From: Alphaproteobacteria bacterium
Lineage (GTDB): Bacteria; Pseudomonadota; Alphaproteobacteria; Micropepsales; Micropepsaceae
Reading direction: 5' to 3'
NCBI GenBank assembly: GCA_013140995.1
Contig: JABFRX010000032.1
Location: 1 to 61,298 of the forward strand
DNA length: 61,298 nt
The first letter of the stretch is position 1, and every line of letters begins with the position of its first letter. Positions 1-61,298 of the stretch are shown piece after piece. The translations under genes and the position numbers were made by a program. The notes beneath the pieces were generated by a model. It saw only the letters and a list, made by a program, of their open reading frames with translations. It had not been told where the DNA came from and searched no databases.

Positions 1-169
1 TGTCCGGAAGCTGCAGATCGAGGATGATGATGTCGTAGTCGTACAGTTTGCCGAGGTCTACGCCTTCCTCGCCAAGATCCGTGGTGTAGACGTTAAAGCC
101 TTCAGACTTGAGCATCAGTTCGATGCTCTGCGCCATCGCGCTGTCGTCCTCGATCAAGAGAACTCTCAT
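1..169 (-). CDS. ctrA: Cell-cycle response regulator CtrA, N-terminal part
   Basis: The first 56 residues of an OmpR-type receiver domain run off the left edge. The protein begins [10 protein letters not shown], with the acidic pocket at residues 8-9 and the phospho-acceptor Asp at residue 51 in the stretch [10 protein letters not shown]. Both the sequence and the Asp51 position match CtrA, the DNA-binding master regulator of the alphaproteobacterial cell cycle and flagellar genes. The DNA-binding half lies outside the window. The start is the ATG at 169. The upstream DNA carries a GANTC site and TTAA-type half-sites, as expected for CtrA/CcrM control. Confidence 0.93.
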
Positions 170-607
170 GTGCCTCTACTCTCCCCTCGCGACCCGGGTA
201 CAACCGGGAGCCCTTGTTGGTTCATTCACCATCGAATCTAAGTGGTAATGCTTAATAAAGCTTAATCGCGAAGGCACCTTCGTAAATTCGCCAGTGAAAA
301 ATGTCAGCTGGCTGACGTATTCCGGCGACACCATCAGCTTAGGGCAACCTTAAGGGCACTTCAGCCATAATCGCCCGTGGTTTAAGTGGGCTTACTCATG
401 TGCCCTCTGATGCGTGCAAGCGGTTCCGCTTGCGGTCCGGATCGTTTGGTCTGCGGCTTCGCGCCGATTCCGGTGCGCGCAAAAGTGGTGACACAGCGGG
501 GACGCTCGCATTCAGAGCGCAGCGTGCCGGAAGGGCGGCAAGCGGCGCAGAAGTTGCAACGGCTGGTTCAACGGCCGTGCTTTAAGGAAAACAGGGGGAA
601 GGGTGTC
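170..607. promoter_or_regulatory. ctrA-fliJ divergent intergenic region
   Basis: A 438-bp gap separates the divergent ctrA and fliJ. Seen here: a GANTC site (GAATC, 234-238), a TTAA-N6-TTAA pair (252-265), a TTAG-N7-TTAA pair (339-353) resembling the CtrA box TTAA-N7-TTAA, and a perfect hairpin with 8-bp arms GCAAGCGG/CCGCTTGC around TT (416-433). An open frame continues upstream from fliJ to 386, but it has no recognisable protein similarity and I read it as non-coding. Control of ctrA by CcrM methylation and CtrA autoregulation is known in Caulobacter; for this sequence it is inferred. Confidence 0.6.
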
Positions 608-1021
608 ATGAAATCTCGCGAGGGTTTGGTCCGGCTCCACCGGTTCCGCGTCGAGGAAATTCGCAAGCGCTTGCAGTCGCTGGACGGCATGCGCGCCGAT
701 TTGGCGAAGAAAATGAGCGACTTGGAAACGATGGTCCAAGAGGAACAGCGCCGGTCGATCAACAGCGACCTGGGGCGGCTTGCGTTTCCGTCGTTTGCAC
801 GCTCGATCCAGGCGCGCCGGGAGAATATTCAGCGCACGCTGAGCGAGGTCGAGAAACAGGCGTCGACGGTAAGCGAAGAGCTGCAGAGCGCCTACCGCGA
901 CCTCAAGAAGTACGAGATCGCGGCCGAGGGCGACGCCAACCGCGACCGCGCCGAGTATGCCCGCCAGGTACAGGCGGACCTCGCCGGGATGGCGATGGAG
1001 CGTCAGGCGCTCAAAGCCTAA
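608..1021 (+). CDS. fliJ: Flagellar export protein FliJ
   Basis: A 137-residue, highly charged, almost wholly helical protein beginning MKSREGLVRLHRFRVEEIR. It matches the alphaproteobacterial FliJ pattern (MKSRxxLIRLxRFQVxEKRR), with an FAxPSFARSIQARR-like centre and an LKKYE segment near residue 105. FliJ is the coiled-coil stalk of the flagellar type III export ATPase and works with FliI and FliH in the cytoplasm. The ATG at 608 follows a purine-rich AGGGGGAAGGG ribosome site. The usual partner gene fliI is not next to it. The stop overlaps the convergent SRAP gene by a few bases. Confidence 0.85.
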   Translation: MKSREGLVRLHRFRVEEIRKRLQSLDGMRADLAKKMSDLETMVQEEQRRSINSDLGRLAFPSFARSIQARRENIQRTLSEVEKQASTVSEELQSAYRDLKKYEIAAEGDANRDRAEYARQVQADLAGMAMERQALKA

Positions 1022-1704
1022 GCCGCGCGGGGGAATAGCGACGGTTGGTACGGTCTCGCCGCCGCGGGGGCGGTGGCGTTGACCGGCCGCATTTCGAGTT
1101 CCATCGAGGCCAACGGATGCATGAGCGCGATCAGGCTTTCGAGCGAGGCGTTCGGGTTCAGCCAAGCCGCAATGCCTGCGTCGTCCAGGATCACCGGCAT
1201 GCGGTCGTGAATCAGCGAGATCATGCGGTTCGCTTCGCACGTTACGTAGGCGAAGCTTTCGCTCAGCCGGCCGGTTGGTGAGGGTGAACGGCCCCAGAGC
1301 GCTGCAATCATCAGCGGGCGGCCGTTTCTGAGCCTGAACGTGTATTCCCGCGTTTTGACGCCGGCGACGCGCTTCCACTCATAGAATTGGTCGCTCGGCA
1401 CGATGCAGCGGTGCGTGTTCAACAAGCGGCGCCAATCGACCGTTTCGACGATCGCTTCACTGCGCACACTGATTAGCGGCTGGCGTTCCGGGTCGCTGCG
1501 TCTCCATTCGGGCACCAAACCCCAGCGCATCGGCGTCAGCGCGAGCTCGCCAACGTCGCGGCGGTGGACGACCATGCGCTTGGCCGTGGGATCGCCGTCC
1601 CAGCGGCGGCGGGGGCTGATCCGCAGGGCTTCGTTGCGGCTCCATTCCTGCGCGTGCAGGCGGAGCACCTTGGCGGGGTCATTGATCTCTCTCTTGCCGA
1701 ACAT
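1018..1704 (-). CDS. SRAP-family protein (YedK/HMCES fold) lacking catalytic Cys2 and Asn
   Basis: A 228-residue SRAP (SOS response-associated peptidase, DUF159) protein. Family landmarks are visible: WGLVPEW near 61-67, FYEWKR at 107-112, an IHDRMPVIL block at 165-173, and a C-terminal P-V-N segment. Active SRAP proteins start MCGR and crosslink abasic sites through Cys2, with an Asn (N75 in E. coli YedK), a Glu and a His completing the site. Here residue 2 is Phe and the Asn position is Ser79 (ISVRSEA), while Glu109 and His166 remain. It is probably a pseudoenzyme or has a changed DNA-binding role. A perfect alphaproteobacterial LexA box lies 45 bp upstream. No upstream in-frame MCGR start exists. 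Confidence 0.85.
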   Translation of the reverse strand: MFGKREINDPAKVLRLHAQEWSRNEALRISPRRRWDGDPTAKRMVVHRRDVGELALTPMRWGLVPEWRRSDPERQPLISVRSEAIVETVDWRRLLNTHRCIVPSDQFYEWKRVAGVKTREYTFRLRNGRPLMIAALWGRSPSPTGRLSESFAYVTCEANRMISLIHDRMPVILDDAGIAAWLNPNASLESLIALMHPLASMELEMRPVNATAPAAARPYQPSLFPRAA

Positions 1705-1748
1705 TTTTTTGCCACTCGCGTTTCGTCATTCGTGCCTCGGATGTGTAT

Positions 1749-1763
1749 GTTCACTATTTGTTC
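1749..1763 (-). promoter_or_regulatory. LexA (SOS) box upstream of the SRAP gene
   Basis: The 15-mer GTTCACTATTTGTTC is an exact GTTC-N7-GTTC direct repeat, the LexA operator of Alphaproteobacteria. It sits 45-59 bp upstream of the SRAP start codon at 1704 and 92 bp upstream of the divergent exported-protein gene at 1855. Its position relative to the minus-strand gene and the known SOS link of the SRAP family suggest it controls that gene; the divergent gene could also respond. Confidence 0.75.
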
Positions 1764-1854
1764 ACGCAAGTCAAGCATCCCGGTTGTATGACGTTGCGGC
1801 GCCGCTTCCCGCCCTCTTAGGGTTCGCGTCCATTTGGGCACGAAGGGGATCGCG

Positions 1855-2832
1855 ATGGGTTGGCGGCGTTGGGTGGCGGCGGTGTTCGTGGCGGTGTTTT
1901 CGCTCAACGGCGTCGCCGGAGCGGCTGAGAACTGGATCGAGCTTCGCGACGGCGTGAAGGCGCGGTTCCTGACCGCGCTCAAGAGTACCGATCCCGGCCA
2001 ACCCAAGGCGCTGATGGTAATGTTTGTGCTCAGCAATCCAGCCCTTGTTGCCGATCAGAGCAAGGTCATCGAGATCGCGGATCAGCTGTTCGGTCGCGTG
2101 GTGCTCGTTGCTGCGGAGGAGAAAGAGTACGCGCGTGCGATTGTGAACTTGCTGAAGTCCGAGAAAAAGGTTGGTGCGGAAACGGTGCAGGTGTTCGAGG
2201 ACTTTATGTATGTGCGCGGCGGTAACGGCGTTTGGTTGCGCCAGGCCGGCCTTGAGCCCTGGAAGGTCGCGCAAGATCCGAATTGGATGCCGCCGCAGCC
2301 GGAGACAGTGCAGCTTTCGACCGGCCCCGTTTACGTCGACTATATCGGCGAGGTTTTTGCGCCCGCCGGCGTCACCAAAGCGCTCGGGGTCGAGTTGCAC
2401 TCGGCGACGGCCGTCACGAACATTCCGGCCAAGTACACCGAGATCAAAGAGGTTTGGAGCCGGCTCGACCACGCGAAGCTGGCGCAAGCAGGCTTCGACT
2501 TCGTTCATATCGAAAATTACGGCGAGCCGCTGCGCGGCAAGTTCCATGTGCGTAAGCGCGTTTACCTCGACATCAGGCGTCAGCCGGATGGCACGTGGCC
2601 GGTGCTGCCGGACACGGCGCCGTTCAAAGACGGGAAGGAACCGCTCGTCGCCGGGGTGGGGCTGCAGTTCGAAGACGATGCCACGCGCTTTGCCGCGCGC
2701 GCCGTTTCGTCGATCGTGCCCGTTAGCAACCGCAGCGATAACGTCGCGGGCGTCACCCAGGGTATCGCCGTCAGTTCGCGGCGCTTGCTGACCGCGCCTT
2801 CGGCGATGGAGTTCTTGACGCCCAAGCAATGA
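1855..2832 (+). CDS. Exported protein of unknown function
   Basis: A 325-residue protein with a clear signal peptide: MGWRRW, then a hydrophobic stretch, then GVAGAAEN with a likely cleavage after the AGA box near residue 24. The mature part is soluble, with mixed alpha/beta character and no cysteine cluster or repeat, and I recognise no family. The ATG at 1855 is preceded by AAGGGGAT. An in-frame TTG at 1834 is less likely because it would place charged residues before the signal peptide. It stands alone between the SOS-box intergenic DNA and an amino-acid permease. Confidence 0.7.
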   Translation: MGWRRWVAAVFVAVFSLNGVAGAAENWIELRDGVKARFLTALKSTDPGQPKALMVMFVLSNPALVADQSKVIEIADQLFGRVVLVAAEEKEYARAIVNLLKSEKKVGAETVQVFEDFMYVRGGNGVWLRQAGLEPWKVAQDPNWMPPQPETVQLSTGPVYVDYIGEVFAPAGVTKALGVELHSATAVTNIPAKYTEIKEVWSRLDHAKLAQAGFDFVHIENYGEPLRGKFHVRKRVYLDIRRQPDGTWPVLPDTAPFKDGKEPLVAGVGLQFEDDATRFAARAVSSIVPVSNRSDNVAGVTQGIAVSSRRLLTAPSAMEFLTPKQ

Positions 2833-2880
2833 GGCGTTTGCGGTTCGGCTTGGCCGTGGCAGACTTCTTTCAACTGCGAT

Positions 2881-2901
2881 GCGCCGCCGAGTGAGCGGCG
2901 C
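2881..2901. repeat. Small inverted repeat before the permease gene
   Basis: Seven-base arms GCGCCGC/GCGGCGC surround a 7-nt loop in the 103-bp gap between the exported protein and the permease. No T-run follows, so it is not a clear terminator. It may act as an attenuator, or be incidental in GC-rich DNA. Confidence 0.35.
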
Positions 2902-2935
2902 TCCGTTAACATTTGAACGCGAGGACTTGCGCGAC

Positions 2936-4393
2936 ATGGCCGTAGAGCAAAAAGCCGGAGCGGATGCGATCACAGGTGAGGGCGTTGAGCTCAAGCGCGT
3001 CCTCGGACCTTGGCAGCTGATCGCGGTCGGGATCGGCGCGATCATCGGCGCTGGTATCTTCGTCATCACAGGGACGGCAGCTGCGCAGTATGCGGGCCCC
3101 GCGATTGTGATCTCGTTCGTGATCGCCGGCGTCGGGTGCGTGTTCGCGGGGCTCTGCTACGCCGAGCTTGCTGCGATGATCCCATTTTCGGGCAGCGCTT
3201 ACACCTACGCCTATGCCGCGTTCGGTCGGTTTGCTGCGTGGATCATCGGCTGGGACTTGGTGCTCGAGTACGGGATGGCGGCGGCCAGCGTCTCGGTTGG
3301 CTGGTCGGGCTATTTCTCGGCGTTTATGACCAGCATCGGATTGCCGCTGCCTGCGGCCTTGTCGTCGGCGCCGATCACGATCAAAGAAGGTCTTTTTGTC
3401 ACCACGGGCGCGATCATCAATCTGCCGGCGGTCGCCATCATCGGATTTCTGACAGCGCTTTTGATTGTCGGCATTCGAACCTCGGCTACCGTGAACGGTC
3501 TTATGGTTCTGCTGAAAGTCGGCATTGTCGTTCTCGTGATTTTGTTCGGTCTGCCGTTGATTCAGATGGCGAACCTCGTGCCCTTCATCCCGGAGAACAC
3601 GGGCACGGTTGGCGAGTACGGCTGGTCGGGAGTCTTGCGCGCGGCCGGCGTGATCTTCTTTGCCTATATCGGCTTTGACGCCGTGTCGGTGGCGGCGCAA
3701 GAAGCGAAGAACCCGCAGCGCGATATGCCGATCGGCATTTTAGGGTCGCTCGCCATCTGCACCGTGCTCTACATCTTGATGTCGCTAACCATGGTCGGCT
3801 TGACGCCGTACTCGACGCTGAACGTCGCCAATCCGGTGTCGGTTGCGGTCGGGGCGACCGGCGACCAGCTCGCTTGGCTGTTGCCGCTCGTCAATTTGGG
3901 GGCCATCGCCGGTCTTTCGACCGTTATTCTGATCTCGCTCTACGGTCAGAGCCGCATCTTCTATTCGATGTCGCGCGACGGGCTGTTGCCGTGGTTCGAC
4001 AAGGTCAGTCCGACGTTCGGCACGCCGGTTCGGGGTACGCTGATCATTGGTGCGTTCTCGGCGCTGTTCGGCGGCCTGTTTCCGCTCGATATTTTGGGTG
4101 AACTCGTTTCGATCGGGACATTGCTCGCGTTTATTCTGGTCTGCATCGGCGTCGTCGTGTTGCGCTATACGAAGCCGAACGTGCACCGGCCGTTCAAGAC
4201 GCCGTTTTCGCCGATCGTTCCGATTCTGGGCGTCATCGTTTGCGGTTTGATGATGGCATTGCTGCCTGCCGATACGTGGATCCGTCTCGGCGTCTGGTTC
4301 ATCCTTGGCCTCGTGATCTATGCGCTCTATGGCGTCAGACACGCGCGTAAGCCCACGTGGATGATCGGCGACGCGTTGCCTCCGGCGAAGTAG
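2936..4393 (+). CDS. APC-family amino acid permease (cationic amino acid transporter type)
   Basis: A 485-residue integral membrane protein with about 12-13 hydrophobic segments. The N-terminal consensus is typical of the APC superfamily: LGPWQLIAVGIGAIIGAGIFV (TM1 with the glycine-rich substrate loop), followed by FAGLCYAELAAMIPFSGSAYTYAY. The conserved FFAYIGFDAVS block (TM6) and SRIFYSMSRDGLLP are also present, as in the YfnA/YhdG/CAT subgroup. It should import amino acids by proton symport or exchange; the substrate cannot be read from sequence. The ATG at 2936 follows GAGGA. It converges on the next gene with no spacer. Confidence 0.9.
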   Translation: MAVEQKAGADAITGEGVELKRVLGPWQLIAVGIGAIIGAGIFVITGTAAAQYAGPAIVISFVIAGVGCVFAGLCYAELAAMIPFSGSAYTYAYAAFGRFAAWIIGWDLVLEYGMAAASVSVGWSGYFSAFMTSIGLPLPAALSSAPITIKEGLFVTTGAIINLPAVAIIGFLTALLIVGIRTSATVNGLMVLLKVGIVVLVILFGLPLIQMANLVPFIPENTGTVGEYGWSGVLRAAGVIFFAYIGFDAVSVAAQEAKNPQRDMPIGILGSLAICTVLYILMSLTMVGLTPYSTLNVANPVSVAVGATGDQLAWLLPLVNLGAIAGLSTVILISLYGQSRIFYSMSRDGLLPWFDKVSPTFGTPVRGTLIIGAFSALFGGLFPLDILGELVSIGTLLAFILVCIGVVVLRYTKPNVHRPFKTPFSPIVPILGVIVCGLMMALLPADTWIRLGVWFILGLVIYALYGVRHARKPTWMIGDALPPAK

Positions 4394-4882
4394 CTATTTC
4401 GCGGCGGCTTTTTGACCTGCGGGTTGCGCCGCTTTCTTTCGCGGCGCGACTTTGAGTGCGTGGGCGACGTTGGCGGCCATCTTGTCGGCCATGTAACCCA
4501 GGTCGTTGATCGCGCCGTCATACGTGCCGCGCCAGACCGGGTGGCGGCTGTTGGCGAGTCTGAGGGCGATGACCAGGCGCGGGCCGAACTTGCGCACTGT
4601 GCCTTCGACGGACAGCGCCGAGCCGCCGTCGCCCATGTGCGGTTCAAGGCGTTGGAACCCTTTCAGGCGCGCTGTCAGTTCGCGCGCGATGGTCGTGCCC
4701 AGATAGAGATGGTTCGGGTCAGGCCTCAGTTCCTTCAGCGGTTTGATCGTCAGGCGCAGCGGGCCTTCGACCGGAATCGGCTGCGGCCGGGTGCGCATCA
4801 ACTGGCGCACCACGAAGGCCAGGATCAGCGCCACCGCTCCTAAGCCTGCCAAAATCCACAATTGCTCGTCAGCAGGCGGCAT
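4394..4882 (-). CDS. Membrane-anchored TolB-N-like domain protein
   Basis: A 162-residue protein with one N-terminal membrane segment (about residues 9-28), a linker, one domain (about 40-145) and a basic Lys/Ala-rich tail. The domain resembles the TolB-like N-terminal domain attached to many cyclases and TPR proteins. It has a strand pair, a segment reading YLGTTIARELTARLKGFQRL, then LSVEGTVRKFGPRLVIALRL and a WRGTYDG end, matching the 'LxGSVRRxGxRVRITxQL... WAxxYDR' pattern. Here it stands alone without a catalytic partner. Assignment is by pattern memory only; the function is unknown. It is convergent with the permease. Confidence 0.55.
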   Translation of the reverse strand: MPPADEQLWILAGLGAVALILAFVVRQLMRTRPQPIPVEGPLRLTIKPLKELRPDPNHLYLGTTIARELTARLKGFQRLEPHMGDGGSALSVEGTVRKFGPRLVIALRLANSRHPVWRGTYDGAINDLGYMADKMAANVAHALKVAPRKKAAQPAGQKAAAK

Positions 4883-4998
4883 GTTCTCTCAAACGCGATG
4901 CAGCGATTTTGGCGCGCTTTGGAGCGCACGCGCTAATATCGCGAACCGGACTCAATCCAAGCGCCCCGCGTTTCACTTGTCCAGAAGGAAGGTTGCCC

Positions 4999-5418
4999 AT
5001 GTCGTTCGGCGAGAGCATAGCGCCCGTAATCGGCCGTTGCATGTTGGCGGCGCTGTTCATTCTGGCGGGTGTCGGCAAGCTGCAAAACTGGGACGAGACG
5101 GCGGCGGCCATGACGGCGCACGGCGTTTCCGCGGCGGGGCCGTTGCTGGCACTTTCGGTCGTGATCGAAATCGGCGCCGGACTGGCGCTCGTCGCCGGGT
5201 TTCGCACGCGGTTGATGGCGCTGGTGCTGTTTCTTTTCACGCTCGCCGTCAGTTTCGTGATGCACGATTTCTGGGCGATCGCCGATAACGCAGAACTTGC
5301 GCGCACGGAGATGCAACTCTTCGCCAAGAACATGGCGATAGCTGGGGGGCTGTTGCTGCTTGTCGGGATGGGTGCCGGCCGGCTGTCGTTCGACGGCTGG
5401 CGCGGCGAGGAAGAGTAG
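4999..5418 (+). CDS. DoxX family membrane protein
   Basis: A 139-residue protein with four predicted membrane helices. It has the DoxX hallmarks: GRCMLAALFILAGVGKL near the start, an ALSVVIEIGAGLALVAGF second helix, FxMHDFWAI in the third, and F-AKNMAIAGGLLLLV in the fourth. DoxX/YphA proteins are inner-membrane proteins linked to thiol or quinone redox homeostasis; the precise role here is not evident. The ATG at 4999 has an AGAAGGAAGG ribosome site. An earlier in-frame start at 4909 lacks one. Confidence 0.85.
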   Translation: MSFGESIAPVIGRCMLAALFILAGVGKLQNWDETAAAMTAHGVSAAGPLLALSVVIEIGAGLALVAGFRTRLMALVLFLFTLAVSFVMHDFWAIADNAELARTEMQLFAKNMAIAGGLLLLVGMGAGRLSFDGWRGEEE

Positions 5419-5421
5419 GTG

Positions 5422-5748
5422 CTATTCCAACACGCTGGGCCGCATCATGTCTTGGCGCGTTAGGCTGAAGACGATGATGAGGAACGAGTAAGCGACGTAT
5501 TCCGCCGCGAGCGATATCGGCTCAAGCTTCGGGATCATCGCCTGAATTTGTGCCGGCAGCGTGTCCATCGTCGCGCCGGTCAGCACCAGAATTCCGACGT
5601 GATGGATGACGACTGCGATCGCCGCCAGAATGAAGCCCGGCAACACGCGGTTCGTGAAAACGCAAAGCACCAAGCTGAGCGGGAGCGCGAGAATGACCCA
5701 ATCCAGCGTGAAGACGTGGATCACGAGATCGACGAACTGCTTTTCCAT
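5422..5748 (-). CDS. Small integral membrane protein, unknown function
   Basis: About 108 residues with three or four hydrophobic segments (roughly 14-33, 36-58 and 81-97) joined by short loops, ending RQDMMRPSVLE. I recognise no family. ATG at 5748 is preferred over the in-frame TTG at 5763 because a GGTGGGA ribosome site precedes it. It converges on doxX with a 3-bp gap and lies downstream of another small membrane protein on the same strand. Confidence 0.55.
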   Translation of the reverse strand: MEKQFVDLVIHVFTLDWVILALPLSLVLCVFTNRVLPGFILAAIAVVIHHVGILVLTGATMDTLPAQIQAMIPKLEPISLAAEYVAYSFLIIVFSLTRQDMMRPSVLE

Positions 5749-5879
5749 TTTCGTTCCCACCAAAGCCCAAGCGGCGTTCTCGCGCCTGCCCAGTCAATCC
5801 CCCAGATATTGTCACAAACTTCGTCCGGCGGCGCGCCCCAAATTGCCCCGCCGGTCGCGTCAGGTTAGGCGCCTTCGAG

Positions 5880-6254
5880 CTAGTGCCCGCCGGAGCCCAC
5901 CGAATTCTTGATGGTATGAACGACCGTAATCACGATGGCAAACGCCAGGAAGAAAACCGTGAGGTCGCCGACCGACATGACCTTCAGATCGTTCCAAGCG
6001 GTTGTCGGCAGAGCCACCGGATTCGCCCCTTGGGTGATCGAGTAGCCGAGTTTTACCAAGCCGTAGAGAACGAGCGAGCCGACCGTGACCTGAACGATCC
6101 GCCCCCAGTTGCCGAGCTGCATGCCCGCCGCCACGACCACAACCAACATGATCAACAGCGATATCGTGTCCGCCCCGCCGAAGACGCGCGAAACGATTGC
6201 CAGCATCTCGTTCAAGATGCCCATAATTCCGTCCATAAGTCCGCCGGTTTCCAT
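5880..6254 (-). CDS. Small membrane protein, unknown function
   Basis: A 124-residue protein with three hydrophobic helices (about 31-46, 54-68 and 96-113), starting METGGLMDGIMGILNEM and ending HTIKNSVGSGGH. It has no cysteines or catalytic-looking motif, and I cannot name a family. It lies 130 bp upstream of the preceding minus-strand membrane protein. The following 269-bp gap ends at the sciP terminator. Three in-frame ATGs at the start (residues 1, 7 and 11) leave the true N-terminus open. Confidence 0.6.
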   Translation of the reverse strand: METGGLMDGIMGILNEMLAIVSRVFGGADTISLLIMLVVVVAAGMQLGNWGRIVQVTVGSLVLYGLVKLGYSITQGANPVALPTTAWNDLKVMSVGDLTVFFLAFAIVITVVHTIKNSVGSGGH

Positions 6255-6452
6255 TGCCTCAACCCTCCCCAGAGTTTGTTGGGGTCGAGACTACCGGATT
6301 TCCCGCAGGGCGCGAGATCCTGTGGTTTCGGAACGCTAGACTTGTGGCCGGCGTGCCACGGTGTTTTTGGCGGGATTCACCGCATGCAGGTTGGTTACCA
6401 GCACCGCGGGCGTTCGCGAGCGCGGCATGGCGTACCAAACGAAGCCCGAAAA

Positions 6453-6494
6453 AGACTAGGGCCGGACGTGTGAGGAGCGCTCACGTCCGGCCCT
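6453..6494 (-). terminator. Rho-independent terminator of sciP
   Basis: Read on the minus strand, a perfect 13-bp stem (AGGGCCGGACGTG with its complement, 11-nt loop, 6458-6494) is followed by AGTCTTTTTC. It lies 30 bp past the sciP stop. Stem length, GC content and the trailing T-run fit an intrinsic terminator. Confidence 0.85.
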
Positions 6495-6523
6495 GAAACC
6501 TTTGTCGTTTGTCCGTCTACGGA

Positions 6524-6799
6524 CTAGTTGCGGTACTGCTGGACGCGCGTGGTGCGCAGGCCGGCGAGACCGTACTTGTCGATCGCGCGCTGCCAGGCCA
6601 GGAATTCTTCGACCGTCAGCGTGTACCGGTTGCACGCCTCTTCCAGGCTCAAGAGACCACCGCGCACAGCGGCGACCACTTCGGCCTTGCGGCGAATAAC
6701 CCACCGCTTCGTGTTCGGCGGCGGCAGATCTGCAATCGTCAGCGGGCTACCATCCGGCCCGATGACGTAGGTAACACGGCCTTGCCGTTCTTCACTCAT
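6524..6799 (-). CDS. sciP: CtrA inhibitor protein SciP
   Basis: A 91-residue protein of the DUF1153/SciP family. It contains the highly conserved core SPLTIADLPPPNTKRWVIRR (residues about 16-35), then KAEVVAAVRGGLLSLEEAC (helix-turn-helix start), and ends GLAGLRTTRVQQYRN. In Caulobacter SciP binds CtrA at promoters in G1 and blocks transcription of its targets. ATG 6799 gives the canonical length. An in-frame ATG at 6823 would add eight residues and is also preceded by a G-rich stretch. A strong terminator follows the gene. ctrA lies 6.6 kb away. Confidence 0.93.
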   Translation of the reverse strand: MSEERQGRVTYVIGPDGSPLTIADLPPPNTKRWVIRRKAEVVAAVRGGLLSLEEACNRYTLTVEEFLAWQRAIDKYGLAGLRTTRVQQYRN

Positions 6800-7205
6800 C
6801 ACAATACGCGCTCCCGTACTCATTACACCCCATTGCGGCAAACACTACGCCGGAGCCGCTTAAAACCACGTTTTTGAGCGTGGTTACGCGAGCCTTGTGC
6901 CAAACGACGCAACTCCCGTGCCAGACGCAAGGAAGCGTTTAGAGGTGTAAACGTCCGCGCTAATCCGGCCCTTCATTCGTGCGCGTTCTGGGGTGCCGCC
7001 GTTATGAGTTCGGATGCGATTCAGTAAGGTCCGTGAACAGTTCCTGTTTGGAACGTTTGTTAGGGACAAGCGGCCCGTGTTCTCGCGCAAAATATATTTT
7101 GTCACCAATCCCTGAAAACCTAGGCGGAATGGGCGTGCCTTCAAGGGGGCAGCGGCGTTCCGGCAGGTTGCTTGGGAGGCCGCCCTGCCTATATTTCGCG
7201 GCCCC
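6800..7205. promoter_or_regulatory. sciP-mnmA divergent intergenic region
   Basis: A 406-bp gap between divergent genes. It contains a hairpin with 7-bp arms AACCACG/CGTGGTT and an 8-nt loop (6864-6885), about 65 bp upstream of the sciP start, a GTTTA/TAAAC pair near 6938-6953, and one GANTC site (GATTC, 7018-7022). No open frame looks coding. The hairpin lacks a clean T-run in either direction, so an operator or leader structure for sciP is more likely than a terminator. Confidence 0.45.
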
Positions 7206-8351
7206 ATGAGCCAGAGCCACGATATCCGTACACTGATGAACCTGCCCGGCGAGCCGGCGCGGACGCGTGTGGTTGCGGCCATGTCGGGCGGGGTGGATAG
7301 CGCGGTCGCGGCGGCGCTGGTGAAGCGCGCGGGCTTTGACGTCGTGGGCGTCACGCTGCAGCTTTATGCGAGCGACGGGCAGCCCAAGCGCAAGGGTTCG
7401 TGCTGCGCGGGGCAGGATATATACGACGCGAAGGCGGCGGCCGAGCGCATCGGTATTCCGCACTACACGCTCGATTATGCGGATCGATTTAAGAAGTCGG
7501 TGATGGAGGATTTCGCAGCGTCCTATGCGCGCGGCGAGACGCCGATCCCGTGCGTGAAGTGCAATGAGACAGTGAAATTTCGCGACCTGCTGGCGGCGGC
7601 GCAGGATATGGGTGCCTCGGCGCTTGTGACCGGGCATTACATCCGGCGCGTTGATGGCGCGAACGGGCCGGAGCTGCATCGGGCGGTCGATGCGACGCGT
7701 GACCAGAGTTATTTCCTGTTCGCCACGACGCGCTCGCAGGTCGACTTCGTGCGCTTTCCGCTTGGCGGGTTGCCGAAGAGCGAGACGCGTGCGCTTGCGG
7801 CGGAGATGGGTCTGGCGCTCGCCGACAAGCCGGATAGCCAGGACATCTGCTTCGTGCCGAACGGGCGTTACAGCGATGTTGTCACGAAATTGAGGCCGGG
7901 CGCGATTGAGCCCGGCGAGATCGTTGATGTGTCGGGCCGTGTGCTTGGGCGGCACGACGGCGTGATCAACTTCACGGTCGGGCAGCGCAAGGGGCTTGGG
8001 TTGTCCCATCACGAGTCGCTGTTTGTGGTTCGCATCGATGCGGCGAAGCAGCAGGTGGTGGTAGGGCCGCGCGAGGCGCTGGCGACCAAGCGCGTGCTCC
8101 TGCGCGATATGAATTGGCTGGACGCGCCGCTCACGAGCGACCCACGTGCAGTATTGGCGCGCGTGCGTTCGACTCGCGAGCCGGTGCGTGCGGAAATTCG
8201 TGCCGTCAACGGCGGCATTGAGGTTGAGCTTCTGGTACACGAAGAAGGCGTCGCGCCGGGGCAGGCATGCGTGCTCTACGACGCGCCGGAGCCCAGCCGC
8301 ATGCTTGGCGGCGGCTGGATCGTGAAGGGTGAGACCGCTCTCGCGGCTTAA
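7206..8351 (+). CDS. mnmA: tRNA-specific 2-thiouridylase MnmA
   Basis: A 381-residue enzyme that thiolates U34 of Lys/Glu/Gln tRNAs, using sulfur relayed as persulfide. Visible: the PP-loop [12 protein letters not shown] (residues 25-36), the first catalytic cysteine in [10 protein letters not shown] (about 115-123), [11 protein letters not shown] with the second catalytic cysteine (about 212-222), and the C-terminal beta domain with GQRKGLGLS. Length is normal. The start at 7206 leaves a short N-terminal extension before the PP-loop, as in other Alphaproteobacteria. A short stem-loop and T-run follow the stop. Confidence 0.96.
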
Positions 8352-8363
8352 CGTCCGTTTGCC

Positions 8364-8392
8364 TTGACACGGTTCGGGGCCGCGCCTTACAT
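8364..8392 (+). promoter_or_regulatory. Putative promoter of the tRNA gene
   Basis: A perfect -35 TTGACA (8364-8369), a 17-bp spacer and a weak -10 (TTACAT, 8387-8392) place a start about 8-14 bp before the tRNA. The hexamer spacing is ideal, but the -10 matches poorly. Confidence 0.5.
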
Positions 8393-8406
8393 CCGGCCCT
8401 CTTTTT
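8377..8406 (+). terminator. Possible mnmA terminator overlapping the tRNA promoter
   Basis: Stem GGGCCG (8377-8382)/CGGCCC (8394-8399) with an 11-nt loop is followed by TCTTTTT. The stem is only 6 bp and overlaps the proposed promoter, so the two functions would share the same 40 bp between mnmA and the tRNA. Confidence 0.5.
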
Positions 8407-8412
8407 CCGCGT

Positions 8413-8487
8413 GGCAGCGTAGCTCAGCGGTAGAGCAGGGGAATCATAATCCCTTGGTCGGCGGTTCAAATCCGTCCGCTGCTACCA
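8413..8487 (+). tRNA. tRNA-CAU (probably elongator tRNA-Met)
   Basis: A complete cloverleaf with encoded CCA. Acceptor GGCAGCG pairs with CGCTGCT. The D arm is GCTC-AGCGGTA-GAGC, the anticodon arm GGGGA-ATCATAA-TCCCT with anticodon CAT, and the T arm GGCGG-TTCAAAT-CCGTC. The first pair is G-U, not the unpaired C1-A72 of initiator tRNA, so it is not fMet. Elongator Met is favoured; a tRNA-Ile2 with lysidine at C34 would have the same gene anticodon and is not excluded. Confidence 0.93.
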
Positions 8488-8586
8488 ATTTTCCTACTTA
8501 TCTCCCGACATTGACAGCAGGTCTGCTCCTTGCGGGCACCTCGCTTTGTGGGCCGCTGGCCTGCGGTTGGCTAGTCGCAAGTCATT

Positions 8587-8610
8587 TAGTTTGTAACGCA
8601 AACTAGTTTG
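8587..8610 (+). promoter_or_regulatory. TAGTTTG palindrome, likely operator
   Basis: TAGTTTG-TAACG-CAAACTA (8587-8605) is a perfect 7-bp inverted repeat with a 5-bp spacer. A third AGTTTG half-site (8605-8610) overlaps its end. It lies 41-64 bp upstream of the acyltransferase start. The operon encodes a winged-helix regulator, which is the natural candidate to bind here; that pairing is inferred. Confidence 0.6.
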
Positions 8611-8650
8611 TGTATATGTTTAGGGGCGAACGGCAAGGAAGAGGTGGGTG

Positions 8651-9883
8651 ATGTTCAGCAACGGACGCGATGCCGCGCACGGTGGGGATGAGACGGCGCG
8701 GGAGGACAACGTTCCGATCGGCTATCTCCGCGCGTTCGTCACGGTCTTGGTCGTGGCGCATCACGCAATGATTGCCTATCTGCCGGACGCGCAACAGCCG
8801 ACGGTGGCGGCGTGGACGTCGAAGACTATGCTTTGGACGGCGTTCCCTATCGTGGATAGCCAACGTGTGCCCGAGTTCGGTCTTCTGATCGGTATCAACG
8901 ACATATTTTTCATGTCGCTGATGTTCTTTATTTCGGGCCTATTTGTGTGGCCGAGCCTGACGCGCAAGGGTGCGATCGCCTTTGCAGGCGATCGGATCGT
9001 TCGCCTTGGGTTGCCGTTCGCCGTCGCCGCGGCAATTCTAGCGCCGCTTGCCTACTATCCTTCTTATTTGCAAGGCGGTGGCGCGCCGGATTTAACGTCG
9101 TATGCGGACGCTTGGCTTTCGCTGTTTTCGCTGAATGCTTGGCCGGCGGGGCCCGCGTGGTTCCTGTGGCTGCTGCTGGCGTTCGATTTGCTGGCGGTGA
9201 TCGCTTACGTGATTGTGCCTCGGTTCGGCGTCGCGCTCGGGCGCCTGTCGGCGAATGGTGATCGCCAGCCGTTGCAATACATCACTGGTCTCATGATTGT
9301 CTCGGGGGCCGGATTTCTGGCGATGAACCTTTATCTCGGCTACGACGCGTGGGTGCATTGGGGGCCGTTCTTTGTGCAGGCTGGCCGCGTGTTGCACTAT
9401 GCGGTTTATTTCTTCGCTGGCATTGGCGTCGGCGCTTACGGCCTCGATCTGGGTCTGCTCGATGTGTCGGGTAAACTTGCGCGGCGTTGGTGGTTGTGGT
9501 TGCCCTTTGGTTTGGCCGCCTTTGTCGCGCTGACGGCAGCGTTTCTGGCCGCGCTTGGTGTGAAGTTCCAACCGCAATTGCCTTGGACTATCGCGCTGTG
9601 TGGGTTGTTTGCGATCGCGTGCGCATCGTTGTCATTTTCGCTGGTGGCGGTGTTCGTGCGCTTCTTCAAGCGCGCCGGTCCGGTGTTCGATAGCTTGCGC
9701 CGCAACGCCTACGGCATCTATCTGTTGCACTATGCCTATGCCATTTGGTTGCAATTCGCGCTTCTTGGCGCGCCGCTTACGGGACTTGAGAAGGGCGGGA
9801 TCGTTTTCGCGACGACGCTTCTGCTCAGTTGGGCGACGACGGCGCTGTTGCGGACTTTCCCAAGTATTGCTCGTGTGATCTAG
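8651..9883 (+). CDS. Acyltransferase-3 family membrane protein
   Basis: A 410-residue protein with about ten membrane helices. The start has the acyltransferase-3 (OafA/OpgC-like) signature: YLRAFVTVLVVAHHAMIAY with the conserved HH (about residues 36-37), FFISGLFVWPSL, and RIVRLGLPFAVA. C-terminally, NAYGIYLLHYAYAIW is also typical. These enzymes transfer O-acyl groups to envelope glycans or other substrates at the inner membrane; the substrate is unknown. ATG 8651 follows AAGGAAGAGG. It is first in an apparent three-gene operon with a membrane protein and a winged-helix regulator. Confidence 0.85.
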   Translation: MFSNGRDAAHGGDETAREDNVPIGYLRAFVTVLVVAHHAMIAYLPDAQQPTVAAWTSKTMLWTAFPIVDSQRVPEFGLLIGINDIFFMSLMFFISGLFVWPSLTRKGAIAFAGDRIVRLGLPFAVAAAILAPLAYYPSYLQGGGAPDLTSYADAWLSLFSLNAWPAGPAWFLWLLLAFDLLAVIAYVIVPRFGVALGRLSANGDRQPLQYITGLMIVSGAGFLAMNLYLGYDAWVHWGPFFVQAGRVLHYAVYFFAGIGVGAYGLDLGLLDVSGKLARRWWLWLPFGLAAFVALTAAFLAALGVKFQPQLPWTIALCGLFAIACASLSFSLVAVFVRFFKRAGPVFDSLRRNAYGIYLLHYAYAIWLQFALLGAPLTGLEKGGIVFATTLLLSWATTALLRTFPSIARVI

Positions 9884-9905
9884 GCAGACGAAAAAGGAAC
9901 AGCTC

Positions 9906-10523
9906 ATGGACTGCGACACTCAGAGCGCGCGCGACGATCTGGCCTACATGCGCGCCATCATCGAAGCCGGCAATAGCCGTACCGCCATGGCAGGCGGCGA
10001 GGCCTTCGTCGCCGGCGGCTTGATCTATGGCGCTCAATGTCTTGTGCAGTGGCTCGGCGCGACCGGATTGGTGGAGTTGTCGAAGCTCGGCTGGCTGGTT
10101 TCAAGTTTAGGGCCCACAGTCTTGTTTCTCGCGTGGCTCGGTTGGTTCATCTGGCGCACGCGGGGCCTCGTGCAGCCGAGGGCGCAGAAGGCGATCAATG
10201 CGTTTTTCGCGGCCGCGGGCAGCGCCAATCTCGTGCTCGTGGTCGTGGTTGGCATGCTGGCGGCGCGCAAGGAGAGTATCGAGATTTGGGAACTCTATCC
10301 GTGTTTCGTCTTTGCGATGCAGGGAGCGGGATGGCTGGTCGCCTTCATGCTGCGCAAGCAGTTATGGCTTCTGGCGGTCGCGCTCGGGTGGTTTGTAGCC
10401 ACGGTGATTTTAGGGTGGGCGATCGGTACGACGACCTACATTTTGATCGCCGCGCTGAGTTTGTTATTGCTGATGGCGCTGCCCGGGTTCGTGATGATGC
10501 GGCTTGCCCGCGCGGGGGAATAG
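9906..10523 (+). CDS. Membrane protein paired with a winged-helix regulator
   Basis: A 205-residue protein with a short soluble N-terminus (DDLAYMRAIIEAGNSRTAM), then about six hydrophobic helices in paired blocks (about 28-46, 60-83, 99-117, 130-146, 151-171 and 175-195). No enzymatic motif is seen and I cannot name the family. It lies 22 bp after the acyltransferase and 9 bp before the regulator, so it is probably co-transcribed. It may be a small-molecule sensor or efflux partner of the operon, but this is inference. Confidence 0.65.
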   Translation: MDCDTQSARDDLAYMRAIIEAGNSRTAMAGGEAFVAGGLIYGAQCLVQWLGATGLVELSKLGWLVSSLGPTVLFLAWLGWFIWRTRGLVQPRAQKAINAFFAAAGSANLVLVVVVGMLAARKESIEIWELYPCFVFAMQGAGWLVAFMLRKQLWLLAVALGWFVATVILGWAIGTTTYILIAALSLLLLMALPGFVMMRLARAGE

Positions 10524-10532
10524 GCTCGCACG

Positions 10533-10829
10533 ATGGCAGGATTCGACGTCGGCAAGATCGACGATGTTATCCATGGGCGGTTCCGGCTCGGCATCATGGC
10601 CTATCTCGCCGATGCGGAGGTTGCCGACTTCAACGAACTTAAGGCGTTGCTGCAGGCAACGCAGGGCAATCTTTCGATTCACCTGCGCAAGCTTGAGGAG
10701 GCGGGCTATATCAAAATCGAGAAGAGCTTCTTGGCGCGCAAGCCGCTGACGCGAGCACGCATCACGGCTCCGGGCCGCAAGGCCTTCGCCAACTATGTCG
10801 CGGCGATGGCAAAGCTGGTGGGCGAATAG
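10533..10829 (+). CDS. Winged-helix transcriptional regulator (HTH_34 type)
   Basis: A 98-residue single-domain protein. IDDVIHGRFRLGIMAYLADAE is followed by a helix-turn-helix region, FNELKALLQATQGNLSIHLR, then KLEEAGYIKIEKSF (wing) and a C-terminal helix AFANYVAAMAKLVGE. This matches the short ArsR/MarR-like HTH_34 regulators often co-located with a membrane protein. It likely regulates its own operon through the TAGTTTG palindrome upstream of the acyltransferase gene; this is inferred from context. Confidence 0.8.
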   Translation: MAGFDVGKIDDVIHGRFRLGIMAYLADAEVADFNELKALLQATQGNLSIHLRKLEEAGYIKIEKSFLARKPLTRARITAPGRKAFANYVAAMAKLVGE

Positions 10830-10900
10830 GCCGGGTGCCACATTGCGCTTCGATGTCCGGGCGGACTAAACGTGTGCGGCACTTCAACGGGATTTGGGCA

Positions 10901-12121
10901 ATGAGCGTTACGCTCGACGACATTCGCTGCGCGGCCGAGGCGATCCGGGGCCAGGTCGAGCGGACGCCGTGCCAGCGTTCGCGGACCTTGTCCCAGATCA
11001 TGGGCGCCGAGGTTTTCATCAAGTTCGAGAACTTGCAGTTTACGGCTGCGTTCAAGGATCGCGGTTCGTTGAACAAGTTGTTGTCGTTGACGCCTGCGGA
11101 GCGGAAGGCCGGCGTGATCGCGATGTCGGCCGGTAATCACGCGCAGGCGGTTGCCTATCACGCGGCGCGGCTTGGGATTCCGGCTACGATCGTGATGCCG
11201 GAGACGGCGCCGTTCGTGAAGGTCAAGCATACGAAAGAATACGGCGCGCGCGTCGTGCAGAAGGGGATGGCGCTTTCGGACTGCGAGCAGACGACGAACG
11301 AGATTGCGGCGAAGGAGGGGCTCGTCTTCGTGCATCCTTACGACGACGAGAAGATCATCGCGGGGCAGGGCACGATCGGGCTTGAGATGCTGGAAGATTT
11401 TCCGGAGCTCGACACGATTGTCGTGCCGATCGGCGGCGGGGGGATGATCTCCGGCATCGCGGTTGCGGCGAAGGCGCTGAAGCCTTCCATTCGCATCGTC
11501 GGTGTGGAGACTGCGCTTTATCCTTCGATGCGCAATGCGCTTAAGGGCGGTGAGCTGGTGAGCGGCGGGCAATCGATCGCGGACGGCATTGCGGTGAAGA
11601 ACGCCGGCGTGATCACGCGTGAGATCTGCCGCGAGCTGGTCGATGAGTTCCTGCTGGTTTCGGAAGAGTCCATCGAACGCGCAATTGCGCTGTTGCTGTC
11701 GATCGAGAAGACTGTGGCGGAGGGTGCCGGCGCGACGGGGTTCGCCGCGTTGCTCGAGCATCCGGCGATGTTCAAGGGGCGCAAGGTTGGGGTTGTTTTG
11801 AGCGGCGGCAACATCGATCCGCGGCTGCTCGCGAACGTGATCATGCGCGAGTTGAGCCGCGAGCGGCGGGTTCTGACGGTTGGGGTCGAGATCGAGGATC
11901 GGCCTGGGATCCTGGCGAAGGTGGCTGCGCTCGTCGGCGACGCGGGTGCGAACATCATCGAGGTTCACCACGAACGGATGCTGACCGACCTGCCTGCGAA
12001 GGGTGCGCAGTTGCGCATCACCATGGAAACGCGCGACCCGGCGCATGCTGACGCGATTTGCGCTGCGGTCCGTGCGGCGGGATATGTGGTGCGCGTGCAG
12101 GATATGAAGGCGCATCAATAG
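10901..12121 (+). CDS. Threonine ammonia-lyase (PLP, with ACT domain)
   Basis: A 406-residue PLP enzyme deaminating L-threonine to 2-oxobutanoate. The PLP lysine lies in FTAAFKDRGSLN (about residue 53). The glycine-rich phosphate loop is PIGGGGMISG (about 177-186), and SAGNHAQAVA is also present. A C-terminal ACT-type domain (about 325-400, LTVGVEIEDRPGILAKV) suggests amino-acid feedback. The single short ACT domain is like catabolic/short IlvA forms rather than the 500-residue E. coli enzyme. ATG 10901 was chosen over an in-frame ATG at 10835 because homologues begin just before the DIRxAAExI helix. Confidence 0.9.
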   Translation: MSVTLDDIRCAAEAIRGQVERTPCQRSRTLSQIMGAEVFIKFENLQFTAAFKDRGSLNKLLSLTPAERKAGVIAMSAGNHAQAVAYHAARLGIPATIVMPETAPFVKVKHTKEYGARVVQKGMALSDCEQTTNEIAAKEGLVFVHPYDDEKIIAGQGTIGLEMLEDFPELDTIVVPIGGGGMISGIAVAAKALKPSIRIVGVETALYPSMRNALKGGELVSGGQSIADGIAVKNAGVITREICRELVDEFLLVSEESIERAIALLLSIEKTVAEGAGATGFAALLEHPAMFKGRKVGVVLSGGNIDPRLLANVIMRELSRERRVLTVGVEIEDRPGILAKVAALVGDAGANIIEVHHERMLTDLPAKGAQLRITMETRDPAHADAICAAVRAAGYVVRVQDMKAHQ

Positions 12122-12131
12122 GCGCCACCCG

Positions 12132-12566
12132 TTACCGCTCGAACTTCACACTTAGCACGATCGACGACATCGTCTTTTGCACGCCTTTAAGGCGACCGAT
12201 GGCGTCGAGGATGGTGTCGATCTTGGCCGTGGTTTCGGCGGCGACTTCGGCCATCATGTCGAAGGTGCCGGAGATGGCCGCTAACGAGCGGACTTCCGGC
12301 ATTCTTTTCAGGTCGGCTGTGACGCTTGCGGCCATTTTTGGGTCGACGCTGATCATTACGTGGGCGGCGATTTGGCGTCCGGCGAAGTCTTCGCCGCTGC
12401 GGATCGTGTAGCCGGCGATGATGCCGGTGCGCTCTAGCCTTGCGATGCGCTCCTGCACCGTCGAGCGTGCGAGGTCGAGCTTGCGGGCGAGGCCCGAGAC
12501 GCTCTCGCGGGCGTCGGCGCGGAGCAGGTTCAGGAGTTTGCGGTCGGTGTCGTCGAGTGTCGTCAT
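12132..12566 (-). CDS. Lrp/AsnC family transcriptional regulator
   Basis: A 144-residue protein. The N-terminal HTH is LDDTDRKLLNLLRADARESV followed by SGLARKLDLARSTVQERIARLE, and the C-terminal RAM/ligand domain is about residues 65-140. It is divergent from the lysine-6-dehydrogenase/aldehyde dehydrogenase pair, so an amino acid (lysine or a product) is a plausible effector. A 17-bp palindrome sits directly before its start codon. It converges on threonine ammonia-lyase with 10 bp between stops, so control of that gene too cannot be excluded. Confidence 0.92.
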   Translation of the reverse strand: MTTLDDTDRKLLNLLRADARESVSGLARKLDLARSTVQERIARLERTGIIAGYTIRSGEDFAGRQIAAHVMISVDPKMAASVTADLKRMPEVRSLAAISGTFDMMAEVAAETTAKIDTILDAIGRLKGVQKTMSSIVLSVKFER

Positions 12567-12583
12567 TCCGGCAATATGCCGGA
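12567..12583. promoter_or_regulatory. Palindrome at the lrp start, probable Lrp operator
   Basis: TCCGGCA-ATA-TGCCGGA is a perfect 7-bp inverted repeat immediately before the lrp ATG (12566) and about 105 bp upstream of the divergent dehydrogenase. Its position would let the regulator repress itself and act on the divergent operon. Binding by this Lrp is inferred. Confidence 0.55.
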
Positions 12584-12687
12584 TTTTCCGTTAATTTGTT
12601 ACCCACAATAGCGGCTTTCGACGGTTTGTCTGCTGCAAATCGGCGGAAAGCGGGCGTAACGTGCGGTCAATACAACGGAGGCGACCC

Positions 12688-13761
12688 ATGGCGACCAAGC
12701 TCATTCTTCTCGGCGGCGGCAAAATCGGCAGCGCGATTACGGCGATGCTGGGCGGCACCGGCGACTATCAGTTGACTGTCGCCGACCGCGACGCGGAGAG
12801 CCTGAAGCGGCTGCCTACCAAGAATGCGCGCACCATGGTGCTGGACGTTGCCGATCCGGCCGCCTTGCGTGCGGCGATGAAGGGGCACGAGGTCGTGGTC
12901 TCGGCGATGCCCTATCACTTGACGCCGGTGATCGCGGGCGCTGCAAAGGATTCGGGCGCGCACTATTTCGATTTGACGGAAGATGTCGAGAGCACGCGGG
13001 TGGTGAAGAAGCTGGCGCAAGGGGCCGATACCGCGTTCGTGCCGCAATGCGGGTTGGCGCCGGGGTTCATCTCGATCGTCGCGCACGACATGACGAAGAA
13101 GTTCGAGTCGCTTCGCGACGTGAACATGCGGGTGGGGGCGCTGCCGGTCTATCCGACGAATGCCTTGAAATACAATCTGACCTGGTCGACGGACGGGTTG
13201 ATCAACGAGTACTGCAATCCGTGCGAGGCGATCGTCGATGGGCACCTGCGCGAGGTGCCGGCTCTCGAAGAGATGGAGCATTTCTCGCTCGACGGCGTCG
13301 ACTACGAGGCGTTCAATACGTCGGGTGGTTTGGGGACGTTGGCCGAGACTCTGCAGGGGCGGATCGAGAATTTGAACTACAAGACTGTGCGCTATCCGGG
13401 CCACCGCGATATCATCAAGACGTTGGTGCGCGACCTTCGCTTGGGTCAGCGGCGCGACATCATGAAGGACGTGCTGGAGACCGCTATTCCGATCACGTTA
13501 CAGGACGTGGTGCTTGTGTTCGTGACGGTGTCCGGCCAGCAGCACGGGCAGCTGACGCAGGAAAGCTACGCGAAGAAGGTCTATGCGCACGAAGTCGATG
13601 GCAAGCTGATGAGCGCCATTCAGATCACGACGGCGGCCGGCATTTGCGCGATGGTCGACATGATGGTCGCGGGCAAGCTGCCGCAAAAGGGCTTCGTGCG
13701 GCAGGAGCAGGCTGAACTCAAAGCGTTTCTCGGCAACCGGTTCGGCCGCGTCTACGCTTAA
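12688..13761 (+). CDS. Saccharopine dehydrogenase-family enzyme, probable lysine 6-dehydrogenase
   Basis: A 357-residue protein with an N-terminal Rossmann fold (LILLGGGKIGSAITAML, then VADRDAE). The body is saccharopine-dehydrogenase-like, with CGLAPGFISIVAHDM and LKYNLTWSTDGLINEY (about 170-190). Size and arrangement fit lysine 6-dehydrogenase, which oxidatively deaminates the epsilon-amino group of lysine to form piperideine-6-carboxylate. The aldehyde dehydrogenase 13 bp downstream and the divergent Lrp regulator support this lysine-catabolic reading. True saccharopine dehydrogenase or another substrate is possible. The ATG at 12688 follows AACGGAGGCG. Confidence 0.75.
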   Translation: MATKLILLGGGKIGSAITAMLGGTGDYQLTVADRDAESLKRLPTKNARTMVLDVADPAALRAAMKGHEVVVSAMPYHLTPVIAGAAKDSGAHYFDLTEDVESTRVVKKLAQGADTAFVPQCGLAPGFISIVAHDMTKKFESLRDVNMRVGALPVYPTNALKYNLTWSTDGLINEYCNPCEAIVDGHLREVPALEEMEHFSLDGVDYEAFNTSGGLGTLAETLQGRIENLNYKTVRYPGHRDIIKTLVRDLRLGQRRDIMKDVLETAIPITLQDVVLVFVTVSGQQHGQLTQESYAKKVYAHEVDGKLMSAIQITTAAGICAMVDMMVAGKLPQKGFVRQEQAELKAFLGNRFGRVYA

Positions 13762-13774
13762 ACGGAGGATCAAG

Positions 13775-15277
<1,503 letters not shown>

Positions 15278-15280
15278 TGC

Positions 15281-15574
15281 TCAGTCGCGCGGGAGTTCGC
15301 GGATCTCGACTGTGCCGCCGGCTTCGTAGACCGGGTTGCTGGGGAGGAGTTGCTTTGCCCTGGCAAGGCTATCGGCCGTGACGCGGATGTAGCCGGTCAG
15401 ATGCTTGGCGATTGGTGGAGATGCGCCGTCCTTGCGGATGCACGCGCCGCCGCCGATCGCGCTGCCGCCTTCGAACGCGCCGTGCTCGCGTAGGCGTTTG
15501 AAGTACTCTTCCCAGCCGCTGTCTGCGCTACCGGGCGGGATGTCGTCGTGCATCAGGAACATGAAGTCGGGCAC
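15281..15574 (-). CDS. YCII-related (DGPF) domain protein
   Basis: A 97-residue ferredoxin-like-fold protein. The start MPDFMFLMHDDIPP and the WEEYFKRLREHGAFEGGSAI / GYIRVTADSLARAKQLL / VEIRELP arrangement match YCII/DGPF proteins, small enzymes or regulators often linked to extracytoplasmic sigma factors. No sigma factor is adjacent here. It starts 7 bp after the stop of the PiuC-like gene, so it is probably its operon partner. Confidence 0.8.
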   Translation of the reverse strand: MPDFMFLMHDDIPPGSADSGWEEYFKRLREHGAFEGGSAIGGGACIRKDGASPPIAKHLTGYIRVTADSLARAKQLLPSNPVYEAGGTVEIRELPRD

Positions 15575-15581
15575 GACAGTG

Positions 15582-16244
15582 CTACCCGTCCGTCCACATG
15601 CGCAGAAGGTTTGCGTGGCTGCGGGAGATGACGTCGAATTCGCGGGATTTCTTTTCTTTTTCGAAGATGCCGCGGCGGGCGATGTCGAGGTCGTAGAGGA
15701 TTTCGCGCTGGTCGGCGTTGCGGACGTAGCTTTGGCACCAGCCGACCGCTGCGGTGCGTTCGCCGCGCGTCACCGGGGTCACGCGGTGGAGCGTCGTCGA
15801 CGGGTAGATGATCATATGGCCCGCTTCGAGTTTGAACGGTTGCTCGCCGGCGCTGGTTTCCATCACGAGTTCACCACCGTCGTAGGTGTTCGGGTCGGCC
15901 AGGAACAGCGTGAAAGAGATGTCGCTGCGCAAATTGTACATCACGGGGTCGTCGACGTGGGTGCCGTATTCCATGCTGTCCTTGTAGCGGCTGAACAGCA
16001 GCGGCGTGATGTGGCGCGGGCGGGCGGCCATGCGGAACGTGCCGTTGCGCATGATCGCTTCGGTCACCGATTTGTTCAGCGGCTGATACTCGAGTTGGGT
16101 GCGGTCAACTTGCTGGTTGTTCTTGACCAGCTTCGCGTGCCAGCCGGCCGTCGCGGTGCCGTCGATGAAGCGCATGGCGTTCAGCTTGTCGACGACTTTG
16201 ACGACGTCGCTTTCGCTCAAGATATCGGGGAGTGTCATAATCAT
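15582..16244 (-). CDS. Fe(II)/2-oxoglutarate PKHD-type hydroxylase (PiuC/YbiX family)
   Basis: About 220 residues, a normal length. Iron ligands: HxD in YGTHVDDPVM (His and Asp near residues 98-100) and a distal His in STTLHRVTPVTRGERTAAVGW (about 152). The Arg in GER is the likely 2-oxoglutarate ligand. GGELV and the C-terminal LDIARRGIFE segment are conserved in PiuC. PiuC-type proteins are commonly linked to iron/siderophore uptake; no TonB receptor is next to it here. Starts at ATG 16244 and 16238 are both possible. Confidence 0.9.
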   Translation of the reverse strand: MIMTLPDILSESDVVKVVDKLNAMRFIDGTATAGWHAKLVKNNQQVDRTQLEYQPLNKSVTEAIMRNGTFRMAARPRHITPLLFSRYKDSMEYGTHVDDPVMYNLRSDISFTLFLADPNTYDGGELVMETSAGEQPFKLEAGHMIIYPSTTLHRVTPVTRGERTAAVGWCQSYVRNADQREILYDLDIARRGIFEKEKKSREFDVISRSHANLLRMWTDG

Positions 16245-16361
16245 GGCTTGGCGAATCCCGTCTTTCGTTCTTGGGGTTGAGCGATAGAACGGGCGACCGC
16301 GATTGCCAACGGACTTCGCGTTGAACCCCGTCGCGCGGCAGGCTGCGGTTTGGGGAAAAGC

Positions 16362-16841
16362 CTAGCGTTTCAAGTAGGCTTTGACCTCCGGCCGGTCGCG
16401 CAGCCAGCCGGCCCAGCGGGTCATGACCTTTGCCATGCGGGCCGGTTCCACACCCAGTTGCGCCATGGCGACGCCGCCGTTCACGCTCTCATGGTAGCTG
16501 GCGATGAGGCCGTCTTTGAGTACGAAGCGGCTCATGCCGTCGATCACGACCTCTTTGCCTTTGAACGCGTCGATCGTGGACGTGAACTTCGACAGCGACC
16601 AGGCGTAGCCGATGTCGCCGCTCACGACCGGGTCGAACATGCGCCAGTCGTAGTTCGTGGCGTCGCGGTGGAAGAGGTTTTGGAGCATGTCTTCGATCGA
16701 CGCGCGGCCGGTGTGGGGGCCGTAGATGTAGTCGTGATAGACGCCGTCTTCTGTGAAGCATTGCGCGAACGCTTTTGCGTCGCCGCGCGAGGCCGCGTCG
16801 CAGAAACGGTCGAGCAGGGTTTTGAACTCGGCTTGGTTCAT
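16362..16841 (-). CDS. SnoaL/NTF2-like domain protein
   Basis: A 159-residue cone-shaped alpha+beta barrel protein. FKTLLDRFCDAASRGDAKAFAQCFTEDGVYHDYIYG is the standard NTF2-like opening, followed by a DWRMFDPVV and KFTSTIDAF/GMSRFVLKDGLIASYHE strand series. Such proteins act as small ketosteroid-isomerase-like enzymes or ligand binders; no substrate can be inferred. ATG 16841 lies 7 bp after the methyltransferase stop on the same strand, so the two are probably co-transcribed. Confidence 0.8.
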   Translation of the reverse strand: MNQAEFKTLLDRFCDAASRGDAKAFAQCFTEDGVYHDYIYGPHTGRASIEDMLQNLFHRDATNYDWRMFDPVVSGDIGYAWSLSKFTSTIDAFKGKEVVIDGMSRFVLKDGLIASYHESVNGGVAMAQLGVEPARMAKVMTRWAGWLRDRPEVKAYLKR

Positions 16842-16848
16842 GTGCAAT

Positions 16849-17682
16849 CTAAGCCTTTGCGGTGACGATCCAGACGGCGGCGCCGAGCGTGATCGGCGCG
16901 GCCTTTGCGTGCGGCGCGAGTGCGTCGCGTAACGCGTTGGTCGCCTGTTCCCTTTGCGAGGGCGAGGCGTCGGTCAGCGCGCGCGAGATCGGGCCGAACT
17001 CCATCAGGTAGGTGACGGCGTCGTCGAGCGTGTTGCCGATCTCGACTTTCGTGTCGAACGGATTGAGCGTGATGGCGTCGAACCCGCCGTTGGCGAGGAT
17101 ACGCCGCACGCGCGCTGGATCGGCAAACGCGAACGGGCCCGGGTCTTCGGGTCCCATCTGCGGCTGCGGCGGCACGTGCGGGCGCACGGCCATGATGGGC
17201 ACGCGCACCCATTCGTTTTCGCGCCAATCGCGCCAGCAGACGAACGCTGCGCGGCCCGTCGGCTTCAGTGCCTTTCGCATGTTCGCGAAGGCAGCGTCGG
17301 GGTCGGCGAAGAACATCACGCCGAAGCGGGAGAAAAGAAGGTCGAAGCTGTTTGAGTCGAACTTGTGCGTGGCGGCATCGGCTTCGATGAAGGTGGCGGT
17401 CGCGTTCGCTTCGTTGGTGCGGCGTTTGGCAACGCCAAGCATCGGGGCTGAGATATCGGCGCCGGTGACGCGCGCGCCGAGCTTCCCGAACTTGATCGAC
17501 GTGTCGCCGCAGCCGCAACCGATGTCGAGTATGTGCTCACCGTGTTGCACGTTCGCGGCCTTTAGCGCGGCGTCGCTGATAGGCGAGAGCATCGCGTCGA
17601 GCCGCGCCTGCTGCGCCACCCACCGCGCGCCAGCGTCACCGTTCCAGTAGGCGATTTGGTCGGCGTTGTTTGGTGACGACAT
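16849..17682 (-). CDS. Class I SAM-dependent methyltransferase
   Basis: A 277-residue protein with motif I ILDIGCGCGDTSIKFG (residues about 51-66), motif II TGADIS, motif III FDLLFSRFGVMFF and a KALKPTGRAAFVCWR motif. The WNGDAGARWVAQQARLDAML start is typical of a subgroup of ubiE-like small-molecule methyltransferases. The substrate is unknown. It precedes the SnoaL-like gene and follows inverted-repeat element A, which fills the DNA upstream of it. Confidence 0.88.
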   Translation of the reverse strand: MSSPNNADQIAYWNGDAGARWVAQQARLDAMLSPISDAALKAANVQHGEHILDIGCGCGDTSIKFGKLGARVTGADISAPMLGVAKRRTNEANATATFIEADAATHKFDSNSFDLLFSRFGVMFFADPDAAFANMRKALKPTGRAAFVCWRDWRENEWVRVPIMAVRPHVPPQPQMGPEDPGPFAFADPARVRRILANGGFDAITLNPFDTKVEIGNTLDDAVTYLMEFGPISRALTDASPSQREQATNALRDALAPHAKAAPITLGAAVWIVTAKA

Positions 17683-17739
17683 GACGGTTTCTCAAGCGGG
17701 ACGAACGTTATGGCTGCAAGCGTCGACGCTGTGAAGAAG

Positions 17740-17970
17740 GAATCTTACGGGAAGCGCGAAAAGAAAGAAAACCGATTGAACCACCAAGCACACCAAGAAC
17801 ACAAGAACACCAAAACGCAGTGGGCGATGAAGGGGTGCTGTCCGGCGCGAGCCGCTATTGCTGCGCGCTTCGGGCGCGGTAGGCAATCAGACTGGCCGGA
17901 GCAACTTGGTGAACTTGGTGCGTGGTTCAATTTTCTCCTTTTCGCGTCTTCGCGGCTTCGCGTGAGATTC
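17740..17970. repeat. Long inverted-repeat element A
   Basis: Two imperfect inverted arms of about 66-70 bp (17740-17805 and 17901-17970) flank a 95-bp centre. Both arms, read inward, begin GAATCT(T/C)ACG, continue through GAAGCGCGAAAAG-like purine blocks to TTGAACCAC, and end in ACCAAG repeats. The right arm contains the CACGCGAAG-CCGCGAAG-ACGCGAA unit series shared with elements B and C. It ends 5 bp from the merR stop codon. No transposase is present; it is probably a non-autonomous or REP-like repeat. Confidence 0.75.
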
Positions 17971-17974
17971 TTCT

Positions 17975-18412
17975 TCAGTGCCCGTGGTCGTCGGAGAGGC
18001 AGTGGCTGTGGGAGTGGTCGGCTAGGACTTTGATCACGCGGCATTCGGCGACGCGGCCATGGCGGCATTGGCGGACCATGCGTTGGAGTTCGCCACGCAG
18101 GCTGATCAAGCGCGTGATTTTTGCTTCCACGTCGGCGAGGACGTCGGTCGCCACGCGGTCGACGCGGGCGCAGGGCTGGTCGGGTTTGTCGACGAGGTGT
18201 AGGAGTTCACGGATCGCGTCGAGCGGAAACCCTAGTTCGCGCGCGTGGCGGATGAAGGCGAGGCGGTCGGCGTGTGCCTTCGCGTAGCGCCGTTGGCCGC
18301 CGTCGGTGCGTGCGGGCGCCGGCATCAAGCCTTCCTGTTCGTAGAAGCGGATCGTTTGAACTTTGGTCGCGGCGCGCTTGGCCAGCGCGCCGATGGTGAG
18401 GTCTTGCGCCAT
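17975..18412 (-). CDS. MerR-family heavy-metal-responsive regulator
   Basis: A 145-residue protein. The N-terminal winged HTH is LTIGALAKRAATKVQTIRFYEQEGL, then RYAKAHADRLAFIRHARELGF and a long dimerisation helix. Cysteines lie in DQPCARV (about residue 80) and in the metal loop VRQCRHGRVAECRVIKVL (about 113-122), as in ZntR/CadR/PbrR (CxxGx-CPI-like). The tail is His-rich (HSHSHCLSDDHGH). It likely senses Zn, Cd, Co or Pb and activates the divergent exporter through the 19-bp-spaced promoter between them. Confidence 0.9.
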   Translation of the reverse strand: MAQDLTIGALAKRAATKVQTIRFYEQEGLMPAPARTDGGQRRYAKAHADRLAFIRHARELGFPLDAIRELLHLVDKPDQPCARVDRVATDVLADVEAKITRLISLRGELQRMVRQCRHGRVAECRVIKVLADHSHSHCLSDDHGH

Positions 18413-18422
18413 TTATTCGCTC

Positions 18423-18453
18423 TTGAAGCTACAGCGACTGTAGCATGTAGGTT
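18423..18453 (+). promoter_or_regulatory. MerR-type 19-bp-spacer promoter with operator
   Basis: -35 TTGAAG (18423-18428), a 19-bp spacer and -10 TAGGTT (18448-18453). A perfect dyad GCTACAG-CGA-CTGTAGC (18428-18444) occupies the spacer. This is the layout of MerR-activated promoters, where the regulator untwists an over-long spacer. It faces the cation exporter, whose ATG is 25 bp downstream behind AAAGGAATC. Confidence 0.9.
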
Positions 18454-18477
18454 GGGCCGAGTGAAAGGAATCACCTG

Positions 18478-19131
18478 ATGGATTCGTGTTGCCCCGCGCC
18501 GCCGCCCAGCGCTTCGCCGGACTATCGGCGGGTGCTTTGGATTGCGCTTATCGTCAATGCCGCCATGTTTGCTGTCGAGGCGGGTGCGGGCCTTGCGGCG
18601 GGGTCGGTGTCGCTGCAGGCGGATGCGCTCGACTTTCTGGGCGATGCTGCGAACTATGGATTGAGTTTGTCGGTGTTGAGCCTTGCGCTCGTGTGGCGTG
18701 CGCGGGCGGCGCTGGTGAAGGGCGTCACCATGGGGCTGTTCGGGATTTGGGTCATTGGTGCTGCCGCCATGAACGTGCTCGGCGATGCGATGCCGCATGC
18801 GCCGACGATGGGCGCCGTCGGGTTCTTGGCGCTGATCGCGAATGTGGGCGTTGCGCTCATGCTTTATCGCTACCGCGAAGGCGACGCGAATATGCGGTCG
18901 GTCTGGCTTTGCACGCGCAACGACGCGATCGGCAACGCTGCGGTGATGGTGGCCGCGCTTGGCGTGCTCGGGACGGGGACGCTCTGGCCGGACATTGCGG
19001 TCGCCGCGGTGATGGCATCGCTCGCGCTTAGCGCGTCGTATCTCACGATCCGCAGCGCGTTGGCCGAACTAAACGGTGGTGCGGTCGCGCCCGGTGCACA
19101 TCGCGACCCCCACGCTCACCATCACGGATAA
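18478..19131 (+). CDS. Cation transporter (CDF-like heavy-metal exporter)
   Basis: A 217-residue membrane protein with six hydrophobic helices. The second helix carries LQADALDFLGDAANYGLSL, matching the D-xxx-D metal site of cation diffusion facilitators (ADxxHMLSDxxAL). The N-terminus has a CC pair and the tail is His-rich (HRDPHAHHHG), both plausible metal ligands. It is short for CDF (about 300), lacking the C-terminal cytoplasmic domain. A MerR-regulated promoter and an adjacent MerR gene support heavy-metal efflux. Confidence 0.85.
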   Translation: MDSCCPAPPPSASPDYRRVLWIALIVNAAMFAVEAGAGLAAGSVSLQADALDFLGDAANYGLSLSVLSLALVWRARAALVKGVTMGLFGIWVIGAAAMNVLGDAMPHAPTMGAVGFLALIANVGVALMLYRYREGDANMRSVWLCTRNDAIGNAAVMVAALGVLGTGTLWPDIAVAAVMASLALSASYLTIRSALAELNGGAVAPGAHRDPHAHHHG

Positions 19132-19136
19132 CGGTC

Positions 19137-19715
19137 ATGACGGCGCTTCTTTTGGGCTTGGTATTCGTCGCGGTGACGCTGGTGCGAAGCTTTTGGCTTT
19201 GGCACACCGATGGCGTGAATCCCTACGTCATCGATCATCGCGACCCGCTGTTTCGGTTTGTGGGGCAGGTGTTTGCGACCGTCGTTGGAGCGCTGATCGT
19301 CTACTGCTTGACCATCGCGATCCAGCCGGAGATGGAACAAGCGCTCGGCCTCATCACGTGGGCGAACGTGGATGGAACGCGCTGGGCCGGCGCGACGCTG
19401 ATGGCGACTGCAATCGTTTGGACGGCGTATGCGCAGTTTGCGATGGGCTCGTCGTGGCGCATTGGGATTCCCGAAGAGGCAACCGCGTTGCGTACGCACG
19501 GGCCGTTCGCTTTGTCACGCAATCCGATCTTTCTCGGGATGCTTGCGTTTGTCGCGGGTCTCACGATCTGGTCGCCGAGTGCGGTGACTCTCGCGCTTCT
19601 CGTTGCGACCTACATCTCGCTCGAAGTGCAAGTTCGCAGTGAAGAAGCGTTCCTCGAAGGCGCGCACGGGCAGTCCTATCGCGACTACCGCGCGCGGGTT
19701 CGGCGCTGGATCTGA
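19137..19715 (+). CDS. Isoprenylcysteine methyltransferase-like (ICMT/PEMT) membrane methyltransferase
   Basis: A 192-residue membrane protein with about five hydrophobic segments. The C-terminal half has the ICMT/PEMT signature: RTHGPFALSRNPIFLGML (about 121-138), then EVQVRSEEAFLEGAHGQSYRDYRARVRRW. In bacteria such proteins methylate small molecules, lipids or metals; the substrate is unknown. It begins 5 bp after the cation exporter stop, so it is likely expressed with it, perhaps in the metal response. Confidence 0.8.
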   Translation: MTALLLGLVFVAVTLVRSFWLWHTDGVNPYVIDHRDPLFRFVGQVFATVVGALIVYCLTIAIQPEMEQALGLITWANVDGTRWAGATLMATAIVWTAYAQFAMGSSWRIGIPEEATALRTHGPFALSRNPIFLGMLAFVAGLTIWSPSAVTLALLVATYISLEVQVRSEEAFLEGAHGQSYRDYRARVRRWI

Positions 19716-19721
19716 AGCGGC

Positions 19722-20381
19722 TTAAGCGACGGCGGCTTCGTCGCTCAAATGCGGTGCGAGGACGCTTGCCTGATTTAGAAACGTTTCGGCGGCGCGATCG
19801 AGGCGCTGGCGGGCCGCGAACAGCGACATGCGGGCGGCTTCGATCTCGTCGTTCGACGCGAACAGTTCCGACGGCGCTTTGAGTGCCAGGCCGCGTTCGC
19901 CTGCGACCAGCGTGATGTGGCCGATGGCGTGGCGCGGGTGGCCGCCGTCGGGCAGAACGACTTCGATCGAACCGCGATTGCCGTCGATCAAGTTCACTGC
20001 ATCGAACGTGGCGCCGCCGGCAACCGTGTCGATGCGCGAGCGCAGTTCTTCGTAGCGATCGGCGACCATGGCGCGTTTTGTGGCATCCGGATTCGACAGC
20101 GCTTCGGCCGTCAGGTCCAGCGCTTCAGAGAGGAAGTTGTGAATCGTGTCGATCGCGACCAGCGTGCCTTCGACCGTCGACACGGCGCGGGCGGCGGCTT
20201 CGGCGAGCGTGACAACCGCGTAGGACCCGCGCCGGGTCTGCCGCAGCGCGCGGTCGATGCCGGAGCGGATGTCCACGGGTTCGACGGGCGCCTCGATCAC
20301 GGGCTCTTCCTTCGGCGACAGCACGCGGCGCGCGTATTTGAACAGGTCTTGCGCTTCAAAGCGCTTTTGTTCGAACGACAT
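19722..20381 (-). CDS. Flagellin-like protein, orphan
   Basis: A 219-residue protein. After a charged N-terminus, residues about 55-135 resemble the flagellin D1 core: a helix with AISAAxx-like spacing (VSTVEGTLVAIDTIHNFLSEALDL), AEALSNPDATKRAMVADRYEELRSRIDTVAG, then GATFDAVNLIDGNRGSIEV, close to flagellin's 'ATFNGVNLLDG'. The C-terminal helix ends RLDRAAETFLNQ. Canonical flagellin ends (MxSxNTN start, LL-R end) are missing, and it begins MSFEQKRFEAQDLF. It may be a flagellin-related regulator or minor component; similarity is judged by eye. It stands alone. Confidence 0.5.
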   Translation of the reverse strand: MSFEQKRFEAQDLFKYARRVLSPKEEPVIEAPVEPVDIRSGIDRALRQTRRGSYAVVTLAEAAARAVSTVEGTLVAIDTIHNFLSEALDLTAEALSNPDATKRAMVADRYEELRSRIDTVAGGATFDAVNLIDGNRGSIEVVLPDGGHPRHAIGHITLVAGERGLALKAPSELFASNDEIEAARMSLFAARQRLDRAAETFLNQASVLAPHLSDEAAVA

Positions 20382-20484
20382 GGTAGTTCCCCACTTCCCG
20401 GCAACTTTGCGGTCGAGAATAGCCGCCCAGGGGTTAGGGAACGCTTTACCGCACGTGCCAGATTGCGCTTAAAGCTTCGTTGCC

Positions 20485-20973
20485 ATGACCACGCGATTTG
20501 GCCGGATCGTCAGTCCGGCGCTCCACGCCTATCACCGCGCCGCCAAACTGGCGCGCATCGGGCGCTGGCCCTTAACGATTGGTGTACGGATCATCGTGCG
20601 CGACGCGGACGCGCGCGTGCTGCTCGTGCGGCATACGTATGCGCCGGGGTGGCATTTCCCAGGCGGGGCGGTGGACAAGCGGGAGGCGGCGGCCGATGCG
20701 GCCGTGCGGGAGCTTCGGGAGGAGGCGTTGATCGAAGCGATCGCGCCGCCGCGGCTTGTCGGCGTGTATTTGAGCCTGACGCAAAACAAGTCGGACCACA
20801 TCCTGTTCTTCGAGGCTGGCGAATGGCGTCCGGCTGCCGGCAAAGCGCGGCCGCTTGAGATCGCCGAGACGGGGTTCTTTCCCGCCGATGCGCTGCCGGA
20901 AGGCACGACCGGCGCGACGCGGCGGCGGCTTGCGGAGCTTAGCGGCGAGGCGGCGCAGAGCGCGGCGTGGTAA
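20485..20973 (+). CDS. NUDIX hydrolase
   Basis: A 162-residue protein with the Nudix box GGAVDKREAAADAAVRELRE followed by EALI (about residues 57-80). The box fits Gx5Ex7REUxEExGU, except that the last Gly is Ala. RHTYAPGWHFPGG precedes it. It hydrolyses some nucleoside-diphosphate-linked compound; the substrate is not evident. No strong ribosome site precedes ATG 20485. It converges on the amidohydrolase gene. Confidence 0.85.
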   Translation: MTTRFGRIVSPALHAYHRAAKLARIGRWPLTIGVRIIVRDADARVLLVRHTYAPGWHFPGGAVDKREAAADAAVRELREEALIEAIAPPRLVGVYLSLTQNKSDHILFFEAGEWRPAAGKARPLEIAETGFFPADALPEGTTGATRRRLAELSGEAAQSAAW

Positions 20974-20976
20974 ACT

Positions 20977-22446
20977 TCAGTGCGGCGCCGGTTGCGGCTC
21001 ATTCGGATCCAAGTTGGATGAATAGGAACCGGACATAGCGCGTGCGACTGTTCCAAAGACGAAGCGATAAAGCGTGGCGTGGAAGTGGACTTTGTAACGC
21101 TCGACCCACTTGTCGACCGTTGCCCGGTCGTAGCGCCGGCCCTGGGCGAACAACACCCGCCACTCCCGTACTGCACCGAGCTCTGCGGTCGGGTCGGCCG
21201 GCAACAGCAATAGGTCGGCGCGCATGCCGGGGGCGATAACCCCTGTGTTGGCAGAATCTATACGCCGCGCGTTGACGCGTGTCGCCGCCTCAAGGGCTGC
21301 TTCCTTGTTTCCATAGGCGGTTGCGAGTTCGTCGACCTCTCGCAGCAGCGCGTCGCCCGGGATCGTGTAGGGCATCAGCACATCGGTGCCAGCCAAGACG
21401 TCGATTCCCATGTCGCGCGCCGCGCGTGCGATTTCGCGCGACTTTGCGATGGAGGCCAGTTGCGCGTCGATTTCCGCTTGCGTTTTCGGATGTCCCACGA
21501 TGTTGGGCCACGCGATCGTCCACATTTCGGGGAGGAGGCTTGCCGCTGGCGGCGGGGGAAAGCGCTTCGGGTCCGACGCGCTGAGACGCATGGCGAGATT
21601 GATGATGGTCGGGGTGAGCGATGCGTCCTGCTGCTTCACGAGCTTCAATGCTGCGTCGATTTCCTCAGCGCTCATGGCGGCGATGTCGGCAGAGTCCACA
21701 TCGTTGTCCCAACGCGGCTTCTTGGTCAGGTAAGGCAGGCCCGTGAGGTGCTGTGCGTCGAAGCGGCTGATGTTGGCGAGACCAACGAGGTGCGGGACGT
21801 GGCCTACCATCTCAATGTTCTTCGCGGTTGCGGCTTCGCTGACGGCCCGAAACGTCGCGGCGTCGACGTGGTTGTAGGTCTTGATGCAGTCGACGCCGGT
21901 TGCTGCCAATTTTTCGATGGCGGCTTTGCCTTCGTCGGGTGTTAGGACCTGGAGTGCCGAGGGCCAGCCGGGGTCCTTGCCGTCCAACACCGGACCACAG
22001 CGATAAACGTGCGGGCCGATTTGTTCGCCGGCGTTGATTGCCTTTGCCCAAGCCGCGACGCTTTCGTCGGATTGGCCGACGTCGCGAATGCTCGTGACGC
22101 CGTGTGCGAGATAGAGCAGGGCAAAGAGCTGCTGGTTGCCGAGCGCGATTTGCGGCGGTGTGTGGACATGCGCGTCGATCAGACCGGGGATGGCGTAGCG
22201 TCCGGGACAGATCGGCGGCGGGTCGGTGTCGCGTGTGGGTCTAACCTCAACGATTTTCCCGGCGCGAACGACGATTGTCTGGCCGGGCGTGCGTGACTGA
22301 CCTGGATTGATCACCACGACGCCGGTGATCAGCGCGTCGTCCTGGGGCGGCACGTCAAGCGCCGGTGGCACGAGCAACAAGACTATGCCCACGGCGAGCG
22401 CCGCGATGGACAGCAGCGCGATAGCGGCTATGCGCAGAAAGAACAT
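20977..22446 (-). CDS. Membrane-anchored or exported amidohydrolase
   Basis: A 489-residue metal-dependent hydrolase of the imidazolonepropionase-like amidohydrolase group. A hydrophobic N-terminus (MFFLRIAAIALLSIAALAVGIVLLL) serves as signal or anchor. Metal ligands: HxH in GLIDAHVHTPP (about 98), CIKTYNHVD (carboxylated Lys position), GHVPH (about 218), QHLTG, and Asp in LAGTDVLMPY (about 357). The substrate is unknown; such exported enzymes often act as dipeptidases or carboxypeptidases. ATG 22446 sits behind GGAGGGG. An in-frame GTG ten codons earlier is possible. Confidence 0.85.
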   Translation of the reverse strand: MFFLRIAAIALLSIAALAVGIVLLLVPPALDVPPQDDALITGVVVINPGQSRTPGQTIVVRAGKIVEVRPTRDTDPPPICPGRYAIPGLIDAHVHTPPQIALGNQQLFALLYLAHGVTSIRDVGQSDESVAAWAKAINAGEQIGPHVYRCGPVLDGKDPGWPSALQVLTPDEGKAAIEKLAATGVDCIKTYNHVDAATFRAVSEAATAKNIEMVGHVPHLVGLANISRFDAQHLTGLPYLTKKPRWDNDVDSADIAAMSAEEIDAALKLVKQQDASLTPTIINLAMRLSASDPKRFPPPPAASLLPEMWTIAWPNIVGHPKTQAEIDAQLASIAKSREIARAARDMGIDVLAGTDVLMPYTIPGDALLREVDELATAYGNKEAALEAATRVNARRIDSANTGVIAPGMRADLLLLPADPTAELGAVREWRVLFAQGRRYDRATVDKWVERYKVHFHATLYRFVFGTVARAMSGSYSSNLDPNEPQPAPH

Positions 22447-22518
22447 GGCCCCTCCGCCGTTCCGAGGGAAGTCCACACCAGAATGCGGCTCGGTGCAAAT
22501 CGCACCAATGCCCGGTGG

Positions 22519-23946
22519 TTAAAGCGGCGCGTATTTGTCTTTCCAGGGGCGTGCTTGTTCGAGTTGGGCGGCGAGGCGGAAGAGTGTGGCTTCGTCGCCG
22601 TAGCGGGCGGTGAACATCGTGCCGATCGGCACGCCTGCCGCGTTCCAGTGAAGGGGGATGTTTGTCGAGGGTTGGCCGGTTAAGTTGTAGATGCCGGTGT
22701 AGGGGATGAACGAGATCATGTCCTTGAACATTTCGCCGAGGTCGGTGCGCCCCATGTCCAGCACGCCGACTTTGAGCGGCGGCGCGGCGCAGGTGGGTTG
22801 AAGGATGACGTCGTAGTTCTCCATGAAGGTCGCGACGGTGCGGCCGAGCGCGTGGAGCGTGTTCATCGCGCGGGCGTAGGCGCTTGAGTCCGTCTTGCGG
22901 GCGTTCTCGACGCGGAACCAGGTGGCGCGTTCGACGTCTTCGGCGCGGGCTTTGCGGCCAAGTGCTTCCGCGGCTTCGTCAACGGTGAAGGCGACGTTCG
23001 CGTTGATGACGACGCCTTGGGCTGCCATGGTGTCCATGCCGTTGATCGAAGGCGCTGCTTCTTCGACGATGTGGCCGAGGCTTTCGCAGAGTTTGGCGGC
23101 GTCGTGCACGGCGGCGAGCGCGTCGGGATGTACGTCGGCGGGGATCGCGGGTTTCGTCCAGAGCGCGATGCGCAATCTTCCGGGCGCCATTTTCGTTTCG
23201 TCGAGGAAGGTGCGCGCGGGCGGCGGGGCAGGATAGGGATCGCCGGGTGCTGGTCCGTGTGTTGCATCGAGGAGCGCCGCGCTGTCGCGCACGCTGCGCG
23301 AGACGACGTGGCCGACGGAGGCGCCGCCCCAGCCTTCGCCGCGCTTCGGCCCCATCGGCGTGCGGGCGCGCGTGGGCTTCAGGCCGAAGAGGCCGCAGCA
23401 GCTTGCCGGAATGCGGATCGAGCCGCCGCCGTCGGTCGCATGGGCTGTCGGAATGATGCCAGCGGCGACCGCTGCGGCGGCGCCACCGCTCGAGCCGCCT
23501 GCGATGTGTTCGAGGTTCCACGGGTTGCGGGTGGCGCCGAACATACGCGACTCGGAGGAGGGGCTTAGGCCCAGTTCGGGCGAATGGGTTTTACCGAAGA
23601 TGACGAGGCCCGCCTTCTTGCAGCGCTCGACGAACGTCGTGTCGGCTTGGGCGACGGTCTCGCGGTAGAGGCTGAGGCTGCCCGTCGTAACGGTTCCTTT
23701 GAGTTGTACGCCCAAGTCTTTAAGCAGGTAGGGCACGCCGGCGAGCGGGCCTTGTGGCAGGCCGTCCTTCAGTTGCTTGCGCGCGATGTCTTCATGCTCG
23801 AGGACGATGGCGTTGATCTTGGGATTCACCTCGCGGGCGCGGGCGAGGGCCGTGTTCAGCAGTTCCTCCGGCGTGACCTGTTTCGACTTCATAAGCTCGC
23901 CAAGTGAGAGGGCGTCGTGTTTGCGGTAATCGGCGAAGCTGAGCAT
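22519..23946 (-). CDS. Amidase (amidase-signature family)
   Basis: A 475-residue enzyme. The catalytic triad Lys / cis-Ser / Ser is seen in GVPYLLKDLGVQ (Lys near 78), and the AS motif NLEHIAGGSSGGAAAAVAAG (Ser residues about 148-154) continues to ATDGGGSIRIPASCCGLFGLKPTR. The length is typical. It hydrolyses amides, but the substrate is not predictable. The long open frame upstream to 24240 is not coding: homologues start at the MLSFADYRKHDALSLGELM helix (ATG 23946). It is divergent from a small exported protein. Confidence 0.9.
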   Translation of the reverse strand: MLSFADYRKHDALSLGELMKSKQVTPEELLNTALARAREVNPKINAIVLEHEDIARKQLKDGLPQGPLAGVPYLLKDLGVQLKGTVTTGSLSLYRETVAQADTTFVERCKKAGLVIFGKTHSPELGLSPSSESRMFGATRNPWNLEHIAGGSSGGAAAAVAAGIIPTAHATDGGGSIRIPASCCGLFGLKPTRARTPMGPKRGEGWGGASVGHVVSRSVRDSAALLDATHGPAPGDPYPAPPPARTFLDETKMAPGRLRIALWTKPAIPADVHPDALAAVHDAAKLCESLGHIVEEAAPSINGMDTMAAQGVVINANVAFTVDEAAEALGRKARAEDVERATWFRVENARKTDSSAYARAMNTLHALGRTVATFMENYDVILQPTCAAPPLKVGVLDMGRTDLGEMFKDMISFIPYTGIYNLTGQPSTNIPLHWNAAGVPIGTMFTARYGDEATLFRLAAQLEQARPWKDKYAPL

Positions 23947-24050
23947 GAGATTCCTTGCGCGTGACGTGATCGTGAACGGCCGTTCATGTGCGAGACAGGT
24001 GGGCGAGCCTAGATTATCCTCGTTCATTGGCATAGCCGGAGGGTTCCCCC

Positions 24051-24404
24051 ATGCGCGCTTTGATTGTTGCGGTGTCGTTGGCCGTCGCGGGTGCCGCGAG
24101 CGCGGACCAAGTTGCGTATCAGCCTGCGGATGTGTTGCCGCATGATGCGGTTTCGCTTCGTGCGCTCGACAACGCGCATTTGCGGGTCGTGCGGAGGGCG
24201 CGTGCGCTTTGCTGGCACTCGGGCCCGTTCGGGTTCTCATCGGGCAGCGCGTCGCAGCGCGCGTGCATCATCGGCGAGACGGAGAGCGCGGTCGCGAACT
24301 CAAAGGATCCCATGCTGCAGGCCTACCACAAGTACCTGCCGTTTCACGCGAAGTACAACGAGTACCGCCCCGCGTTCTATTGGCAGAGGTTGGTGCAGGG
24401 TTAG
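24051..24404 (+). CDS. Small exported protein, unknown
   Basis: A 117-residue protein with a good signal peptide (MRALIVAVSLAVAGAASADQ, cleavage about 18-19). The mature region has two cysteines (RALCWHSG and SQRACIIGE) that could form a disulfide, then a YHKYLPFHAKYNEYRPAFYW aromatic tail. I see only a vague resemblance to UrcA-type proteins and do not assign a family. ATG 24051 is preceded by GGAGGGTTCCCCC. Its stop lies 1 bp from that of the convergent Fe-ADH-like gene. Confidence 0.6.
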   Translation: MRALIVAVSLAVAGAASADQVAYQPADVLPHDAVSLRALDNAHLRVVRRARALCWHSGPFGFSSGSASQRACIIGETESAVANSKDPMLQAYHKYLPFHAKYNEYRPAFYWQRLVQG

Positions 24405-24405
24405 C

Positions 24406-25542
24406 TCACCAGGCAGCCCGGAGGATTTCGAGTACGTCGGACGCGCCGGTGATCGGGCGCGGGTTGGACAGCACGACCGGATGTTTGGCGGCTTCTTCGG
24501 CGATAGCCGGGAGTTGTTGCTCCTTGATGCCGACGTCGTGTAGGCGCGCAGGCAACCCCAAGTCGTTGATCAATTCGGCGACGGCGTCGGCGAGGTTCGT
24601 GCGGTTCATCGCGGTGGCGAGCGTTCGTTGACGATCGGCTGTCGTCTTCTCGTTCCAGCGCAGCACTTGGGGGAGCACCACGCAGCTTGAGTGGCCGTGG
24701 TGGACGCCGTAGCGGCCGCCTAGGACGTAGCCGATGCCGTGGCTTGCGCCGCTGCCTGCGCGTGAGGAATTCACGCACGCTAGGTAAGCGGCCATTTGGC
24801 TTTCGATGCGGGCGAACGGGTCGCCGGGGACTTCCTTCGTGCGGCGGAGCGATGTCGCGAACAGGCCGAGCGCGTGGGTGAGGCCTGCGTCGTAAACCGG
24901 GTTCGCGCCTTTCGCGAGATAGCCTTCGCAGCAGTGGTCCACGCCGCGAATCGCGCTTGAGAGCCAGAGCCATTCGGGTGTGAGCGCACCGAGTGCCGGG
25001 TCGTAGATCACGACGCGGGGCACGAGGAATGGGTTCATGAAGCCGAGCTTTTGACCCCGGCCCGCGTCCGTGCCGCCGCCGGTTGGCGTGACTTCGGCGC
25101 CGGACAGTGTCGTTGGGACCGCGATTTGGCGGATCGGCGCCGGCTTCATGTGGCGCTTGTTCGCGAGTGCGAGCAACTGGTCCATCGTTTCGACGTTTTC
25201 TGAGAGCGCGAGTTGGACGACCTTCAGCCCATCGATGATCGAACCGCCGCCGACGCCGACGAGGAGGTCGGCTTTCGCTTCGCGCGCCGCGTGGACGGCT
25301 GCGAGTACGCCGTCGAGCTTCGCGTGTTCCGTGATGCCGTCGTAGATCGCAGCAATCTTGCTCCCTAGAGACGTTGCGATCAGCGAGATTGCGCCGGTTT
25401 GCATGTGCAGCGTCTTCGACGTCGCGACGAACACGCGTTTCGCGCCCAGGCGCTCGACCTCGTCGCCCAGAACTTCGCGTACGGATTTGCCAAAGTGGAC
25501 GCGCTCTTGCGGAAGCGCGTCGTAGGTGAAGGTTTTGCTCAA
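24406..25542 (-). CDS. Iron-containing alcohol dehydrogenase / maleylacetate reductase-like protein
   Basis: A 378-residue group III dehydrogenase. The NAD region reads LVGVGGGSIIDGLKVV (about 91-106), then IAVPTTLSGAEVTPTGGGTD. The metal region reads GVDHCCEGYLAKG, ASHGIGYVLGG and YGVHHGHSS. The usual HGxxH pair reads HGIGY here, so one metal-ligand His is Tyr, which weakens the Fe-ADH prediction. Maleylacetate reductases have related deviations. The start is TTG at 25542, overlapping the SDR stop as TTGA, which implies translational coupling. A much longer frame upstream is the SDR read out of phase. Confidence 0.75.
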   Translation of the reverse strand: MSKTFTYDALPQERVHFGKSVREVLGDEVERLGAKRVFVATSKTLHMQTGAISLIATSLGSKIAAIYDGITEHAKLDGVLAAVHAAREAKADLLVGVGGGSIIDGLKVVQLALSENVETMDQLLALANKRHMKPAPIRQIAVPTTLSGAEVTPTGGGTDAGRGQKLGFMNPFLVPRVVIYDPALGALTPEWLWLSSAIRGVDHCCEGYLAKGANPVYDAGLTHALGLFATSLRRTKEVPGDPFARIESQMAAYLACVNSSRAGSGASHGIGYVLGGRYGVHHGHSSCVVLPQVLRWNEKTTADRQRTLATAMNRTNLADAVAELINDLGLPARLHDVGIKEQQLPAIAEEAAKHPVVLSNPRPITGASDVLEILRAAW

Positions 25543-26450
25543 ATGGGGTCCCAGCCGAAGACGGAGGTCGTGGCGCCACTGTCGTACATCATCGTTTTCA
25601 TCGCCGGGAAGGCGTGGTTTGCGATCGTGTCGGGCGTCCAGCCTTCGATTTTGGCCATGCCGCGCAAGGGCCGCGACTGCGACATCAGAAAGATTTCGTT
25701 GCCGCGGGCGACGAAGATTTGGCCGGTGACCTCTCTGTTCGCGCAGAGCGCGATCGCGAGTTGGGCGACCTGGTCGGCGCGCATGTGGTTCTTCATGCGC
25801 TCCACGCGCTTGGCGGAGGCTTCGTCCTTTATCGGGATCGTCGCGATCATGCGCGACCAGGCGAACGGCGCGATGATGTTCGAGCGGACGTTTTTCTGCA
25901 CACCTTCCATGGCGATGATGCGCGAGAGGCCCGCGACGCCCATCTTTGCGGCCGCGTAGTTTGCTTGGCCGATATTGCCGATGATGCCGCTGGTCGAGGT
26001 GAACAGGACGTAGGCGCCGTCTTGCTGTTCGCGGAAATGTTCGATTGTCGCGCGGCATACGTTGTAGGCGCCGTTCAGATGCACGTCGATCACAAGATCC
26101 CAATCCTGATCGGTCATCTTGTGGAACATCGTGTCGCGCAAAATGCCTGCCGGATTGATGACGGCGTGCAGGCCGCCGAAAACGTCTTTCGCTTGCTCAA
26201 ACATGCGCTTCACCGCTGGGCGGCTGGTCACGCTATCGGAGTTCGCCACGGCCTCACCGCCCGCGCCTTTGATTTCTCGCACGACCATCTCCGCCGGGCC
26301 GGCCGAGCCCTCGTCCCCGCCAGACGTGCCGCCGCCTAGGTCGTTCACCACGACCTTTGCGCCTTCGCGCGCGGCCAGTAGCGCACATTCCTTGCCTATG
26401 CCGTTGCCGCCGCCGGTTACGAGCACGACCTTGCCGGTCAAGATTCCCAT
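25539..26450 (-). CDS. Short-chain dehydrogenase (hydroxyacyl-CoA dehydrogenase type)
   Basis: A 303-residue SDR. NAD site VVLVTGGGNGIGKECALLAA (residues 9-28), DLGGG, and active site Ser-Tyr-Lys in TSTSGIIGNIGQANYAAAK (about 148-166). The long loop with NDLGGGTSGGDEGS resembles the N-terminal domain of peroxisomal multifunctional enzyme type 2 (3R-hydroxyacyl-CoA dehydrogenases). It likely oxidises a hydroxyacyl-CoA or similar compound. ATG 26450 follows AGGGAGGAA. The Fe-ADH-like gene overlaps its stop, so the two enzymes are probably one operon. Confidence 0.88.
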   Translation of the reverse strand: MGILTGKVVLVTGGGNGIGKECALLAAREGAKVVVNDLGGGTSGGDEGSAGPAEMVVREIKGAGGEAVANSDSVTSRPAVKRMFEQAKDVFGGLHAVINPAGILRDTMFHKMTDQDWDLVIDVHLNGAYNVCRATIEHFREQQDGAYVLFTSTSGIIGNIGQANYAAAKMGVAGLSRIIAMEGVQKNVRSNIIAPFAWSRMIATIPIKDEASAKRVERMKNHMRADQVAQLAIALCANREVTGQIFVARGNEIFLMSQSRPLRGMAKIEGWTPDTIANHAFPAMKTMMYDSGATTSVFGWDPI

Positions 26451-26575
26451 GGCATTCCTCCCTAGTCGACGTTGCGGCGCACGTTAACCGCAGGGCGCGG
26501 GGAGATTCCAGGGCGATCTTGCGCGCCTGCTATAAGGAGCGGCGCTATCTAAGCGAATCGAACGGGTCGAGGATA

Positions 26576-27124
26576 ATGAACACGCACCACCTTCTGCAGA
26601 CGTTGGAACACAAACTTGGCCTAAAGAACGACCCGGCCTCGGAGCGCAAGCGGCGCATCCTGAAACATGTCGCGGAGCGAACCGTCGTCACGCGCGACCT
26701 CAGCCAAGAGGAGGGCGGCAAGGATACCTTTGGCGAGTGGCTTGCGGACAAGGTGGCCGAGTTCGGGGGCTCTTGGACCTTCATAATGATCTTCATGGGG
26801 TTCCTATTCTCTTGGGCGATCTTGAACACGATCATCCTGCTGACCAACGCGGTCGATCCTTACCCCTTCATATTCTTGAACTTGTTGCTCTCGATGCTGG
26901 CCGCCTTGCAGGCGCCGATCATCATGATGTCGCAGAACCGGCAGTCGACGAAAGACCGGCTGACCGCACAGCACGACTACGAGGTGAACCTGAAGGCGGA
27001 GCTCGAAATCATGGCGTTACACGAAAAGGTCGATCTCATGCGGTCCGATCAACTGTGCCAGATTTTGGCGAAGCACGACGAGCAGATCAAACTGTTGACC
27101 GACCTCGTCAAGGCGAAAGGGTAG
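26576..27124 (+). CDS. DUF1003 membrane protein
   Basis: A 182-residue protein. A soluble N-terminus is followed by the DUF1003 core: DKVAEFGGSWTFIMIFMGFLFSWAI (first helix) and YPFIFLNLLLSMLAALQAPIIMMSQNRQ (second helix), then a charged helical tail ending LLTDLVKAKG. The function is unknown; the family is widespread and possibly involved in envelope or ion stress. The start at ATG 26576 is preceded by TCGAGGAT. The GNAT gene starts 4 bp after its stop. Confidence 0.9.
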   Translation: MNTHHLLQTLEHKLGLKNDPASERKRRILKHVAERTVVTRDLSQEEGGKDTFGEWLADKVAEFGGSWTFIMIFMGFLFSWAILNTIILLTNAVDPYPFIFLNLLLSMLAALQAPIIMMSQNRQSTKDRLTAQHDYEVNLKAELEIMALHEKVDLMRSDQLCQILAKHDEQIKLLTDLVKAKG

Positions 27125-27128
27125 CGCG

Positions 27129-27659
27129 TTGGCCGTCATCCGCCGCGAGGCCTCAAGCGACACCGCCGTCGCGGACGCCATCGTTGCGGCCGCGTTCGGG
27201 CCGGGGCGGTTTGCGAAGAGCGCGTACCGGCTGCGCGAAGGGGTCGGGTGCGTGGCCGAACTTTCGTTCGTCGCTGAGGAGGGCGCGCGGATCGTCGGCA
27301 CGGTGCGCTATTGGCCGGTGTTGATCGGCGGGAAGGCGGCGTTGATGCTTGGGCCGATCGCGATCGTCGCTGACCGGCAGGGGCAGGGCATAGCGCTCGC
27401 GCTGATGCAGACGACGCTGGCGGAGGCAAAGAAGATCGGCCATCGCGCGGTCATTCTGGTAGGTGACGAGCCCTATTATGGCCGTGCGGGGTTCGCGCGC
27501 ATTCAACCGGTCGGACGGATTACGATGCCGGGGCCGGTGGACTACGCGCGGCTGCTCGGGTTGTCGCTTGTGGACGGCGCGCTTGAGGCGATGGCCGGCG
27601 AAGTGCGGAAAGCGCGCATCACCGCGACTGTTGCTGCGGCTGGGTGCGCACTGGGTTAG
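27129..27659 (+). CDS. GNAT-family N-acetyltransferase
   Basis: A 176-residue protein with the acetyl-CoA motif A: LGPIAIVADRQGQGIALALMQTTL (about 77-100), followed by ILVGDEPYYGRAGFARI. This resembles the YhbS-like GNAT group. The substrate is unknown. The start is TTG 4 bp after the DUF1003 stop; no better start lies upstream, and translational coupling is likely. It is followed by a short convergent gap to marC. Confidence 0.85.
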   Translation: MAVIRREASSDTAVADAIVAAAFGPGRFAKSAYRLREGVGCVAELSFVAEEGARIVGTVRYWPVLIGGKAALMLGPIAIVADRQGQGIALALMQTTLAEAKKIGHRAVILVGDEPYYGRAGFARIQPVGRITMPGPVDYARLLGLSLVDGALEAMAGEVRKARITATVAAAGCALG

Positions 27660-27727
27660 AAAGTGAACGCGGAGCACAGAAATGCAGGGATCGGAAGATC
27701 GGCACATCTGATCCTCGTGTTCCGCAT

Positions 27728-28366
27728 TCAGATTCCAAACACGTTTTTGATGCCGTCGATGACGAACTGCGCGGCGAGCGCGGCCAGGATGATGCCGAAG
27801 ATGCGGGTGACCATGGCGGCGATCGTGGCGCTGATCATGTGAGAGAATTGGGCGGCGAGCCAGAAGGCGCCGAACGTGAGAAGGAGGTTCACGGCGACAC
27901 CTGCGAGTACGGCGGTGCGGCCGGGCCAGGCGTTGTATTGGGCGAACATCAACATGATTGAGGCGATGGAGCCGGGACCTGCGATCAGCGGGATTGCGAG
28001 CGGGAAGACGGAGATGTCTTCGTGTTCGCGGGGGTGGGCGTGGCGTTCCTCGATCACCTTTGCGTTGCGGGCCTCGCGGCGTTGCGTTCGGGTTTCGAAC
28101 AGCATGTCGATTGCGATCAGAAAGAGCAGGAGGCCGCCCGCAATGCGGAAGGCATCGAGGCTGACGTGCAGCTTGTCGAGCAACCATTCGCCGCCGAAGG
28201 CGAAGCCGAGCAGGATCAGGCTCGCGACGAGTACGCTTTTGCCCGCCATCCTGTGACGCCAGGCGACCGGCATATTTTGCGTCAGCGTCGCGAACATCGG
28301 GATGACGCCCGGCGGGTCGATGACGACGAAGAAAGTAACGAGCGAGGCGAGGAAGATTTCGAGCAT
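27728..28366 (-). CDS. MarC-family integral membrane protein
   Basis: A 212-residue protein with six hydrophobic helices. Family marks: LVTFFVVIDPPGVIPMFATLT (helix 1), AFRIAGGLLLFLIAIDMLF, and FPLAIPLIAGPGSIASIML. MarC/YchE proteins have no firmly established transport activity. ATG 28366 is right for the family. The open frame extends another 25 codons upstream, but those codons lie in repeat element B, and no good ribosome site is visible between the element and the ATG. Confidence 0.9.
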   Translation of the reverse strand: MLEIFLASLVTFFVVIDPPGVIPMFATLTQNMPVAWRHRMAGKSVLVASLILLGFAFGGEWLLDKLHVSLDAFRIAGGLLLFLIAIDMLFETRTQRREARNAKVIEERHAHPREHEDISVFPLAIPLIAGPGSIASIMLMFAQYNAWPGRTAVLAGVAVNLLLTFGAFWLAAQFSHMISATIAAMVTRIFGIILAALAAQFVIDGIKNVFGI

Positions 28367-28375
28367 CAAAAGAGT

Positions 28376-28596
28376 TTCACGCAAAGCCGCGAAGACGCGA
28401 AGAAAGAAGAAAGGATATCTCACACAATGGATCAATGACACAATGAAGGAAGCGAAGAACGGTGCCGTGAAGGAAGCGAGGAACGGTGCCGTGCGAGCCC
28501 TCGTGCCGCAGGCACGAAATCGACGTCAGATTGGCGCTTCGCGCCGACGCCGGAGTCCATTGTTTCATTGTGTGAGGATTTCTTCTTCTTCGCATC
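28376..28596. repeat. Long inverted-repeat element B
   Basis: The outer left arm TCACGCAAAG-CCGCGAAG-ACGCGAAG (28377-28402) shares its unit series with elements A and C. An inverted pair follows: GACGCGAAGAA...GAAGAAA...CTCACACAATG on the left (28394-28428) and the same motif series, imperfectly, on the right (28558-28596, read in reverse). Inside are two hairpins, TCGTGCC-GCA-GGCACGA (28501-28517) and GGCGC-TTC-GCGCC (28533-28545), the latter shared almost exactly with element C. The element occupies most of the 305-bp gap between marC and the hydrolase, starting 10 bp from the marC ATG. Confidence 0.75.
28444..28491. repeat. 24-bp tandem duplication inside element B
   Basis: Two adjacent 24-nt copies (28444-28467 and 28468-28491), beginning TGAAGGAAGCGA and ending GAACGGTGCCG, differ by one A/G. 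They lie between the left arm and the first inner hairpin of element B and are absent from element C. Confidence 0.85.
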
Positions 28597-28671
28597 GTGG
28601 GCATTTCTGGTGGCGCGGGGCTGGTGGCGTGGTAGAAGGCGGGACCGCTATTTCACCAAAGGAACCCGTCC

Positions 28672-29706
28672 ATGGCTTTGAAGATCACGAACGACCCCCG
28701 TATCGATCCGCGCATTAAGGCGATGATGGGTGCAGCGCCGGATATCGTGCCGGCGGGGAACGTTGCATCGCGCGAGGCGTTGCTTGCGGAGGAGAACTCT
28801 GGCGCAGCGCAAGCGCGGATGGCGATGGTCAAGATGATGCTGCAGGCGTGCGACAGCGAAGAGGTCGCGCCGTCGAAAGGGTTGAAAATCACGACGGAGA
28901 CGTTCCGCTCCGAACCCGACGGCAACGAGATCAAAATTCAGTACATCCGGCCTGATACGAGCGAGCGTCTGCCGTGCGTCGTTTATCTGCACGGCGGGGG
29001 TATGATGCACTTCTCGTGCTTCGACGGCATGTACAAGGCGTGGGGGCGCATCATCGCGGGTCAAGGCGTCGCGGTCGCGATGGTCGACTTCCGCAATTGT
29101 GCGACGCCGTCGTCGGCGCCGGAGGTGGCGCCGTTTCCGGCAGGGTTGAATGACTGTGTGTCGGGTGTGCGGTGGGTAGCGTCGCATGCCGACCGGCTCA
29201 ACATCGATCCGAAGCGCATCGTCGTCGCCGGTGAAAGCGGCGGCGGTAACTTGACGCTCGCCACGGGCCTCAAGCTCAAAAAGGACGGCGACATCGGGAT
29301 CATCAAGGGGCTCTATGCGCTCTGTCCCTATATCGCGGGGCAGTGGCCTTTGCCGCAGAACCCGTCGTCGACGGAGAACAATGGAATCCTGCTTGAGTTG
29401 CACAACAATCGCGGCGCGATGGCCTATGGCATCGAGGCATTCAAGGCGAAAAACCCGCTCGCGTGGCCTGCGTTCGCGGGCGACGACGATGTTAAGGGTC
29501 TGCCGCCGACCGTGATCCACGTCAACGAATGCGATCCGCTGCGCGACGAGGGCATCGGGTTCTATCGCCTGCTGATCAAGAACGCGGTGAAGGCGCGCTG
29601 CCGCCAATCGATGGGTACGACGCACGGCGTCGAGCTGTTCGCGATCGCCGCGCCCGACATCAGTTACGACACAGCGCGGGATATTGCGGCGTTCGTGAAG
29701 GGGTAA
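28672..29706 (+). CDS. Alpha/beta hydrolase (HSL-like esterase)
   Basis: A 344-residue hormone-sensitive-lipase-type hydrolase. Oxyanion motif VVYLHGGGMMHFS (about residues 103-115), nucleophile elbow VVAGESGGGNLTLA (Ser about 186), acid in VNECDPLRDEGIGF (about 287), and histidine in MGTTHGVELF (about 316). The extended N-terminus (about 80 residues) forms the cap. The natural substrate is unknown; short-chain esters are typical. ATG 28672 follows AAAGGAACCC. Element B fills the upstream gap. Confidence 0.88.
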   Translation: MALKITNDPRIDPRIKAMMGAAPDIVPAGNVASREALLAEENSGAAQARMAMVKMMLQACDSEEVAPSKGLKITTETFRSEPDGNEIKIQYIRPDTSERLPCVVYLHGGGMMHFSCFDGMYKAWGRIIAGQGVAVAMVDFRNCATPSSAPEVAPFPAGLNDCVSGVRWVASHADRLNIDPKRIVVAGESGGGNLTLATGLKLKKDGDIGIIKGLYALCPYIAGQWPLPQNPSSTENNGILLELHNNRGAMAYGIEAFKAKNPLAWPAFAGDDDVKGLPPTVIHVNECDPLRDEGIGFYRLLIKNAVKARCRQSMGTTHGVELFAIAAPDISYDTARDIAAFVKG

Positions 29707-29718
29707 GGCGAGAGGAGG

Positions 29719-30957
29719 CTAGATCGTCGCCTGGACGACGGCCTTCAGCCGCTCGGCGAGCGAGAACGGATCGTCGGTGAAGTCGGCGTCGATCCACCAG
29801 GCTTCGACTTCGGCGAGCACTTTGCCGACGAGCGGACCGTGCGGCACGCCGGCGGCCAGGACATTGGCGCCTGTCACGGGAAACACCGGCCGGACCCAAC
29901 TGTCGGCGAGCGCGAGAAGTGCGCGCCACTGATAGATGTTCGACGCCTTGGGGTCTTCGGCCCATTTGAGGCGCACCCAATCTTTGAACCGCGGCACGCC
30001 GAAGTGGTAGAGCGCGCGCCGAACTTCCAAGATCGAAAGGTACGGGACGATCTTCGTCGGCTCCCCCAGCATGTCTGAAAGCCGGTCGCGATCGTCGTTC
30101 GAGAGCCGCCAGCGCGCGGCGATTTCGCTTGCCTGCGGTCCGTCGCCGAGCAACGCGCCAAGGCGAAGAAGTCCATCAGCGGCGAAGAAGGTGTCGGCGT
30201 CGATTTCGCACAGACGCTGAAATCGCGCGAACTTGAGTTCGCCGGGTAGCACTTCGCCGAGCACGCCGGACGCCGCCATCGTGCGCAGCACCGGGATCGG
30301 ATGCTCGGCTCCCATCAGCTTCAGCATTTCCTTCTGTACGCGTTCGCCCGACAGCGTCTTGATCTGTGAGCGAGCCGCCGCACACGCGGTCAAACCGTCC
30401 GCGTCGATCTCGCCTTTGCTGTACCAAGCGTGAAAGCGGAAGAGCCGTAGGATACGCAGATAGTCTTCCGCGATCCGCCGCGCCGGATCGCCGATGAACC
30501 GCACCCGGCGCGCCTGCAGATCGGCGATCCCGCTGATGAGGTCGAACACCTGTCCTGCTTGGTCGGCGTAGAGCGCATTCATCGTGAAGTCGCGGCGCTG
30601 TGCGTCTTCGGCCCAGTCGGTACTGAACGACACCGTCGCGCGCCGCCCGTCGGTGGAGACATCGCGCCGCAGCGTTGTGATCTCGAACGGTTTTTTGTTC
30701 GTGACCGCCGTGATCGTCCCGTGCTCGATGCCGGTCGGCACCGCTTGCATTCCCGCGGCGAGCAGGCGGCGGGTTACGTCGTCCGGCAGTAGCGGCGTGG
30801 CGATATCGATGTCCTCGACCGGCGCGCCGAGGAGCGCGTTGCGCACGCACCCGCCGACGAACCGCGCCGCGCCGCCGTTCGCGCATAGCGCGTCCATCAC
30901 CGCGCGCGTTTCCGGCGCGTTGAGCCAAGGTTGATTGCTAATCGTTGGCGTCGTCAT
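29719..30957 (-). CDS. cca: CCA tRNA nucleotidyltransferase
   Basis: A 412-residue class II nucleotidyltransferase that adds or repairs the 3' CCA of tRNAs. The head has ARFVGGCVRNALLGAPVEDIDIAT with the DxD metal site (about 49-51), then RRDFTMNALY (motif B) and RIAEDYLRILRLFRFHAW (motif D). The rest is the all-helical body. The only tRNA in this window already encodes CCA, so a repair role is consistent. It is the last gene of the DUF1285-nudix-cca series, 3 bp after the nudix stop. Confidence 0.94.
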   Translation of the reverse strand: MTTPTISNQPWLNAPETRAVMDALCANGGAARFVGGCVRNALLGAPVEDIDIATPLLPDDVTRRLLAAGMQAVPTGIEHGTITAVTNKKPFEITTLRRDVSTDGRRATVSFSTDWAEDAQRRDFTMNALYADQAGQVFDLISGIADLQARRVRFIGDPARRIAEDYLRILRLFRFHAWYSKGEIDADGLTACAAARSQIKTLSGERVQKEMLKLMGAEHPIPVLRTMAASGVLGEVLPGELKFARFQRLCEIDADTFFAADGLLRLGALLGDGPQASEIAARWRLSNDDRDRLSDMLGEPTKIVPYLSILEVRRALYHFGVPRFKDWVRLKWAEDPKASNIYQWRALLALADSWVRPVFPVTGANVLAAGVPHGPLVGKVLAEVEAWWIDADFTDDPFSLAERLKAVVQATI

Positions 30958-30960
30958 GCT

Positions 30961-31584
30961 TCAGCCGTACAGCCGCTCGTAGAGATTGACCAGTATCCCC
31001 GCCGTCGCGCCCCAAATGTAATGCCGCTCGTACTGCATCGCAAAGTATCGGCGTTCGCGGCCTTGCCAGGTGGCGGTCTCTTGCTTGTGATTATGCCGAT
31101 CCATCAGATACGCAAACGGCACCTCGAACGCTTCGGCGACTTCCGACGCATCGATCTTGAGCTCGAAACCATCGCGCACCAAGGCGACGAACGGCTGAAT
31201 TGCGAACCCCGTCCCGGTCTCGTAGCAGTCAAGCTCGCCGCGCACCTCGACAAACGAGCGCGGCAGTCCGACTTCTTCCTCGGTCTCGCGCAGTGCGGCT
31301 GCGATGGCGCCGTCATCCTCATCCCCAACGCGTCCGCCGGGAAAGCTCACTTGTCCCGCGTGCCGTGCCAAGTGATCCGCCCGCCGCGTGAACAGCACGC
31401 TCAAACCTGCGGAACGTTCGATGATCGGAATGAGCACCGCTGCCGGCCGCAATACGCGCTCCGGTGCATGCTCGTCACGCATGCGCGGATTGAGATCGAA
31501 GTCTCCACGCTTCGGCGTGGGATGCGAGCCGAACGCAAGCCGCTCGCCGATGCGACGCCGCAAATCAGTATCGCTCAAACTCAC
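30961..31584 (-). CDS. NUDIX hydrolase, CoA pyrophosphatase type
   Basis: About 207 residues. The Nudix box is GGRVGDEDDGAIAAALRETE followed by EEVGL (about 101-124 in the longer frame), preceded by RRADHLARHAGQVSFPGG, the CoA-binding UPF0035 pattern (LxxHxGQxxFPGG). It should split CoA or acyl-CoA into 4'-phosphopantetheine and ADP. I choose GTG 31584 with GAGGTGGGC upstream. The open frame continues 17 codons further, but those codons are partly inside element C. Between DUF1285 and cca. Confidence 0.88.
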   Translation of the reverse strand: MSLSDTDLRRRIGERLAFGSHPTPKRGDFDLNPRMRDEHAPERVLRPAAVLIPIIERSAGLSVLFTRRADHLARHAGQVSFPGGRVGDEDDGAIAAALRETEEEVGLPRSFVEVRGELDCYETGTGFAIQPFVALVRDGFELKIDASEVAEAFEVPFAYLMDRHNHKQETATWQGRERRYFAMQYERHYIWGATAGILVNLYERLYG

Positions 31585-31618
31585 GATGCCCACCTCGGCA
31601 TTCGAGTGAAATAAGTCG

Positions 31619-31815
31619 TCACGCCAAGACGCCAAGACGCAAAGAAGAAAATCTCACACGAAGCAACGAAGAAACGAAGTGGATGCAACCCGCGCGCCGC
31701 AGGCGCGCAATCCGGCATCCAGCGGCGCTTCGCGCCGAAGGCAACAATGACCTCGTTCCTCCGTTGCTTCGTGTGAGACACTCTTTCTCCTTTGCGCCTT
31801 GGCGTCTTGGCGTGA
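31619..31815. repeat. Long inverted-repeat element C
   Basis: Arms 31619-31676 and 31754-31815 are inverted copies: TCACGCCAAG-ACGCCAAG-(A/G)CGCAAAG, then GAAAxTCTCACACGAAGCAACG and an (A/G)A-rich end. Besides a 4-nt insertion, most arm differences are A/G transitions. The centre holds an inverted pair GGATGC/GCATCC around hairpin GCGCGCC-GCA-GGCGCGC (31692-31708), and a second hairpin CGGCGC-TTC-GCGCCG (31723-31737). The element lies between DUF1285 (stop 31828) and the nudix start (31584), splitting an otherwise tight minus-strand gene series. Confidence 0.85.
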
Positions 31816-31827
31816 GAGCTTTTTCTC

Positions 31828-32421
31828 TCATGCGTCCGGTGACCCCAGCGAGAACCACACACCGTCGCTCCACAAGCCCAACTCACGTCCCGTATCGCTC
31901 GTCCGCTCCTCGGCCATTGCGACGAGTTCGTAGAACACCGCGCGCGACACCCGCGCTTCCAACCCACCACGCACATGCACGTAGGGGCGTGGTTCTTGCC
32001 CACGATACTCGACGCGCAACGGATGATCGGCACCCGCCACGATCTCATCCCCGACATTCGTCAAGAAGCGCAAGCGACCACCTTCCACATCGACGCGCAC
32101 GGCGACGAACGGGGCGTCCTCGACTTTTAGGCCCACCTTTTCGACCGGTGTGACGAGTACGTACCGTCCGTCAGGCTCGCGCTTGAGGATCGTCGAGAAC
32201 AGCCGCACCAGCGCCGGCCGTCCGATCGGTGTGCCGAGATAGAACCAGGTGCCGTCGACTGCGATGCGCATATCAATGTCGCCGCAGTCGGGCGGATTCC
32301 ATTTGTCCACTGGTGGCAACTTGCGCGTGTGAGCCGCTTCGGCCTGGGCCTCCGCGAGCCCCCGCAAGAAGTCAGGCGCGGGCGCACCCCAGTGCATCGG
32401 ATCCTGTGCCGAATTGGACAT
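31828..32421 (-). CDS. DUF1285 domain protein
   Basis: A 197-residue protein matching DUF1285: PPVDKWNPPDCGDIDMRIAVDGTWFYLGTPIGRPALVRLFSTIL (about 37-80), YVLVTPVEKVGLKVEDAPF, LRFLTNVGDEIVAG and a WFSLGSPD end. It is a small beta-rich cytosolic protein of unknown role. ATG 32421 is chosen as the start. It is divergent from moxR and heads the series leading through element C to the nudix and cca genes. Confidence 0.85.
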   Translation of the reverse strand: MSNSAQDPMHWGAPAPDFLRGLAEAQAEAAHTRKLPPVDKWNPPDCGDIDMRIAVDGTWFYLGTPIGRPALVRLFSTILKREPDGRYVLVTPVEKVGLKVEDAPFVAVRVDVEGGRLRFLTNVGDEIVAGADHPLRVEYRGQEPRPYVHVRGGLEARVSRAVFYELVAMAEERTSDTGRELGLWSDGVWFSLGSPDA

Positions 32422-32601
32422 GTTAACGTGGGCCTCGATGCCTTTCCGGGAGTTAATCCGCCCGTTCAACTGATGTTGAGCATAGGACCTCAAGCCGTTC
32501 TGTCCATGGCCCGGGTTTAGCTATAACTCTGAGAGAACTGTGCCATAGAAAAGCCGCGGCTCCCGCGCGTTATCCAAACCTCGAACCGAAGGCCCCACCG
32601 T

Positions 32602-33603
32602 TTGAGCAACCAAGCCCTAGAAACCTCCGACTCGATCGTCCGGGAAGTTGAGCACGCCGTGGCGCGCATCGCCGCCGTCCGCGAAGCGATCGGCCGTGTG
32701 ATTTTCGGTCAGCGCAGCGTCGTTGACCAGGTTCTGGTCACGATTCTGGCCGGTGGTCACGGCCTGCTGGTTGGCGTTCCGGGCCTCGCGAAGACCCGCC
32801 TCGTCGAGGCGTTGGGAATCGTGCTTGGCCTCGCCACGAAGCGCATTCAATTTACGCCCGACCTCATGCCCGCCGATATCGTGGGCTCTGAGGTTTTGGA
32901 AGAGGCCGAAACCGGCCGCCGCTCGTTCCGCTTCATCAAGGGGCCGGTGTTCGCGCAGCTTCTGATGGCCGACGAAATCAACCGCGCGAGCCCACGTACG
33001 CAATCGGCGCTGCTGCAGGCGATGCAGGAGCATCATGTGACGGTCGCCGGCATGCGCTACGACCTGCCACATCCGTTCCACGTTCTGGCGACGCAAAACC
33101 CGCTCGAGCAAGAAGGCACCTATCCGCTCCCCGAAGCTCAGCTTGACCGCTTCCTGATGCAGATCGACGTTGGTTACCCCGATCTCGAAGCCGAGAAGCG
33201 CGTGTTGCTCGCCACCACCGGCGTCAGCGAGGAGCAGCCGAAAGAAGTCATCCGCGCACAAGACATCATGTTCTTCCAGCGTCTCGTCCGGGCGATCCCC
33301 GTCGGCGAAAAAGTGCTCGACGCGATCCTCGCCCTCGTGCGCAGCGCAAGGCCTGAAGAAGGCGGCGCGCAGAGCATCAAGGACCACGTCGCTTGGGGGC
33401 CGTCCCCTCGTGCGAGCCAAGCGTTTTCGCTCGCGGTCCGTGCGCGCGCGTTGATCGAAGGCCGCTTCGCGCCGTCGGTCGATGATGTGGTCGCGCTCGC
33501 GCCGCCCATATTGCGCCACAGAATGGCGCTCAACTTTGCGGCCCGCGCCGACGGCGTGACGATGGCCGATGTGATCAACCGGCTGACCGCGCCGTACCAA
33601 TAA
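32602..33603 (+). CDS. MoxR-family AAA+ ATPase
   Basis: A 333-residue AAA+ ATPase. Walker A is GVPGLAKTR (about 58-66), an atypical GxxGxAKT form standard for MoxR. Walker B is LLMADEINRASPRTQSALLQAM (about 119-140), followed by sensor 1 ATQNPLEQEGTYPLPEAQLDRF (about 168-189) and a C-terminal lid. MoxR proteins act as chaperone-like ATPases with VWA-domain partners. The start is TTG at 32602. It heads a four-gene operon with DUF58, BatA/DUF4159 and a large membrane protein. Confidence 0.95.
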   Translation: MSNQALETSDSIVREVEHAVARIAAVREAIGRVIFGQRSVVDQVLVTILAGGHGLLVGVPGLAKTRLVEALGIVLGLATKRIQFTPDLMPADIVGSEVLEEAETGRRSFRFIKGPVFAQLLMADEINRASPRTQSALLQAMQEHHVTVAGMRYDLPHPFHVLATQNPLEQEGTYPLPEAQLDRFLMQIDVGYPDLEAEKRVLLATTGVSEEQPKEVIRAQDIMFFQRLVRAIPVGEKVLDAILALVRSARPEEGGAQSIKDHVAWGPSPRASQAFSLAVRARALIEGRFAPSVDDVVALAPPILRHRMALNFAARADGVTMADVINRLTAPYQ

Positions 33604-33628
33604 GCGCGAGCGCCCCAAGAGGTTTCGT

Positions 33629-34561
33629 ATGGCGAGTGTCGCGTCGACGCTCTTTAGCGGTTGGACCCAAACGCCCAAACGCGAAGCCAGTGCCCGCGAG
33701 CAGGCAGAGCATCTTGGCGCGCGGTTGCCGCCGCTGATGATCCAAGCCGAACGCGTTGCATCGACCGTCGCGACCGGCGAACACGGCCGCCGCCGGGTCG
33801 GCCAAGGCGAAGCGTTCTGGCAGTTCCGACGCTATCGTCAGGAAGACCCCTCGACCGCCGTAGATTGGCGTCAGTCCGCGAAGTCGCAACATCTGTTCGT
33901 GCGCGAGCGCGAATGGGCGGCGGCTGCGAGCGTTTGGATCTGGCGCGATGCCTCGCCGTCCATGCACTACAAATCGCATGTCGCGAAGTGTACCAAGGTC
34001 GAGCGCGCAACCGTTCTCGCTTTGGCGTTCGCTTCCTTGCTCGTGCGCGGCGGCGAGCGTGTCGGTGCACTCGACAGTTTGAAGCCGCCCGCAACGGGCA
34101 AGTCTGGCTTCAACCGCTTTGCGCTGCAAATGACGATGCAGATGACGTCGAAGCAAAGCTTGCCGCCGTTGATGCCGCTGCCGCGCTTCTCGCAGATCAT
34201 CCTGATCTCGGACTGGCTTACGCCATCCGAAGGCGTGCTGAACTTGCTTCGCCACTACGGCGCGCTCGGCGTGCGCGGGCACTTGATCCAGGTCCTCGAC
34301 CCCGCCGAAGAAGACCTGCCGTTCGACGGCCGTACCGAGTTCGAAGACGTCGAATCGAAGACCCGCATGCTTGCCCGCCGCGCCGAGACGTTGCGCGATG
34401 CCTATCGTGACCGCCTCGCCGCGCTGCGCAGCGAGGTCGCGCAGGCCTGCCGCCGCCAGGACTGGACGTTCGCGACGCACCGCACCGACCGCCCCGCGCA
34501 AGGTGCCTTGCTCGCTGCATACGCTGCCTTGTCCGCGCACCGCCCGTTCGAGATGAGGTGA
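33629..34561 (+). CDS. DUF58 domain protein
   Basis: A 310-residue protein with the DUF58 signature: FRRYRQEDPSTAVDWRQSAKSQHLFVRERE (about 68-97), followed by a degenerate VWA-like strand VWIWRDASPSMHY whose DxSxS-like D-A-S-P-S could bind metal. DUF58 proteins partner MoxR ATPases. No membrane segments are seen in this one. It lies 25 bp after moxR and 4 bp before the BatA/DUF4159 gene. Confidence 0.92.
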   Translation: MASVASTLFSGWTQTPKREASAREQAEHLGARLPPLMIQAERVASTVATGEHGRRRVGQGEAFWQFRRYRQEDPSTAVDWRQSAKSQHLFVREREWAAAASVWIWRDASPSMHYKSHVAKCTKVERATVLALAFASLLVRGGERVGALDSLKPPATGKSGFNRFALQMTMQMTSKQSLPPLMPLPRFSQIILISDWLTPSEGVLNLLRHYGALGVRGHLIQVLDPAEEDLPFDGRTEFEDVESKTRMLARRAETLRDAYRDRLAALRSEVAQACRRQDWTFATHRTDRPAQGALLAAYAALSAHRPFEMR

Positions 34562-34565
34562 GGGT

Positions 34566-37328
34566 GTGACGACGATCGGCCCGCTTGCATTCGGCGTACC
34601 CTGGATACTGTTCGGGCTCATCGCGCTGCCCGTGATCTGGTGGCTGCTGCGGGTGACGCCGCCTGCTCCGAAGCGCGTGCTGTTTCCGGCCGTGCGACTG
34701 CTGCTGGGCTTGAACCAGAAAGAGGAAACACCCGCGCGCACGCCATTGTGGCTCTTGCTGCTTCGAACCGCCATCGCAGGCCTCGCCATCGTCGCGCTCG
34801 CTGATCCCTATTTGAATCCGCAATCCGCAGGCCTGAAGAAGAGCCCCGTCGTCGTTGTTATCGACAACGGTTGGGCCGCAGCCGCCCGCTGGGACGACCG
34901 CGTCGGTGCGATGCAAACACTTGCCGCCGAAGCCGAACGCGATAGCCGCCCGTTGGTCGTGCTTCCGACCGCGCTCAGCGATGCGCCGACAGTCCTCAAA
35001 CCGCTCGCCGGTGCCGAAGCACAGGGCGCCGTTAAAGCCGTCGCTCCTCAACCGTTCGGCGTCGACCGTGCGAAGGCGCTTGGCCTTCTGCAGAGACTGA
35101 ACCTCACGGGCAACCCCGACATCGTCTGGCTGACCGACGGTCTCGAAGACGGCAACGCCCGCGAGTTCGCGCGTGGTCTCGCGGCACTTGGCGAGCTGCG
35201 TGTACAAACTGACGACGCGCTGAACGCGGCGCTCGCCATCACGCCGCCGAAAGCCGAAGGCAGTGCGCTTGTGTTTCGCGTCGTCCGAGCTAAGGCCGAC
35301 GGCGAGGTCAAAGGCACCGTCCGAGCGACGGGCGCGCAAGGCCGCTTCCTCGCCGCGCAGGAGTTCACACTCAAAGCCTCCGAAACAAGCACAGAAGTGA
35401 AGCTCGACCTCGCGACAGAACTCCGCAACGACCTCGCCCGCGTTGAGATCGCGGACCGCGGATCCGCGGGTAGCGTCGCCTTGATCGACGAGCGCTGGCG
35501 CCGCCGCCCGGTGGGCCTCGTCTCCGGCCAAACGGTCGACTCTGCGCAGCCGCTGCTCGCCGACCTCTTCTATCTCGATCGCGCGCTCGGTCCCTACGCC
35601 GAGATCCACCACGGAAAGATCACCGACCTGGTGAAAGCGGGCCTCTCCGTGCTCGTCCTCGCCGATGTTGGGCAGATCGTGGGCGCGGACAAAGCCGCTG
35701 CCGCCGAATGGGTCTCGAAGGGCGGCGTTTTGATTCGTTTCTCCGGCCCGAAACTTGCCGCGCAAAGCGACGATCTGATCCCGGGCAAGCTACGCAGCGG
35801 TGGCCGTCTGCTCGACGGCGCGTTGTCGTGGAGCGAACCGCAAACACTTAGTCCGTGGACGGAAGAGAGTCCGTTCTTCGGTTTGCCAATTCCGCCCGAC
35901 GTCTCGATCAAGCGTCAAGTGCTGACCGAACCCTCGATCGGTACCGACATCAAGACCTGGGCCCAACTCAGCGACGGCACGCCGCTCGTCACCGCCAAAC
36001 GTCAACATAAGGGTTGGGTGATTCTCTTCCACGTCACTGCGAACACCGCGTGGTCGTCGCTGCCGATCTCCGGCCTCTTCGTCGAGATGCTTCGCCGAAC
36101 GGTCGCGCTGTCTTCCGGCGTCGCTGCCGACGACCCCAGCCTGACGGCCGCCGGTGGCCCGCTCGCGCCGGCAGAGACGCTGGACGGCTTCGGACGGCTC
36201 GGCCAACCGGCTGCTGCGGCGCTGCCCATGCGCGGGCCCGATTTCGAAAAAGCGACGCCGAGCCCCCGCCATCCGCCCGGTTTCTACGGCGAGGGCGGGG
36301 TGCGCCGCGCCTTCAACTTGTTCAAGCCGGACGCGGCTTTGAAGCCCCTTCCCACTTTGCCGGCGGGCGTCGAAGTCACGACATTTGGTCTTCGCCAGGC
36401 GGTTGAGCTTAAATACGTTCTGATGGCGATCGCGATTGCCTTGGCACTCTTCGACCTCGTGGCCGGTTTGATCCTGCGCGGGCTGGTGGCGCCTCCGCGC
36501 CTGCCGGTGCGCCAAGCGGCGGGAGTTGTCCTTGCGCTCACCATCGCGGTTGCCTTCATTGGCGAGGCGCGCGCGAACGACGAATTCAACCTCAAGGCCT
36601 CGAACACCTATCGCCTTGCCTTCGTGCTGACCGGCGACCCGGAAGTCGACGCGATGAGCCGCGCGGGACTGAAGGGCTTGACGCGCATCTTGAAGGAACG
36701 CACCGCCGCGGAACCGGGCGACCCGATCGCGATCGACATCGAGCAGGACGAACTTGCGTTCTTTCCGCTTATCTATTGGCCCGTGTCGCCGGCGCAATCG
36801 CAGCTTTCCGCGAACGCACTGGCCAAGGTCGATGCCTTCATGCGCAACGGTGGCACGATCTTGTTCGACACGCGCGATCAAAACACCGCGCTCCCCACCG
36901 CCACCGGCGGCGCCGCGAACGGTTCGCTCACGCTTCGCCGTTTGCTGGCCGGTCTCGACATCCCGCCGTTGCAGCCGTTGGGCCAGGACCATGTGCTGAC
37001 GCGTTCGTTCTATCTCTTGCGCGAGTTCCCGGGCCGCTGGGCCTCGGGTCGCGTTTGGGTTGAAGCGCGCCAGAATGCTGGCGACGGGGCGCCGTCGTTG
37101 ACGGCGTCCGACGGCGTGTCGCCGATCATCGTGGGCGGCGCCGATTGGGCCGCTGCCTGGGCGCAGGACGACAACGGCCGTCCGATCGCAGCGGTCGTGC
37201 CTGGCGGCGACCGCCAGCGCGAGTTCGCGATGCGCTTCGGCGTGAACCTTGTGATGTACACCCTGACGGGCAACTACAAGACCGACCAGGTTCATGTGCC
37301 CGCGATCCTCGAGCGTTTGGGTCAATAG
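34566..37328 (+). CDS. BatA-domain / DUF4159 membrane protein
   Basis: A 920-residue protein. The N-terminus is BatA-like: two membrane helices (about 8-27 and 62-82) framing RVLFPAVRLLLGL. A VWA-like periplasmic region follows, VVVIDNGWAAAARWDD (about 96-111), with no full MIDAS (DxSxS is replaced). Membrane helices occur about 615-640 and 648-665, then a C-terminal DUF4159 domain (about 670-920) of ThuA/GATase-like fold. It probably forms an envelope complex with the MoxR ATPase. The start is GTG at 34566. Confidence 0.88.
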   Translation: MTTIGPLAFGVPWILFGLIALPVIWWLLRVTPPAPKRVLFPAVRLLLGLNQKEETPARTPLWLLLLRTAIAGLAIVALADPYLNPQSAGLKKSPVVVVIDNGWAAAARWDDRVGAMQTLAAEAERDSRPLVVLPTALSDAPTVLKPLAGAEAQGAVKAVAPQPFGVDRAKALGLLQRLNLTGNPDIVWLTDGLEDGNAREFARGLAALGELRVQTDDALNAALAITPPKAEGSALVFRVVRAKADGEVKGTVRATGAQGRFLAAQEFTLKASETSTEVKLDLATELRNDLARVEIADRGSAGSVALIDERWRRRPVGLVSGQTVDSAQPLLADLFYLDRALGPYAEIHHGKITDLVKAGLSVLVLADVGQIVGADKAAAAEWVSKGGVLIRFSGPKLAAQSDDLIPGKLRSGGRLLDGALSWSEPQTLSPWTEESPFFGLPIPPDVSIKRQVLTEPSIGTDIKTWAQLSDGTPLVTAKRQHKGWVILFHVTANTAWSSLPISGLFVEMLRRTVALSSGVAADDPSLTAAGGPLAPAETLDGFGRLGQPAAAALPMRGPDFEKATPSPRHPPGFYGEGGVRRAFNLFKPDAALKPLPTLPAGVEVTTFGLRQAVELKYVLMAIAIALALFDLVAGLILRGLVAPPRLPVRQAAGVVLALTIAVAFIGEARANDEFNLKASNTYRLAFVLTGDPEVDAMSRAGLKGLTRILKERTAAEPGDPIAIDIEQDELAFFPLIYWPVSPAQSQLSANALAKVDAFMRNGGTILFDTRDQNTALPTATGGAANGSLTLRRLLAGLDIPPLQPLGQDHVLTRSFYLLREFPGRWASGRVWVEARQNAGDGAPSLTASDGVSPIIVGGADWAAAWAQDDNGRPIAAVVPGGDRQREFAMRFGVNLVMYTLTGNYKTDQVHVPAILERLGQ

Positions 37329-39395
37329 ATGGCCCTCGACATCGTCTTCGTCCCGCATCTGCCGCTTGGGTGGATTCTGATACTGACGGTGGCGAGCGTT
37401 GCCTTGGTCGGCGCCAGTCTGCTGTTGCGCGCGCCGGGCGCCTGGTGGCGTGCCGGAGCGATGGCGGCCGCGCTGCTCGTGCTCGCCAATCCCGCGATCG
37501 TCGAGGAAGAGCGCAAGGGACTGCCGGATGTCGCCGTCATCGTCGCCGACCAGACGCAAAGCCAAGCGATCGGCGACCGCTCGAAAACCGTGGACGATAC
37601 GGTCGCAAAGCTGCGGGCGAAACTTGCGGCGCATAAGGACCTCGACGTTCGCGTCATCACGGTGACCGAAGACCGCTCGGTGCAAGACGGCGGCACGTCG
37701 CTGTTCGGTCCGCTCGCCGACGCGTTCGCCGATGTGCCGCCCGACCGCATTGCGGGCGCGGTACTCGTTACCGACGGCCAAATCCACGACGTCCCGTCCG
37801 GCGCCGCCGCAAAGCTGACCTATCCCGTTCACGCGCTGCTCACCGGCGAACCCAACGAGCGCGACCGTAAGCTCACGATCGAGCAGGCACCGCGTTACGG
37901 TATCGTCGGCGAACCGCTGACGTTCACCGTCCGCGTCGACGACTTCGGAACGACCGGCGAAGCCGTCGCCGATCTTGAAGTCCGCATCGACGGCAAGGTC
38001 GTGCTGAACGAGACCGCGAGGACCGGCGAACCGAAGTCGCTCGAACTAACGCTCCCGCACGGCGGCGAAAACGTCATTGAAATCCAGGCCGGCGCGGGGC
38101 CGAAGGAGCTTACGCTTCTGAATAACCGCGCCGCCGTTGTCACCACAGGCATCCGCGATCAGCTGCGCGTTCTGCTCGTCTCCGGCGAGCCTCACGCCGG
38201 CGAGCGTACGCTGCGCAACTTATTGAAGGCTGATCCGTCGGTCTCTCTTGTGCACTTCACCATTTTGCGCCCACCGGAGAAGCAGGACGGCACTCCGGTC
38301 GACGAGCTCTCGCTGATCGCGTTCCCGACGCGCGAGCTGTTCGACGAAAAGCTGAACGACTTCAACCTCATCATCTTCGACCGCTACCAGCGCCGCGGCG
38401 TGCTGCCCTTGGCTTACTACGAAAACGTCGCGCGCTACGTCGAGAATGGCGGCGCGCTTCTCATCACGTCCGGCCCTGAGTTCTCGTCGCCGTTGAGCCT
38501 CTATCGCTCGCCGTTGAACTCGGTCATCCCCGCCGAGCCGGTCGAGCGCATCTACGAGCAAGGCTACAAACCGCGCCTGACCGAAGCCGGTGAGCGTCAC
38601 CCCGTGACGGCGGGCCTGCCCGGTGCCAACGTTGGAAACAAGGACCCGACCTGGGGCCGCTGGTTCCGTCTCGTGCAGGCCCAAGTCCTCACCGGCCAGA
38701 CGTTGATGCAAGGTGCCGAGCAACAGCCGCTGCTGGTTCTCAATCGCGTGCAGGAAGGTCGCGTTGCACTGCTGCTCTCCGATCACGCGTGGCTGTGGAC
38801 CCGCGGCTTCGAAGGCGGCGGCCCGCAAGCCGAGCTTCTGCGCCGCCTCGCGCACTGGCTCATGAAGGAACCGGAGCTTGAGGAAGAGCGTTTGAACGGC
38901 ACGATCAAAGGCGACCGCCTGATCGTGACCCGCCGCACGATGGCCGAACGGGCTGCCGCGATCGAAGTGACCCACCCGTCCGGCCGCGCCGAGAAGGTGA
39001 CGCTGACGCCGACCGAAGACGGCGCGTTCTCCGGCACGATCAAGGCGCCCGAAATGGGCCTCTATCGCTTGCGCGACGGCAACTTGAGCGCGGTCGCGGC
39101 AGCGGGCCCGTTGAACCCGCGCGAACTCTCCGACGTGCGTGCGACGGAGAAGCTGGTCAAACTCGTGACGCACGCCACGAAAGGCGGCATTGCCTGGATC
39201 AAGCGCGACGGGCTGCCCGAAATCCGTCGCACTAGACCCGGCCGCGCCGCTAGCGACGACGGATGGATCGGCCTGCGCGCGAATGAGGCCTATGCGGTGC
39301 GCTCCACGCGCCAAACGCCGTTGTTCCATCCGGCGATCGCGTTCGTGCTCATCATCGGCAGCCTGATGCTGGGCTGGCGCCGCGAAGGGCGTTAG
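37329..39395 (+). CDS. Large membrane protein of the MoxR cluster (GATase/VWA-like)
   Basis: A 688-residue protein with N-terminal helices (about 12-32 and 40-58), a VWA-like strand DVAVIVADQTQSQ, Ig-like periplasmic region (about 180-265), and a GATase-1/ThuA-like region (RVLLVSGEPHAGERTLRNLLK, later GALLITSGPEF). A C-terminal membrane helix (about 665-683) is followed by WRREGR. It begins directly after the DUF4159 stop. No catalytic Cys/His triad of active amidotransferases is evident. It is the last gene of the operon. Confidence 0.82.
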   Translation: MALDIVFVPHLPLGWILILTVASVALVGASLLLRAPGAWWRAGAMAAALLVLANPAIVEEERKGLPDVAVIVADQTQSQAIGDRSKTVDDTVAKLRAKLAAHKDLDVRVITVTEDRSVQDGGTSLFGPLADAFADVPPDRIAGAVLVTDGQIHDVPSGAAAKLTYPVHALLTGEPNERDRKLTIEQAPRYGIVGEPLTFTVRVDDFGTTGEAVADLEVRIDGKVVLNETARTGEPKSLELTLPHGGENVIEIQAGAGPKELTLLNNRAAVVTTGIRDQLRVLLVSGEPHAGERTLRNLLKADPSVSLVHFTILRPPEKQDGTPVDELSLIAFPTRELFDEKLNDFNLIIFDRYQRRGVLPLAYYENVARYVENGGALLITSGPEFSSPLSLYRSPLNSVIPAEPVERIYEQGYKPRLTEAGERHPVTAGLPGANVGNKDPTWGRWFRLVQAQVLTGQTLMQGAEQQPLLVLNRVQEGRVALLLSDHAWLWTRGFEGGGPQAELLRRLAHWLMKEPELEEERLNGTIKGDRLIVTRRTMAERAAAIEVTHPSGRAEKVTLTPTEDGAFSGTIKAPEMGLYRLRDGNLSAVAAAGPLNPRELSDVRATEKLVKLVTHATKGGIAWIKRDGLPEIRRTRPGRAASDDGWIGLRANEAYAVRSTRQTPLFHPAIAFVLIIGSLMLGWRREGR

Positions 39396-39407
39396 TGTGG
39401 CAGACGG

Positions 39408-39890
39408 TCACCCCGCCGCCTGTAGCTTCCGCCGTGCGAGGCGTTCCGTTAGCAGGTAGATCTTTTTGTAGCGCGGGTCGCTTGTTACTTCGGCACCGAC
39501 CCATGAGGGCCTCTCGAAGGTGGTTGTCTCGCTTGGCAGTTCGATTTCCGCGATCACGATGCCTTTCAGAGCGCCGTGATAGACGTCGACTTCCCACGTG
39601 TGTCCAAGCCACGGCACGATGTTTCGCGTCTTCTCGACGACAAGTTCGCCGCAAAGGCGTAGCATCGCTTCGGCGTCGGCCACCGGAATTTCATACTCGA
39701 ATTCTTCGCGCCGCATGCCGACCGCACGGCTTTTCACGGCTAGCGTCGCGCGATCGCGGAAGCTGCGCACGCGCACTTTCTTGTCGCCGTCGCGCGACAG
39801 CAGTCCGTCCTTGAGTTCCAGCTTTGCCGTCACATGCTCGCGCCAGCGGTCGCCGACGACGAGAAACTTCCGTTCGATTTCGAGCGCCAC
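39408..39890 (-). CDS. CYTH domain protein (triphosphate tunnel metalloenzyme)
   Basis: A 160-residue protein starting MALEIERKFLV with the ExExK triphosphate-tunnel motif (residues 4-8). Basic and acidic tunnel residues follow: KVRVRSFRD, AVKSRAVGMRREEFEYEIP, KTRNIVPW, and EVDVYHGALKGIVIAEIELP. CYTH proteins hydrolyse inorganic triphosphate or thiamine/nucleoside triphosphates; this short form fits the YgiF/NeuTTM-like tripolyphosphatases. The start is GTG at 39890. It converges on the MoxR-cluster membrane protein with a 12-bp gap. Confidence 0.9.
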   Translation of the reverse strand: MALEIERKFLVVGDRWREHVTAKLELKDGLLSRDGDKKVRVRSFRDRATLAVKSRAVGMRREEFEYEIPVADAEAMLRLCGELVVEKTRNIVPWLGHTWEVDVYHGALKGIVIAEIELPSETTTFERPSWVGAEVTSDPRYKKIYLLTERLARRKLQAAG

Positions 39891-40170
39891 AGTGATGTCC
39901 CAGCCAGTAGCAACAATCTACCTGGGCGGCGGCCCCGCCCTCAACAAGTGGCCTGCGGAGGTAGATGCACAAGAACCGATCACACCGCAGGTTTTTGCGC
40001 GACCGAATCGTTTGTCGCGCTATGGATTGGGGTGCGTCCGCGGCGCGCCCATATGCCCGGACTGTGGATAAACAGCCTGATCTGTGCCAGCGCCTTCAAC
40101 GGCGGGGCGTGTCCAAAGGCTGAAAGTGGCTGTGCAGGCGACGATCTGAGTGGGTTAATCTCGGCAGCGC
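39891..40170. other. Intergenic region with dyad and DnaA box
   Basis: A 280-bp gap between divergent CYTH and PP2C genes. It contains a dyad ATCTACCT/AGGTAGAT (39916-39966) enclosing GGGCGG/CCGCCC, and one perfect DnaA box TGTGGATAA (40063-40071). A 58-codon open frame from ATG 39895 exists but is unsupported. The strand skew changes about here. A single DnaA box does not make an origin. Confidence 0.4.
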
Positions 40171-41052
40171 ATGCGGAGAATGACTTCTGAGGGGTTCGGT
40201 GTGCCGCAGATCAGTGTGATTGAAGGCTTGAGTATTGGCGGGTCGGTCGAGCGGGTGAACGATGACACGTTCGGCGCTGCGGGGTCGATTGCGTTCGTAC
40301 TCGATGGGGTGACGAGTCTTAGCGAGACGCCGCTGCTGCCGGGTAAGAGCGATGCGGCTTGGGCTGCGCAGACGGCGCGCGAATTGCTCTTGGCGGACGG
40401 CGCGGCGTGCGGCGGCGATCTGCGCAGGCTTGTCACGATGGTGGCTGAGGGGATCACCACGCGGTTCGAGGCGGAGCGCGTGCGTCCGCCAGCCGAGCGG
40501 TACGAGCTGCCGTGGACGACAATGAGTTTGATCGGGGTTGAGGCCGGGCGGCTCAACATCGCTTATGTGGGCGACAGCCGCGTGCTGGTCGAGACCGGCG
40601 ACGGCGCGGTGCATAGCTTCGGGGTCAATCCTTCGCGCACGGCGTTCGAGACGCGGCTTGCGCAGAAGATGATCGCTTCGCGCAAGGGGAAGCCGTTGGG
40701 ACCTGCGGCAGTGTTGCCGGAGCTTCGCGCGGCACGGAACACCGTGAACACGAATACCGGGTACTGGTTGTTGGGTGCTGACGCGGCCGTTGGCGCGCAC
40801 GCCATCGTGACGTCGCTTGCCCTACCGGGGCCAGCGACAGTGTTGCTCGCGACGGACGGTTTCTATGCGCTGGTCGAGGACTACCAGCGCTATGATGATC
40901 GCGCGTTGATCGCGGTGGCGCAGGCGATCGGGCTTGGTGCGTTGGCGCGGGAGTTAAGGCAGATCGAGGATGACGATCCGGCGGGCGAGCGGTTTCCGCG
41001 GATGAAGAAGAGCGACGACGCTACGGCGTTGCTTGTACGGGTCGAGCCGTAG
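40171..41052 (+). CDS. PP2C-type serine/threonine phosphatase
   Basis: A 293-residue protein with PP2C metal-binding motifs: GGSVERVNDDTFG (Asp), AFVLDGVTSL (DG), LNIAYVGDSRVLV (GDSR), VLLATDGFYALV and KKSDDATALLVRV. It is divergent from short SpoIIE forms. It dephosphorylates Ser/Thr proteins; no kinase lies next to it, so its target is unknown. The frame starts at ATG 40171. ATG 40180 is an alternative behind GGAGA. It meets the next gene's stop without a spacer. Confidence 0.85.
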   Translation: MRRMTSEGFGVPQISVIEGLSIGGSVERVNDDTFGAAGSIAFVLDGVTSLSETPLLPGKSDAAWAAQTARELLLADGAACGGDLRRLVTMVAEGITTRFEAERVRPPAERYELPWTTMSLIGVEAGRLNIAYVGDSRVLVETGDGAVHSFGVNPSRTAFETRLAQKMIASRKGKPLGPAAVLPELRAARNTVNTNTGYWLLGADAAVGAHAIVTSLALPGPATVLLATDGFYALVEDYQRYDDRALIAVAQAIGLGALARELRQIEDDDPAGERFPRMKKSDDATALLVRVEP

Positions 41053-41610
41053 CTACTTGAGTTTGCGCAAACTGCCTTTGACGGTGCGCACGAACTTGCC
41101 GTCTTTCACGTTAGAGAATTCGAGGCGCATGTCTTTGCCGGCGACCCTACGGCGGTAGGTTTGGAATTCCGGTTTGCCGTCTTCGTTGATCGTGAAGCTT
41201 GAGATCACGAGGCCAGAGCCGTCGAGGCGTGCCCAATAAAGAATGCCGCCGCTGTAGGGGTCGCTTTCGGCTTTCGCGCGCCAGGTGTTCGGCGTCGGCG
41301 CTGGCACGAATTCGACGGTCGTCGATTTCAGGACTTCGAGCGGGGCTTTCGGGTTGCCCTTCTGGCGTTGCAGCGTCGACCAGCTCAACAAGAAGCCGCC
41401 GAGGTCCGATTTTTTGATCGATACGGCGATGTCGCGCTTTGAAGTTGGGAAATCTTCGTCGGTCTCGCTCGACGCCGTCGCGGTGCCCTGCCAGTCGCCG
41501 AAGTAGCCATCAAGGATCAGCGGCGGTATGGCGACTTTGGATGGCGCGGCAAGAGCCAGCGGAACGAACAGGAGCAAGGCGGCGGCAACAGCTAAGCGAG
41601 CAAATGGCAT
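41053..41610 (-). CDS. Exported protein, unknown function
   Basis: A 185-residue protein with a signal peptide (MPFARLAVAAALLLFVPLALAAPS). The mature region starts IPPLILDGYFGDWQGTATASS, recalling the DGxxxDW opening of CBM9-like/DOMON-type sandwich domains, followed by beta-rich sequence (FLLSWSTLQRQ, SGGILYWARLDGSGLVISSF). The function is unknown and the CBM9 resemblance is weak. ATG 41610 gives a good signal; an earlier in-frame start lacks one. It is convergent with PP2C and downstream of hemF by 50 bp on the same strand. Confidence 0.65.
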   Translation of the reverse strand: MPFARLAVAAALLLFVPLALAAPSKVAIPPLILDGYFGDWQGTATASSETDEDFPTSKRDIAVSIKKSDLGGFLLSWSTLQRQKGNPKAPLEVLKSTTVEFVPAPTPNTWRAKAESDPYSGGILYWARLDGSGLVISSFTINEDGKPEFQTYRRRVAGKDMRLEFSNVKDGKFVRTVKGSLRKLK

Positions 41611-41659
41611 GGACGCGACTCCGCTGACCCTCAAGCGATAGCCGCCACCTGGCGCCGCA

Positions 41660-42523
41660 TCAAGGCCAGCGGGCTTCCGGCGGCATGGACATTAGGATCG
41701 CTTCCACGTTTCCGCCGGTTTTCAGGCCGAATTGGGTGCCGCGGTCGTGGAGCAGGTTGAATTCGACGTAGCGGCCGCGACGTACCAGCTGGTGTTCGCG
41801 CTCTTCTTTCGTCCAGGGGCCGTTCATGTGGCGGCGGACAAGCTTCGGGTAGACGTCCAGGAAGGCGAGGCCGACGTCGCGGGTGAACGCAAAGTCGGCG
41901 TCCCAATCGCCGGCGAGGTTGTCGTAGAAAATGCCGCCGACCCCGCGGGGCTCGCCGCGGTGGGGCAGGAAGAAGTACTCGTCGCACCAGGCTTTGAAGT
42001 CTTTGTAGTAAGACGGATTGTGCTTGTCGCAAGCGGTGCGCAGGGCGGTATGAAATGTGGCCGTGTCGTCGTCGTTCGGAACCATCGGCGTCAGGTCGGA
42101 GCCGCCGCCGAACCAGGCTTTGCTGGTAACGATGTGGCGCGTGTTCATGTGCACGGCCGGCACGCGCGGGCTTTGCATGTGGGCGACGAGCGAGATGCCC
42201 GCGGCCCAGAAGCGCGGATCGTCGCCGGCGCCGGGGATCGATTTCGCGAACTCCTTCGAGAACGTGCCGTGCACGGTCGAAATGTTGACGCCGACTTTTT
42301 CGAACACGCGGCCGCGCATGACGGACATCGTGCCGCCGCCGGTTTCGCTGCCCGTGGTCGCGTCGCGCTTCCAGGTCTTGCGTTCGAAGCGACCGGGTTT
42401 GCGGTCCGCGAACCCGCTGGTGAGGTCGTCTTCGATGCTCTCAAACGCGGCGCAGATGCGGTCGCGCAGCTCCTCGAACCAGGCGGCGGCGCGGGCTTTG
42501 CGCTCTTCGACAAGGTCAGTCAT
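41660..42523 (-). CDS. hemF: Oxygen-dependent coproporphyrinogen III oxidase
   Basis: A 287-residue HemF that converts coproporphyrinogen III to protoporphyrinogen IX in haem synthesis, needing O2. Conserved blocks: [19 protein letters not shown] (about 52-70), [55 protein letters not shown], and [14 protein letters not shown] with the C-terminal MSMPP. It starts at ATG 42523, overlapping the trmL stop as TGATG, so the two are translationally coupled. Near petABC, consistent with haem demand. Confidence 0.95.
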
Positions 42524-42978
42524 CAATGGCTCTCCCCAAAGGCGCCGGTTTGGCGCAGAGCTTCGCTGAGGATCATGGCCGCCGCAACGGCGACGTTGAG
42601 CGAGCGCATGCCTTGGGACAGCGGGATTCGGACTTTTTCATCTGCGGCGGCAGCGACTTCTTCCGTCACACCCGCGCTCTCCCGGCCGAAGAGCAGCGTG
42701 TCGTCCGGGCGGTAGGCGAGGGTGGTGTAGGGGCTCGCCGCCTTCGTCGTCGCAAGGATGATCCTTCCCGTCGCCGTAGGGCGAAACGCGCTCCATGACG
42801 CGTGCCGCGTAACGTTGGCGCGCGGCAGATAGTCGAGGCCCGCGCGTTTTAAGCTCGCGTCGCCGAACGGAAAGCCGCAGGGCTCGATGATGTCGATCGC
42901 GACATTCAAGCACGCGCCGAGCCGAATAATCGTGCCTGTGTTGGCGGCAATGTCGGGTTCGAAGAGTGCGATGCGCAT
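42523..42978 (-). CDS. trmL: tRNA (cytidine(34)-2'-O)-methyltransferase TrmL
   Basis: A 151-residue SPOUT methyltransferase. [22 protein letters not shown] is the SpoU motif 1 start, [10 protein letters not shown] is motif 2, and [20 protein letters not shown] is motif 3 (knot). It methylates C34/U34 of tRNA-Leu in E. coli. I choose ATG 42978 since homologues begin M-x-IALF; an in-frame ATG 14 codons upstream is less likely. It precedes hemF with a 1-bp overlap. Confidence 0.9.
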
Positions 42979-43176
42979 CGATGAGAAAACGATCCACGGT
43001 TCGTGCCATTTATGCGGCATCGTGCCGCAAGACCATAGGGGGGCGACTCTCTATTTTGCCGCGAAATTCAAGGCCTTGCCGAGGGTGCGGCGCGGTTTGT
43101 CACCGTGACGGATCCAGTTCGCAGAACGACATCTTCTTCGTCTCTCATCTCTTCGTGGCCAGAGGGGGCTTCGACC

Positions 43177-43740
43177 TTGGCGCATTCCATCGACAACGCC
43201 AACGTTACGCGGCGTGATTTCATCTATGTGGCTTCAGCGACTGCTGCGGGGGTCGGACTTGCCGCCTCGCTTTGGCCCTTCATCGATCAAATGAATCCGG
43301 CGGCCGATACGCTGGCGTTGAAAGAGGTCGAGTTCGATCTCTCGCCGCTGGTCGAAGGCCAGATCGTGACGATCGAGTGGCAGAAGAAGCCCGTCTTCAT
43401 CCGCCGCCGTACCGCCGCCGAGATCAAGGCCGCGGAAGACGTTCCGTTGGACCAGTTGCGCGACCCGCAGGCGGACAAGGACCGGGTGCAAAAGCCGGAG
43501 TGGCTGATCCTTGTCGCGGTCTGCACACATTTGGGTTGCGTGCCCGATAAGAACAACAAGGGCGAGTTTGGCGGTTGGCTTTGCGCCTGTCACGGCTCGC
43601 AGTACGACACGTCGGGACGCATCCGCAAAGGTCCGGCACCGAAGAACTTGGCGGTGCCGCCGTATCTGTATCTGACGGACACCAAAGTGCTGATCGGCGC
43701 GGAGCCCAAGCCCGCCGCCGTCGTCGCTGAACACGGTTGA
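43177..43740 (+). CDS. petA: Ubiquinol-cytochrome c reductase iron-sulfur (Rieske) subunit
   Basis: About 187 residues. A Tat-type membrane anchor reads [25 protein letters not shown]. The Rieske cluster ligands lie in [10 protein letters not shown] and [12 protein letters not shown] (two Cys-x-His pairs plus disulfide cysteines). I place the start at TTG 43177, behind AGAGGGGG at proper spacing; it would read [10 protein letters not shown] frame open from GTG 43105 has no ribosome site. It transfers electrons from ubiquinol to cytochrome c1. First gene of the bc1 operon. Confidence 0.95.
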
Positions 43741-43748
43741 GGGCGGAC

Positions 43749-45041
43749 ATGGCGCACGGCAACTATTCCTATAAACCGACGAACGCATTCATGAAGTGGC
43801 TGGATTCGCGGCTGCCGATCGTCCGGCTCGTCGACGAGTCGGTGCTGAAGTTTCCGACGCCCAAGAACCTAAACATGTGGTTTACGTTCGGTGGCATTTT
43901 GACGTTCATGCTGGCGGTTCAGATCGTGTCGGGCATCGTGCTCGCCATGCACTATGTCCCGCACGAGACGCAGGCGTTCGACAGCGTCGAGCGTATCATG
44001 CGCGACGTGAACTACGGCTGGCTTCTGCGCTATATGCATTCGAACGGCGCGTCGATGTTTTTCATCGCCGTCTACTTGCACATTTTCCGCGGGCTCTATT
44101 ACGGCTCGTTCAAGGCGCCGCGCGAGGTTCTTTGGCTGCTCGGCATCGTGATCTATCTGCTCATGATGGCGACGGGGTTCCTGGGCTACACGCTGCCGTG
44201 GGGGCAGATGTCGTTCTGGGGTGCGACCGTCATTACGAACTTCTTCTCCGCGATACCGCTCGTGGGCGAGAGCATCACGCAGTGGCTGTGGGGTTCGTTC
44301 GCTGTTGATAACACGACACTGCAGCGGTTTTTCTCGCTGCACTATTTGCTGCCGTTCGTGATTGCGGGCGTGGTGGTGCTGCACATTTGGGCGCTGCACG
44401 TGCCCGGCAACAACAACCCGCTCGGCATCGACGTGAAGGGGCCGCAGGACACTGTGCCGTTCCACCCGTACTACACGACGAAGGACGGGTTCTGGATTGC
44501 GTTGTTCTTGATCGTGTTCGCGTACTTCATCTTCTTCAATCCTAACTTCTTGGGCCATGCCGACAACTACGTTCCGGCCAACCGGTTGGTGACGCCCGCC
44601 CACATCGTGCCGGAGTGGTACTACCTGCCGCTTTACGCGATTTTGCGGTCGGTGCCTGACAAGCTGATCGGCGTTATCTTGATGATTAGCGCCATCCTGA
44701 TCTGGGCACTTTTGCCGTGGCTCGATACGTCGCGCGTTAGGTCGAACAACTTCCGTCCGATCATGAAGCAGTTGTTCTGGATCCTGATTGTCGTGATCTT
44801 CCTGCTCGGCTATCTGGGTGCGCAGACGGCGGACGATAGCAACCTCGTATTCTTCGGCGCGGAGCTGCCGATCGGCAAGCTGCTGCTCTCGCAGCTGCTG
44901 ACGTTCTATTATTTCGCGCACTTCTTGGTCATCACGCCGATCGTGGGCCTTTGGGAAACACCCAATCCTGTGCCCGAAAGCATCTCGAAGGCGGTGTTGG
45001 CGAAAAAGAACGGCGGCGCTGTCCCCGTGGCGGCAGAGTGA
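43749..45041 (+). CDS. petB: Cytochrome b subunit of the bc1 complex
   Basis: A 430-residue integral membrane protein with eight helices. Haem-ligand histidines are in [31 protein letters not shown] and [23 protein letters not shown]. The Qo-site PEWY motif is [32 protein letters not shown] is fully conserved. Length is typical of bacterial cytochrome b. It lies 8 bp after petA. Its stop overlaps the petC frame (TGATG). Confidence 0.97.
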
Positions 45042-45862
45042 TGGGGGCGGCCATGACGAAACTCAATTTACTTGTCGCGCTCGCTTTGGTGTTCGGTTTT
45101 GCCGACAAAACGCTCGCAGAAGATGCGCATGCGGTGAAGCCGCCAAAGCAGATGAAATGGAGTTGGGATGGCCCCTTCGGGCAATTCGACCGGCAACAGC
45201 TGCAGCGCGGGTATCAGGTCTACAAAGAAGTCTGCGCGTCCTGTCACTCGATGCATCTCGTGTCGTTCCGCAACCTGTCGCAACCCGGCGGACCGGAGTT
45301 CAGCGAAGCGCAGATGAAGGCGATCGCGGCCGGTGTGCAGATCAACACGCTTGACGACAAGGGCGAGGCGTTCGACGACAAGGGCGTGGCGCTACAGCGG
45401 CCGGGGACGGCTGCGGACCGGTTTCCTTCGCCGTTTTCGAACGAGCTGGCCGCGCGTGCGGCGAACAACAACGCGTATCCGCCGGACCTCTCGGTCATCA
45501 CGAAGGCGCGGCCCGATGGGTCGAACTATGTTTATTCGCTGCTCACCGGTTATTCCGACCCGCCTGCGAAGTTCGAGTTGCTGCCGGGGCTCTACTACAA
45601 CGCGCACTTCCCGAACCATCAGATCGCGATGCCCCAGCCGCTCGCCACCGACGACCAAGTGACGTACGCGCCAAATGCGGGGAATCCGGCGGCGACCATA
45701 GACCAGATGGCGAAAGACGTGACGGCGTTCCTCACTTGGGCGGGCGAGCCCAAGATGGAAGAGCGCAAGCAGATGGGCGTGAAGGTGATCATCTTCCTCG
45801 TGCTGCTCGCGGCGCTGCTCTACACCGCCTACCGCCAGCTTTGGAAGGACGTCGATCACTGA
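45041..45862 (+). CDS. petC: Cytochrome c1 subunit of the bc1 complex
   Basis: About 273 residues. A signal peptide (TKLNLLVALALVFGFADKTLAED) is followed by the CxxCH haem c site in YKEVCASCHSMHLVSFRNL, the Met ligand region YYNAHFPNHQIAMPQPL, and a C-terminal anchor VIIFLVLLAALLYTAYRQLWKDV. ATG 45041 overlaps the petB stop; ATG 45053 behind GGGGGCGG is an equally good start. It is the last gene of petABC, followed by an intrinsic terminator. Confidence 0.95.
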   Translation: MGAAMTKLNLLVALALVFGFADKTLAEDAHAVKPPKQMKWSWDGPFGQFDRQQLQRGYQVYKEVCASCHSMHLVSFRNLSQPGGPEFSEAQMKAIAAGVQINTLDDKGEAFDDKGVALQRPGTAADRFPSPFSNELAARAANNNAYPPDLSVITKARPDGSNYVYSLLTGYSDPPAKFELLPGLYYNAHFPNHQIAMPQPLATDDQVTYAPNAGNPAATIDQMAKDVTAFLTWAGEPKMEERKQMGVKVIIFLVLLAALLYTAYRQLWKDVDH

Positions 45863-45886
45863 CGGTTTTGCAGTCTTGAACATTTC

Positions 45887-45921
45887 AGGGCCGGTACCAT
45901 GTGTGCCGGCCCTTTGTTTTT
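45887..45921 (+). terminator. petABC intrinsic terminator
   Basis: Stem AGGGCCGG(TAC)/(GTG)CCGGCCCT (45887-45913, 11 bp including one G-T, 5-nt loop) is followed by TTGTTTTT. It lies 24 bp past the petC stop. Confidence 0.88.
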
Positions 45922-45970
45922 GGGCACGAGGCGGCTACAAGGCGCCGTCACTTGCGGAGGATTTGGCACG

Positions 45971-46849
45971 ATGACGAACACCGTCGTGGGCGTGATTGGC
46001 GGCAGCGGAGTTTACGGGATCGACGGGCTCGAAAACGCGCGCTGGGAGCGCGTGCGCTCGCCTTGGGGCGACGCGTCGGACGAGCTGCTGTTCGGGCGTT
46101 TGGCCGGCGTCGACATGGTGTTCCTACCGCGGCATGGGCGGGGGCATGTGCACTCGCCGACTAGCATCAATTACCGGGCTAATATCGACGTGCTGAAGCG
46201 CGCGGGCGTAACCGACGTGATTTCGGTGTCGGCGTGCGGGTCGTTCAAGGAGGAATTGCCGCCGGGGATATTCGTGCTGGCGGATCAGTTCATCGACCGG
46301 ACGTTTGCGCGCGAGAAGTCGTTCTTCGGGCCTGGTTTCGTCGCGCATGTGTCGCTCGCGCATCCGATATGCCCGCGGCTGCAAGGGGCGTTGGCGGACA
46401 CCGCGCGCGAAGCGGGGATCGATCACGTCGTGGGCGGCACGTATCTTGCGATGGAAGGGCCGCAGTTTTCGACGCTGGCCGAGAGCAATCTCTACCGCTC
46501 GTGGGGCTGCAGTGTGATCGGCATGACTGCTATGCCGGAGGCCAAACTCGCTCGCGAGGCGGAGATGCCCTACGCGATCGTGGCGATGGTCACCGACTAC
46601 GACTGCTGGCATCCGGACCACGATCACGTGACGGTCGAACAGGTCATCAAGGTGCTGAACGGCAACGCAGATCGCGCGCGGACCTTGCTGAAGCGCGTGG
46701 CGCCGAAACTTGGACCGAAGCGGACGCCGTCCCCGCTCGGCATCGAACACACGCTGGACACCGCGCTGATCACAGCGCCGGAGAAGCGCGATCCCGTTCT
46801 CTTTGCGAAACTCGATGCGGTCGCCGGCCGCGTTCTCAAGAAGGTTTAG
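45971..46849 (+). CDS. mtnP: S-methyl-5'-thioadenosine phosphorylase
   Basis: A 292-residue purine nucleoside phosphorylase-2 family enzyme. [38 protein letters not shown] (phosphate/substrate site), [15 protein letters not shown] and [15 protein letters not shown] are all typical MtnP blocks, as is [15 protein letters not shown]. It cleaves MTA to adenine and methylthioribose-1-phosphate. ATG 45971 was chosen; an upstream frame has no support. The next genes recycle both products: apt takes adenine, mtnA the sugar phosphate. Confidence 0.95.
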
Positions 46850-46857
46850 GTTCCGCC

Positions 46858-47385
46858 ATGGACATCAAATCCGTCATCCGCACGATCCCCGACTATCCGA
46901 AGCCCGGCATCATGTTTCGCGACGTGACGACGTTGCTCGGCAACGCGCGGGCATTCCGCACGACGGTCGACCAGCTGGTGCAGCCTTACGCGGGTACGCG
47001 CATCGACAAGGTGGCGGGTATCGAGGCGCGCGGGTTCATCATCGCGGGCGCGGTGGCGCATCAGCTGTCCGTCGGTTTCGTGCCGGTGCGCAAGAAGGGC
47101 AAGCTGCCGTGGAAGACGATGGGGGAAACCTACGATCTGGAGTACGGCACCGACACCGTCGAGATTCACGAAGACGCGGTCGCCAAGGGCGAGAATGTGC
47201 TTTTGGTCGATGACCTGATAGCGACCGGCGGCACGGCAGAAGCGGCGATCAAACTGATCGAGCGCGCGGGCGGCAATGTCGTCGGCTGCAGCTTCATCAT
47301 CGACCTGCCGGAGCTCAAAGGCCGGCGGCGGTTGGAGAAGTTGGGGAAGAAGGTGCTGTCACTGGTCGAGTTTGAGGGGCACTGA
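46858..47385 (+). CDS. apt: Adenine phosphoribosyltransferase
   Basis: A 175-residue enzyme converting adenine and PRPP to AMP. Conserved: [61 protein letters not shown], and the PRPP loop [17 protein letters not shown] (about 118-134). It lies 8 bp after mtnP and salvages the adenine it releases. Confidence 0.96.
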
Positions 47386-47419
47386 GATTGCAGCTTTTTT
47401 TCAGCGCATTCCCCCTTGT

Positions 47420-47536
47420 CGTCATGGCCGGGCTTAACCCGGCCAGCCAGGGCCACGCTCGCTTGCGTCTGGGAAGGCGAGCGGAAGCCATGGTGTTTGT
47501 TGCCCTGGGTGGCCGGGCTAAGCCCGGCCATGACGG
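47420..47536. repeat. Inverted pair of REP-like palindromes before mtnA
   Basis: Two inverted units of about 35 bp (47420-47453 and 47502-47536) with sequence GTCATGGCCGGGCTTA(A/G)CCCGGCCA and CCAGGGC. Each folds by itself (GGCCGGG/CCCGGCC) and the pair folds together, the arrangement of a bacterial interspersed mosaic (BIME). REP-like units of the GTCATGGCCGGG type are common in Rhizobiales-like genomes. The right unit's stem ends directly at the ATG at 47530, so it makes up the 5' leader of mtnA. Confidence 0.85.
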
Positions 47537-47544
47537 TCGATGAG

Positions 47545-48636
47545 ATGAAAATCCACGGCCGCCATTACCGGACGATTTGGGTCGCGGCTGACGGCTGGTC
47601 GGTTGAGGTGATCGATCAGACGAAGCTGCCGTTTGCGTTTGAGACGAAGCTGCTGGCGAGCGCGGACGAGGCGGCCGAGGCGATCAAGGCTATGATCGTG
47701 CGCGGGGCGCCGTTGATCGGGGCGACGGGCGCTTACGGGCTTTGTATGGCGCTTCGCGTCGATGCGTCGGACGAGGCGCTGGAGCGGGCTTACGACATGC
47801 TCGTCAAGACACGGCCGACGGCGATCAATCTTAAATGGGCGCTCGACGAGATGATGGCTTCCGTGCGCAATCAGCCGAAGGATCGGCGGGTTGCAGCGGC
47901 TTACGCGCGCGCGGCGCAACTTTGCGACGACGATGTTGCGACGAATGAGGCGATCGGGCGGCAAGGTCTCACGCTGATCGAAGCGATTGCGGGGAAGAAA
48001 AAGTCGACCGTCAACGTGCTTACCCACTGCAACGCCGGGTGGCTTGCTTGCGTCGATTGGGGGACGGCGTTGGCGCCGATCTACATGGCTCACGACAAGG
48101 GTATTCCGATCCACGTTTGGGTGGACGAGACGCGGCCGCGCAATCAGGGCGGATCGCTGACCGCTTACGAGCTCGGCGCGCACGGGGTGAAGCACTCGAT
48201 CATCGCCGACAATGCCGGCGGGCACTACATGCAGCACGGCGACGTGGACATGTGCATCGTCGGTACAGACCGGACGACCGCTTCGGGCGATGTCGCCAAC
48301 AAGATCGGGACGTATCTCAAGGCGCTGGCCGCGCACGACAACGGCGTACCGTTCTATGTGGCGCTGCCGTCGTCGACGATCGATTGGACGATCGCGGATG
48401 GCATGAAACAGATCGAGATCGAAGAGCGCTCGGGCCGCGAGATCACGCATGTGCAGGGGCGCACGGCAGCTGGTGAGGTGTTGACCGTCGAACTGACGGC
48501 GCCGGGTTCACCTGCACGCAATCCGGCGTTCGACGTGACGCCAGCCCGGCTGGTCACGGGGCTGATTACGGAGCGCGGGATCGTTGCGGCGACGCGGGAC
48601 GGTTTACTCAAAGTCTTTCCGGAGCGCGCGCGGTGA
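47545..48636 (+). CDS. mtnA: S-methyl-5-thioribose-1-phosphate isomerase
   Basis: About 363 residues. [12 protein letters not shown] is the usual N-terminus, so ATG 47545 is chosen; ATG 47530 is five codons upstream and touches the REP stem. Blocks: [39 protein letters not shown] (catalytic Cys), [28 protein letters not shown] (catalytic Asp) and [12 protein letters not shown]. It makes methylthioribulose-1-phosphate. An ORF open back to 47416 is REP sequence. Its stop overlaps the aldolase start as GTGA. Confidence 0.94.
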
Positions 48637-49349
48637 AGCGCACGGCGGTGCGGCGGCGTGTGGCGCGGGTGCTTTCGAAGCGCGCGGCAGTCGTGAGTTC
48701 GACGCCAAACTTGCGGTCCGAAATCGTGGCTGTCGGGCAGCGCATGTCGTCAAGCGGGTTGTCGCCGGGCAAGAGCGGCAACCTTTCGGTGCGCGTCGAT
48801 GGCGGCATGCTGATCACGCCGACGGGTATTCCCTATGCCGAGATGCGTGCGGCCGACATCGTCGAGGTGCGAACGGACGGGCGCGTGCAGCCGGGGCAGC
48901 GCGTGGCTTCGAGCGAATGGCGCGTGCATCTTGGCGTCTACAAGGCGCGGCCGGACGTGGGTGCGATCATGCATACCCATTCGCTGAACGCGACGGCGTT
49001 GTCATGTCTGCATCGCGGCATCCCGGCGTTTCACTATATGGTGGCGGAGTTCGGGGGAGAACGCGTGGCGTGCGCGCCGTACGCGACCTATGGCAGCGAG
49101 GAGTTGGCGCGGTTTGCCGTTAAGGCTCTTGGCCCGCGGAGTGCCTGTCTTCTCGCCAACCATGGGTCGATCGCCTTGGGCGAGAGCGTGCGGCAGGCGT
49201 ATGATCGGGCGGCGGCTCTCGAGGCGTTGGCGGCGCAGTATGCGCGCGCCTTGCAGATCGGGCGGCCGCGGATTTTGTCGGGACGCGAGATGGCGCGTGT
49301 GATCGAGAAGTTTAAAACCTACGGCAAGCAGACACCGGTGAAATCATGA
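48633..49349 (+). CDS. Class II aldolase/adducin protein, probable methylthioribulose-1-phosphate aldolase
   Basis: A 238-residue zinc-dependent class II aldolase. [28 protein letters not shown] (phosphate site), [11 protein letters not shown] (catalytic Glu), [13 protein letters not shown] (HxH zinc ligands), and [14 protein letters not shown] (third His) are visible. It is coupled to mtnA (GTGA overlap). In Rhodospirillum and others, MtnP-MtnA-Ald2 form the DHAP shunt that splits methylthioribulose-1-phosphate to DHAP and methylthioacetaldehyde. No mtnB/C/D dehydratase-dioxygenase set is near, so this reading is favoured; MtnB cannot be excluded from sequence alone. Confidence 0.78.
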
Positions 49350-50089
49350 GCGCGGTTCTGGTCACTGGTGCGGCGAAGCGGCTCGGACGCGCGATTGCAC
49401 TGAAGCTCGCGGCCGATGGGTACGACGTCGCGATCCACTATCGCTCCAGCAAGCCGGAGGCCGAAGCGGTTGCCGCCGAAGTGACGCGGCTTGGCCGGCG
49501 CGCCGTGCTGATCGACGGCGAGTTGTCGAAGGAAGATCAGGTTGCGACGCTGGTGCCGCGCGCGGCGGCGGCCTTCGGGCACCTGGCGGCGCTCGTGAAC
49601 AGCGCCTCCGTGTTCGAGGATGACCGCGTCGAGACGGCGACGCGGGAGAGTTGGGACAAGCACCTCAACACAAATCTGCGTGCGCCGTTTGTGTTGTCAC
49701 AGGCGTTTGCGAAGCAGTTGCCCGCGGGTTTGCACGGGGGGATCGTGAACATCATCGACCAGCAGGTGGTGAATCTGACGCCGCAATTCATGTCTTACAC
49801 GGTATCGAAGGCGGGACTGTGGACGCTCACGCGGACGTTGGCGCAGGCGCTAGCGCCCGCCGTCCGCGTCAATGCGGTGGCGCCAGGGCCTTCGCTGAAA
49901 GCCGAGCGGCAGTCCCAGGCGAACTTCAATGCGCATGTTGAGGCGACGCTGCTGCAGCGGCCGTCAGAGCCCGCGGACATTGCCGGCGCGGTTGCGTATC
50001 TGCTCGCGGCTCCGGCTGTGACGGGGCAAATGATCGTCGTCGATAGTGGGCAGCATCTTGCGTGGTCGCGCGACAAATTCTTCGAGTGA
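49346..50089 (+). CDS. Short-chain dehydrogenase, pteridine reductase/FolM-like
   Basis: A 247-residue SDR. The cofactor motif is TGAAKRLGRAIAL, i.e. TGxxxRxG rather than TGxxxGxG, a mark of pteridine reductases (FolM, PTR1) with NADPH. HYRSSKPEAEAV gives the phosphate pocket. The active-site Tyr and Lys lie in YTVSKAGLWTLTRTLA. The next gene is folB, supporting a pterin/folate role. It overlaps the aldolase stop by 4 bp. Confidence 0.82.
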   Translation: MSAVLVTGAAKRLGRAIALKLAADGYDVAIHYRSSKPEAEAVAAEVTRLGRRAVLIDGELSKEDQVATLVPRAAAAFGHLAALVNSASVFEDDRVETATRESWDKHLNTNLRAPFVLSQAFAKQLPAGLHGGIVNIIDQQVVNLTPQFMSYTVSKAGLWTLTRTLAQALAPAVRVNAVAPGPSLKAERQSQANFNAHVEATLLQRPSEPADIAGAVAYLLAAPAVTGQMIVVDSGQHLAWSRDKFFE

Positions 50090-50094
50090 GGCTC

Positions 50095-50505
50095 ATGAGC
50101 GAACGTACGAAAGTTCAGCCGCTGCGCATCGCCGACGCGAAGAAACGCATCCGGCATGTATTCGTTCGCGATCTGGAGCTGAACGCGAATATCGGTGTTT
50201 ATCACCGTGAGAAGGGACAGCTTCAGCCGGTGCGGATCAACCTCGATTTGACGGTCGAGGAGACGGACGGCGACATCGAGGACAAGCTTGAAAATGTCGT
50301 CGACTACGGCGCGGTGGTGGATGGCATCAAGGCGATTCTTGCCGGCGGGCATATGAACTTGGTCGAGACGCTGGCAGAGAAGGTGGCGGCGCACTGCTTG
50401 GCCGACCGACGCGTGAAGGTCGCACGCGTGCGAATCGAGAAGCTGAAGGTGCTGGCGGAAGCGCAGTCGGTCGGCGTGGAGATTGAGCGAGAGGCAGAGC
50501 GGTAG
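50095..50505 (+). CDS. folB: Dihydroneopterin aldolase FolB
   Basis: A 136-residue protein. [36 protein letters not shown] is the FolB/FolX start, followed by [33 protein letters not shown] with the catalytic Glu/Lys region. It converts dihydroneopterin to 6-hydroxymethyldihydropterin in folate synthesis. It is 5 bp after the pteridine-reductase-like gene; uvrC begins at or just after its end. Confidence 0.9.
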
Positions 50506-50554
50506 GCATAAGTCCGCGCTTGCAGCCCTTGCCACGAATACTATCTTCTCCGCC

Positions 50555-52489
50555 GTGAGTAGCGATCAGGACATTGTCGCGACGGATACGCCTGGGCTTA
50601 TGGCCCAGGGGGCGGCGGTTATTGCGGACTATCTGACGCGGTTGCCGAATGCGCCGGGGGTTTATCGGATGATGGCGGCGAGTGGGGATGTGCTCTACGT
50701 CGGCAAGGCCGCCAATCTGAAGAAACGGGTTGTGGCTTATACGAAGCCCTACGATCAGCCGGCGCGGATTGCGCGGATGATTGCGAATACGGCGTCGATG
50801 GAGTTCGTGCAGACGCGCTCCGAGGTCGAGGCGCTTCTGCTTGAGGCGAACCTGATCAAGCGGCTGAAGCCGCGCTATAACGTGCATCTGCGGGACGACA
50901 AGTCGTTTCCGTTTATTCTGGTGACCGGCGATCACGCGGCGCCGCAGATCATCAAGCATCGCGGGGCGAAGTCGCGGAAGGGCGAGTATTTCGGACCATT
51001 CGCGTCGGCCTATTCGGTGACCCGCACGTTGAACACTTTGCAGCGTGCGTTCTTGCTCAGAAGCTGCACGGACTCGGTTTACGAGAGCCGGACGCGGCCG
51101 TGTTTGCTACATCAGATCAAGCGGTGTGCTGCGCCCTGCGTGGGGAAGATTTCGCTGGACGACTATCAACACCTCGTCGACCAGGCCGTCGGGTTTTTGC
51201 GCGGCAAGAGCCTGGAGGTGAAGGGCGAGCTTTCGCACGAGATGGAAGCGGCCGCCGAGGCGCTGGACTTCGAGAAGGCTGCACGGCTGCGCGACCGGAT
51301 ACGGGCGATGGCTCATGTGCAACTGAGCCAAGGAATCAATCCGGAGACGATCGACGAGGCGGATCTGTTTGCCGCCCATCAAGACGGCGGGCATACGTGC
51401 ATACAGGTCTTCTTCTTCCGGTCCGGCCAAAATTGGGGCAACCGCGCGTACTTCCCGAAGCACGACCGGGGGGTGGAAATACCGGAAATTCTCGACAGTT
51501 TTCTGGCGCAGTTTTACGACGATCGCGAGCCGCCGAAGCTCGTCATCGTCAGCCACGATTTGGCAGAGCGGGCGTTGCTCGAGGAGGCGCTGTCGCTGAA
51601 GGCCGGGCGGCGGGTCGAAGTGTTGGTTCCGCAGCGTGGTGAGAAGCGCGAGGTCATGGCACAGGCCGTGATGAACGCGCGCGAGTCTCTGGCGCGGCGG
51701 ATGGCCGAGAGCGCTACGCAGATTCAGTTGCTCGAAGGTGTTGCGACGGCGTTCGGGTTCAGCGACGCGCCGCAGCGGATCGAGGTTTACGACAACAGCC
51801 ACATCTCGGGCACGAACGCGGTCGGGGCGATGATCGTGGCGGGGCCGGAAGGGTTCAACAAGCGCGAGTATCGCAAGTTCAATATCAAGGGTGCGGATCT
51901 CACGCCTGGCGACGACTATGCGATGATGCGTGAGGTTCTGACGCGCCGCTTCAAGCGCATGATGAAGCAGCCTGAAGAACAAGTGGACGCAGGTGTCTCG
52001 TTCGATGAAAAAGCGGATGACGACTCGGACGAGTGGGCCGTCCCAGATCTGGTGTTGATTGATGGCGGCGCAGGACAGCTTTCGGTCGCGCGCGACGTCA
52101 TGACATCGCTTGGCGTCACCGGCGTGAAGCTCGTGTCCATCGCGAAGGGCCCCGATCGCGATGCCGGGTGCGAACGATTCTTCATGGTAGGGCGCGAGCC
52201 GTTCCACCTGGAGTTCAAGTCCCCGGTGCTGTTTTATCTACAACGCCTGCGCGACGAGGCGCATCGTTTTGCGATCGGAACACACCGGGCGAAACGGGCG
52301 GCGGCGCTGGCGACTTCGCCTTTGGACGAGGTTTCGGGGATCGGCCCCTCGCGAAAACGTGCGCTTTTGAACCATTTCGGCTCGGGGCGGGCGGTCACGA
52401 CAGCTGGGCTCGCCGATCTGGAATCGGTTAAGGGTATTTCCAAAGCTATGGCGCGGAAGATCTACGAGCACTTCCACGACAAGGGCTAA
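50555..52489 (+). CDS. uvrC: Excinuclease ABC subunit C
   Basis: About 644 residues. GIY-YIG nuclease domain ([30 protein letters not shown]), UVR motif ([21 protein letters not shown]), RNase-H-like 5' nuclease domain ([32 protein letters not shown]), and C-terminal HhH ([18 protein letters not shown]). It makes dual incisions in nucleotide excision repair. The start is uncertain: TTG 50483, GTG 50555 and ATG 50600 are all in frame. None has a strong ribosome site. Confidence 0.95.
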
Positions 52490-52509
52490 AGGCCTGTTAG
52501 AGTGGCGTT

Positions 52510-53109
52510 ATGGGTGACCACCTTCCCAATCTGCTTACGTTTGCGCGTATCGCGCTCACGCCGCTGTTCGTTGCCGCGTTCTGGCTCGATATGCCGGTCG
52601 GCCGTTGGGTCGTGCTCGCGGTGTTTCTGATTGCTGCGATTACGGACTATGCGGACGGGTGGCTCGCACGGCGGCGGAATGTTGAGTCCCGGCTCGGGCA
52701 GATGCTCGATCCGATTGCCGACAAGCTGCTGATTGCGTGCGCGCTCGTGATGCTTGTTTACATGGACGACATTCGCGGCTGGGTGATCATTCCGGCGCTT
52801 GTCATATTAGCGCGCGAAATCCTCGTGTCGGGGATGAGAGAATTTTTGGCCACGATTTCGGTGCAGGTGCCGGTCTCGTTGTTATCGAAAATGAAGACGG
52901 TGCTGCAGGTTGTTGCGATTGCGATGCTGATCGTGGCGCCGGCGATCGAGCATGTATGGGGCTGGGTGCATCGCGCGGGCATCTTGACGCTGTGGGCGGC
53001 GGCGGTACTCACGATCTACACGGGCTTCTCTTACGTGCAGGCGAACTTGACCCACGTGTCGGGCGAGCATGCCCGGCCGCGACCGCGCACGGCGGAGCGG
53101 CCGTCGTGA
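52510..53109 (+). CDS. pgsA: CDP-diacylglycerol-glycerol-3-phosphate 3-phosphatidyltransferase
   Basis: A 199-residue membrane enzyme with about five helices making phosphatidylglycerol phosphate. The CDP-alcohol phosphotransferase motif DG-x2-AR-x8-G-x3-D-x3-D reads DYADGWLARRRNVESRLGQM followed by LDPIADK. NLLTFARIALTPLF is the standard first helix. ATG 52510 lies 20 bp after uvrC. Its stop overlaps moaD as GTGA. The uvrC-pgsA-moaD-moaE order is common in Alphaproteobacteria. Confidence 0.95.
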   Translation: MGDHLPNLLTFARIALTPLFVAAFWLDMPVGRWVVLAVFLIAAITDYADGWLARRRNVESRLGQMLDPIADKLLIACALVMLVYMDDIRGWVIIPALVILAREILVSGMREFLATISVQVPVSLLSKMKTVLQVVAIAMLIVAPAIEHVWGWVHRAGILTLWAAAVLTIYTGFSYVQANLTHVSGEHARPRPRTAERPS

Positions 53110-53357
53110 AGGTGCTGTACTTCGCGTGGCTTCGCCAAAAGATCGGACGTGGCGAGGAAGCGGTCGATCTGCCGGTGGCGGTGCGAACTGTCGGTGAGTT
53201 GGCGGCGTGGCTCGCGGCGCGTGGCGGCGGGTATGCGGAAGCGTTCGCGGACGTTAAGCGTGTGCGCGCGGCGCTCAATCAAGAACACGTCGATTTCGCG
53301 GCGCCGGTCAAAGGCGGCGACGAGGTCGCGTTCTTTCCGCCGGTCACGGGCGGATGA
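53106..53357 (+). CDS. moaD: Molybdopterin synthase sulfur carrier subunit MoaD
   Basis: An 83-residue ubiquitin-fold protein. KVLYFAWLRQKIGRGEEAVDLP, LAAWLAARGGG, then VKGGDEVAFFPPVTGG. The C-terminal Gly-Gly is thiocarboxylated to donate sulfur in molybdopterin synthesis. The start is GTG overlapping the pgsA stop; the stop overlaps moaE as ATGA. Confidence 0.94.
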   Translation: MKVLYFAWLRQKIGRGEEAVDLPVAVRTVGELAAWLAARGGGYAEAFADVKRVRAALNQEHVDFAAPVKGGDEVAFFPPVTGG

Positions 53358-53803
53358 CGGTTCGGGTCCAGCATGAGGATTTCGAGCCGGGCGTAGAGAT
53401 CGCGCGCCTGCAACGCGAAGACGCGGGTGCAATCGTGAGCTTCGTTGGCGTCGTGCGCGGCGAGAGCCACGGCGAGAAGCTCGTCAGCATGACGCTGGAG
53501 CATTTTCCCGGTATGACGGAACGCGAGTTGGAGCGCATTGCGAAGGAGGCGCGGTCGTGCTGGTCTTTGCAGGGTGTTTCTGTCGTGCACCGCGTCGGCA
53601 ACTTGAAGCCCGGCGAGCGAATTGTGCTGGTAGTGACTGCGGCGGCGCACCGGCGGGCGGCTTTCGAAGCGGCTGAATTCTTGATGGACTATCTTAAGAC
53701 CCGCGCGCCGTTTTGGAAGCGCGAGTTGCGTGCTTCCGGCGAGCATTGGGTGGAAGCGCGCGGCAGCGACGATGCGGCCGCCGCGCGCTGGAAACGCGAC
53801 TAG
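53354..53803 (+). CDS. moaE: Molybdopterin synthase catalytic subunit MoaE
   Basis: A 149-residue protein. GAIVSFVGVVRGESHGEKLVSMTLEHFPGM is the MoaE N-terminal block, followed by VSVVHRVGNLKPGERIVLVV and the catalytic-Lys region MDYLKTRAPFWKRE. With MoaD it converts cPMP to molybdopterin. ATGA overlap with moaD. The stop lies 4 bp into the convergent ilvE gene. Confidence 0.95.
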   Translation: MTVRVQHEDFEPGVEIARLQREDAGAIVSFVGVVRGESHGEKLVSMTLEHFPGMTERELERIAKEARSCWSLQGVSVVHRVGNLKPGERIVLVVTAAAHRRAAFEAAEFLMDYLKTRAPFWKRELRASGEHWVEARGSDDAAAARWKRD

Positions 53804-54684
53804 ACCTTGTGCTTGCCGCGAACGATGTTCGCGTAGTCTTCCATCATTGTCTGCGTGATTTTGCCAACTTCGAACGTCCAGTCGCCGATCGAGCCGACAG
53901 GCGTCACCTCGGCGGCTGAACCCGTGAGGAAGCACTCGGTGAAGGTGCCGACTTCGGACGGTTGGATGTATTTCTCGTGCACTTCGATCTGGCGCGCGCG
54001 GGCGAGGTCCATGACAGTCTGGCGCGTGAGTCCGTTCAGGAAGCAGTCGGCGTAGGGTGTGAACAGTTTGCCTTCTTTGACGAAGAAGATGTTCGCGCCG
54101 GTGGCTTCGGCGACGAGGCCGCGCCAGTCGTACATCATCGCGTCGGCGTAGCCCTTCGCCTCGGCCTCGTGCTTCGATAACGTGCAGATCATGTAGAGGC
54201 CGGCGGCTTTTGCTTTCCACGGCGTCGTGTCGGGGGCAGGGCGGCGCCAGCGGGCGATGTCGAGGCGGATGCCTTTGCGCTTGATCTCCGGGTCGAACAT
54301 CGACGGCCAGGGCCAGACCGCGACGGCAACGTGGATCTTCGACTTTTGTGCGCTGACCGACATTTGCTCGCTGCCGCGGAACGCGACGGGGCGCATGTAG
54401 GCGTCGTCGAGGCCGGCCACTTCGACGACCATCTTGCAGGCGCCGTTTATCTCGGCCTCGGTGAAGGGGATTTCGAAGCCCATCAGGCGCGCCGATTCGA
54501 ATAGGCGCGCCGTATGCTGTTCGAGCTTGAAGACCTTTCTGTTGTAGACGCGCTGGCCCTCAAAAACGCATGAGCCGTAGTGCAGGCCGTGGGTCAAGAC
54601 ATGGGTCGTGGCGTCGCGCCAAGGCACGAGTTTGCCGTCCAGCCAGATGTGGCCGTCGCGATCGTCGAAGGGAATGAGCGCCAT
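53800..54684 (-). CDS. ilvE: Branched-chain amino acid aminotransferase
   Basis: A 294-residue PLP class IV aminotransferase. HGLHYGSCVFEGQRVYN, ARLFESARLMG, and AYMRPVAFRGSEQM occur near the start. The PLP lysine lies in DTTPWKAKAAGLYM (about residue 156), followed by DAMMYDWRGLVAEATGANIFFV and ECFLTGSAAEVTPV. It makes or degrades Leu/Ile/Val. ATG 54684 is chosen over an in-frame start four codons earlier. It is divergent from the MarR gene. Confidence 0.93.
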   Translation of the reverse strand: MALIPFDDRDGHIWLDGKLVPWRDATTHVLTHGLHYGSCVFEGQRVYNRKVFKLEQHTARLFESARLMGFEIPFTEAEINGACKMVVEVAGLDDAYMRPVAFRGSEQMSVSAQKSKIHVAVAVWPWPSMFDPEIKRKGIRLDIARWRRPAPDTTPWKAKAAGLYMICTLSKHEAEAKGYADAMMYDWRGLVAEATGANIFFVKEGKLFTPYADCFLNGLTRQTVMDLARARQIEVHEKYIQPSEVGTFTECFLTGSAAEVTPVGSIGDWTFEVGKITQTMMEDYANIVRGKHKV

Positions 54685-54763
54685 CGAAGGCTCCAACGTT
54701 GGTTAAGCGCGTTTTCGCCAGTATAGCCGTCCCGCTTGCGAGCGGTACAGGGTGGGCTCTATT

Positions 54764-55294
54764 GTGAGTCGCATATCTGCCATAACCGATGTGCATGACC
54801 CTCGACCGATGAAGGCTCAGGCGCCATTTCTTTACCTGCGCGAAGAAGAACTGACGGACGGCATCGAGCTGTTCTTCTTTGCCGGACGCAGCATGGCCGA
54901 CGCGATGGCTAAGCGGCTTGCCGAGCTTGGGCTTGGGCAGGCGGACTATCGCGCGATGCATTTTGTTGCGCGTCACCCGGGGATGCCGGTGTCGGACTTG
55001 CTGAGCATCCTGGGTATTACGAAACAATCGCTCAGCCGGGTTGTCCGTGGGCTAACGACCGGCGGATATCTGGTGCAGAGCATGGGTGTTTCAGACCGGC
55101 GGCAGCGGCTGCTTAGGCTGACGGCGAAGGGGCAAGCGGTGGAGGGTGAATTGTCTGCGCTCCAGCGGGCGCGGTTTGCCAAGGCCTACCGCGAGGCGGG
55201 GCCGGAGGCGGTGGCGGGGTTCCGGCAGGTGCTGGGTGGTCTTCTGGCGGATACGGAGCGGGCGGGCGTCTTGCGCCTGATTGCGAAGCGATGA
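54764..55294 (+). CDS. MarR-family regulator, PetP-like
   Basis: About 176 residues. Helix-rich with the MarR wHTH: YRAMHFVARHPGMPVSDLLSILGITKQSLSRVVRGLTTGGYLVQ (about 67-110), DRRQRLLRLTAKGQ wing, and C-terminal dimer helix. Rhodobacter capsulatus PetP has the same size and also precedes PetR. It ends overlapping the response regulator start (ATGA). Start GTG 54764 lies behind GGTGGG; ATG 54809 is an alternative without a ribosome site. Confidence 0.8.
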   Translation: MSRISAITDVHDPRPMKAQAPFLYLREEELTDGIELFFFAGRSMADAMAKRLAELGLGQADYRAMHFVARHPGMPVSDLLSILGITKQSLSRVVRGLTTGGYLVQSMGVSDRRQRLLRLTAKGQAVEGELSALQRARFAKAYREAGPEAVAGFRQVLGGLLADTERAGVLRLIAKR

Positions 55295-56013
55295 TGGGCG
55301 ACGTCAAAGATACCTCGAACGGCGACGATAAGCTGCATCACCTGCTGATCGTCGACGACGACACGCGTATCCGCACGTTGTTGCAGCGCTATTTGAGCGA
55401 GGCGGGTTATCGCGTGACGGCGGCCAAGGACGCAGCCGAAGCGCGGCAGCTGATGACGAGCCTCGACTTCGACTTCATCGTGCTCGACGTGATGATGCCG
55501 GGCGAGGACGGCTTTTCGCTCACGAAGGCCATTCGGGAAACGTCGAATGTGCCGATCCTGCTGCTGACAGCGCGGGGCGAGGCGGGCGATCGGATCGAGG
55601 GGTTGGAGCGCGGTGCGGACGACTATCTGCCAAAGCCGTTCGAGCCACGCGAGTTGCTGCTTCGAATTGCCACGATCTTGCGGCGTGCGGGTCAGCCGGC
55701 GGATCAGGTCAAGCAGATCATTCAATTGGGGCTCTGCCGCTTCGATCCGGAGCGCGGCGAGCTTGTGCGCGACGGCAAGCCGGTGAAGCTGACGTCGGCG
55801 GAGTTGCAGCTGATGCGCGTGTTGGCCGCCAACCCGGGGCAGACGTTTACGCGCACCGATCTTTCGCAGCGCATGGGCGAGGTTTTGGAGCGCACTGTCG
55901 ACGTGCAGATCACACGGCTCAGGCGCAAGATCGAGAACGACCCGAAGCTCCCGCTCTACCTGCAAACCGTGCGCGGTATCGGCTATGTGCTGATGCCCGA
56001 TCGCGTGGGGTAG
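55291..56013 (+). CDS. OmpR-family response regulator, PetR-like
   Basis: A 240-residue protein. Receiver: HLLIVDDDTRIRTLL, phospho-Asp in DFIVLDVMMPGEDGFSL (about 66), Thr in ILLLTARGE, Lys in DDYLPKPFEPREL. The C-terminal winged helix (about 145-235) has LTSAELQLMRVLAANPGQTF and VDVQITRLRRKIENDP. In R. capsulatus PetR is encoded with PetP upstream of petABC; here the pair lies 9 kb from petABC and is followed by a kinase. The kinase is 4 bp downstream. Confidence 0.92.
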   Translation: MMGDVKDTSNGDDKLHHLLIVDDDTRIRTLLQRYLSEAGYRVTAAKDAAEARQLMTSLDFDFIVLDVMMPGEDGFSLTKAIRETSNVPILLLTARGEAGDRIEGLERGADDYLPKPFEPRELLLRIATILRRAGQPADQVKQIIQLGLCRFDPERGELVRDGKPVKLTSAELQLMRVLAANPGQTFTRTDLSQRMGEVLERTVDVQITRLRRKIENDPKLPLYLQTVRGIGYVLMPDRVG

Positions 56014-56017
56014 GGCG

Positions 56018-57355
56018 ATGTCGCGCGGATGGTTTCGTCGGTCTATGCCGCGCGGTTTGTTCGGGCGCTCGCTCGTCATCATCGTGATGCCGGTCGTGGT
56101 GTTGCAGGCGGTCGTTACCTACTTGCTGTTCGACCGGCAGTGGGATGCGGTGACGACGCGCATCTCGCGCGGGGTCGCGGCGCAGATTGCGCTGTTCGTT
56201 CAGAGCTACGAAACGCTGGGGCCCGAGAAGTTCGCGGTGGAGGCCGCGCGGCTCAAAGAAACGTCGTTCGGTTTGGCACCGGTCGTTGTCCCGGCTGAGA
56301 AAATTCCAGATACCGAGTCGCCTGCCTACGAAGTTCTGAGACAGACCTTTACGCGCGAGCTCGCCAAGATCACTGGGCGGCCGGTTTGGGTGGACTCGGA
56401 ATCGCTCGACGACCAAGTCGATATCCGCATTCAGCTCGACGGGGCAGTGATGCACGTCTTGGCCGACCGCAAGCGCGTGATGTCGACGAATACGCATGTG
56501 TGGGTGCTGTGGAGCATGGGGACGGCGCTGATCTTGCTCTCGGTCGCCGTGCTATTTCTGCGTAACCAGATCCGGCCGATCGAGCGGCTGGCCGACGTCG
56601 CGGAGGCGTTCGGTAAGGGGCGCGACGTGCTTGACTTCCGGCCTGCGGGGGCGACGGAGGTTCGGCGCGCGGGACTTGCGTTCCTCGACATGAAGGAACG
56701 CATCTCGCGCTTCGTGCAGCAACGGACGGATATGCTCGCCGGCGTCAGCCACGATTTGCGGACGCCGCTCACGCGCATGAAGCTTGAACTTGCGATGATG
56801 AAGGACGATCCGTCGTCCCAAGCGCTGAAAGGCGACTTGGAAGAGATGGAGCATATGCTTGAGGAGTATCTCGCTTTCGCGCGCGGCCAGGCAGGCGAAG
56901 GGGCGGCCGATACCGATATCGGGCAGCTGGTGCGCGATGTGGCTACGAGCGCGCAACGGAAGGCCGGAACAAAAGCGCCGAACAAGACGATCGATGTTGC
57001 GGCCGGCAGCGGGCTTGTCTTGGAGGTGCGGCCGAACGCGATGCGGCGCTGTGTGACGAACCTGGTCGAAAACGCCTTGCGATACGGCACGCGGGCGACG
57101 GTCAGCGCGAGCCAGCACGACGACATGGTCGAGATCGCGGTCGACGACGACGGCCCGGGCATTCCGCCTGATCGGCGCGAAGAGGCGTTCCGGCCGTTCC
57201 ATCGCTTGGAGAGCGGCCGCACGCTGACGCAGGGTGGCGGCGTGGGCTTGGGGCTCGCCATCGCGCGCGACATAGCGCGCGGGCACGGCGGCGATATTAC
57301 ACTGGGTGTGAGTCAGCTAGGCGGTTTGCGCGCCGTGGTGAGGTTGCCGGTATGA
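56018..57355 (+). CDS. Sensor histidine kinase (EnvZ-like)
   Basis: A 445-residue inner-membrane kinase. Two membrane helices (about 18-37 and 165-183) flank a roughly 125-residue periplasmic domain. HAMP is about 184-235, the H-box MLAGVSHDLRTPLTRMKLEL has its His about 245, N-box NLVENALRYG, and G boxes DDGPGIPPDRREE and GGGVGLGLAIARDI. It is the probable partner of the adjacent response regulator. Its stop overlaps the next gene's start (ATGA). Confidence 0.93.
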   Translation: MSRGWFRRSMPRGLFGRSLVIIVMPVVVLQAVVTYLLFDRQWDAVTTRISRGVAAQIALFVQSYETLGPEKFAVEAARLKETSFGLAPVVVPAEKIPDTESPAYEVLRQTFTRELAKITGRPVWVDSESLDDQVDIRIQLDGAVMHVLADRKRVMSTNTHVWVLWSMGTALILLSVAVLFLRNQIRPIERLADVAEAFGKGRDVLDFRPAGATEVRRAGLAFLDMKERISRFVQQRTDMLAGVSHDLRTPLTRMKLELAMMKDDPSSQALKGDLEEMEHMLEEYLAFARGQAGEGAADTDIGQLVRDVATSAQRKAGTKAPNKTIDVAAGSGLVLEVRPNAMRRCVTNLVENALRYGTRATVSASQHDDMVEIAVDDDGPGIPPDRREEAFRPFHRLESGRTLTQGGGVGLGLAIARDIARGHGGDITLGVSQLGGLRAVVRLPV

Positions 57356-57651
57356 TCATCGTTGTGGGAAGTGTCGTCGCCAAGCCCGACACGTTTGGAG
57401 AGATTCAGCGGCTTGGGTTGGAGCATACGCGACGGTCGCGCGGCGAGCCGGGCTGCATCTCGCATGACATTCATGTCGATTGCGAGAATCCGATGAAACT
57501 CACGTTCATCGAGAAGTGGTCCGACGCAGCGACACTGGCGGCGCACTTCAAAGTGAAAGAGTCGATCGCGTTCGTAGTGCGCGCGCGCGAACTCAGCGCC
57601 TCGCCGCCCACGATCGAGATCTTCGAAGCCTCAGCGGCAAAAATCGGCTGA
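57352..57651 (+). CDS. Antibiotic biosynthesis monooxygenase (ABM) domain protein
   Basis: A 99-residue dimeric ferredoxin-like-fold protein: IIVVGSVVAKPDTFGEIQRLGLEHTRRSRGEPGCISHDIHVD, then FIEKWSDAATLAAHFK. This is the YgiN-type pattern, associated with quinol monooxygenase or unknown redox activity. Coupled to the kinase by ATGA; the functional link is unknown. Confidence 0.88.
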   Translation: MIIVVGSVVAKPDTFGEIQRLGLEHTRRSRGEPGCISHDIHVDCENPMKLTFIEKWSDAATLAAHFKVKESIAFVVRARELSASPPTIEIFEASAAKIG

Positions 57652-57654
57652 ACG

Positions 57655-58110
57655 TTATTTCCGGCCGGCGGTGATCTTCTCGGCGAGTTCTTGCATCTCG
57701 GTGATCGATTCCTTTGCGCGCTCCTGCATGATCTTGAAGGCGTCGCTGTTCGCGTCGATCGCGAGTTCGGCGAGTTCTTTCATGTGTTTCAGTGCGCGGC
57801 CGACTGTCTTCTCGACGAGTTCCGCTTGCTTTTTCGGCATGTCTTTGCCGTCGTTCGCTTTCATGAGGTCGGCGACGGATTCTTGGATCGCCTGCATCGA
57901 CTCCGCCATGATCTCGCCTTGACGGCGCATGAGGTTCTGATAGCCCTGCGCAGCTTTCTGGTTCGCTTTGACCAGCGCCTCGAAATTCTTCTTTTGGCTT
58001 TGCATCAGCGCGTTGTTGTCGATGCCGGGGACCGAAAAGCGGTCCCAGAAGCCCTGGTCGAAGTTCGGCCATTTGAAATCGAACTCTGGGAACGGGCTTT
58101 TGCTCGACAT
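57655..58110 (-). CDS. Phasin family protein
   Basis: A 151-residue, almost wholly helical protein. It begins MSSKSPFPEFDFKWPNFDQG, then amphipathic helices NFEALVKANQKAAQGYQNLMRR and ESVADLMKANDGKD with heptad character, ending IMQERAKESITEMQELAEKI. This fits PHA-granule phasins. No phaC or phaA is in the window. ATG 58110 is preceded by AAGGAGACAAGACCC. It lies 51 bp after the TetR gene. Confidence 0.88.
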   Translation of the reverse strand: MSSKSPFPEFDFKWPNFDQGFWDRFSVPGIDNNALMQSQKKNFEALVKANQKAAQGYQNLMRRQGEIMAESMQAIQESVADLMKANDGKDMPKKQAELVEKTVGRALKHMKELAELAIDANSDAFKIMQERAKESITEMQELAEKITAGRK

Positions 58111-58161
58111 GGGTCTTGTCTCCTTTGGGGAGGGGAAGATGAGCCCGGGCATGAGCCCGCG

Positions 58162-58773
58162 TCAATCGGCGTCCGCGGGTTCTTCTTCGCCATGACCTGC
58201 GCGCACGTTTTGGAGCCGCTCGGTCCACTCCTCGATCAGCCGCAGGCGGCGGTCGATGTGGGCCATGGTCTTGGCCAAGTCTTCGGCGTCATCGAGCCAG
58301 ATGGCCATCGATTCCGCGAGTAAAACGCCGATGCCGCGGGTGACAAGGAAGCCTTGCCAACCGGTGGTGGGCAGGCCCGCGCTGTCGGCGATCCAGAAGG
58401 CGCTGCGAACGGTTGCCGGCAGGACGTCGAGGATCGCGCCTGGGTCGCCCTTCGTGTCGGCATGAATGATCGCGATTGCGGGTTTCAATGGCGTCATCGT
58501 TTCGAAGCAGCCAATAATCGCGTCGAAGGCGCGGTCGCGGGGCGGAATGTTTTCGTCCGGCTCGACCGCCCGTTCCAGCGCCGCGATGTCCACGCGCTTG
58601 GCGATCAATTGCAGCAGTGCGCGTTTGTCGGGGCAGAGTTCGTAGAGCGTTGCCGGCGGGATTTTTGCCTTGCGTGCTAGCGCTGTCAGCGACAGCGCCT
58701 TCCAGCCGCCCTTTTCGATTGCGGCGAGGGCTGCGGTGACGAGCTTGTCTTCTGGGGAAAGTTTAGTCGCCAT
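58162..58773 (-). CDS. TetR-family transcriptional regulator
   Basis: A 203-residue protein with N-terminal HTH: LVTAALAAIEKGGWKALSLTALARKAKIPPATLYELCPDKRALLQL (about 11-56), then a helical ligand domain with RGIGVLLAESMAIWLDD. This matches the small TetR regulators next to phasin genes. It is in line with phasin and proC. Confidence 0.88.
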   Translation of the reverse strand: MATKLSPEDKLVTAALAAIEKGGWKALSLTALARKAKIPPATLYELCPDKRALLQLIAKRVDIAALERAVEPDENIPPRDRAFDAIIGCFETMTPLKPAIAIIHADTKGDPGAILDVLPATVRSAFWIADSAGLPTTGWQGFLVTRGIGVLLAESMAIWLDDAEDLAKTMAHIDRRLRLIEEWTERLQNVRAGHGEEEPADAD

Positions 58774-58782
58774 GGCTTGAGA

Positions 58783-59643
58783 TTAGCGGGTTTTGGCGAG
58801 TTCGAAGCCGCGTGCGTTCGCCGCAGCGATGGCCTCCGCCAGAAGCTGCTCGAAGCGGCCCTCGCTCATCAGTACTTTCAGCGCGGCTTCGGTCGTGCCG
58901 CCGGGGCTTGTCACGGAACGGCGCAGGTCACCGGGTGCGGCCGCGCTGCTCGCGAGCAGGGCTCCGGCGCCTTCGATCGTTTTGCGGGCGAGTGTTGCCG
59001 CGACGTCGGGCGGCAGGCCGACGCGCTCGCCGGCGGTGGCCATCGCTTCAGCGAGAAGGAACACGTAGGCGGGACCGGAGCCCGAGACGGCTGTCACCGC
59101 GTTCAGTAGTTCTTCGCCTTCCAGCCAAACGAGGTCGCCGACGGCTTTCAGCAGGCGGTCGGCGAGTTTGCGCTGCGCGGCGGTTGTCGTTGGCGTGGCG
59201 TAGGCGGCGCTGATGCCCTTGCCGATCGATGCGGGTAGGTTGGGCATCGCGCGCACGATCGCTTTCGGCGCGCCAAGCCAGAGGCTTAAACTCTCGATTT
59301 GCGTGCCGGCGGCGATCGAGATCACGACAGCGTGGCGCGCAGCGTCGGCAAACGCCGGTGCGGTTTGCGGCATCATCTGCGGTTTGACGGCGAGGATGAG
59401 GGCTTCGGGGTTGGTTCCTTGAGCGACCCGGGCGTCTGCGCCCGTCGATGCGCCTTCTTTGCGGAAGGTGCGGGCGTCCGCGGTTTTCATCGCCGGGTCG
59501 ATGAGGATGAGGCGGGGGCCAAGCTCGGCTGCGATTAGGCCGCGTGCGATCGCGCCGCCCATATGGCCGACGCCGACGATGACGATCGGGCGGCCCTGCG
59601 AGGGCGCGGGCTTCGGCTTCGGGGTTAGGCGCTTCCCTGGCAC
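58783..59643 (-). CDS. proC: Pyrroline-5-carboxylate reductase
   Basis: A 286-residue NAD(P)H reductase forming proline. A short Pro/Lys-rich extension precedes the Rossmann motif IVIVGVGHMGGAIARGL (about 20-36). ILAVKPQMM, AIVRAMPNLPASIGKG, and the C-terminal AVSGSGPAYVFLLAEAM / LRRSVTSPGGTTEAALKVL signature are visible. The GTG start at 59643 overlaps the end of ybjN by 19 bp. TetR begins 9 bp after its stop. Confidence 0.94.
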   Translation of the reverse strand: MPGKRLTPKPKPAPSQGRPIVIVGVGHMGGAIARGLIAAELGPRLILIDPAMKTADARTFRKEGASTGADARVAQGTNPEALILAVKPQMMPQTAPAFADAARHAVVISIAAGTQIESLSLWLGAPKAIVRAMPNLPASIGKGISAAYATPTTTAAQRKLADRLLKAVGDLVWLEGEELLNAVTAVSGSGPAYVFLLAEAMATAGERVGLPPDVAATLARKTIEGAGALLASSAAAPGDLRRSVTSPGGTTEAALKVLMSEGRFEQLLAEAIAAANARGFELAKTR

Positions 59644-60125
59644 TGATAGACCACCGCGGCTGCTGCTTCAGCGGCGGACTTACCGGCCCAGATGACGAAT
59701 TGGAAGGCCGAATAGTAGCGGTCGCAGGCCTCCAGCGCGGCATCGATCAGGCCTTCGCACTGTTCCGGTACCGCCATGGCGCCGCGGAGCAGCAGGCCGT
59801 GGCGGAAGATGACCTGCCCGCTGTCTGGCCACATTTCGAAGTGGCCCAGCCAAAGCTGCTCATTGATGATGTTGATCAGGGCTGCCACTTCGGGGCGCTT
59901 TTGCTTGGGAACTTTGACTTCGAGTTGGGCGCAGAGCTGCAACGTTTCGACGTCGTGGCGCCAACTGAACGACAGATGGTGGTCTTCGCTCTGGCCCGGA
60001 AACGAGAGGTGCATTTCGTCTTCACCGGCCCGGTCGAACAGCCATTCGTTCTGAACCGCGATTTGCTCCATCAGGTCGAGCGGATTGCCTTGAGACACTT
60101 CGGCATGAATCTGCGGTGTGCTCAT
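59625..60125 (-). CDS. YbjN domain protein (type III secretion chaperone-like fold)
   Basis: A 166-residue protein. NPLDLMEQIAVQNEWLFDRAGEDEMHLSFPGQSEDHHLSFSWRHDVETLQLCAQLEVKVP is the YbjN core, followed by ALINIINEQLWLGHFEMWPDSGQVIFRHGLLLRG. The function is unknown. It heads the minus-strand series ybjN-proC-tetR-phasin and is divergent from the lgt side. Confidence 0.88.
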   Translation of the reverse strand: MSTPQIHAEVSQGNPLDLMEQIAVQNEWLFDRAGEDEMHLSFPGQSEDHHLSFSWRHDVETLQLCAQLEVKVPKQKRPEVAALINIINEQLWLGHFEMWPDSGQVIFRHGLLLRGAMAVPEQCEGLIDAALEACDRYYSAFQFVIWAGKSAAEAAAAVVYQCQGSA

Positions 60126-60163
60126 CTTGTGGTTCCAGCCTCATCTCGGCCCCCTAGAGTCAG

Positions 60164-60287
60164 CCCGCCGCCGGAGGGTACCGGCGGCGGGATGATAAGA
60201 GGGCAGTTAGCAAGGGTACGCAGGGAGGTGCTCCGGGCCTGGAAAACTGACGCTCCAACATTTAGTAGCCCGACGCGAAGCACCTCC
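60164..60287. ncRNA. Candidate structured RNA or regulatory DNA upstream of lgt
   Basis: Part of a 470-bp gap (60126-60595) between divergent ybjN and lgt. Seen: a perfect 11-bp stem CCCGCCGCCGG/CCGGCGGCGGG with a 6-nt loop (60164-60191), then a long-range stem GGAGGTGCT (60224-60232)/AGCACCTCC (60279-60287) with an inner CGGGC/GCCCG pair. No T-runs follow, so these are not terminators of the flanking genes, which point away. I do not recognise a known RNA family. Confidence 0.35.
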
Positions 60288-60314
60288 TATGAATGGAAGG
60301 GTGCACTAACCATT

Positions 60315-60513
60315 GAATCCCACGCAAGAGTCCGCCTGTGGGCTGAATCATTCTTCATGTGGACTGTGATCGCGAAGTGAATCGGCTCTGGGGACAGCTT
60401 TGCGGATAGATCGATACGCGACGTTTCAGAAAAGTAATTGGATGCGAGTCCTGCGAGTCTTCCATGCTCCGCTCAACTCACATGGTGTGAGCGTTTCTGA
60501 GCGCATCGGACTC
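60315..60513. promoter_or_regulatory. GANTC (CcrM site) cluster upstream of lgt
   Basis: Seven GANTC sites at 60315, 60328, 60345, 60379, 60446, 60455 and 60509, plus an eighth at 60157. About one per 256 bp is expected in even-composition DNA. The cluster sits 83 bp or more upstream of the lgt ATG. In Caulobacter-like bacteria, GANTC methylation state controls cell-cycle promoters, so it may mark a methylation-sensitive regulatory region. Confidence 0.6.
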
Positions 60514-60595
60514 TAGTTGGTGGATCGCAGCCGCCTTGACACCTGCGAAGCGGCAATCGCAAGTCTCGCGCGCTGCTTCTTAGGATCAACTCCGC

Positions 60596-61298
60596 ATGGC
60601 GGTCATTCCGTTTCCCGAAATCGATCCGGTGCTCATTCAGATCGGGCCGATCGCCATTCGCTGGTATGCGCTTTCCTATATCGCGGGTCTGCTGGGCGCG
60701 TGGTGGTTCATTTTGCGTTTGATTCGGACGCCGCGCCTGTGGGCGGGCGCGCCGTTCAACGGCAAGCCGCAAGCGACGAGCGACCATATCGGCGATCTCT
60801 TTGTGTGGGCCGCGCTCGGCGTGATTATCGGCGGGCGGCTCGGCTACATCTTGTTCTATGGGCTAATCTACGAGTGGGAGAAGTTCTCAACCGAACCGTG
60901 GAAGATTTTCTACACGTGGGAGGGCGGGATGTCGTTCCACGGCGGGGCTATCGGTGTGGTGCTTGCGATCATCCTGTTCGCGCGCCGGAACAAGCTCGAC
61001 ATGGTAGCGCTCGGGGATTTGGTCGCGATTGCGGCGCCGATTGGTTTGTTCTCCGGCCGGATCGCGAACTTCGTGAACGGCGAGTTGTGGGGAAAGGTCA
61101 CCGACGTGCCTTGGGCGATGGTGTTCCCCGCTGCCGCAATCCGCGCGCCGGACGGCGTGACCGTTCTTAGCAACCCGCCGCGGCATCCGAGCCAGCTCTA
61201 CGAAGCGGGGCTCGAGGGCGTTCTGTTGTTCGTGATCTTGGTCGTGATGGTCTACCGCTTCGACGTGTTGAAGCGGCCGGGGCTCTGCATTGCCGCAA
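60596..61298 (+). CDS. lgt: Prolipoprotein diacylglyceryl transferase Lgt, partial
   Basis: The first 234 residues are present; the gene runs off the right edge. MAVIPFPEIDPVLIQIGPIAIRWYALSYI is the family start. GGRLGYILFY, WEGGMSFHGGAIGV (catalytic His region), GRIANFVNGELWG and HPSQLYEAGLEGV are conserved Lgt motifs. It moves diacylglycerol from phosphatidylglycerol to the lipobox cysteine of prolipoproteins in the inner membrane. AGGA lies 12 nt before the ATG. Confidence 0.95.
   Translation, partial: MAVIPFPEIDPVLIQIGPIAIRWYALSYIAGLLGAWWFILRLIRTPRLWAGAPFNGKPQATSDHIGDLFVWAALGVIIGGRLGYILFYGLIYEWEKFSTEPWKIFYTWEGGMSFHGGAIGVVLAIILFARRNKLDMVALGDLVAIAAPIGLFSGRIANFVNGELWGKVTDVPWAMVFPAAAIRAPDGVTVLSNPPRHPSQLYEAGLEGVLLFVILVVMVYRFDVLKRPGLCIAA

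Follow-up and report, generated by a model that had tools for sequence, protein, structure and literature searches.

INTRODUCTION

REP and REPIN elements are non-autonomous intergenic palindromes whose trans-acting partner gene lies elsewhere in the genome, while Correia/NEMIS, ERIC, and RUP elements are small intergenic inverted-repeat MITEs with hairpin transcripts. Rickettsia palindromic elements are mobile palindromes of about 150 bp that insert inside genes and have no known mover. One published report names the Rickettsia elements and states that RNase III cuts Correia transcripts (PMC10969869). A Coxiella paper describes intervening sequences (IVS) that replace helix-tip loops, IVS RNA that is cut by RNase III, and heptameric repeats beside the IVS ORF, and calls the functionality and origin of IVS unclear (PMC4990558).

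Here, we analyze a contig of 61,298 nucleotides from an alphaproteobacterium of the Micropepsaceae (the window, meaning this whole stretch), which contains three palindromic elements, A, B, and C. Judged by their sequences, they resemble copies, lacking a gene, of a mobile element type that is widespread and that in its complete form has a small nuclease-like gene enclosed by the same repeat-built arms. They resemble REP/REPIN-RAYT systems as apparently non-autonomous intergenic palindromes with a partner gene elsewhere, but the partner is nuclease-like rather than a Y1 transposase, and the arms consist of tandem syllables. They share size, inverted repeats, intergenic placement, and predicted hairpin transcripts with bacterial MITEs (Correia/NEMIS, ERIC, RUP), but no transposase partner was found, no target duplication is readable, and their arms vary yet stay paired within each element. 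Like Rickettsia palindromic elements, they are small palindromes without a known mover, whereas A to C lie between genes and their families include members that bear a gene.

RESULTS

Three nested palindromes in intergenic DNA

Reinspection of the sequence confirmed the positions at which a sequence-only reading had placed A (17740-17970), B (28376-28596), and C (31619-31815). All three are nested palindromes in intergenic DNA, each made of two concentric palindromes in which outer arms of the CGCNAAG type surround an inner element with arms of its own type (TTGAACCACCAAG in A, TCTCACACAATG in B, and TCTCACACGAAG in C). This two-layer layout corrects the original description. The arms are tandem units of 8 to 9 nt, which we call syllables, mostly CRCNNAG. 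The left outer arm of A (17740-17763) and the right outer arm of B (28579-28593) have decayed. The parts are as follows, with the strand given where one was assigned.

17740-17763: outer left arm of A (GAATCTTACGGGAAGCGCGAAAAG), decayed and shorter than the right arm by one syllable; from sequence
17776-17930: A inner element, arms TTGAACCACCAAGCACACCAAG / GGTGCGTGGTTCAA, 9-nt syllables; GxxExxY loci L154 and L151 (Caulobacterales MAGs) match its left arm
17938-17970: A outer right arm, with TCACGCGAAGCCGCGAAGACGCG in its reverse complement; identical over 23 nt to the arm of L069, a GxxExxY locus
28378-28412: B outer left arm (CACGCAAAGCCGCGAAGACGCGAAG); from sequence and arm comparison
28418-28577: inner element of B, bounded by TCTCACACAATGGATCAATGACACAATG / CATTGTTTCATTGTGTGAGGA; matched at E 7.6e-23 by covariance model R1, which was trained on it among other sequences
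28501-28517: B core hairpin 1, GTGCC-GCA-GGCAC type; from sequence
28533-28545, plus strand: B core hairpin 2, GGCGC-TTC-GCGCC; 21 genome copies versus 1 for the control
28579-28593: B outer right arm, decayed (TTCTTCTTCTTCGCA); from sequence
31619-31648: outer left arm of C, TCACGCCAAGACGCCAAGACGCAAAGAAGA; identical at 25 of 26 nt to an arm of L057, a GxxExxY locus of a congener
31652-31778: C inner element, arms TCTCACACGAAGCAACGAAGAAACGAAG / CCGTTGCTTCGTGTGAGA; inverted repeat, and R1, E 1.5e-28 (a training sequence of the model)
31692-31708: C core hairpin 1, GCGCGCC-GCA-GGCGCGC; from sequence
31724-31736, plus strand: C core hairpin 2, GGCGC-TTC-GCGCC; from sequence and genome copy count
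31784-31815: C outer right arm; inverted repeat and arm comparison

Element C is the cleanest of the three. Its outer arms (31610-31650/31784-31824) extend over 41 nt with 85% complementarity and its inner arms (31645-31680/31750-31785) over 36 nt with 83%. A scan of the window for inverted repeats of at least 18 nt within 400 nt found 36, and among the matches listed (25 of the 36) the outer pair of C is the longest and its inner pair the third, with a tie in length. The hairpins GGCGC-TTC-GCGCC and GCC-GCA-GGC are present, as first read, in B and C only, and the core of A is different. The predicted RNA folds of A (-96.4 kcal/mol, z -4.47), B (-89.7 kcal/mol, z -5.17), and C (-126.8 kcal/mol, z -12.0) hold 79, 75, and 81 pairs, and 0 of 200 dinucleotide shuffles folded as low for each element.

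ORF and Pfam analyses bore out the named neighbors as well. A adjoins the 3' end of merR and, on its other side, the 5' end of a methyltransferase gene, and C adjoins the 3' end of a DUF1285 gene and the 5' end of a NUDIX gene, with both genes of each pair on the minus strand; B adjoins marC, which diverges from an alpha/beta hydrolase gene on the other side. The sole match in an Rfam search of the window was a tRNA.

Further copies, nesting, and empty sites

A copy count, proposed together with the sequence-only reading, revealed further copies both in this genome and in congeners, not the lack of other copies that would have spoken against that reading. Exact matches to CGCNAAGNCGCNAAG in the 4.04-Mb assembly number 14 + 14, versus 4 + 1 for a reversed-pattern control. 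Window position 26355 falls within an ORF, and C13 and C287 likewise appear to be coding, as judged by eye.

The arms change together. Among 16 gene-less elements, the arm helix is 96.7% paired, and 39 doubly changed cells lie in the structure, versus 15.7 after shuffling (0 of 500 shuffles). Two of the five covariation measures were weak, namely pairs changed on both sides (9 versus 6.5; 18 of 500 shuffles) and further pair types (22 versus 21.5; 263 of 500). The elements also nest concentrically, in 18 of the 19 nested cases from a nonrandom set of 27 drawn from matches to C and to R1. Two of the 27 (C260 and C310) were set aside, their outer match being an extension of the same arm, six lacked outer arms, and C123 and C286 were judged by eye only.

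Among A to C, the empty-site comparison covered the site of C, and C is absent from the orthologous site in eight congeners, which are 69 to 79% identical around it, a divergence at which a target-site duplication is unreadable. Sphingomonas and Bacteroides records likewise contain between-species empty sites without a readable target duplication.

Arms shared with GxxExxY gene loci

All seven arm stretches tested from A to C scored higher against the flanks of GxxExxY (PF13366) genes than the best of 196 control flanks, in a comparison that left out loci L064, L065, L071-L073, and L077; the inner arm of B, with its CAATG syllables, has one clear match, L075. Full GxxExxY elements are about 0.5 kb long and consist of inverted arms of 8- to 9-nt syllables (mostly CRCNNAG), one GxxExxY gene, and often small GC hairpins.

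The genome itself has six GxxExxY matches at five loci, with A to C not among them. Four of these loci (C109, C12, C250, and C181) each have gene-less partners of their own arm type: C12 shares its arm type with the inner arm of C, and C181, an N-terminally incomplete gene between CGCG[GA]AG arms, shares its own with the outer arms of both A and B. Against the outer arm of C, the C181 arm did not score above shuffles (22 versus 26), and no gene-bearing partner in the same genome was shown for the outer arms of C or the inner arms of A and B. C12 alone of the five appears intact; in C109 the catalytic E is replaced by K, and the rest are partial. With the C12 protein as a tblastn query, 7 of 72,556 plasmid records matched.

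The association extends across many phyla. Inverted flanks scoring at least 24, the 95th percentile of controls, border 61 of 78 GxxExxY loci versus 8 of 140 controls, and at a score of at least 40 the counts are 38 of 78 and 0 of 140; 17 of the 78, including an archaeon-labelled locus, have no clear inverted flanks. Correctly oriented syllable pairs occur at both ends of 45 of the 78 loci, versus 11 and 15 of 500 distal blocks on the respective strands. A locus's own right arm ranks best of 78 at 34 loci and within the top three at 51. Protein similarity and arm similarity are correlated (r 0.19; 0 of 2,000 permutations) among the 57 of 78 loci with a flank score of at least 28, a correlation that host ancestry could explain in part. 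Loci L175 and L198, with short flanks, were left out of the flank, syllable-pair, own-arm, and protein-arm analyses.

A strong syllable excess was found in 8 of 61 genomes, 7 of which have GxxExxY, as do 11 of the other 53. Within the genus, model matches and GxxExxY matches correlate weakly (Spearman 0.43, p 0.18, n 11), and genome G007 (88% complete) has 20 model matches and no GxxExxY match. The core hairpins of gene-bearing and gene-less elements are similar, not identical, and simple internal deletion is therefore only a candidate origin of the latter.

GxxExxY as a predicted nuclease

Structure prediction suggests that GxxExxY is a PD-(D/E)XK nuclease of the Cas4/RecB-like kind. The predicted structure carries the residue set E...D...ExK...QxxxY, the motif of Cas4/RecB-family nucleases (SSO0001, LHK-Exo, lambda exonuclease), and the predicted fold is likewise similar to theirs. 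Foldseek matches are at the superfamily level (best E 2e-3, TM about 0.4), and a sequence search of solved structures gave no match at E up to 1. Unlike Cas4/RecB nucleases, GxxExxY has only about 120 to 140 amino acids and is encoded within palindromes at most loci tested.

The family is named in published work: one CRISPR-adjacent gene is annotated as cas4 by one pipeline and as GxxExxY by another (PMC8934634), GxxExxY/PF13366 appears in an algal virus gene table (PMC12085832), and it is an expanded family in Arctic algae (PMC9756366). Among the matches listed in open-licence PMC literature there was no description of GxxExxY elements, and the syllable strings matched no open-licence PMC paper.

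Four-helix-bundle elements and rRNA intervening sequences

Genes for four-helix-bundle proteins (S23/IVP, PF05635), including those in 23S rRNA intervening sequences, lie within palindromes of 7-nt syllables. Inverted flanks border 37 of 41 PF05635 loci (two of the 41 in 23S rRNA) versus 5 of 79 controls; a further locus comparison excluded L273, L278, and L279 and had no control. IVS with an S23p/four-helix-bundle ORF (PF05635, TIGR02436) are like the elements studied here in being small and sporadic, with one short ORF between inverted arms and a predicted RNA hairpin, and their replacement of helix-tip loops parallels the concentric nesting in the window. In contrast, PF05635 elements have 7-nt syllables and another protein family, whereas A to C are intergenic and gene-less with a period of 8 to 9, sitting between protein genes and not in an rRNA gene. 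We considered A to C as members of the four-helix-bundle class and dropped this assignment because the genome has no PF05635 match and the arms differ.

DISCUSSION

The arms that A to C share with GxxExxY loci, the partners in the same genome, and the protein prediction together make it most likely that A to C are related to GxxExxY elements as non-autonomous forms, one stacked within another. We consider it fairly probable that they are gene-less members of a small mobile element class whose full members bear GxxExxY; that A to C are mobile, and that the nuclease is the mover, we infer.

Gene-less copies may have arisen from full members through gene loss, with C181 as a putative intermediate. 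The arms could extrude as a hairpin or cruciform, to be recognized and processed by the nuclease of the same element or of a relative, and the freed hairpin might then be reinserted through host repair, with a preference for the apex of a hairpin already present. Such apex reinsertion would produce the nested structure of A to C and resembles the way in which intervening sequences of 23S rRNA occupy helix tips. For an element in an operon, cleavage of the transcribed hairpin by RNase III, should it occur as it does for intervening sequences, would limit the cost of insertion.

The alternative that survives best, which we nonetheless think unlikely, is that the arms are an RNA device in which a transcript hairpin removed by RNase III insulates neighboring genes, with GxxExxY as a selfish passenger and copying left to another host or element enzyme. 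The covarying arms would fit, as would the position of A and C between same-strand genes, shared by full elements in Sphingomonas (fabD-GxxExxY-fabG) and Bacteroides (radA-GxxExxY-next gene), and RNase III is reported to cut both Coxiella IVS RNA (PMC4990558) and Correia elements (PMC10969869). However, B sits between divergent genes, and an RNA device leaves unexplained why syllable type tracks protein family and protein similarity.

It is improbable that A to C are the ordinary MITEs of some insertion sequence, with the transposase copy lying outside the assembly or window, even with terminal inverted repeats, a size of 200 to 230 bp, many copies, and a draft genome of 319 contigs. Arms of this kind border GxxExxY genes in different phyla, GxxExxY is nuclease-like and not a transposase, and the left and right arms remain matched to each other as their sequences drift, unlike transposase-bound ends, which are of fixed sequence. 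The initial description of REP/MITE-like elements with no transposase and no match to a named family survives in outline (multiple copies, absence of C in congeners, shared arms) and, for MITEs, by half: the elements look non-autonomous, but the gene-bearing partner found encodes a nuclease-like protein.

Static regulatory hairpins such as terminators, similar through chance or drift, would account for strong hairpins adjoining gene ends but are very improbable given a multicopy family with common arms and core, the absence of C from orthologous sites in eight congeners, and the nested combinations. Least credible of all are REP/REPIN elements moved by a RAYT: the elements are palindromic and intergenic and the genome has four Y1 (RAYT-type) genes, but this origin is not supported because none of the four is bordered by the arms of A to C and three have strong inverted flanks of other sequence (e.g., GGGAGCGCGGGCGTCCCGCCCGC at L302). 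The Y1 genes have no syllable pair close by, the one found (L303:421) being about 1 kb off, and the best arm scores at Y1 loci were 15 to 25 over 3.2 kb, versus a flank-control maximum of 19 to 24 per 300 nt.

Returning to A to C as relatives of GxxExxY elements, we tentatively raise a wider possibility, itself open to considerable doubt, that one unrecognized mobile superclass, "syllable palindromes," has GxxExxY elements as one branch and S23/IVP elements as another. In each, one small protein, either a Cas4/RecB-like nuclease or a four-helix bundle, would recognize short syllables in tandem and insert a hairpin into loops of other hairpins, rRNA helix tips and other elements included. If so, one transposase-free mechanism would account for nested intergenic palindromes and rRNA intervening sequences, perhaps also for the dispersed heptamer repeats of cyanobacteria and xanthomonads, and mobility based on a one-protein nuclease element that targets hairpin loops would be unusual. 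Genomes of many phyla carry annotated GxxExxY and "four helix bundle" proteins to which no role is assigned. Their placement within palindromes of protein-specific syllables offers a testable function for both, ties orphan intergenic palindromes to an identifiable gene, and would set rRNA intervening sequences in a wider class.

Architecture and copies of elements A, B, and C

Elements A, B, and C were found where the sequence-only reading had placed them, and each consists of palindromes nested concentrically rather than of a single palindrome. The outer layer is a pair of CGCNAAG-type arms built of short tandem units (syllables), and it encloses a complete inner element with other arms.

Features of the window (genes neighboring A, B, and C were named from Pfam)
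4824-4937: inverted repeat, 33-nt arms, 79% complementary
8413-8484: tRNA gene, the sole Rfam match in the window
17740-17970: element A, left outer arm decayed
17776-17930: inner complete element of A, other arms than outer
28376-28596: element B, right outer arm decayed
28418-28577: inner complete element of B, other arms than outer
31619-31815: element C
31652-31778: inner complete element of C, other arms than outer
47420-47535: long palindrome (CGTCATGGCCGGGCTTAACCCGGCC), apparently unrelated to A-C; its 37-nt arms are 92% complementary with 42 nt in between

Two small core hairpins are present in B and C. In a ranking of the window's inverted repeats (partners no more than 400 nt apart), the outer arms of C come first and its inner arms third (tied in length). 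The fold z scores are -4.47 (A), -5.17 (B), and -12.0 (C), with 0/200 shuffles as low for each element.

Further copies, which the sequence-only reading had suggested looking for, exist in this genome and in related genomes. This assembly contains 14+14 exact copies of CGCNAAGNCGCNAAG versus 4+1 of the reversed pattern. Judged by eye, 24 of the 28 occurrences sit within palindromes, that at C319:11184 is a lone arm, and those at contigs C13 and C287 and at window position 26355 look coding; at 26355 an open reading frame confirms this. For the core hairpin GGCGCTTCGCGCC, the count is 15+6 versus 1 in the control. With a covariance model (R1) of the inner element, trained on 16 copies, 10 of them from this genome, at least 52 matches are obtained here on both strands, with 20 distinct places among the matches listed; a palindrome is hit on each strand, and the copies used for training necessarily match. 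Up to 95 candidates were scored in each genome. Ten congeners yield at least 78, at least 45, at least 35, at least 35, 20, 9, 7, 4, 1, and 0 matches, and, of 26 genomes from outside the genus, a single one yields any. The gene-less subfamily is thus almost restricted to the genus, and its copy number varies.

At the site of element C, both flanks are present in 8 of 10 congeners, and none of these eight has a syllable pair between them. The arms of C score at best 14 to 24 within the congeners' inter-flank stretches versus 54 between themselves. Judged at this site, the elements seem to come and go; the junctions, at 69 to 79% identity with congeners, are too diverged to show target duplication. 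One orthologous site (L123, G009:C141) holds a different palindrome (GTCATCCCGGAAG...), and the spot may thus be open to repeated insertion.

Paired change of left and right arms

The 20-bp arm helix of 16 inner elements is paired in 96.7% of cells; one element may read ACGAAG and another ACAATG or ACGATG, both sides matching. Counted across the full structure, doubly changed cells number 39 versus 15.7 in shuffles (0/500 as high); the covariation score reaches 0.225 versus 0.109 (0/500). Because the sequences are related, these shuffle numbers are not probabilities. Slid pairings give at most 6 doubly changed cells. Two weaker measures gave 9 versus 6.5 pairs changed on both sides (18/500 shuffles) and 22 versus 21.5 further pair types (263/500). 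When the flanks of 78 gene-bearing loci from across phyla were compared, 34 loci had their own right flank as the closest partner of the left one, and 51 had it within the top three. Both arms of an element change together.

GxxExxY loci share arms with A-C

PF13366 (PDDEXK_3; TIGR04256, 'GxxExxY') occurs in 18 of the 61 kinship-set genomes, with six matches at five loci in this genome, and many of these genes proved on reading their flanks to be enclosed by syllable palindromes. We compared seven undecayed arm stretches of A-C (one arm for each of six layers plus the second outer arm of C) with the flanks of 107 loci, and each of the seven has matches that score higher than any of 196 distal control flanks. 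The outer arm of A has an exact 23-nt match at L069, the outer arm of C a 25/26-nt match at a congener's locus (L057), and the inner arm of B clear matches at one locus, L075.

Within this genome, the GxxExxY locus on C109 pairs with gene-less C200, C24, and C310; that on C12 with C260, C110, C10, and the inner arm of element C; and that on C250 with C319 and C178. The C181 locus pairs with C196, C45, and the outer arms of A and B, and its arm has no match to the outer arm of C above shuffles (22; shuffles reach 26). The C181 gene is without its N-terminal part and looks like a half-way stage from full to gene-less element. The C12 gene appears intact, C109 has K in place of the catalytic E, and the remaining loci are partial. 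A relationship between A-C and the GxxExxY elements is well supported, and the gene-less copies likely originated by loss of the gene. At L058, L060-L062, and L294, the right arm encodes the C-terminal end of the protein (e.g., PSASPRLRVN), so that arm and reading frame overlap.

A strong CGCNAAG excess (at least 15 over control) is found in 8 of the 61 genomes, and GxxExxY in 7 of these 8 versus 11 of the 53 others (Fisher p 5e-4, uncorrected for kinship and with the cut-off set after the counts were known); G007 is the one genome with the excess but no GxxExxY hit. Within the genus, GxxExxY and model matches correlate weakly (Spearman 0.43, p 0.18, n=11).

GxxExxY elements across phyla

We assembled 80 GxxExxY loci, the best 80 of at least 581 confirmed candidates, from named genomes of many phyla, which by record title include Bacteroidota, Chloroflexota, Planctomycetota, Acidobacteriota, Verrucomicrobia, and Cyanobacteria. 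Dropping two short-flank loci left 78. Inverted flanks score at least 24 (the controls' 95th percentile) at 61/78 loci versus 8/140 controls from the same loci, and at least 40 at 38/78 versus 0/140; the 17 loci below 24 include a record labelled Methanothrix. The best left-arm period is 8, 9, or 10 in 54 of the 61 (27, 21, and 6, respectively). CRCNNAG syllable pairs occur in the left flank at 53, the right at 61, and both at 45 of the 78 loci, in the wrong orientation at 13 and 14, and in distal 300-nt blocks at 11 and 15 of 500 per strand. Arm similarity correlates with protein similarity (r 0.19, 0/2000 permutations, 57 loci), to which shared host ancestry could contribute. The association of GxxExxY with palindromes is general.

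Sphingomonas parapaucimobilis carries a complete element with TCACGCGAAGGCGCGAGGACGCGAAG arms between fabD and fabG (L297, NZ_CP155749.1), where S. paeninsulae has a short spacer, and in Bacteroides finegoldii a full element separates radA from the gene that follows; Parabacteroides distasonis has 13 nt at that place. The genome table of the algal virus CpV-BQ1 includes a GxxExxY gene (PMC12085832). Our search of the open-licence literature found no description of GxxExxY palindromic elements among the papers listed, which does not prove absence from print.

Predicted nature of the GxxExxY protein

An AlphaFold2 model from 60 aligned sequences has a pLDDT of 94.7. Its best Foldseek match among solved structures is SSO0001 (probability 0.99, E 2e-3, TM about 0.42-0.45), none reaching E 0.001, and LHK-Exo and lambda exonuclease are other top matches; all three are PD-(D/E)XK nucleases, SSO0001 being a Cas4. 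E28, D68, E78, K80, and Q92 are invariant in 60/60 sequences and Y96 is present in 59/60, the pattern of RecB/Cas4-type nucleases. GxxExxY is predicted to be such a nuclease, its activity putative. A published study reports a gene that one pipeline annotated as cas4 and a second as GxxExxY (PMC8934634).

A sister class with four-helix-bundle proteins

PF05635 is a four-helix bundle and corresponds to the S23/IVP protein found with rRNA intervening sequences (IVSs). It occurs in 10/61 kinship-set genomes and 61/398 of the phylum, and a search of this genome gave no match. Inverted flanks are found at 37/41 PF05635 loci versus 5/79 controls, scoring at least 30 at 25/41 versus 0/79, and the best period is 7 in 33 of 36 of the loci so flanked. 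In genomes labelled cyanobacteria, Bacteroidota, Rhodocyclales, and Akkermansia, 15/17 loci score at least 24, counted without a control set. Since PF05635 loci have period 7 and GxxExxY loci mostly CRCNNAG with period 8 to 10, the syllable grammar follows the protein.

Two of the 41 loci, L045 (G008:C186, a congener) and L046 (G048:C20), are located in 23S rRNA: each is a PF05635 gene set in a heptamer palindrome, and both fall in the stretch from E. coli positions 1157-1159 to 1185, which is helix 45. Helix 45 has been described as an IVS site (PMC4990558), in line with this location. PF05635 genes outside rRNA (L231-L260, L261-L280) lie mostly in inverted heptamer arrays, e.g., GGCAGTA x6. 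Heptamer repeats are reported in Xanthomonas and Nostoc, and in inverted pairs in Xanthomonas, the available passages making no PF05635 or GxxExxY link (PMC4692102); the PF05635 arrays may relate to them.

Nesting and mobility

The sequence-only reading had likened A-C to REP elements, but a REP/RAYT origin is not supported by the Y1 loci of this genome: the Y1-transposase genes at L302 and L303 (G000:C95, C110) have inverted repeats of their own on either side (GGGAGCGCGGGCGTCCCGCCCGC; CTGGGACCGCCGGCTTCCAGCCGGC), which are a separate REP-like family.

The 27 elements considered were drawn from matches to C and R1. Separate outer arms are present in 19, and in 18 of these the left and right outer-inner gaps differ by at most 8 nt. 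Outer and inner arm types combine in several ways, so a single frozen composite does not explain all nests; the TTGAAACGCC type with gaps of about 40 nt may be one lineage. Concentric nesting would arise if a new element inserted at the apex of an existing hairpin, and the helix-tip sites of IVSs would match such apex insertion. The best reading is that the GxxExxY nuclease may mobilize the element through its hairpin, together with insertion at hairpin tips.
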